Virus record (IMG/VR): IMGVR_UViG_3300046780_000129
Span: 1 to 22,915 of that record
Origin: a virus
Strand: one strand, 5' to 3'
Length of the DNA: 22,915 nucleotides
Below, piece after piece: positions 1 to 22,915 of this stretch (position 1 is its first letter; each line of letters opens with the position of its first letter). The notes below the pieces were generated by a model. It had not been told where the DNA came from. It searched no databases and worked only from the letters and a program-made list of their open reading frames with translations. A program made the position numbers and the translations under genes.

Positions 1-1
1 G

Positions 2-1879
2 ACGTTCACGTTCCAGACGGACCGCAACGGCAACACGCTCTCCGCCGTCCAGCAGCAATACGCCCAACGCCTCCAAGTCCCGATAGACAAGTTCATCCAC
101 GCTGTCTATCAGCCGGAGTTTGATGCGCAATATGGCCGGAGCTTGCTGATCCCGGTGTTCGACCATTGGTGGGAGAAGAAGAACACGCGCAAGTTTTGGG
201 ACATTTGGATTGAGCGGGCGGCGGCGGGATTCGTCACGGGTGAGATGCCCAGCGGCACCACGGCGGCGGATCGGGCTACGATGCTAGCTGGGCTGGACAA
301 CCTGCAAGCGGCTAGCGCGTTCATCATGCCCACGGGCGGCAAGGTGGAATATCACTCGGTCCAGCACACCACCGCGTTTGAGATGAAGCTGGAACACCAC
401 AACCAGTCCATCGCCCGTGCCTTGCTATTGCCGTCGCATATCGGCCTCAGTGAGCAGGGTAGTACAGGCAGCAAGGCCCAAGGCGCTACGCAGATCGAAG
501 TGTTCCAAAACGTAGTCGATTCCGAAAGCGCATGGCTTGAGGACCTAATCAATGAGCAATTGATTGTCCCGCTTTGCGCCTGGAACTTTGGCGACAAGGT
601 CCCGGCTCCGTTGTTCAAGTTTGAACGCCTGACGGCCAGCCGCAAGGAAACGATGGCGAAGGCCATGACGGATGCTCTTTCTACCGGCAGCGTCCAGCGC
701 ACAGACGAGGATGAAACACGCATCCGGGACTTGCTCGGGATGCCCGCCCGCGATTACGACGAGACGCCGGAAGTCATGCCGATGCCTGGGGAATCCCCGG
801 ATGATGCACAAGCCAGGGGCAAGGCTCAAGCGGACGCCACCATGCGCTCACATCAGGAGCCGGACGATGATGAAGGCGGCGGTGGGGGAGGCGGAGATAA
901 GCCGCAAGCTGAATCGGTCCCGGTGGAAGGCTCGGGCAGCGAAGGGGACCCGAACGATCCCGTCCCGACTGGTGGATCATCCAAGAACTCGCTTTCCGTG
1001 CGCACGGAAAAACTCTCTATCCGCACCGTGTGGGAGCGCCTGGACGTAGACGGCTCCAAGACGCTGCTGTCCCGGCAGGACGATACGCTCAAAGGCGTGT
1101 TGCAGCGTGTTTCACGTGAAACATTCAATGCGATGGCCGGGCAGATCGTCAAGACAAAAGACGCCACCCAAACCCAAACCCTTGAGGTCCCGAAGGCAGT
1201 CAAAGCCAAGGCCCGCAAGGAGATGGTTTCAGCCCTGCAAGGCACGTATGACGGCGCTGCTAGCCATGCAGAGCTAGACGTGCGGCGCTCGGGGTATCAA
1301 GGGCCTAAGCCGGGAGCCTCCAAAGGCGCTCCGGGGGCCAGGGGCAAGCACAACCTGTCCCTTGACGAGACGACTGCCGCCGCATGGCTAGAAGCTCACG
1401 CCGATGAACTCTTGACCAAACTGACCGAAGATCAGCGGAAGGCGTTTGTCCAGGCGTGGCTACAGGGCATTGAGAACGATTGGTCCGAGGGTGAGATCAT
1501 CGGGCAGGTCGAAAAGGTATTGGGCGGTGCGGTCAATGACACCTGGGTAGAGACGGCGGTCAGGACGATAGACGCCTCCGCCTTCAATGCCGCCCGCCGC
1601 TCCGTGTTTGAGGACCCGGACTTGGAAGGCTGGGTCACGGGCTATGAGTACACGGCCATCCTGGACGAACATACCACTGAACTGTGCGAGACATTGGGCA
1701 CGATTGAGGCTGGGTCCGGCGTCAGGTTTCCGGTGGACAGCACGGTATGGGACAACCTACTGCCCCCGAACCATTTTAATTGCCGCTCTACGGTTATCCC
1801 AATCACTAAAGACGATGGTCCCGTGGAATGGACGGACGAGACGGCGGTAGCGGGGCTTGAAGCGCAAAAGGGATTCTAG
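2..1879 (+). CDS. Portal protein fused to MuF-type head morphogenesis domain (5' partial)
   Basis: The frame is open from base 2, so the true start lies left of the window; 625 residues are visible. The first ~260 residues look like a Mu gp29/DUF935-type portal, the dodecameric ring through which DNA enters and leaves the capsid; the stretch around LPSHIGLS (residues 143-150) and the following helix-rich part are typical. An acidic, seven-glycine linker (292-298) follows. The C-terminal part is a Phage Mu F-like domain: D555 and H557 in DEHTTELC, then PPNHFNCRS at 588-596, the classic MuF signature. In Mu, portal and F are separate genes; here they are one protein, so each portal subunit would carry a MuF domain. 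The stop is one base before the next start, so translation is probably coupled. The family call is firm; the exact portal family is less so. Confidence 0.88.
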   Translation, partial: TFTFQTDRNGNTLSAVQQQYAQRLQVPIDKFIHAVYQPEFDAQYGRSLLIPVFDHWWEKKNTRKFWDIWIERAAAGFVTGEMPSGTTAADRATMLAGLDNLQAASAFIMPTGGKVEYHSVQHTTAFEMKLEHHNQSIARALLLPSHIGLSEQGSTGSKAQGATQIEVFQNVVDSESAWLEDLINEQLIVPLCAWNFGDKVPAPLFKFERLTASRKETMAKAMTDALSTGSVQRTDEDETRIRDLLGMPARDYDETPEVMPMPGESPDDAQARGKAQADATMRSHQEPDDDEGGGGGGGDKPQAESVPVEGSGSEGDPNDPVPTGGSSKNSLSVRTEKLSIRTVWERLDVDGSKTLLSRQDDTLKGVLQRVSRETFNAMAGQIVKTKDATQTQTLEVPKAVKAKARKEMVSALQGTYDGAASHAELDVRRSGYQGPKPGASKGAPGARGKHNLSLDETTAAAWLEAHADELLTKLTEDQRKAFVQAWLQGIENDWSEGEIIGQVEKVLGGAVNDTWVETAVRTIDASAFNAARRSVFEDPDLEGWVTGYEYTAILDEHTTELCETLGTIEAGSGVRFPVDSTVWDNLLPPNHFNCRSTVIPITKDDGPVEWTDETAVAGLEAQKGF

Positions 1880-1880
1880 C

Positions 1881-2858
1881 ATGAGCCGCGTTCTCATTAT
1901 CAAGACGGGTGCCGCCGGTGACGTACTCCGCACCACGCCGCTCTTGCGGGCGCTCAAGGGTGAGTGGGTTACATGGCTAGTGTCCGAAGCCAATCTGGAA
2001 CTCTTGCCGTACCACGGAATTTCCTTGCGGCTCACGGACCCGAATGACCTAAAGGGACGGGAATTCGATTACGTCTTTAGCCTTGAGGACGATTACGACC
2101 TGCTGGAACCACTAGGCCATCCCGCAAAATCGGCAATCAAATGGACTAAAGGATGGTTTGGCTACTATGTCGGGCGGGACCGGCATTTACATAGTCAGGG
2201 CTTGCGCGACTGGTACGAGATGGGCTTGTCCTCTCCGCTGGGATTAAAGGAGGCCAATCGCCTCAAGATCGCCAGCCGTAAGTCCTATCAGCAGCATATT
2301 TTTGAGGGCCTGAATATCCCGTGGAACGGGGAAGAATACGTCATGCCGACGCACCGCATGATCTCCAATCCACCGATCAGCGGGGATATTGCCTTTGCTG
2401 TAGATTGCGGCCCCCGCTGGCCTTCAAGGCGCTGGGCCTTCTACGATCAGGCCATAGAGCATTTCCGCCAGCGCGGATATACCTGCAACGTCCTGCCCCG
2501 CCGTCAGCACATCTTACAGCACATCGCTGACATTAAGGCGCATCGGGTCCTCGTCTCCGGCGTCAGCCTGCCGATGCACATTGGAATCGGCCTGGGGATG
2601 CAGACCGTAGCGTTCTTTACCTGTATCAACCCGGATGAAATCGAGGGATACGGACGGCTGCACAAGGTAATCTCGCCTAAGTGGCGGGATTACTTTATGA
2701 CAAGGGATGTGGTGCCGGAGTGCATGAGTGCCATCCCATTGGACGAAGGAATAGCGGCGATTGATAGGGCGATAAAGACGGCGGACGCGGCGCTCGTAGA
2801 TAGCTGGTTTGAACCTAAAGCGCCGCCCAGGAACAGGGGACTTGACAATCCCATTTGA
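1881..2858 (+). CDS. Glycosyltransferase, family 9 (heptosyltransferase-like)
   Basis: A 325-residue GT-B fold protein. The N-terminus (VLIIKTGAAGDVLRTTPLL) is the nucleotide-sugar transferase signature of ADP-heptose:LPS heptosyltransferases. The C-terminal half has a second Rossmann-like start (AFAVDCGPRWPSRRW) and the sugar-nucleotide segment VSLPMHIGIGLGMQTVAFF, which matches the GT9 pattern of a small loop, then MHIA, then a hydrophobic strand. I chose the ATG at 1881 because it follows an AGGGA ribosome site and directly abuts the portal stop; an upstream in-frame start at 1857 would lie inside the portal gene. It sits between portal and protease, where phages normally have no enzyme of this kind. 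Donor and acceptor cannot be told from the sequence. It could modify a virion protein or host surface glycan. Confidence 0.85.
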   Translation: MSRVLIIKTGAAGDVLRTTPLLRALKGEWVTWLVSEANLELLPYHGISLRLTDPNDLKGREFDYVFSLEDDYDLLEPLGHPAKSAIKWTKGWFGYYVGRDRHLHSQGLRDWYEMGLSSPLGLKEANRLKIASRKSYQQHIFEGLNIPWNGEEYVMPTHRMISNPPISGDIAFAVDCGPRWPSRRWAFYDQAIEHFRQRGYTCNVLPRRQHILQHIADIKAHRVLVSGVSLPMHIGIGLGMQTVAFFTCINPDEIEGYGRLHKVISPKWRDYFMTRDVVPECMSAIPLDEGIAAIDRAIKTADAALVDSWFEPKAPPRNRGLDNPI

Positions 2859-2871
2859 AAAGTCTTATGGT
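2842..2871 (+). promoter_or_regulatory. Sigma70-type promoter for the capsid genes
   Basis: A perfect -35 TTGACA (2842-2847) is followed after 18 bases by TATGGT (2866-2871), which matches four of six bases of the -10 consensus. It lies across the end of the GT9 gene and would start RNA about 15 bases before the protease/scaffold start. The only other strong promoter found in the window, on the minus strand near 18180-18205, shares TTGACAAT and TATGGTG. Confidence 0.65.
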
Positions 2872-2872
2872 G

Positions 2873-2886
2873 CCTTTTGATTGAGG
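2873..2886 (+). promoter_or_regulatory. Ribosome-site hairpin before protease/scaffold gene
   Basis: CCTT (2873-2876) can pair with GAGG (2883-2886) around the hexaloop TTGATT. The 3' arm is the Shine-Dalgarno sequence, six bases before the ATG at 2893. It is a weak stem (one G-U pair), but it has the same placement as the UCGCUG-loop hairpins elsewhere in the window. Confidence 0.4.
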
Positions 2887-2892
2887 ACTTTT

Positions 2893-4020
2893 ATGCCACT
2901 AGAGCGTTTGCCCGTCGAAATCCTGTCCGTCGGCAAGTGGAAGGGCCGGGAGTATGCCCTGGCCGACTTGCAAGCGATGGAGAAGAACTTTTACCGTCTC
3001 CACGGCCAGCTTAAGCCGCCTTTGAAGTTCGGGCACTCAGACGATCAGAAACTTACCGGGCAGAAAGACGGGGACCCGGCGCTGGGACAGGTGGCCGAGT
3101 TGCGAGTAGTGGGAGACAAGCTGATCGCCACGCTTAGCAACATGCCGGAGATCGTGCAGGACGCCATCAGCAAGGGCCTCTATACCAATGTCTCAAGCGA
3201 AGTGTCGTTTGGCGCAACGCTGGACGGAGAGGACCTTGGGCCGGTGCTGACGGCCCTGTCGCTGCTAGGAGCGGACCTGCCCGCCGTCAGCAATCTATCC
3301 GGCCTCAAAGCCTACCTGTCCGCAGAAGCGGAAAAGGTCTTGACCGCCCTCAAGGGCGCACAGTTGGAAACCCTCAGCTATCCCGCGCCTAAGCGGGTGG
3401 AGAATACAATGCCCGATAAAACCCCGCTGGAACTGGCGCAAGAGCAAATCGCCAAGCTGTCCCTTGAACTGCAAACAAAAGGACAGTTGGAAAAGGACAA
3501 GGACGCCGAGCTTGACAAGCTCCGCAAGGGCCAGCGCGAAGCCGCCTTCAATATCCAAAAGACGGAACTCCTGTCTTGGGCGGAAGGCGAAGTCAAAGCC
3601 AAACGGATGCTGCCCGCGCACCGCGAGAAGATCGACAGCCTCCTGTCCGTGCAGAAAGAGGACTTCATGGCGGGCAAGATCGAAAAGCTGTCCCTGTCGG
3701 CCACGGATATGCTCTCACTCTTGAAGGACCTGTCCACCGCCAAGCTGCCCAAGACGGGCGAGTTGGCGCTGCCCGGCTCCACGTCGGAACTCTCGGCTGA
3801 CGCTGACACCACGGACCCGGCTGATGAACTCGCCAAGAAGGTTGACGAGATTTTCAAGGCTGGCAACGGGAAGGTGGACTATCAGACGGCGACGAAAGAA
3901 GCCTATTCCCAAAATCCCGCGCTGTTCTCCCGTTACCATGATTCACGGGACCATTTCGCGGACCTGGGCGAACGGGAATTGCGCCGGAGCGGGAACGCAA
4001 AGGCCGCAGTAGTGAACTAA
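2893..4020 (+). CDS. Head maturation protease with C-terminal scaffold (Mu I-like)
   Basis: A 375-residue protein at the usual place before decoration and major capsid genes. Residues 1-170 resemble the Mu gpI type capsid assembly protease: LKFGHSDDQ with His48, and YTNVSSEVSF at about 97-106, where I infer Ser101 or Ser102 as the likely nucleophile. From about residue 173 the protein becomes charged and coiled-coil (LELAQEQIAKLSLELQTK onward), as expected of a scaffold that shapes the procapsid and is then cleaved. The ATG at 2893 is preferred over an upstream TTG at 2881 because TGAGGA lies six bases before it. An internal start at 3409 probably yields free scaffold. It has its own promoter just upstream. 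Confidence 0.85.
   Translation: MPLERLPVEILSVGKWKGREYALADLQAMEKNFYRLHGQLKPPLKFGHSDDQKLTGQKDGDPALGQVAELRVVGDKLIATLSNMPEIVQDAISKGLYTNVSSEVSFGATLDGEDLGPVLTALSLLGADLPAVSNLSGLKAYLSAEAEKVLTALKGAQLETLSYPAPKRVENTMPDKTPLELAQEQIAKLSLELQTKGQLEKDKDAELDKLRKGQREAAFNIQKTELLSWAEGEVKAKRMLPAHREKIDSLLSVQKEDFMAGKIEKLSLSATDMLSLLKDLSTAKLPKTGELALPGSTSELSADADTTDPADELAKKVDEIFKAGNGKVDYQTATKEAYSQNPALFSRYHDSRDHFADLGERELRRSGNAKAAVVN
3409..4020 (+). CDS. Nested scaffold protein, internal in-frame start
   Basis: An ATG at 3409, in frame with the protease/scaffold gene (its codon 173), is preceded by GGAGA (3399-3403) with five bases of spacing, a better ribosome site than chance would usually give. The resulting 203-residue product starts MPDKTPLELAQEQIAK and contains only the charged, heptad-like half. 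Mu (I/Z) and lambda (C/Nu3) make free scaffold in the same way from the end of the protease gene. The product is inferred; the site and phase are seen. Confidence 0.6.
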   Translation: MPDKTPLELAQEQIAKLSLELQTKGQLEKDKDAELDKLRKGQREAAFNIQKTELLSWAEGEVKAKRMLPAHREKIDSLLSVQKEDFMAGKIEKLSLSATDMLSLLKDLSTAKLPKTGELALPGSTSELSADADTTDPADELAKKVDEIFKAGNGKVDYQTATKEAYSQNPALFSRYHDSRDHFADLGERELRRSGNAKAAVVN

Positions 4021-4104
4021 GCCGGATGGGTGGACCCGTGTCTGGCGTGCTGGCTAGGCTCCACGGATATTCCCCGGCAAGGGCTACAAGGGTAGGAGAA
4101 TCAA

Positions 4105-4527
4105 ATGCTCGGCTCGGGCCAAGTCACTATCACGATCAAGGCCATCAACGATCTGTCCAACCCGTCGGATCAGTTCAAGGCAATCGCTTGGACCGGCGAC
4201 TTTGCGGCCAATGGTCGCACCACCGCCGGAGTGCTGATTGCGGGCGCCACGTCAGGGAACTACGTTACGATCCTGACCAACGGACGCTCCAAGTATTACA
4301 TGGGCGTTGCCGCGTGCAGCTTCGGCACGGCGCTGACTGTCACGGCCTCGGGGTACTTCGCGGCCATGTCGGCGGGTGCCCATGAGGTCGGCGTCTGCAT
4401 GGGGCAGGATGGGGCGGACAACAAGACGCCCGTTAACTGTTCCTGGGCTGCTGGTCTGTTCAACTTCCACAACAAGCCGTTTGCAAACAACCTCGCCTCT
4501 TCGGCGGGACAAGGCGCGTTCATTTAG
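4105..4527 (+). CDS. Probable capsid decoration/stabilisation protein
   Basis: A 140-residue protein between scaffold and major capsid genes, the usual place for a head decoration protein. It is small, beta-rich and Gly/Ala/Thr-rich, with AGVLIAGATSGNYVTILTNG followed by LTVTASGYF, a pattern like the DUF2190-type capsid cement family. Three cysteines are spread through the C-terminal half. The ATG has a strong site (GGTAGGAG, six bases before it). The 84-base gap upstream holds a short CCGTG/CACGG inverted repeat (4036-4040 with 4062-4066), and it is the one long plus-strand gap where I do not find the recurring UCGCUG-type hairpin. The role comes mostly from position. Confidence 0.6.
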   Translation: MLGSGQVTITIKAINDLSNPSDQFKAIAWTGDFAANGRTTAGVLIAGATSGNYVTILTNGRSKYYMGVAACSFGTALTVTASGYFAAMSAGAHEVGVCMGQDGADNKTPVNCSWAAGLFNFHNKPFANNLASSAGQGAFI

Positions 4528-4541
4528 TCGGCCATTCGCCG

Positions 4542-4561
4542 GGCGTGGTCGCTGCCACGTC
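4542..4561 (+). promoter_or_regulatory. UCGCUG-loop hairpin upstream of major capsid gene
   Basis: A seven-pair stem (4542-4548 with 4555-4561, one G-U) closes the hexaloop TCGCTG (4549-4554). It lies 33 bases before the capsid ATG and does not cover the ribosome site. Its stem sequence is unrelated to those of the other hairpins; only the loop is shared. Confidence 0.6.
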
Positions 4562-4594
4562 AACCACTCAAAAGGCTAATGAAGGGAGAAGGCC

Positions 4595-5581
4595 ATGCCC
4601 GGCGGCTCTGCAATCGGTAAGCTGTACATCGACCCGCTGCTGTCGAATTTCGCCGTCACGTACCGTCCCCAAGGATTCATTTCCCAGGACGTATTGCCCA
4701 TCATCCAAGTCGCCAAGCAGTCAGGCATCTACGCTCGGCTGGAACAGGCTGACCAATTCCGTATCCCGGACACGACCCGCGCCCCTGGCGATGAAGCCAA
4801 GATCACTCGGTTCCGTGTTGGGTCGGATAACTACTTCTGCGTCAACCGCGCCTTGAAAACGCGGGTGCCGGTGGAAGACTTGGCGAACGCCCAGCCGCCT
4901 TTCCTGCAATACCTGGAACAGGCGCGGACGGGTACGACCATGAATCAATTGCTCCTGGACCTGGAAAAGAAAACGGCGGACATTTTCGCCACGGGTGCGG
5001 GGTCCTCGGCTGCTGTCGCTTCGGCATGGTCTGTCCTTGCCGGGGCCGGATCGCCATTCAACGATATCAACGTGGCGAAGGACAACGTGCGGAACTCCAC
5101 AGGCTACCATCCGAACACCATCATCTTCGGGTACAACGCCTGGGAAGATTATCGTCGGCACAATGAGACGATCAACAAAGTGTTCCGCACCGCGCAACCC
5201 GGCGCTGCGCCGACTCCTGGCGACGCTGAGCTTGCCACCGTGGCGCGTATCTTCGATGTGCAGCGGGTATTCGTGGGCCGGGCCTACAAGCAGACGGGCG
5301 CGGAAAATATCACCGCGGGCGCAGGCTATCCGCTGGCGGCGAACATCGCTCCGGTCTGGTCCAACTTCGTGTGGGTCGGCTATCAGAAGATGGATGCCAT
5401 GACGGTAGAGGACCCGACGTTTGCAGCGGCGTTCCGGTGGACAGTGCCGGGGATTCCTTCGCTGCAAGTGGAGCGGTTGCCGTACAACGCCTATACCAAG
5501 TCGGAGGACTTGGAAGTCGGGTACTACCAGATTGAGAAATTGGTAGATTCTCGTCTGGGCTTCCTCATTACCGGGGCCTAA
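4595..5581 (+). CDS. Major capsid protein
   Basis: A 328-residue protein of the expected length for an HK97-fold shell subunit. The N-terminus reads IDPLLSNFAVTYRPQGFISQ, then VLPIIQVAKQSGIYARLE and DTTRAPGDEAKITRFRV. This is the recognisable start of a large phage capsid family in which a conserved arm (IDPxLTNxAxxYR, KQSGxY, RAPGxEA) precedes the HK97 core. NTIIFGYNAWEDYRRH and DVQRVFVGRAYKQTGA in the middle also fit. Ribosome site AGGGAGAAGG lies just before the ATG. A UCGCUG hairpin lies upstream and a long GC-rich hairpin follows the stop, so this message is bounded by structure on both sides. If virion glycans exist, this abundant protein is one candidate acceptor. Confidence 0.9.
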   Translation: MPGGSAIGKLYIDPLLSNFAVTYRPQGFISQDVLPIIQVAKQSGIYARLEQADQFRIPDTTRAPGDEAKITRFRVGSDNYFCVNRALKTRVPVEDLANAQPPFLQYLEQARTGTTMNQLLLDLEKKTADIFATGAGSSAAVASAWSVLAGAGSPFNDINVAKDNVRNSTGYHPNTIIFGYNAWEDYRRHNETINKVFRTAQPGAAPTPGDAELATVARIFDVQRVFVGRAYKQTGAENITAGAGYPLAANIAPVWSNFVWVGYQKMDAMTVEDPTFAAAFRWTVPGIPSLQVERLPYNAYTKSEDLEVGYYQIEKLVDSRLGFLITGA

Positions 5582-5592
5582 TCCGCCCCATT

Positions 5593-5633
5593 GGCGCGGG
5601 TGGGGGGTTTCCTCCTTTCCTCCCGCCCGCGTC
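5593..5633 (+). terminator. GC-rich hairpin after major capsid gene
   Basis: A 15-pair stem (5593-5607 with 5619-5633, three G-U pairs) with an 11-base pyrimidine loop starts 12 bases after the capsid stop. It is followed by ACCCCTTTT, only a short T run, so it may be a partial terminator, an attenuator, or a 3' stabiliser that keeps capsid message abundant relative to downstream genes. Confidence 0.5.
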
Positions 5634-5636
5634 ACC

Positions 5637-5651
5637 CCTTTTGCTGAGAGG
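5637..5651 (+). promoter_or_regulatory. Ribosome-site hairpin before proline-rich gene
   Basis: CCTTT (5637-5641) pairs with AGAGG (5647-5651), one G-U, around TGCTG. The 3' arm is the Shine-Dalgarno sequence, six bases before the ATG at 5658. The loop matches the UUGCUG/UCGCUG set. Confidence 0.5.
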
Positions 5652-5657
5652 ATCACT

Positions 5658-6011
5658 ATGGCTTTGACAGCAATCCCCCCGCGTGACGATTCACGCCGGG
5701 AAGAAGCGCGGTATGCGGCGGACTTGCAAGATGCCAAGGACCGCCCCTATGCCTGGGGCGCTGGCGCTAATCAGGTGCCCGAGAACATCATCCATGAAAC
5801 AGTGACGTATCGCACTGTGGAGCGTCCCGCTCCGGTTCCCGAGCCTACGCCGATAGTGGCGCAAGTTCAGACCCCCGCACCCGTGCCGCCTATTCCGCCG
5901 GTTGCTCCGAATCCGCAACCCGCTCCTGAGCCCGCGCCCGTACAGGGCCGTCCGCTGTCTGCAAAGCCGGGCGTGTTCATCGGCCCCGATGGCCGCGCAG
6001 AATATGTGTAG
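5658..6011 (+). CDS. Proline-rich hypothetical protein
   Basis: A 117-residue protein not recognised as a known family. The first ~50 residues are polar and charged (DDSRREEARYAADLQDAKD). Residues ~55-100 are a Pro/Ala/Val/Glu low-complexity run (PAPVPEPTPIV and PAPVPPIPPVAPNP), and the end is LSAKPGVFIGPDGRAEYV. The central part would be extended and unfolded. Some phages have similar small proteins between capsid and connector genes, but no function is assigned. An extended Pro-rich segment rich in small residues is also a plausible glycan acceptor or linker; that is only a suggestion. The start is set by the GAGAGG site within the hairpin above. Confidence 0.7.
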   Translation: MALTAIPPRDDSRREEARYAADLQDAKDRPYAWGAGANQVPENIIHETVTYRTVERPAPVPEPTPIVAQVQTPAPVPPIPPVAPNPQPAPEPAPVQGRPLSAKPGVFIGPDGRAEYV

Positions 6012-6019
6012 TCCTTTTC

Positions 6020-6037
6020 AACCTCTCGCTGGGGGTT
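6020..6037 (+). promoter_or_regulatory. UCGCUG-loop hairpin over the miniprotein ribosome site
   Basis: AACCTC (6020-6025) pairs with GGGGTT (6032-6037), one U-G pair, closing the loop TCGCTG (6026-6031). The G run in the 3' arm is the only Shine-Dalgarno sequence for the ATG at 6041. Confidence 0.6.
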
Positions 6038-6040
6038 TCA

Positions 6041-6169
6041 ATGTGCGTTTGCACACTTTCAACGGAAATCTGCCACGCCATTGGCTACACATTAATGGTG
6101 TTGGGCGGATTCGGGATGCTTTTAAGCATTAGCATCTTCTTTCAGGCTTGTCTTGAAAGGAGGGGCTAA
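6041..6169 (+). CDS. 42-residue membrane miniprotein
   Basis: A short frame runs from ATG 6041 to TAA 6167-6169. The product begins MCVCTLSTEICHAIG and has one hydrophobic segment at about residues 13-36 (IGYTLMVLGGFGMLLSISIF), ending in a basic tail ERRG: a single-pass membrane protein, probably with its C-terminus inside. Four cysteines (residues 2, 4, 11 and 37) are many for its length. Support for a real gene: it fills an otherwise empty gap, has a G-rich ribosome site in a recurring hairpin, and its TAA overlaps the ATG of the next gene by one base, so it is translationally coupled to a glycosyltransferase. It might anchor that enzyme or a lipid-linked sugar step; this is speculation. 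No family is recognised. Confidence 0.6.
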   Translation: MCVCTLSTEICHAIGYTLMVLGGFGMLLSISIFFQACLERRG

Positions 6170-7155
6170 TGGACATTGCCTTACTCACTAACAAGGTAGA
6201 CCGCCCCTGGGACCCCGCCCAGGTATTAGGGCAGGGCTTGGGCGGGTCCGAAGAGGCATGTGTTCTGTGGGCCGAAGCCGTGGCCCGCAATGGGCATAGC
6301 GTCACGGTTTACGCTTCCCTGGCCCGTCCTGAGTACAAGGGAAAGGACGGGGTAGCGTGGAAGCACCGTGGGTCCTTTGCGGAATCCCGCCATACCGTCC
6401 TAGTCACTTGGAAAGAGCGGGAGCCGTGGTTGACCGGCGGGCATGGCGCGGCCCGGATGATTCACTGGTCCTCTGACGTGGAATTCGCCCACCAATGGAC
6501 CCGGCCCGCCCTGACTCGGCTGGACGCGGTGATTGCACTATCCCAGGCGCATGGTAGGGCGCTGGCGTGGATGGGGCACAAGGTCCGGGTCCAGCCTCAA
6601 GGCATCGATGGTTACTACTTGATCCGTCCGCCCGTCCAAGCGCATCAGAATATGGCGATCTACTGTGCCAGCCCGGACCGTGGGCTTGAGTTTACGATCA
6701 GGCATTGGAATCGGATCAAGGCCGGGCTGGGATTGGAACGGCTTCTCATATCCTACGTGTTCGCCGGACCGCAGCCCGGCAATCCCGCGCCAGATATTAC
6801 GATCTTGCCGCCTCTGGACGTATCGCAATGGGAGCAAGTCTTAGCGTCCTGCAAGTATTGGATTCATCCCGTGCAAGGGAATAATGGGCCGGTGCCCAAT
6901 AGCGAGCTATTTTGCTTGAACGCGGTCAAGGCGCAAGCGGATGGACTGATTCCGGTAGTCCCAGCGGCCCGGCTGGCAGACACGGGGCTGGGTGATACCG
7001 TCAAGTCCTATGTGGACTTGTCCGAGTTGATCCTGCATGGGGATGCGAGCATCAAGCACAACCCGAATGCCCGCATGGAACTGCCGTTATCCTGGGATCA
7101 GGTGGTGGAAAAGTATTGGGAGCCGCTATTTGCGGGAAATGGCGGACCGGATTGA
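6169..7155 (+). CDS. Glycosyltransferase, GT4-like
   Basis: A 328-residue GT-B fold protein. N-terminal domain: GLGGSEEACVLWAEAVARNG then VTVYA, typical of the acceptor-side Rossmann domain; DAVIALSQAHGRAL and QPQGIDGYY close it. C-terminal domain: YCASPDRGLE, the donor-side start, and IHPVQGNNGPVPNSELFCLN. It matches the N-terminal GT4 part of the large downstream fusion (LGGSE, SRPERGLK, AQAGG), so the two are probably paralogues. In the EX7E motif of GT4 enzymes the first Glu is E246, but the second is Lys254 (aligned with E296 of the fusion), so donor binding may be altered or activity reduced. The start overlaps the miniprotein stop; ribosome site AAAGGAGG is strong. Confidence 0.85.
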   Translation: MDIALLTNKVDRPWDPAQVLGQGLGGSEEACVLWAEAVARNGHSVTVYASLARPEYKGKDGVAWKHRGSFAESRHTVLVTWKEREPWLTGGHGAARMIHWSSDVEFAHQWTRPALTRLDAVIALSQAHGRALAWMGHKVRVQPQGIDGYYLIRPPVQAHQNMAIYCASPDRGLEFTIRHWNRIKAGLGLERLLISYVFAGPQPGNPAPDITILPPLDVSQWEQVLASCKYWIHPVQGNNGPVPNSELFCLNAVKAQADGLIPVVPAARLADTGLGDTVKSYVDLSELILHGDASIKHNPNARMELPLSWDQVVEKYWEPLFAGNGGPD

Positions 7156-7315
7156 AGCGGGCGAAGAAGTGATTTTCGCTTATGTTTATTGCCGTTTGCC
7201 GGGGCCGGAAGAAATGTTTTTTGTGCATGAAGGAGTAGGGCCTGGACCAGCTCTTGAGTCCGCCCTTATGGCGCTCATTAAGGACGGTAAGCAAACCGCC
7301 AAGCGCACCAATTAA
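7139..7315 (+). CDS. Small hypothetical protein
   Basis: A 58-residue product starting MADRIEAGEEVIFAYVYC and ending in a basic KDGKQTAKRTN, with no recognised family. It overlaps the end of the GT4 gene by 17 bases in another frame. The ATG at 7139 follows GCGGGAA with tight spacing. The frame stays open further upstream, but that part lies within the GT4 gene and reads like out-of-frame sequence. Predicted mixed strand and helix, soluble. Its place between two glycosyltransferases is the only hint of role. The start is uncertain. Confidence 0.5.
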   Translation: MADRIEAGEEVIFAYVYCRLPGPEEMFFVHEGVGPGPALESALMALIKDGKQTAKRTN

Positions 7316-7317
7316 CC

Positions 7318-7331
7318 TCCCTTGCTGGGGA
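7318..7331 (+). promoter_or_regulatory. UUGCUG-loop hairpin over ribosome site of the GT fusion
   Basis: TCCC (7318-7321) pairs with GGGA (7328-7331) around the loop TTGCTG (7322-7327). The 3' arm GGGGA is the Shine-Dalgarno sequence, seven bases before the ATG at 7338. Confidence 0.5.
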
Positions 7332-7337
7332 ATCCTG

Positions 7338-10300
7338 ATGGCTACGCAAGCGCAGTTGGTTCGCCGTTATGTGATTTATATTCCAGGGATGCCCTTTGAT
7401 GGAAATTCTATCAAACAGGCGTCCCTCGGGGGATCGGAAACGATGGGCTATTACTTGGCGCGCGGACTAGCCCAGGAAGGCAACGAGGTTGTGGTATTCA
7501 GCGGGTGCAATGCGCCCGTGACGGTGGACGGCGTCAGCTATGAGCCGATGGGCGAGCGCAATCAGCAATTCCCCTTCGGCAAGCTCTACCAACAGAAGGT
7601 GGCGAGCTTGCCGCATGACGTGACGATTGCCCAGCGCCAGCCCGGAATCTTCGGCTGGCCCCACGCGAGCGCAATGCGCTTTTGGTGGACCCACGACTTG
7701 GCTTTGGAGCGGGCCAACGATCAGGTCAAGGCCGGGCTATGGAATTGTCACGGCATCCTAGCCGTGTCGGAATGGCACAAGCAGCAAGTCGCCAAGACCT
7801 ACGGCCTGCCCGAGTCCTTCGTCCACGTCTTGCCTAACGGCATTGACCGTGACTTGTTCCACCCGACAGACGCGGCCACGCGCCAGAGGGACAAGGTGAT
7901 GGTCTATACGTCCCGGCCCGAACGGGGATTGAAGTATCTGCTACAGCCGGGCGGGATCATGGAGCGGCTCGCCAAGACAGTCCCGGACGCCAGTCTCTTG
8001 ATCTGCACTTACGATCACATGGCCCCCGAGATGCAGGGCATGTATCAGCAGATGTTGAATTGGGGAGCGGCCCTGCCCAATGTGACCTTCCTTCCGTCTC
8101 AGACAAAGCAGGGCGTGGCGGACCTTATGTCTAAGGCGTGGTTGCACGTCTACCCGGTATTGCCGCCCCTGGACGATCAAGGGCACGTTACCTTCGAGGA
8201 AGTTTCGTGTATCTCCGCAATGGAAGCACAGGCGGGCGGCGCTCCCTGTGTGACGGCTCCTTATGGTGCTCTGCCCGAGACGCTAGAAGGTGGGGGCGTG
8301 TATTGGGCTTGGGAGCGATTTACCCATCCCAGCGACGCCAACGAAAAGATCGCGGAGGGCTATCCGAAGTCTGATGCTGAATATCAGGACGCTTTCGCTA
8401 CCGCAATCGAAACGCTGGCCGATAAGCCGGATATGTGGACGGTCCTGCACCGGAAGGCGCTGAAACAAGCGCAAGCGTACACCGTGAAAAAGCTAGCCGG
8501 GCAGGTGTCCGCTCTTGTGGACCGTAGCCAGTCCCTAGCGGCTCAGCGACCTGCCCGGCTAGCCCACTCGCTGCTGTGGTGGTCGGAAAAGCTAGCCTTC
8601 GATGCCCTTGTGAAAGATGGCAAGCTCGGATGGCCCGGCGACTGGACCCGCTGGGTCCGTTCCGAATTGCCACGGTATACCCTGGCGCTAACAGATGCCA
8701 AGGCCGTCTATGACGAATCCGCCGCCTACAATGACCGCATCCAGAATATGCACCACTTGGGAAATGACCCGATGGTGCTGGCGATGCACCGCTATCAGGC
8801 CATGCGGCCCTTCGTGGAGCAGTTGCCTCCGGGGTCCAAGGTCCTGGATTACGCCTGTGGCGTCGGCATGGGCACGATTGCCTGGGCGCGGTCCGTGCGG
8901 CCTGACTGCAAGTTTCACGGGGTAGATATTGCGGCCTTGAGCGTGGAAAAGGGCCGGGCCTATTGCGAGGCGAACAAGATTGAGAACTGCACATTTGGGA
9001 CGGCGGACGAGCCGAAGAAGGTCCCGAATGGTCCGTTTGACTTGATTATCGCCTCGGAGATTTTGGAGCATGTGGTAGACCCCGCCAAGCTGGCGCAAGG
9101 GCTTGAACGGCTCTTGTCTCCTACGGGGCGCATTGTGGTCACGGTGCCCTTCGGTCCAATGGAAGCCCAGCGGCAAGATGAAATCCCGTGGCGGGAGCAT
9201 GTGTCGCACTTCTCGCACCATGACGTAAGGGCGATGTTCGGCCACAAGCCGGGGTATATGTGGAGCGTGTTCGGGTGGGGAGAGGTCAATCGGGAAGGGG
9301 ACCCGGTAGGTGGCACGCTCATTTCCTGGCAGCAAGGCGGAGCGCCGGTCAACGAGCCGGACTATGACGCCAAGCTGAAATATATTTACCCGCGTGAACA
9401 CGTCTCCCTGTGCATGATTGTGCGGTGGAACGAGTTGGAACTGGACAAGTGCCTGAAAACCGCCATGCCGTTCGTGGATCAGGCCATCATCGGGATTGAC
9501 GACAAGGGGAATCCCATGCCGGGGAGCGGCCCCGCGTGGGCCATTGCCTTGGAACATGAGGCGGATCAGGTATTTGCCTTGACGGCCTCCCCGGTGGATC
9601 AGGGATTCGACAATGCCCGGAACGAGACGGTGGCGCGGGCAACTGGCGAGTGGGTGCTATGGCTAGACGCGGACGAGCGGCTTTGTTACGGCGAGCGGAT
9701 GCACAAGTATCTCCGCAAGTCCTGGATTGATGCCTGGGCCATCCCTCAGCATCACTTGTCCGTAGAGCCTCCGGGGAACCTGAAAACCGATATGCCGTGC
9801 CGCTTGTTCCGCCGGGACTTGGGCATGAAGTTTATCGGCCTTGTGCATGAGCATCCTGTCTACTCGGAAGATGCCCCGCCGAAGCACGCGGCCCTGATGA
9901 ATGACGTTTGTATCGAGCACACCGGGTACGTGACGGAACAAGTCCGGCGCGCCCGCTTCATGCGGAACCTGCCCCTGATCGCCAAGGATCGGGAACAGCA
10001 CCCGAAACGGTCCCTTGGCCGGATGCTGTGGCTTCGGGACTTGGGCCATCAGGCCATGTACTGCCAGCAACGGAACGATCAGCAAGGCATGGCGCACTTT
10101 GCAACAGAAGCGGTAAAAGAATGGCGGTCGCTCTTGGCCCTTGGCGATATACGTCTATCGCTCGAAGGCTTGCCCTACGCAAGCATGGCAGCGGGAATGC
10201 TCGCCGGGCCGGGAGCGATTGAAGTCAGGACGAGCGTGGATACGCGGCGGGTGGGGATTGGCGGGACGTTCGGACCGCCGCAGATGGTACAAGGGCAATT

Positions 10301-10382
10301 TGTAAACACGGACGATGCACAAGCCTTTCTGGACGTGGTGCAGAAGGAAGCCTTGAAGGGGCACAAGTCGAGGTATTGGTAA
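7338..10382 (+). CDS. Trimodular GT4 - methyltransferase - GT2 protein
   Basis: A 1014-residue cytoplasmic enzyme with three catalytic modules. Residues ~10-400: GT4 glycosyltransferase (SLGGSETMGYYLARGLA, HVLPNGIDRDLF, TSRPERGLKYLL, and the EX7E motif from E288 to E296 before AQAGG). Residues ~440-660: class I SAM methyltransferase with motif I VLDYACGVGMG at 502-512 and IIASEILEHV further on. Residues ~685-880: GT2 glycosyltransferase starting SLCMIVRWNE, with the DxD-type metal site at D777/D779 in WLDADER. The last ~130 residues are helical and may be a TPR-like or interaction part. One polypeptide could add a sugar, methylate it, and add another, as in capped O-glycan synthesis. The ATG at 7338 is chosen for its hairpin-borne ribosome site; an upstream frame extension lies inside the preceding gene. 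Confidence 0.88.
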   Translation: MATQAQLVRRYVIYIPGMPFDGNSIKQASLGGSETMGYYLARGLAQEGNEVVVFSGCNAPVTVDGVSYEPMGERNQQFPFGKLYQQKVASLPHDVTIAQRQPGIFGWPHASAMRFWWTHDLALERANDQVKAGLWNCHGILAVSEWHKQQVAKTYGLPESFVHVLPNGIDRDLFHPTDAATRQRDKVMVYTSRPERGLKYLLQPGGIMERLAKTVPDASLLICTYDHMAPEMQGMYQQMLNWGAALPNVTFLPSQTKQGVADLMSKAWLHVYPVLPPLDDQGHVTFEEVSCISAMEAQAGGAPCVTAPYGALPETLEGGGVYWAWERFTHPSDANEKIAEGYPKSDAEYQDAFATAIETLADKPDMWTVLHRKALKQAQAYTVKKLAGQVSALVDRSQSLAAQRPARLAHSLLWWSEKLAFDALVKDGKLGWPGDWTRWVRSELPRYTLALTDAKAVYDESAAYNDRIQNMHHLGNDPMVLAMHRYQAMRPFVEQLPPGSKVLDYACGVGMGTIAWARSVRPDCKFHGVDIAALSVEKGRAYCEANKIENCTFGTADEPKKVPNGPFDLIIASEILEHVVDPAKLAQGLERLLSPTGRIVVTVPFGPMEAQRQDEIPWREHVSHFSHHDVRAMFGHKPGYMWSVFGWGEVNREGDPVGGTLISWQQGGAPVNEPDYDAKLKYIYPREHVSLCMIVRWNELELDKCLKTAMPFVDQAIIGIDDKGNPMPGSGPAWAIALEHEADQVFALTASPVDQGFDNARNETVARATGEWVLWLDADERLCYGERMHKYLRKSWIDAWAIPQHHLSVEPPGNLKTDMPCRLFRRDLGMKFIGLVHEHPVYSEDAPPKHAALMNDVCIEHTGYVTEQVRRARFMRNLPLIAKDREQHPKRSLGRMLWLRDLGHQAMYCQQRNDQQGMAHFATEAVKEWRSLLALGDIRLSLEGLPYASMAAGMLAGPGAIEVRTSVDTRRVGIGGTFGPPQMVQGQFVNTDDAQAFLDVVQKEALKGHKSRYW

Positions 10383-10918
10383 TGGCCTACGGCTCTGTTT
10401 GGGGAATGAAGGCGCGTATTCCGGCGCTGTCTCAGGTGACGAGTCAGCAGATCAATGACTATCTGTTGGCCCAAACCACATTTGCCCTGGACGCCGCACT
10501 AGGCCAGTGCTTCGGGGTGCCGTTCAGCAGCAACAATGTCACGGTTAACGGCTTTCTGATCTATGACTTGGCGGAGGTCCGGGCGCGGGATGTAGAGCGG
10601 GACGAGAAAACCGGGGTGGCGCTGAGGACCCGCGTCAATTCCATGCTCGGGGCCTTGCGCGACGGCCACATGGCGATGATGCAGGCGTCCAGCATCACCG
10701 CCGCCACGGGGTCCGCAGACACGCTCTTTTACGGCCCCTATACCAAGCTGATCGCCTCGCCGGACATTGTGTCGCCGTGGATGGGATTCAGCGCCACACG
10801 GACCGGGCCAGCGGTGTTCGACATGGACGATTGGATCAACCAGCAAGTGGACCCGGCCCTGATTACCGCACAACGGGAGGCGCGGGGCTTTATGACGGGC
10901 GTTTCATCGGGGATGTAG
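10382..10918 (+). CDS. Probable head-tail adaptor (connector) protein
   Basis: A 178-residue protein whose ATG overlaps the previous TAA by one base. It has a helical first half (SQQINDYLLAQTTFALDAAL, VRARDVERDEKTGVALRTRV), resembling the Mu gp36/DUF1320 or HK97 gp6 adaptors that dock below the portal. The second half (FYGPYTKLIASPDIVSPW) is mixed. The gene order supports the call: the next genes encode tail completion and tail terminator proteins. An in-frame TTG two codons upstream is less likely than the coupled ATG. The family assignment is tentative. Confidence 0.6.
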   Translation: MAYGSVWGMKARIPALSQVTSQQINDYLLAQTTFALDAALGQCFGVPFSSNNVTVNGFLIYDLAEVRARDVERDEKTGVALRTRVNSMLGALRDGHMAMMQASSITAATGSADTLFYGPYTKLIASPDIVSPWMGFSATRTGPAVFDMDDWINQQVDPALITAQREARGFMTGVSSGM

Positions 10919-10919
10919 C

Positions 10920-11387
10920 ATGGCTATCGCGCCGGGTGGTGAGGTTCGGGTAGGCGGAATCCAGGCGGCTGTGACGCGCATGGAAGTCCGCACCGCCGCG
11001 CTCAAGAATCCTCGCAAGCCGATGCTGCAAACTGTCACGGGCTTGTTCCAGGCCATTCAACGGAACTGGCAGGATCAGGGATCGGATGATGGGCCGTGGC
11101 AAGCATTGAAACCCAAGACGGCAAGGCGCAAGGCGCTGGCGGGCCGCTCCCCGCTCATTCTGATCTGGTCCGGGGCACTGAAACGGGATTGGGACTTGAC
11201 GGTTAGCCCGGATGGGACTCAAGGCGTGGTCAAGTCCCGGCATTTTTACGGGACCTTTCACGAGCTAGGGATGGGCCACAATCCAACCCGGCACATTCTC
11301 CCCGCAGAATCCCGGCGGCGGGAGATTGCGCTAAGGTACTTCAAGGATTACGTTTCCACAGTTGCAGAAGGGGCTAGCGGTACGTGA
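10920..11387 (+). CDS. Tail completion / virion morphogenesis protein (Mu gpG-like)
   Basis: A 155-residue protein matching the phage virion morphogenesis family: an N-terminal helical part (LQTVTGLFQAIQRNWQDQ), then DDGPWQALKPKTARRK, LILIWSGALKRDW, a short strand pair, and YGTFHELGMGHNPTRHILP. In the family, the W..L...T..RK, the iLxxSGxL and the YxxxHxxG...PxRxxLP motifs all occur in this order. The protein acts at the head-tail junction. The start is one base after the previous stop, and the stop overlaps the next GTG, so the three genes are translated together. Confidence 0.85.
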   Translation: MAIAPGGEVRVGGIQAAVTRMEVRTAALKNPRKPMLQTVTGLFQAIQRNWQDQGSDDGPWQALKPKTARRKALAGRSPLILIWSGALKRDWDLTVSPDGTQGVVKSRHFYGTFHELGMGHNPTRHILPAESRRREIALRYFKDYVSTVAEGASGT

Positions 11388-11875
11388 TTGCCCAAAACAG
11401 CGTTTCCTACGCGGTCTATCTCACCATCGCATCGGATACCAACCTCGTATCCAGTGGGGGTCTATTTGCCGATCAGCAACCCGTTCAAATCGGCTGGCAG
11501 GGGCCTTTGCTCAAGTCCCAGGCCCAATCCCCCTGGATAGAGGTTCATGCCACCAAACACGCAGCAAAGCCCTATTTGGTGGGGGCCGGGACAAGGGGCT
11601 GGCGGAATGACTTTGAGATACCCGTATTCATGCAAGCGGGTAGCGTGGTGGGGAGCGGAGACGCCTTCAAGCGGGCCTGGGACTTGGAATACTACCTCGT
11701 CCATTCGGTTTTCTTCATCAGCAGCAATTACTCTCTGCCGATCCTGACCGCCAATGCCCCTAGCGTAAACATGATTATCGATGGGCACGATAGCGACCTG
11801 TGGGACGTGGACCAACAAAACGAGATGACGCTGGTAACGATCCTGACGACGCTCCGCTACTTTGGGCAGGGGTAA
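11384..11875 (+). CDS. Probable tail terminator protein
   Basis: A 163-residue protein starting at GTG 11384, overlapping the TGA of the tail completion gene (GTGA). The mix of strands (PWIEVHATKHAAK, RNDFEIPVFMQAG, MTLVTILTTLRYFGQG) and a central helix (GDAFKRAWDLEYYLVHSVF) fits the alpha/beta fold of tail terminators such as lambda gpU, which cap the tube and join it to the head. The position before the tail tube gene agrees. No motif alone proves the family. Confidence 0.6.
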   Translation: MIAQNSVSYAVYLTIASDTNLVSSGGLFADQQPVQIGWQGPLLKSQAQSPWIEVHATKHAAKPYLVGAGTRGWRNDFEIPVFMQAGSVVGSGDAFKRAWDLEYYLVHSVFFISSNYSLPILTANAPSVNMIIDGHDSDLWDVDQQNEMTLVTILTTLRYFGQG

Positions 11876-11878
11876 TCT

Positions 11879-12067
11879 ATGGTTTGGGTGTATATTGGCT
11901 TGACGGGCCTGCACCCGGAATTGGGGATGCTCGTAACAGGCCAGAAGTTTGACGATGATGGAATCAGGACCGAAGTGCTGGACTCTCTGCACGCCGGGGG
12001 AATGCTGAAAACCCCGGACGCGCCACTGGCGAAGAAGCCAGCGCCCACGGCTGCATCGGAGAAGTAG
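11879..12067 (+). CDS. Small hypothetical protein
   Basis: A 62-residue product starting MVWVYIGLTGLHPELGML, with a mid-part LVTGQKFDDDGIRTEVL and an Ala/Pro/Lys-rich tail. The frame begins three bases after the tail terminator stop and ends three bases before the tail tube start, so it fits the gene spacing of the cluster. Small proteins at this place occur in many phages and may be connector accessories; no family is recognised. Confidence 0.6.
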   Translation: MVWVYIGLTGLHPELGMLVTGQKFDDDGIRTEVLDSLHAGGMLKTPDAPLAKKPAPTAASEK

Positions 12068-12070
12068 ACA

Positions 12071-13030
12071 ATGACTTATGGAATGTTGGGCGACCTGGGA
12101 GTGGCGGGCCAGTCCTCCTACGGTACGCTGAACGTGACGAGCCTCCGCACGGTTCCGATTGTCAAGGAAACGCTCGCCTTGGGGATTGACCAATTGCTCG
12201 ATCCGTCCCTGTACGGACGCTTTGGGGAATCCCCGCGCTACAGCGGCAGGCGGTCCGTGTCCGGGGCCATTGATTTTGTCCCGATGCCCACCAACATGGG
12301 CACGATGTTCTACGCCGCCCTTGGGGTAGATACCGTGTCCTTCGTTGGCTCGGTCGCTACCCACAAGTTCAAGCCGCTCAACACGGCGGATTGGGACTCT
12401 ACTGCTGCGCTTCCGCCGTTCTCCATCCTGGTCAACCGGGATGTAGGGTCCTCGATGCTCTATTACGACCTGTGCGCCACGGGGCTTAAACTGGACATAG
12501 CCAATGGCGAATTCGTCAAGGGCACGGTGGACTGGATCGGCGGCAAGTATGCGGACAACGCCAAGGTGGCGGCATCCTTCCCGGTAGAGAAAGAATGGAC
12601 CTGGGATACGTTCTCAGTCTCCTACGGCGGGCAGGGTATGAACGTCCGCAAGATGACGCTTGAGGTGAAGAACAACCTTGAGACGATCTTTTGGCTTGGG
12701 AACAGCGTCTATCCGGCTCAGGTCAAGCGCAAGTCCCATGTGCAGATCATGGGCAGCCTGACGCTGCAATTCCAGAGCAATAGCCACATGGCGGACTTTT
12801 TCACTCAGTCCCAGCCGGAACGGCAAGTGCTGGTGAACTTTCTGTCCGTGGTGGCGTCTCCGGCGTCACTCAAGCTGGACATTCCCTCGTTCCGTTGGAT
12901 GAAATGGCCTCCGCAGATCACGGGGCCGGGAGCCTTGGAGGTCACGGCGGATTGGGTGGGCGCGTACAACACCACGTCCAGCTATGCGTTTGAGGCGTCG
13001 CTGACCAATACGCTGGCGCTCTATCCGTAA
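12071..13030 (+). CDS. Major tail tube protein
   Basis: A 319-residue protein with alternating strands throughout and the gene order of a tube protein: directly before the frameshifted chaperones and tape measure. Features typical of the longer two-domain tube proteins include ESPRYSGRRSVSGAIDFVPM near residues 53-72, a central GLKLDIANGEFVKGTVDWIG, and SLTLQFQSNSHMADFF, in which the same strand-turn-strand pattern recurs. This suggests an internal duplication of the tube fold. It would form the stacked hexameric rings of a non-contractile tail; no sheath gene is seen. The ATG is three bases after the previous stop. Confidence 0.85.
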   Translation: MTYGMLGDLGVAGQSSYGTLNVTSLRTVPIVKETLALGIDQLLDPSLYGRFGESPRYSGRRSVSGAIDFVPMPTNMGTMFYAALGVDTVSFVGSVATHKFKPLNTADWDSTAALPPFSILVNRDVGSSMLYYDLCATGLKLDIANGEFVKGTVDWIGGKYADNAKVAASFPVEKEWTWDTFSVSYGGQGMNVRKMTLEVKNNLETIFWLGNSVYPAQVKRKSHVQIMGSLTLQFQSNSHMADFFTQSQPERQVLVNFLSVVASPASLKLDIPSFRWMKWPPQITGPGALEVTADWVGAYNTTSSYAFEASLTNTLALYP

Positions 13031-13040
13031 CAGGTTAACC

Positions 13041-13056
13041 CCTCTTCGCTGAGAGG
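13041..13056 (+). promoter_or_regulatory. UCGCUG-loop hairpin over ribosome site of tail chaperone
   Basis: CCTCT (13041-13045) pairs perfectly with AGAGG (13052-13056) around the loop TCGCTG (13046-13051). GAGAGG is the Shine-Dalgarno sequence, five bases before the ATG at 13062. This is the clearest member of the set. Confidence 0.65.
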
Positions 13057-13061
13057 CAACA

Positions 13062-13481
13062 ATGGAACTGGACTTAAGGTTGCGGCGGCTGGAACTGCCG
13101 CAAGGCGTAACGCTGGTTTGCAAGCCAATGAACCTGTCGCAATTCCAGCGGTGGATCACGGCGATTCAGAAAACGCAAGGGACCACAGCGGTAGATCAGA
13201 TCGCCAATACGGAGTTGATGAACACGGCGGAAGCCCTCTTGCGCGAGTGCATCCAGGGCGTAGAAGGCGTGACGATCCGGGCCACGGACTCCACGCCAGC
13301 AAGGCCGGGGACCTTTGATGACTTGCTGGCAGTTGGCGGGATTGGGATGGGCGTCCTGTTCCGGGCCGTGACTGCCCTGTTTCAATCATCGGGCCTACCG
13401 GAGATAGAAGCAAAAAACTCCGCAGCGCCGCAGATCGCTGGGCAGCCGGGACCGGCGGCGCTACCGGTATTGACCCGCTGA
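13062..13481 (+). CDS. Tail assembly chaperone G
   Basis: A 139-residue, mainly helical protein between tail tube and tape measure, the fixed place of the lambda G-type chaperone that coats the tape measure during tail assembly. It begins MELDLRLRRLELPQGVTLVC and contains NTELMNTAEALLRECIQGV. Codons 118-119 lie on a slippery A AAA AAC heptamer at 13412-13418, and most ribosomes would read through it to the TGA at 13479, giving this short form. Confidence 0.8.
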   Translation: MELDLRLRRLELPQGVTLVCKPMNLSQFQRWITAIQKTQGTTAVDQIANTELMNTAEALLRECIQGVEGVTIRATDSTPARPGTFDDLLAVGGIGMGVLFRAVTALFQSSGLPEIEAKNSAAPQIAGQPGPAALPVLTR

Positions 13482-13687
13482 TTGAGGGCAAGCCGTTCTC
13501 GGTATGGTGGATGCTGTATTGGGAATGCCATCAGGGCAACGGCATGGGCGCTGTGATGAATTGGCGCACCCTGGACGGCAGGACGGCCCTGGAACAGCCT
13601 TATCCGTGGCTATTGATACAGCGCGAGATAGGCCGGGCAGTATCCGAGGCGATACAGGCACAGCAAAGGAAGCCCCGTGGCGACTGA
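13062..13687 (+). CDS. Tail assembly chaperone G-T, -1 frameshift product
   Basis: The join is 13062-13418 then 13418-13687 after a one-base backward slip. In the new frame, the message reads KLRSAADRWAAGTGG and then IDPLIEGKPFSVWWMLYWE, ending RKPRGD at the TGA 13685-13687, giving about 208 residues. The extension is open from well upstream of the slip site, has no good start of its own, and fills the gap up to the tape measure, whose GTG it overlaps by 11 bases. Lambda-like phages make G-T the same way, and the T part binds tube subunits and tape measure. Confidence 0.8.
13412..13418 (+). other. Programmed -1 ribosomal frameshift site
   Basis: AAAAAAC is phased as A AAA AAC in the G frame (GCA AAA AAC), the canonical X XXY YYZ form. 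Four bases downstream CAGCG (13423-13427) can pair with CGCTG (13436-13440), and GCCGG/CCGGC follows at about 13445, either of which could act as a stimulatory structure. Confidence 0.85.
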
Positions 13688-15566
13688 CGTTATCACCATA
13701 GAGATTCGCGCCGACGGATCGGACGCCGCTGCTACGCTGCAAAAAGTTAGCGAGGCGCTTAAGGCGTCCGGCGATTCGGCGGAGCACGCCAAGGAGGGAT
13801 TCAGTAACGTCCAGGCCGCTATCGTCACCCTAAAGGAGGGATACGAGCTAGCGCGGGAGGCCATCGCCAAGGTCAATGACGTCCTGCTGGAATCCACGCT
13901 CAAGTTTGCCGAGCATGTGGTGGAGCTAAGCCACGTCGCGGAAGCCCTGAACATCAGCACCCAAACCCTGAATCAGCTAAATCAGGCAAGCTACATCTTG
14001 ACTGGGCAGACGGATGCGCTCTCAACGATGATGCTCCGGCTAGAGCGTAACCTGGGGCAAGCCTCAGCAATGGGGGGTCCTGCCGCTCGGGCTATTACGG
14101 ACCTAGGGCTTTCGGTAGAGGCGATCATTGCGCTCCCGGCGGATGAACAATTTCGGGCGATTGTCCAGGGGCTAGCCCAGCTACAGGACCCGGCAGAACG
14201 GGCGCGGGATGCCATGCTGCTGTTCGGACGGCAATGGCAGGACCTTATCCCGTTGATGAAGGACGGCGGCGCGGGTCTGGACGATGCGATGAAGATTGCC
14301 GATACCTTCGGTCTCAAGCTGAAAGACCCGGTAATCGAGCAAATGCGGAACCTCACGGAGTCCACCCGCGAATTGAAACTCATGTGGGATACGTTGTGGG
14401 GGGACCGTTCATGGTGGATCAGCATCGTTCAGGGCTTTGAGAACATCGCCGGAGCGGCCCTGTCCGCTCTGACCGAAATCAAACTCTTGTTCACGGAGGG
14501 CGTAGCGGCTGCGCAGGCTTATGCCCGGAGCTATAACGCGGCCACGGCGGGCGCTGGCGGGCATGGTGCAAGCGGGAGTTTTGGAGCTGATACCGGCACC
14601 GCCTCCATGACGCCGGATTATATCAACCTTGCCCAAACCCTTGTCGCTGTCGCTGCAAACGATACCGCCCAGGCGCTACAGGATCAGACATTAGCACTAC
14701 GCTATTCCGAGAATGAGGTCCATGATTACGGGCTATCTGCCGACGCAGTAGCACAAGGCATGGACACCTTACGGGATGCCAGCACAAGCGCGGCGGGGTT
14801 GCTATCGGAACTGCCATCTATTCTCAAGCGCGGCCTAAAAGCCTTCGGCATTGACACGGAGGCCGTAGGGAACACCCTAGACGCTACCGCCGGTGGCCTT
14901 AACGCGCAGTTTGGCACGTCTTTGACTGGCGCAGGACTAGGGGCTGGTATTGGTGCGGCCTTCGCCCTGCTGATGCAAAATCCGGTGATGCAGGCAGAGG
15001 TAGCCAAGCTCAACAAGCTGCTGCAAGACCTGATTACCCCGATTGCAGAGGCGATTGCCCCGGCGTTGGATTCGATAGCGCCGATCATGGAAGAGTTGCG
15101 GCCTGTGTTCGTCGTCATAGCCGATGCACTCCGGGTATCTTTGATGCCCCTAGTAGCGGAAATGCACGCGCTGAATCAGGTTATCAAACCGCTGAGCGAT
15201 GCGATTGAGCGGCTTAAAAATGCAATCGAAAGCTGGAATCCTTTCGGTGGCGGTGGTGGAGGCGGTGGAGTTGGCGGAACCAATATCACGGCGGCAGATA
15301 TTGTGACTGGCGGAGCGGCGGCGGTATTCGGCTATGCTGATGGAGGCATGATTACGGCAAGCCGGATGTTTGGGGGCAGCGGCCCCGATGGTGGCGGCTT
15401 GATCTATGCGCATGAAGGGGAAACTGTAGTCCCGCAGGGCGGTAGGGGACACACCTTCAACTTCAACGTATCCGCCCCGGACGCTCGTGCGGCGGGGCAG
15501 TCTATCCGCCAGATCATTGAAGAGCTATCCGTCCGCAAGAGCTTTGCCCTCGCCACAGGGAGCTAG
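13677..15566 (+). CDS. Tape measure protein
   Basis: A 629-residue protein from GTG 13677 (AAGGAAG just upstream). Helical N-terminal part with TLQKVSEALKASGDSAEHAK, then LSHVAEALNISTQTLNQLNQ, typical of the tape measure core; hydrophobic Ala/Gly segments at about 410-440 (GTSLTGAGLGAGIGAAFALL) can insert in the host membrane; a Gly-rich stretch at ~524-535, then AAAVFGYADGGMITASRMFG and AHEGETVVPQGG, the C-terminal motif of many siphovirus tape measures. At about 0.15 nm per residue, as in other siphoviruses, the tail would be near 95 nm long. It overlaps the chaperone extension by 11 bases. Confidence 0.9.
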   Translation: MATDVITIEIRADGSDAAATLQKVSEALKASGDSAEHAKEGFSNVQAAIVTLKEGYELAREAIAKVNDVLLESTLKFAEHVVELSHVAEALNISTQTLNQLNQASYILTGQTDALSTMMLRLERNLGQASAMGGPAARAITDLGLSVEAIIALPADEQFRAIVQGLAQLQDPAERARDAMLLFGRQWQDLIPLMKDGGAGLDDAMKIADTFGLKLKDPVIEQMRNLTESTRELKLMWDTLWGDRSWWISIVQGFENIAGAALSALTEIKLLFTEGVAAAQAYARSYNAATAGAGGHGASGSFGADTGTASMTPDYINLAQTLVAVAANDTAQALQDQTLALRYSENEVHDYGLSADAVAQGMDTLRDASTSAAGLLSELPSILKRGLKAFGIDTEAVGNTLDATAGGLNAQFGTSLTGAGLGAGIGAAFALLMQNPVMQAEVAKLNKLLQDLITPIAEAIAPALDSIAPIMEELRPVFVVIADALRVSLMPLVAEMHALNQVIKPLSDAIERLKNAIESWNPFGGGGGGGGVGGTNITAADIVTGGAAAVFGYADGGMITASRMFGGSGPDGGGLIYAHEGETVVPQGGRGHTFNFNVSAPDARAAGQSIRQIIEELSVRKSFALATGS

Positions 15567-15569
15567 CCT

Positions 15570-17579
15570 ATGCGCTCCCTGCCTTCCGTCGCTTCCGCAA
15601 CGCAAATCCTATGCGACATTGGCCTGTCGCTGACGGACCCGTCCAGCGTTCAGATCGGGACGTTCAGCTTCGGGGACGTGGTGGCGTTGTCCCCGGTCCA
15701 ATTTGAAATCCCCTTCGGCGGTGGGTTGCCGTCGCCTACCGTGTATCAATGCACGTTAAGCACGAGTCCCGGATGGTGGCTTGGCAACCGGGCGCGGCTG
15801 ACGGGCGCTGAGGCGCGGCTGACGGCGTTTGCCAACTCAGACAACTTCCAGGTCCACGTCGGGCGCATCGGCTCTATCGCCACGGACCCGGTAGACCCCA
15901 ATCAATTCACGCTCTCGATTTACGACAAGCTGCTGTACAACGATCCGCTTGTGCCGGTGGAGGCTATCGTAGACTCATGGAGCACGCCGCATATAGAACA
16001 CCTAACGGACGGGTATCCGCTTTATTATGGAACCGAAACGACTAGACCTATTGTGCTATCTCCCGTAACTAGTGATTGCTCTGTTTGGCTTGGCCCTCGC
16101 AATATAAGTTCAGCAAATCATAGCTTACAAAATTTGAAATTTTGGCGCGACGGCGGCAATTTATATTCGTTAATGCCTCTGATAGTTTTCCCGTCGTCCT
16201 GGATGCAGCAGAGTGGGGATAGTAATTGTATTAGTGGAACGGCCCTAGCTATAACGCTGGCTAGTCCGGTGGTGGTTGCGTTTCCAGGCAGTAATAGTCT
16301 TTTCAATTTTGGACCGCTTCAAAATTCTGGCGGAAACCCAACAAGTGCTTATACTTTCGCAATGCAAAGCATTAGGACCCGGGGGAACGATGTTGCGGCT
16401 GTAAATTCGGCCTCGGCGGCATCGTTCTTGGTTTCCCAAGAATTTTCATTGTCCCGCATTGACGTAATAAGTCTTAGCACTATGGCGGTTGATCTACTAA
16501 GCGGTGCGCCCGGAGTCACGAGTAATTTTACCGGCCTTGTCCAATTATATGATCCAACTCTTGGGGGGGATTATCAAACAACTGGATATTCTGTCGTTTC
16601 TTATAGCCTGATATCCAGCGCCTCGGCTCGAGCGTTTATCCGTGGTATTATGTCTGTAACTCCCGGGGCTATATATGCGGACGGGGCGAAGTTCACGCTC
16701 AGTATATTTACAACTAGTGGCGGTTATACCCCGGTGGGGCTAAATGCGCGGCTTTATCCAGTGATTAATCTTCAACCGCTTAGCTATAGGCGATATTCGG
16801 CTTATGTTTCTGGCGTGGGGGTCGCTATCGCTATAACCAATAACCCTATCGCCATTCTTGACGATGTGCTTTCGCACTATACGTCCACGCCTTACCGTCA
16901 GGATCAGTCCAGCGCCGCTCAGGTGCTAGTCCAGTCCTTCCAATTCAACGGGGCCTACATTGGCCCGGAGCGGCAGCGCCTTAGCGTCTTAATGGACGAT
17001 TTTGCGCGGACATGCGGATTTAACTTTTGGGCATCGGATTCCGGGGCGGTGGCCTACCGCGTCTATGCCGAGAGCGCCGTTGCTACCAATTCCATAGCAG
17101 CGGTGATTACCACGTCGGATATGCTCTCATTCCAACTGCTGACTAGCCCGCTCGGGACAACGATCTTCAATCAGCAGGGGTACGGGGCGTTTCAGCTGGA
17201 CTGGAACTTCGACTACCAACTGAACAAGTACCAGAACACCACGCTTGCGAATAAGACGGTGAATGCCCTGTGTAACTCAGCCTTTGCGGGCGGAGCACAA
17301 AAGACATTCAAGCGCCAGTCAAAGTACGTGATGGACGCGGACGCGGCGAGCTATGCGAATGGGCACGCGGTCAGGATGGGAGCGCAGGGGCAGGACTACG
17401 TGGTGCTGACGTTACCGGCCCGGTACTTCGGATTGGAGCTTGCGGATATTGTGAACGTGAGGCACCCGCTCTTGACCGGCACCGGCCAGCTATTCCAAGT
17501 AACGAAGTGCGCCCCGGATTATTCGACCGGGAAAGTGATGGTGACGGCGGGGCAACTCTTGAGCGCGGCGGGGACCTAG
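15570..17579 (+). CDS. Tail hub / baseplate protein with inserted low-GC segment
   Basis: A 669-residue protein just after the tape measure, where the tail hub (the gp27-like ring at the tail end) is expected. Residues 1-150 (IGTFSFGDVVALSPVQFEIP, ARLTAFANSDNFQVHVGRIG) and ~430-669 (LDWNFDYQLNKYQNTTLANK, DADAASYANGHAVRM, LPARYFGLELADIVNVRHPL) look like the two halves of a hub fold. Between them, residues ~150-427 are Ser/Thr/Asn-rich, beta-predicted and encoded by much more AT-rich DNA, which suggests an acquired domain, possibly for receptor or glycan binding. The ATG is three bases after the previous stop. The 3' end overlaps the convergent minus-strand gene. Confidence 0.75.
   Translation: MRSLPSVASATQILCDIGLSLTDPSSVQIGTFSFGDVVALSPVQFEIPFGGGLPSPTVYQCTLSTSPGWWLGNRARLTGAEARLTAFANSDNFQVHVGRIGSIATDPVDPNQFTLSIYDKLLYNDPLVPVEAIVDSWSTPHIEHLTDGYPLYYGTETTRPIVLSPVTSDCSVWLGPRNISSANHSLQNLKFWRDGGNLYSLMPLIVFPSSWMQQSGDSNCISGTALAITLASPVVVAFPGSNSLFNFGPLQNSGGNPTSAYTFAMQSIRTRGNDVAAVNSASAASFLVSQEFSLSRIDVISLSTMAVDLLSGAPGVTSNFTGLVQLYDPTLGGDYQTTGYSVVSYSLISSASARAFIRGIMSVTPGAIYADGAKFTLSIFTTSGGYTPVGLNARLYPVINLQPLSYRRYSAYVSGVGVAIAITNNPIAILDDVLSHYTSTPYRQDQSSAAQVLVQSFQFNGAYIGPERQRLSVLMDDFARTCGFNFWASDSGAVAYRVYAESAVATNSIAAVITTSDMLSFQLLTSPLGTTIFNQQGYGAFQLDWNFDYQLNKYQNTTLANKTVNALCNSAFAGGAQKTFKRQSKYVMDADAASYANGHAVRMGAQGQDYVVLTLPARYFGLELADIVNVRHPLLTGTGQLFQVTKCAPDYSTGKVMVTAGQLLSAAGT
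16015..16850 (+). other. Low-GC segment inside the hub gene
   Basis: By hand count, bases 16021-16080 hold 24/60 G+C and 16081-16140 hold 22/60, against 43/60 at 15781-15840 and 41/60 at 17341-17400. AT-rich codons (ATA, TTA, AAT, AGT) dominate and the reading frame is intact, so this looks like a transferred domain. The ends are estimated by eye. Confidence 0.7.
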
Positions 17580-17587
17580 AAGGCCCC
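17570..17587. terminator. Hairpin across two convergent gene ends
   Basis: GGGG-A-CC (17570-17576) can pair with GG-CCCC (17582-17587) around TAGAA, with one bulged A. The loop region holds both convergent stop codons. Neither strand has a T run after it, so it would be at best a weak or factor-dependent terminator. Confidence 0.3.
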
Positions 17588-18133
17588 GTGAAAGCCAAGG
17601 CCCCATCCTACTTGATCGGCCTGGAACTCAACGCCCGAGAGAAAGGAAAACCAGACGGCGCGGGGAGTGCCGTCAAGGAAGCAGCCAATAACAACAGCGC
17701 CAGCAAGAGAGGAAATTGCAGCGGCATCAATCTGAGTGCCGGATGGATGCTTGCTAAGAAGTGGCGAGGTCTCGGTTGCCTTGGACGTGCCGATGAACTG
17801 TTTGGTCATTCGCCAGTCCTGGTACAGCAGCGCCGTGTAGGTCGTGGCTAGCACGGTATCCGACGTGCGCCAGTCGTCACAGAACGCAAACGCTCTTGCC
17901 GGGAGCATCAGCAGCGCCAGTACCAGCATCGTCCATCCGGCTTTCGCCAAGAGGGACAGGACTTCGGGCTTGGATTCAGGCGGCACTCGGATGGAAGCAG
18001 CTTGTTCCACGGAGATACCGGATGATCCGGGGATCGTGACCAAGGAATCGAATACCGGGGCTAGTTCAGGACCGGGGCCAGTCAAGTAGACGCGGAGCGT
18101 GGATTCAGTTTCATTCAGCTTGTAGGATTTCAT
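17576..18133 (-). CDS. Phage membrane protein on the opposite strand
   Basis: A 185-residue protein read against all its neighbours. Residues 64-83 (KAGWTMLVLALLMLPARAFA) are a membrane or signal-like segment; the part after CDDWRT reads SDTVLATTYTALLYQDWRMT, then ETSPLLSKHPSG and a second hydrophobic stretch at about 137-153. This second half resembles, from memory, a small family of proteobacterial and phage membrane proteins with W..aDT...a......DW.QT......ETNPiLG.HPS. The first 63 residues are soluble and unfamiliar; a later start (Met69) would give a plain signal peptide ending AFA. The start at 18133 is favoured by its GAGAGG site and the promoter upstream. Own promoter and reversed direction mark it as a moron-type insertion. 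Confidence 0.75.
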   Translation of the reverse strand: MKSYKLNETESTLRVYLTGPGPELAPVFDSLVTIPGSSGISVEQAASIRVPPESKPEVLSLLAKAGWTMLVLALLMLPARAFAFCDDWRTSDTVLATTYTALLYQDWRMTKQFIGTSKATETSPLLSKHPSGTQIDAAAISSLAGAVVIGCFLDGTPRAVWFSFLSGVEFQADQVGWGLGFHGAF

Positions 18134-18140
18134 GGACTTG

Positions 18141-18154
18141 CCTCTCGCAAAGGG
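18141..18154 (-). promoter_or_regulatory. Ribosome-site hairpin, minus-strand gene
   Basis: On the minus strand CCCTTTGCGAGAGG can fold with CCTT pairing to GAGG (one G-U) and a small loop. The 3' arm is the Shine-Dalgarno sequence, seven bases before the start at 18133. The loop differs from the UCGCUG form. Confidence 0.35.
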
Positions 18155-18176
18155 TCAATCCGTGTAACCTGAATCC

Positions 18177-18205
18177 ACCATAGCCTGTCGCTAGGACATT
18201 GTCAA
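18177..18205 (-). promoter_or_regulatory. Sigma70-type promoter for the minus-strand gene
   Basis: On the minus strand TTGACA (18205-18200) is followed after 17 bases by TATGGT (18182-18177). RNA would start near 18170, leaving a leader of about 37 bases before the start at 18133. The spacer overlaps the leader and ribosome site of the plus-strand gene at 18206, so the two genes could interfere. Confidence 0.75.
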
Positions 18206-19036
18206 GTGGCTATTGAAATAGGGGCATTGCTGGGACAGCCCGCCGGGGGCCAGTCCTTTGAAAACGTGTCCTCGTGGGCCGTCACGGGGCAATGCTCCTT
18301 GTTTACCCAAGCGGCTACCCTGTCCCTGGTCCATTCATCGGCCACTGGGGCATGGCTTAAGGTCTACTCGGCGGGTGCCCCTGGCAAGCTGAGCTACGGA
18401 TACGGGCAGGGCAACGATGCGTACTTTGTTTGGAACTCGGCAGTCAATACGCATGGGGTTTCTGTTATGGGCTGGGCGGCGATGGACCGGGCCGCAACAT
18501 CGGGGATGGTGACGGCGGTGTTTACCGGCGGGACCTCAGTCCCCATTCCCTATGCCATCACCTTGCAGCCGTTCCGCATTGACGCGCCAGCGGTGATTAG
18601 CGGGCAAGCCCTAGCCTTGGATTTCCAGATCATGTCCGGCATGACGGGGAGCGGAGGGCTGTTCATAGACGATCTGCTCGTCTCAGTAGACTGGTTCCAG
18701 ATCGGCCCGGACTTCTCTTCCAAACGGCAGTTCCAATTAGGGCGGGTCCAGCATACCACGTATGGCGGACGGGAGGCGATGTACAATTGGTTTCTCCGGC
18801 CCGCGTTCCTGCTCCCCTGTCCCACAGTGCCCGGCTCCCTGGCGGATGTGCTTAACAATTGGTGGCAGATGGGGACGGAGCTAAGCCTGACGATGGACAG
18901 CAGCAATTCAGAGGCACGGTATGTGGTGCGGCTAGGGGGCCAACTTCCGCCCGCCACGGGATTCCGCTCTCCCTATTTCAACGTCCAGCCTGTTACCCTG
19001 AACGTCCAGGGGCTACACGGCAGTCTCGATTTCTAG
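18206..19036 (+). CDS. Tail-tip protein with extra N-terminal beta domain
   Basis: A 276-residue protein from GTG 18206 (AGGA at 18193-18196). Residues ~1-150 look like a jelly-roll: SSWAVTGQCSLFTQAATLSL, LSYGYGQGNDAYFVW and GLFIDDLLVSVDWFQIG, as in carbohydrate-binding modules. Residues ~165-276 share a pattern with the next gene product: FQLGRVQH at the start, LNNWWQMGTELSLTMD against INTWWNQQTELVFTIN, then VVRL and a final TLNVQ strand. These are probably paralogous beta-sandwich proteins of the tail tip or distal tail. Position after the hub agrees. A weak CCT/AGG hairpin with loop GTCGCT at 18184-18195 precedes the start. Confidence 0.65.
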   Translation: MAIEIGALLGQPAGGQSFENVSSWAVTGQCSLFTQAATLSLVHSSATGAWLKVYSAGAPGKLSYGYGQGNDAYFVWNSAVNTHGVSVMGWAAMDRAATSGMVTAVFTGGTSVPIPYAITLQPFRIDAPAVISGQALALDFQIMSGMTGSGGLFIDDLLVSVDWFQIGPDFSSKRQFQLGRVQHTTYGGREAMYNWFLRPAFLLPCPTVPGSLADVLNNWWQMGTELSLTMDSSNSEARYVVRLGGQLPPATGFRSPYFNVQPVTLNVQGLHGSLDF

Positions 19037-19045
19037 GGGACCTGA

Positions 19046-19519
19046 ATGGACTACCAGACTTTTTTCCTCTTCGACATGACCGGCGCTCAGCCGTCCGTCC
19101 AGCTATTCCCCAAAGTCTCCTTCAATGAGACACGCCAGCTTGTAAAGGAAGAGCAAGTCACCGTCGGGGGCCTGTTCCATACGTACCTGCCGGGCTTCAA
19201 GGGCTATGAGTGGACAATCCCGCTGGCCTTCGTCAACTCGTCCCAGCGGGCACAGATCAATACATGGTGGAATCAGCAGACGGAACTAGTGTTCACGATC
19301 AACGCCTCTGTCTCGGCATTGTCTCCGCAGAGTGCCGTGGTGCGGATTGCGAATCAAATGGAACCTCTCGGGGAAAGCCCGGACGCACGGACGGACCTGT
19401 TTAACGGGGGCCTGACGCTCCGGCTGTCCAGGGGCACGTCCATTTTCAACGGCTATCCGTTCATCCTGGACGATCCGGTATTGGGAGTGCTGGACCAGAC
19501 GTATAACCTGTTGGCTTAG
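19046..19519 (+). CDS. Tail-tip protein, paralogue of the preceding one
   Basis: A 157-residue beta-rich protein. INTWWNQQTELVFTIN, SAVVRIANQMEPLG and a final NGGLTLRLSRG match the C-terminal half of the product encoded at 18206-19036, so the pair probably arose by duplication, with a domain gained or lost at the N-terminus. It has no extra N-terminal domain and begins MDYQTFFLFDMTG. The order hub, tail-tip proteins, fibres suggests it sits in the ring that carries the fibres. The start is ten bases after the previous stop, with GGGGAC upstream. The role is inferred from place and pattern. Confidence 0.6.
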   Translation: MDYQTFFLFDMTGAQPSVQLFPKVSFNETRQLVKEEQVTVGGLFHTYLPGFKGYEWTIPLAFVNSSQRAQINTWWNQQTELVFTINASVSALSPQSAVVRIANQMEPLGESPDARTDLFNGGLTLRLSRGTSIFNGYPFILDDPVLGVLDQTYNLLA

Positions 19520-19529
19520 AGGCGTCTAA

Positions 19530-20603
19530 ATGGGATGGAGTTCACTTTCATTCCCGCTGAATAGCACGCTCCGCGCCGCATACATGACGGGGATATTCAG
19601 TAACTTTGCCTCGCTGGCCTACCAGGAATCCGGCGCTCCGCAGATTACCGGGCCGTGGTCCCTCTTGGGCAATCTGGACGTATCAAGCGCCTTCACAGTC
19701 GGCGGCGTAGCGGTGGGCGGGACAGGATTGACCGCAGGGATGAACTCGGGCGGCGCGTTCTTCGCCTCAAGTGGCTATCTCACCACGGGCGTCAGCAGCT
19801 TCGGCCAACTCAATATCTCTAGCGGCATCCGTGCTCCGGCAACGTCCAGCTTCGGGACTGTGGATATAGTGACGCTGACGGTGGGAGGCGTGACCCTCGT
19901 GGGCCTGGGGGCCGGGGTCAATTCAGGCGGGTCATTCCAGGCGGCAAGCGGGTACACCACGGTTGGCGTTGCGTCCTATGGGTCCCTGAATCTCTCAAGT
20001 CTGTTTACGGGCGGGGGTATCACCGGGGCGGTTGCCAGCCTTACATCCGTGCGCGTCGCCTCTGGATTCGTGACGGTGGGGATTGATTCATCCGGGACGG
20101 TCAATGCCTCAAGCCTCGTGACGGCTCCGGGCATGACGATGACGACGGCCAGCGTGTTCGCCGTCAACGTCGCCAGCGGGATTACTGGCCCCCAAGCAAA
20201 CAGCTTTGGATCGGCGCATATCTCTTCGCTGTTCATGCTGATGGGCAGCGAAACCTCGCCGGGGCTGGCGTTCCAAGTCGGCCAAGTAGCACGGTGGGGC
20301 GTGACCAAGGCGGGCGGATTCGTGACCCAACCCGGCTCTATGAGTCAGGGCTTCAATTGCGTAGCATCCCGGATTAGTGCAGGATTGTTCCGGCAGGTAT
20401 TCTCGGCGGCAATGGCCGTCTCGCCCTATGCGGTGACAGTAACGCCATTCGGGATCGTAACGAGCCTTTCCAGTGCTGTGCTCTGGACGGTGCAATCCAT
20501 GGCGACAACCGGATTTTACGCGGCCTTTTTCAGCGTGCTCTCCAACGGTTTGGCGAAGGACCCGTCCAGCGGCTTCATGTTCCATGTAATCGGGCAGCAA
20601 TAA
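19530..20603 (+). CDS. Tail fibre with beta repeats (long form)
   Basis: A 357-residue protein. The N-terminal ~60 residues (FSNFASLAYQESGAPQITG) look like a tail-attachment part. Residues ~75-240 are about seven degenerate repeats of roughly 20 residues, built on S-S-F/Y-G-x-L/V-N-x-S-S-G/L (SSFGQLNISSG, ASYGSLNLSSL, DSSGTVNASSL, NSFGSAHISSL), typical of a trimeric beta-helix shaft. The last ~90 residues (VSPYAVTVTPFG, TTGFYAAFF, KDPSSGFMFHVIG) are a compact tip, probably the receptor-binding head. Ends and core are shared with the next gene. The ATG follows GAGGCG with seven bases of spacing. Confidence 0.8.
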   Translation: MGWSSLSFPLNSTLRAAYMTGIFSNFASLAYQESGAPQITGPWSLLGNLDVSSAFTVGGVAVGGTGLTAGMNSGGAFFASSGYLTTGVSSFGQLNISSGIRAPATSSFGTVDIVTLTVGGVTLVGLGAGVNSGGSFQAASGYTTVGVASYGSLNLSSLFTGGGITGAVASLTSVRVASGFVTVGIDSSGTVNASSLVTAPGMTMTTASVFAVNVASGITGPQANSFGSAHISSLFMLMGSETSPGLAFQVGQVARWGVTKAGGFVTQPGSMSQGFNCVASRISAGLFRQVFSAAMAVSPYAVTVTPFGIVTSLSSAVLWTVQSMATTGFYAAFFSVLSNGLAKDPSSGFMFHVIGQQ

Positions 20604-20612
20604 GGCAGAATC

Positions 20613-21326
20613 ATGGCGCAATTCACCATCCAGACATTCCCAGGGTCCAGCGTCTTGACCTCGCCGCAAATGAACGCGGTATCGTCCAACTTCGCTTCCC
20701 TGATGATGCAAGAGAATAGCGTCCCGCCGCTTGGGGGAACGTGGAGCTTTGCAGCGGCGTCCATCCTTGACGCGCCGGGGTCCCATCACTTTGGCACGCT
20801 CAAGGTAGATTCGGCGGTGCTGATTCAGGGGGCGGCCTTGATTGGCGTCGGGGCCGGGGTCAATTCGGGAGGTTCCTTCTTTGCTTCTAGTGGATTCAAC
20901 GGGCCGCAAGCTAACAGTTATGGATCGGTCAATGCAACCAGCGGATTTCAGGCCCCAGCGACGACGCAATCCTCACTCGGGAATCTGAATGTGGGTTGCT
21001 TGACCGTGGTGAATATAGGATACCCGGTGAAGGCATGGGCAGCCATCTCGCTTCCAGGTAGTGCGATGCAGGGAGCTAACCTTGTTAGCTCTAAGACCAC
21101 GATCACCTCTGGGAACTATTGTCTGACTTTTTCTACCCCGATGGCCTCATCTTTGTACGCCGTTACGGTAACTCCCCTGGGCGGTTCCGCTTTTCTCACT
21201 GTTGGTCTGAGCTGGGAGATCCGCAGCCCTGGAACTACTGCATTCTATGTGCAATTTGAGAAATCGGGTGCCGGTGGCCAGACTGATCCTGATTCCGGCT
21301 TCTCCGTAATGGTTATGGGCAACTAA
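20613..21326 (+). CDS. Tail fibre with beta repeats (short form)
   Basis: A 237-residue paralogue of the preceding fibre. SSNFASLMMQENSVPP matches its N-terminus, GVGAGVNSGGSFFASSG matches its shaft, and LYAVTVTPLGG, TTAFYVQFE and DPDSGFSVMVMG match its tip. It has two or three shaft repeats instead of seven. The tip is coded by less GC-rich DNA than the shaft, as if the tip had been exchanged. With the long form it may give two fibres of different length or a mixed fibre. The ATG is nine bases after the previous stop. Confidence 0.75.
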   Translation: MAQFTIQTFPGSSVLTSPQMNAVSSNFASLMMQENSVPPLGGTWSFAAASILDAPGSHHFGTLKVDSAVLIQGAALIGVGAGVNSGGSFFASSGFNGPQANSYGSVNATSGFQAPATTQSSLGNLNVGCLTVVNIGYPVKAWAAISLPGSAMQGANLVSSKTTITSGNYCLTFSTPMASSLYAVTVTPLGGSAFLTVGLSWEIRSPGTTAFYVQFEKSGAGGQTDPDSGFSVMVMGN

Positions 21327-21330
21327 TCCC

Positions 21331-21344
21331 CCTTTCGCTGAGGG
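21331..21344 (+). promoter_or_regulatory. UCGCUG-loop hairpin after the fibre genes
   Basis: CCTT (21331-21334) pairs with AGGG (21341-21344), one U-G pair, around the loop TCGCTG (21335-21340). It lies four bases after the fibre stop and 34 bases before the next ATG, so it does not cover that gene's ribosome site (AAAGGAA). A TTTT run follows, so weak termination is also possible. Confidence 0.5.
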
Positions 21345-21378
21345 CTTTTGGCTATTCGGTTTGTAGAAAGGAAATCCA

Positions 21379-21783
21379 ATGCCATTCCTCGGACCCCAGG
21401 GCGCTCCTCAGTGGGGTGGACCCTTTTCTCTCGGGCTTGTCGGCTCCAATGCCGCGAACGCGACTTTTGGCGTGTTCTCAACCGACAATCTACAATCACT
21501 ATTGGCGGAGGTCCAGTTCGTAGTCGCATCTACCACTACGGCGGCGTCAGCGGCACTCTTCGGCCTCATTACCTCCGGGCAGCGGTACATCGCGGCGACG
21601 GGAGCCTTGAACGCCTCACAGGGAGCGACCATCGTCCTGACCGACCTGTTTCCGGGCTCAGGCAATGCCAACTTGGCGGCATGGCCGTGGCCCTATGGCG
21701 AGGTCCAGGTGCGGGTCACATCCGGCATGTTGACCGCCTCCTTGGCTACCTTCGTCAAGGGCCTATTCGTCGCGGTGGTCTAG
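21379..21783 (+). CDS. Hypothetical virion-associated protein
   Basis: A 134-residue protein, not recognised. It is rich in Ala, Thr, Val and Gly, with predicted strands (GGPFSLGLVGSNAANATFGV, LLAEVQFVVASTTTAA, PYGEVQVRVTSG), few charged residues and no clear membrane helix, consistent with a structural beta protein near the fibres. AAAGGAA lies seven bases before the ATG. It ends nine bases before the next start. Confidence 0.6.
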   Translation: MPFLGPQGAPQWGGPFSLGLVGSNAANATFGVFSTDNLQSLLAEVQFVVASTTTAASAALFGLITSGQRYIAATGALNASQGATIVLTDLFPGSGNANLAAWPWPYGEVQVRVTSGMLTASLATFVKGLFVAVV

Positions 21784-21792
21784 GAGAAGCCT

Positions 21793-22533
21793 GTGCCCCT
21801 GGTTAAAGAACCAGCCTGGGAAATCCACAAGGTCACGGACCCTGGTACACCCTTTGGCGTCGGGTGGACCAAGGGGGAAACCGTCTATGTGGGCAACGAT
21901 GAAGGCGCGTTGCCGGGCCTGGATCGCTATTACCCCATCATCTTCAACGGCCAGCAAATCCGGTATGTGACGCCAGCCCAGTTAGAGGGGCAGTTAGAAC
22001 CAATCCGGCTGCTGACGGCCCCGGAGCGGACAGACGCCACCCGGCGCTTCTTGCGGCTGGAAAAGGAAATCCTACGCGCCCCGAACGGGATTATCTGGCC
22101 GTCCGGTCAACCGATCTGGCCCCCTGACTTGCAGCGCCCCACATGGCTTCCGCAAACCTACCTGGGCCTCAAGGTGCATCTTGTGGATTGGGCACCCGCT
22201 GTCCGCAACGGGCTATGGATGGCGGACTGGTGGGCCGGGGAGCATATCTATTTCCTCAAGCGGTGGATCGTCAAGATTTACCCAAAGTATCCCGAGCAAA
22301 TCCCCTTGACGCTCCGCCATGAATTCACGGAGCAGGGGATTTCCCAAACCATAGCCAAGGTGGTATTTCCTAGGGCAACCGAGAAGCAATGGCCGGGGCT
22401 GGCCCAGCAATTCGGCGGCTATGCCCACAGCGTTACCGTCCATATCACGGATGGGGAGATTGGAGAAGGCTGGTACAATGTCAGGCTGGAACTGATGAAC
22501 CGTTCTGTGGGCTTCGGCCCCCAAGCGTCTTAA
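21793..22533 (+). CDS. Hypothetical protein
   Basis: A 246-residue protein from GTG 21793, with TAGGAGAAG just upstream. No family is recognised. It is unusually rich in Trp and Pro (WLPQTYLGLKVHLVDWAP, GLWMADWWAGEHIYF, IVKIYPKYPEQIPL), soluble, and ends in strands (VTVHITDGEIGEGWYNVRL). Position after the fibres suggests a tail-associated or host-interaction role, but an assembly factor is equally possible. I see no clear catalytic motif; HEFTE alone is not enough for a peptidase. Confidence 0.65.
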   Translation: MPLVKEPAWEIHKVTDPGTPFGVGWTKGETVYVGNDEGALPGLDRYYPIIFNGQQIRYVTPAQLEGQLEPIRLLTAPERTDATRRFLRLEKEILRAPNGIIWPSGQPIWPPDLQRPTWLPQTYLGLKVHLVDWAPAVRNGLWMADWWAGEHIYFLKRWIVKIYPKYPEQIPLTLRHEFTEQGISQTIAKVVFPRATEKQWPGLAQQFGGYAHSVTVHITDGEIGEGWYNVRLELMNRSVGFGPQAS

Positions 22534-22551
22534 AGACTCGGAGGTAGAGCA

Positions 22552-22821
22552 ATGGCGGGCAAGGCGAAATTCGTTACCGATTTCCGCGCTGGCGTCTCTC
22601 AGCTATTGGACACTTGGCGCGGGCTGGTGAATCTCAATACCGAATACACGGTGATGGGCTGGACCAAAACGGACTTTGACTTCCCGATCCTGCCCAACAG
22701 CCCGGACCTGTCTCTCGGGGAGATTAGTTCACAGGACTTGGAGGACGCGGTGCTGACGGTGGGGTCCATGACGGGGACCTTCGGCGTCTCCGCAGCGGCC
22801 CTAACCAAGATGAAACCATGA
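22552..22821 (+). CDS. Small hypothetical protein before membrane gene
   Basis: An 89-residue soluble protein starting MAGKAKFVTDFRAGVSQLL, with a helix followed by WTKTDFDFPILPNSPDLSLG and an Ala/Thr-rich end. TCGGAGGTAG lies six bases before the ATG. Its TGA overlaps the ATG of the next frame (ATGA), so the two are coupled. Small proteins like this often precede holin genes; no function is assigned. Confidence 0.6.
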   Translation: MAGKAKFVTDFRAGVSQLLDTWRGLVNLNTEYTVMGWTKTDFDFPILPNSPDLSLGEISSQDLEDAVLTVGSMTGTFGVSAAALTKMKP

Positions 22822-22915
22822 ATCTCCGCCTACTCAAAGCCTGGGCGCCATGGATCAGTATCGTTTTGTTGGTTCTGGGAGCCGTCGCCATGCATCTCCT
22901 ACAGACCCAAGCCGT
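22818..22915 (+). CDS. Membrane protein, 3' partial (holin or spanin candidate)
   Basis: The frame opens at ATG 22818, overlaps the previous stop, and runs off the window after 32 codons. The product begins MNLRLLKAWAPWIS, then has a single hydrophobic helix at about residues 9-28 (APWISIVLLVLGAVAMHLL). A short basic N-terminus followed by one membrane helix fits an Rz-like inner-membrane spanin or a small holin; only the missing part could tell. Confidence 0.5.
   Translation, partial: MNLRLLKAWAPWISIVLLVLGAVAMHLLQTQA

Follow-up and report, generated by a model that had tools for sequence, protein, structure and literature searches.

Background

Hairpins of the form (X)2-8 CUUCGG (Y)2-8 are present in T4 and many other phages, where they are mainly intergenic (Tuerk et al. 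1988, via PMC8948821), and transcript stability or processing have been proposed as their roles (PMC8948821). Start-Associated Sequences (SAS) have been reported, without known function, in Cluster K mycobacteriophages and in Cluster EF Microbacterium phages (PMC3203893, PMC7302621). The T4 CUUCGG hairpins and the actinophage SAS are the closest known kinds to the element described here. Other repeats and hairpins near start codons include the Cluster K ESAS repeats, which were judged to be DNA-binding sites with changes that do not generally keep pairing (PMC3203893), and the 18-bp inverted repeats found 5' of starts in 8-10 copies in Cluster EG Microbacterium phages (PMC7302621). In phage Mu, the small protein Com reads a six-residue loop near the mom start and switches translation on (PMC6483171), and sequestering of the Shine-Dalgarno (SD) sequence is well known in phage mRNA, e.g. 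T4 e, soc, 49 and I-TevI (PMC3014915).

We report a set of RNA hairpins with the loop UYGCUG in a sequence fragment from an uncultured tailed phage, the 22,915-base virus record IMGVR_UViG_3300046780_000129 of IMG/VR (positions 1-22,915; referred to as the window). The set occupies at least five, probably six, intergenic gaps between structural genes, and it is a variant, not a member, of the CUUCGG, SAS or Com families, the defining sequence features of which it does not have.

Results

Comparison with described phage elements

As for the CUUCGG hairpins, one phage carries many short hairpins, mostly intergenic, that combine a fixed six-letter loop motif with varying complementary stems; however, the loop here is UYGCUG and not the extra-stable C(UUCG)G, and most of the copies overlap the ribosome-binding site. 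The CTTCGG motif itself occurs 29 times in the window and forms no hairpin in a gap, its best stem (4 pairs) being inside the ORF 21793-22533. With the SAS the hairpins have in common a repeated motif in a single orientation. The SAS are placed at the SD, a few nt before some start codons, and with respect to this position four of the six sites end 3-6 nt before ATG while two lie 33-34 nt before. The SAS are, in contrast, nearly fixed 13-bp sequences (GGGATAGGAGCCC or GGGAAAGGACCCC), whereas only the loop is conserved here and the arms differ; moreover, the Cluster K copies precede non-structural genes and the genes here are mostly structural. The arms of the ESAS did not support RNA pairing, unlike those in the window. 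The Cluster EG repeats, too, are inverted and occupy short gaps, with a typical distance of 14-22 bp to the start, but their single-consensus arms (GATCAACCNNGGTTGATC) fit a DNA-binding site, whereas the window shows varying arms around a fixed loop.

The Mu Com/mom system resembles the present one in its short start-proximal hairpin with a six-residue loop, which in Mu is read by a small phage protein that controls start access, and the portal protein encoded in the window is a Mu-like portal/MuF fusion (Pfam/PHROGs scans of the window proteins). It differs in that Mu has a single site and that the recognised motif is CC(N)2-3GAG, not UYGCUG. CC(N)2-3GAG is not present in the loop, and the same scans of the proteins of this 22.9-kb fragment detected no com-like protein; since the window is a fragment, a protein reading the loop could be encoded outside it. 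Finally, the SD-sequestering hairpins of T4 also have the SD inside a helix before a phage gene, but these are described as single-gene devices and PMC3014915 mentions no common loop.

Gene content of the window

The major capsid protein gene (4595-5581, plus strand; phrog_1005 major head protein, E 3.7e-50) is located 3' of the strongest hairpin, and a putative maturation protease gene starts at 2893 on the plus strand. Tail tube and tape measure proteins are also encoded. The putative tail assembly chaperone gene (13062-13481, plus strand), which is 3' of another hairpin, carries a -1 frameshift signal, an in-frame A_AAA_AAC at 13412-13418 that is a canonical slippery heptamer; from there the -1 frame adds 89 aa, ends at 13687 and overlaps the tape measure start, and this is likely the tail assembly chaperone frameshift.

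Several putative glycosyltransferase genes are interspersed among the head genes (1881-2858, 6169-7155 and 7338-10382). The last of these corresponds to a 1,014-aa glycosyltransferase-methyltransferase-glycosyltransferase fusion, and the first is assigned from reading its sequence, without a family match. A 42-aa ORF (6041-6169), for which the Pfam/PHROGs scans gave no family match, is positioned between a hairpin and the glycosyltransferase gene with which it shares a TAATG overlap; judging from its hydrophobic stretch it probably encodes a membrane protein. Two neighbouring genes at 19530-21326 have motifs that are common to both and repeated inside each (FGS/FGT, then V or L, N, and SSG), and apparently encode repeat-built fibre proteins.

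Hairpins in the gaps between genes

The preliminary description of this DNA listed five exact UCGCUG/UUGCUG hexaloops, and all five are present on the plus strand with stems of 7, 6, 4, 5 and 4 pairs. GGCGUGG-UCGCUG-CCACGUC (4542-4561; 7 pairs) begins 14 nt after the upstream stop and ends 33 nt 5' of the capsid ATG (4595), with a predicted energy in isolation of -10.9 kcal/mol (z -2.8) and a covariance model (CM) score of 21.4 bits. AACCUC-UCGCUG-GGGGUU (6020-6037; 6 pairs, -6.6 kcal/mol, 23.3 bits) is 8 nt after a stop and 3 nt 5' of the ATG (6041) of the 42-aa ORF. UCCC-UUGCUG-GGGA (7318-7331; 4 pairs, -6.9 kcal/mol, 20.0 bits) is 2 nt after a stop and 6 nt 5' of the ATG (7338) of the glycosyltransferase-methyltransferase gene, and CCUCU-UCGCUG-AGAGG (13041-13056; 5 pairs, -6.3 kcal/mol, 22.7 bits) is 10 nt after a stop and 5 nt 5' of the ATG (13062) of the putative chaperone gene. 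The fifth, CCUU-UCGCUG-AGGG (21331-21344; 4 pairs, -5.9 kcal/mol, 21.0 bits), is 4 nt after a stop and 34 nt 5' of the ORF at 21379.

The shorter-loop relative, also listed earlier, was found as the plus-strand pentaloop hairpin CCUUU-UGCUG-AGAGG (5637-5651; five pairs, -4.2 kcal/mol, z -2.8). It is 55 nt after a stop and 6 nt before the start of the ORF at 5658, the SD of which is its 3' arm. Its CM score (12.2 bits) is within the background; given the right placement and a fold better than 200 of 200 shuffles, it is a probable member of the set.

Three looser versions (2873, 18184 and, on the minus strand, 18141) did not hold up, since a model built from the five hexaloops reports none of them at E≤10 and they are indistinguishable from background. 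The look-alike CCUU-UUGAUU-GAGG (2873-2886, plus strand), before the putative protease gene (2893), is a weak 4-pair hairpin (-3.5 kcal/mol) with a loop that is not UYGCUG, and it was rejected as a member together with that at 18141. The version at 18184-18195 was also rejected; it falls in the spacer between the two halves of TTGACA-17-TATGGT (18205-18177, minus strand), which is the best sigma-70-like match of the region and faces the lone minus-strand ORF 18133-17576. The initial count of seven of eight gaps with a hairpin is thus reduced to six of eight on a strict count (five hexaloops and one pentaloop), the 2873 gap being lost; the gap before 4105 lacks a copy, as had been described. 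Where adjacent genes overlap stop-to-start or are ≤18 nt apart, the junction has no hairpin copy.

The loop is fixed and the stems compensate

In an ungapped alignment of the five hexaloop copies, T, G, C, T and G of the loop are invariant and the second position is C or T, while no stem column is invariant. For the inner four pairs all 20 cells (20/20) are standard pairs and both sides vary at every pair, in agreement with the earlier claim of compensation around a fixed loop. The pairing percentage and covariation score of the five stems were reached by none of 500 shuffles, and pairing was lost when the partner was slid by one to three columns. When the 3' arms were re-dealt among the sites, the true assignment was the best (1/120), beating all 119 others. 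The 4542 stem (GGCGUGG/CCACGUC) is GC-flipped relative to the C-rich/G-rich others while having the same loop, and its arms are complementary to none of those at the other sites. The remaining four of the five stems are similar to each other, part of which may reflect shared descent, given five sites.

With a covariance model built from the five hexaloops, the members scored 20.0-23.3 bits and were separated from all else in the window, the next best place (14.9 bits) being in coding sequence; as the model was trained on the five copies themselves, this represents separation and not independent discovery.

Excess over chance

TYGCTG occurs 50 times in the window, both strands included, and each occurrence was scored for uninterrupted closing pairs. 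Six fall in plus-strand gaps between genes, against approximately 0.35 expected (Poisson p 2e-6). Five of these six have a stem of ≥4 pairs, and the sixth (5641) has a five-pair stem if the loop is read as UGCUG. The remaining 44, counted over both strands, are closed by at most 2 pairs (stem ≥4: 5/6 vs 0/44, Fisher p 2.8e-6).

Because TYGCTG had been picked after looking, we also ran a test that is free of the choice of loop. Every hexaloop hairpin with a stem of ≥4 pairs was considered in the 522 nt of gaps, and the statistic was the largest number of hairpins with a common loop, one purine or pyrimidine ambiguity being permitted. The observed value was 5, while 5,000 dinucleotide shuffles of the gaps gave ≤3, with 3 reached 3 times; the hairpins therefore pass the shuffled-sequence control. 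Same-size sets of non-gap segments reached 4 once in 5,000, and seven related phage regions, tested on their annotated gaps (5 to 22 each), gave 1-3, usually 1-2.

Overlap with the Shine-Dalgarno sequence and predicted folding

In the preliminary description the 3' arm was identified with the SD in several of the gaps. This applies to 5637, 6020, 7318 and 13041, where a purine-rich arm ends 3-6 nt before ATG, but not to 4542 and 21331, which lie 33-34 nt 5' of their starts.

In isolation the hairpins are predicted to be modestly stable (-4.2 to -6.9 kcal/mol), with the exception of 4542 (-10.9). In longer windows, the minimum free energy fold keeps the core hairpin as such at 6020, 7318 and 21331 (3/6), and at 13041 the helix is kept with an outward extension, while 4542 and 5637 give way to other folds. 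At most sites RNA folding turns UYGCUG into a YGCU tetraloop closed by a U.G pair, which would present a compact surface for recognition. At the capsid gene an alternative fold of 10 pairs is predicted between 4541-4550 (5' arm) and the start-codon region (4591-4600), and the 4542 hairpin could keep the capsid start open against this helix. Compared with other starts, those with a hairpin show no consistent decrease in the predicted accessibility of the ribosome-binding region; since these estimates show no consistent hiding, simple repression by hiding the SD is unsupported as the whole story.

Terminators, promoters and Rfam

No terminator U-tract is present at the hairpins, except for a poor one at 21330, and 21330 is also the sole hairpin site among the 18 matches of a loose terminator scan (18.8 expected, i.e. 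background). The reading as intrinsic terminators, which have a G+C-rich stem followed by a U-run, was rejected. Rfam covariance models gave no match at E≤1 in the whole window, and promoter-like matches overall are no more frequent than in shuffles. The suggestion of a timing device separating operons thus receives no direct support, the hairpins being without a promoter-like site or a true terminator.

Search for relatives

No near relative of the window was found among 50,697 phage records, and no close relative was identified among viral and genome contigs, collections that may lack the records most similar to the window, by the capsid, portal, tail tube, gene 18206 or glycosyltransferase proteins. 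The capsid protein matches are all under 60% identity, and about 24-28% in those aligned. Neither the known phages with these related capsid proteins (about 24-28% identity) nor the distant portal relatives (loci L017-L058; best segments 21-32% identity) have a set of hairpin copies. Motif scans of IMG/VR with CCTCTYYGCTGAGAGG and CCTTTTYGCTGAGAGG, each followed by ATG, retrieved 5 and 1 contigs, respectively; these were rejected as carriers and treated as chance, the loci inspected showing isolated matches and no contig with several start-proximal copies. High CM scores in L002-L006 and L059 are circular because these loci had been retrieved by motif.

Discussion

The data from this genome give good support to the shared post-transcriptional element proposed in the preliminary description, with its fixed loop and compensating stems; its suggested roles as protein-binding site, cleavage site or timing device are conditional readings of these data. 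We tentatively favor a recurring cis-acting element of the late polycistronic mRNA, the loop of which is read by an RNA-binding protein that alters ribosome access at uncoupled cistrons. The hairpins would then be copies of a single element, and the recognised part would be the U-Y-G-C-U-G loop, probably as a U.G-closed YGCU tetraloop, on any short stem. The element would be placed in the short gap from a stop to the next start, with the 3' arm mostly being the SD region. An RNA-binding protein, phage- or host-encoded, would most likely read the loop, and this would change ribosome access where the cistron is not coupled to the preceding gene by a stop-start overlap. The stem would be opened or held either by the bound factor or by ribosomes as they complete the gene upstream. 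Such an element would be used at cistrons that need an independent start. That the hairpins form in the cell, that a factor binds them and in which direction it acts are inferences. The copies at 4542 and 21331 count against an SD-based reading, since at 33-34 nt before the start they leave the SD uncovered. The accessibility estimates and the alternative folds at 4542 and 5637 likewise weigh against the favored reading. It appears rather doubtful that this extends to a regulon, in which one phage RNA-binding protein reads UYGCUG before most uncoupled late cistrons and thereby sets capsid, glycan-modifying and tail output, with the capsid-gene hairpin perhaps also acting as a switch against the 10-pair helix.

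Somewhat unlikely, yet to be taken seriously, is that the hairpin acts in mRNA processing or stability, being cut by an RNase III/E-like or phage nuclease or blocking exonucleases, such that cistrons are separated or protected. The anatomy is that of the CUUCGG intergenic hairpins (PMC8948821). At five of the six sites the hairpin follows soon after the upstream stop (2-14 nt), and the two start-distant copies (4542 and 21331) fit better here than under SD control. However, CUUCGG is conserved owing to its unusual stability, while the predicted energies of the UYGCUG hairpins are ordinary and we know of no comparable extra stability for this loop. Moreover, with 4-7 pairs the stems are short as RNase III substrates, and the SD overlap at four sites is left unexplained.

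Passive translation coupling would require no reader of the loop; a pyrimidine-rich stretch would pair with the SD and be opened only by ribosomes ending the upstream gene. At 6020, 7318 and 13041 the stop is 2-10 nt before the hairpin and the SD is within the 3' arm, the hairpin energies (-4 to -7) are near those of the predicted SD:anti-SD duplexes (-5.5 to -9), and SD sequestering has the T4 precedents mentioned above (PMC3014915). The fixed loop is nevertheless unexplained, as the shuffles share any loop among ≤3 hairpins, and the SD falls outside two of the copies; we regard this explanation as improbable.

We give still less weight to an inherited cassette, i.e. a duplicated ribosome-binding site or module-boundary sequence (CCYYYYYGCTGRRRGG) with ancestral complementarity and, at module boundaries, a function in recombination or otherwise at the level of DNA. 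The likeness of four of the five stems (C-rich/G-rich) and copies that flank inserted genes, e.g. glycosyltransferases, are consistent with this, as is the judgement that the Cluster K ESAS, where pairing is not kept, are DNA-binding sites (PMC3203893). In contrast, the stem changes here keep pairing, including the fully flipped 4542 stem, and the supported copies are all on the same strand and oriented like the gene that follows them. Chance combined with selection by eye, conceivable for a short motif that was noticed a posteriori in a single fragment and has looser copies at noise level, is highly improbable since it is rejected by the controls corrected for loop choice (shuffles and seven phage regions).

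The amounts of protein made from one late transcript in tailed phages are mostly ascribed to promoters and to ribosome-binding strength. In the window, pairing is kept while the letters change, and RNA rather than DNA is therefore the likely target here. A fixed-loop hairpin repeated at starts would point to a trans-acting reader of RNA that acts on many late genes together.
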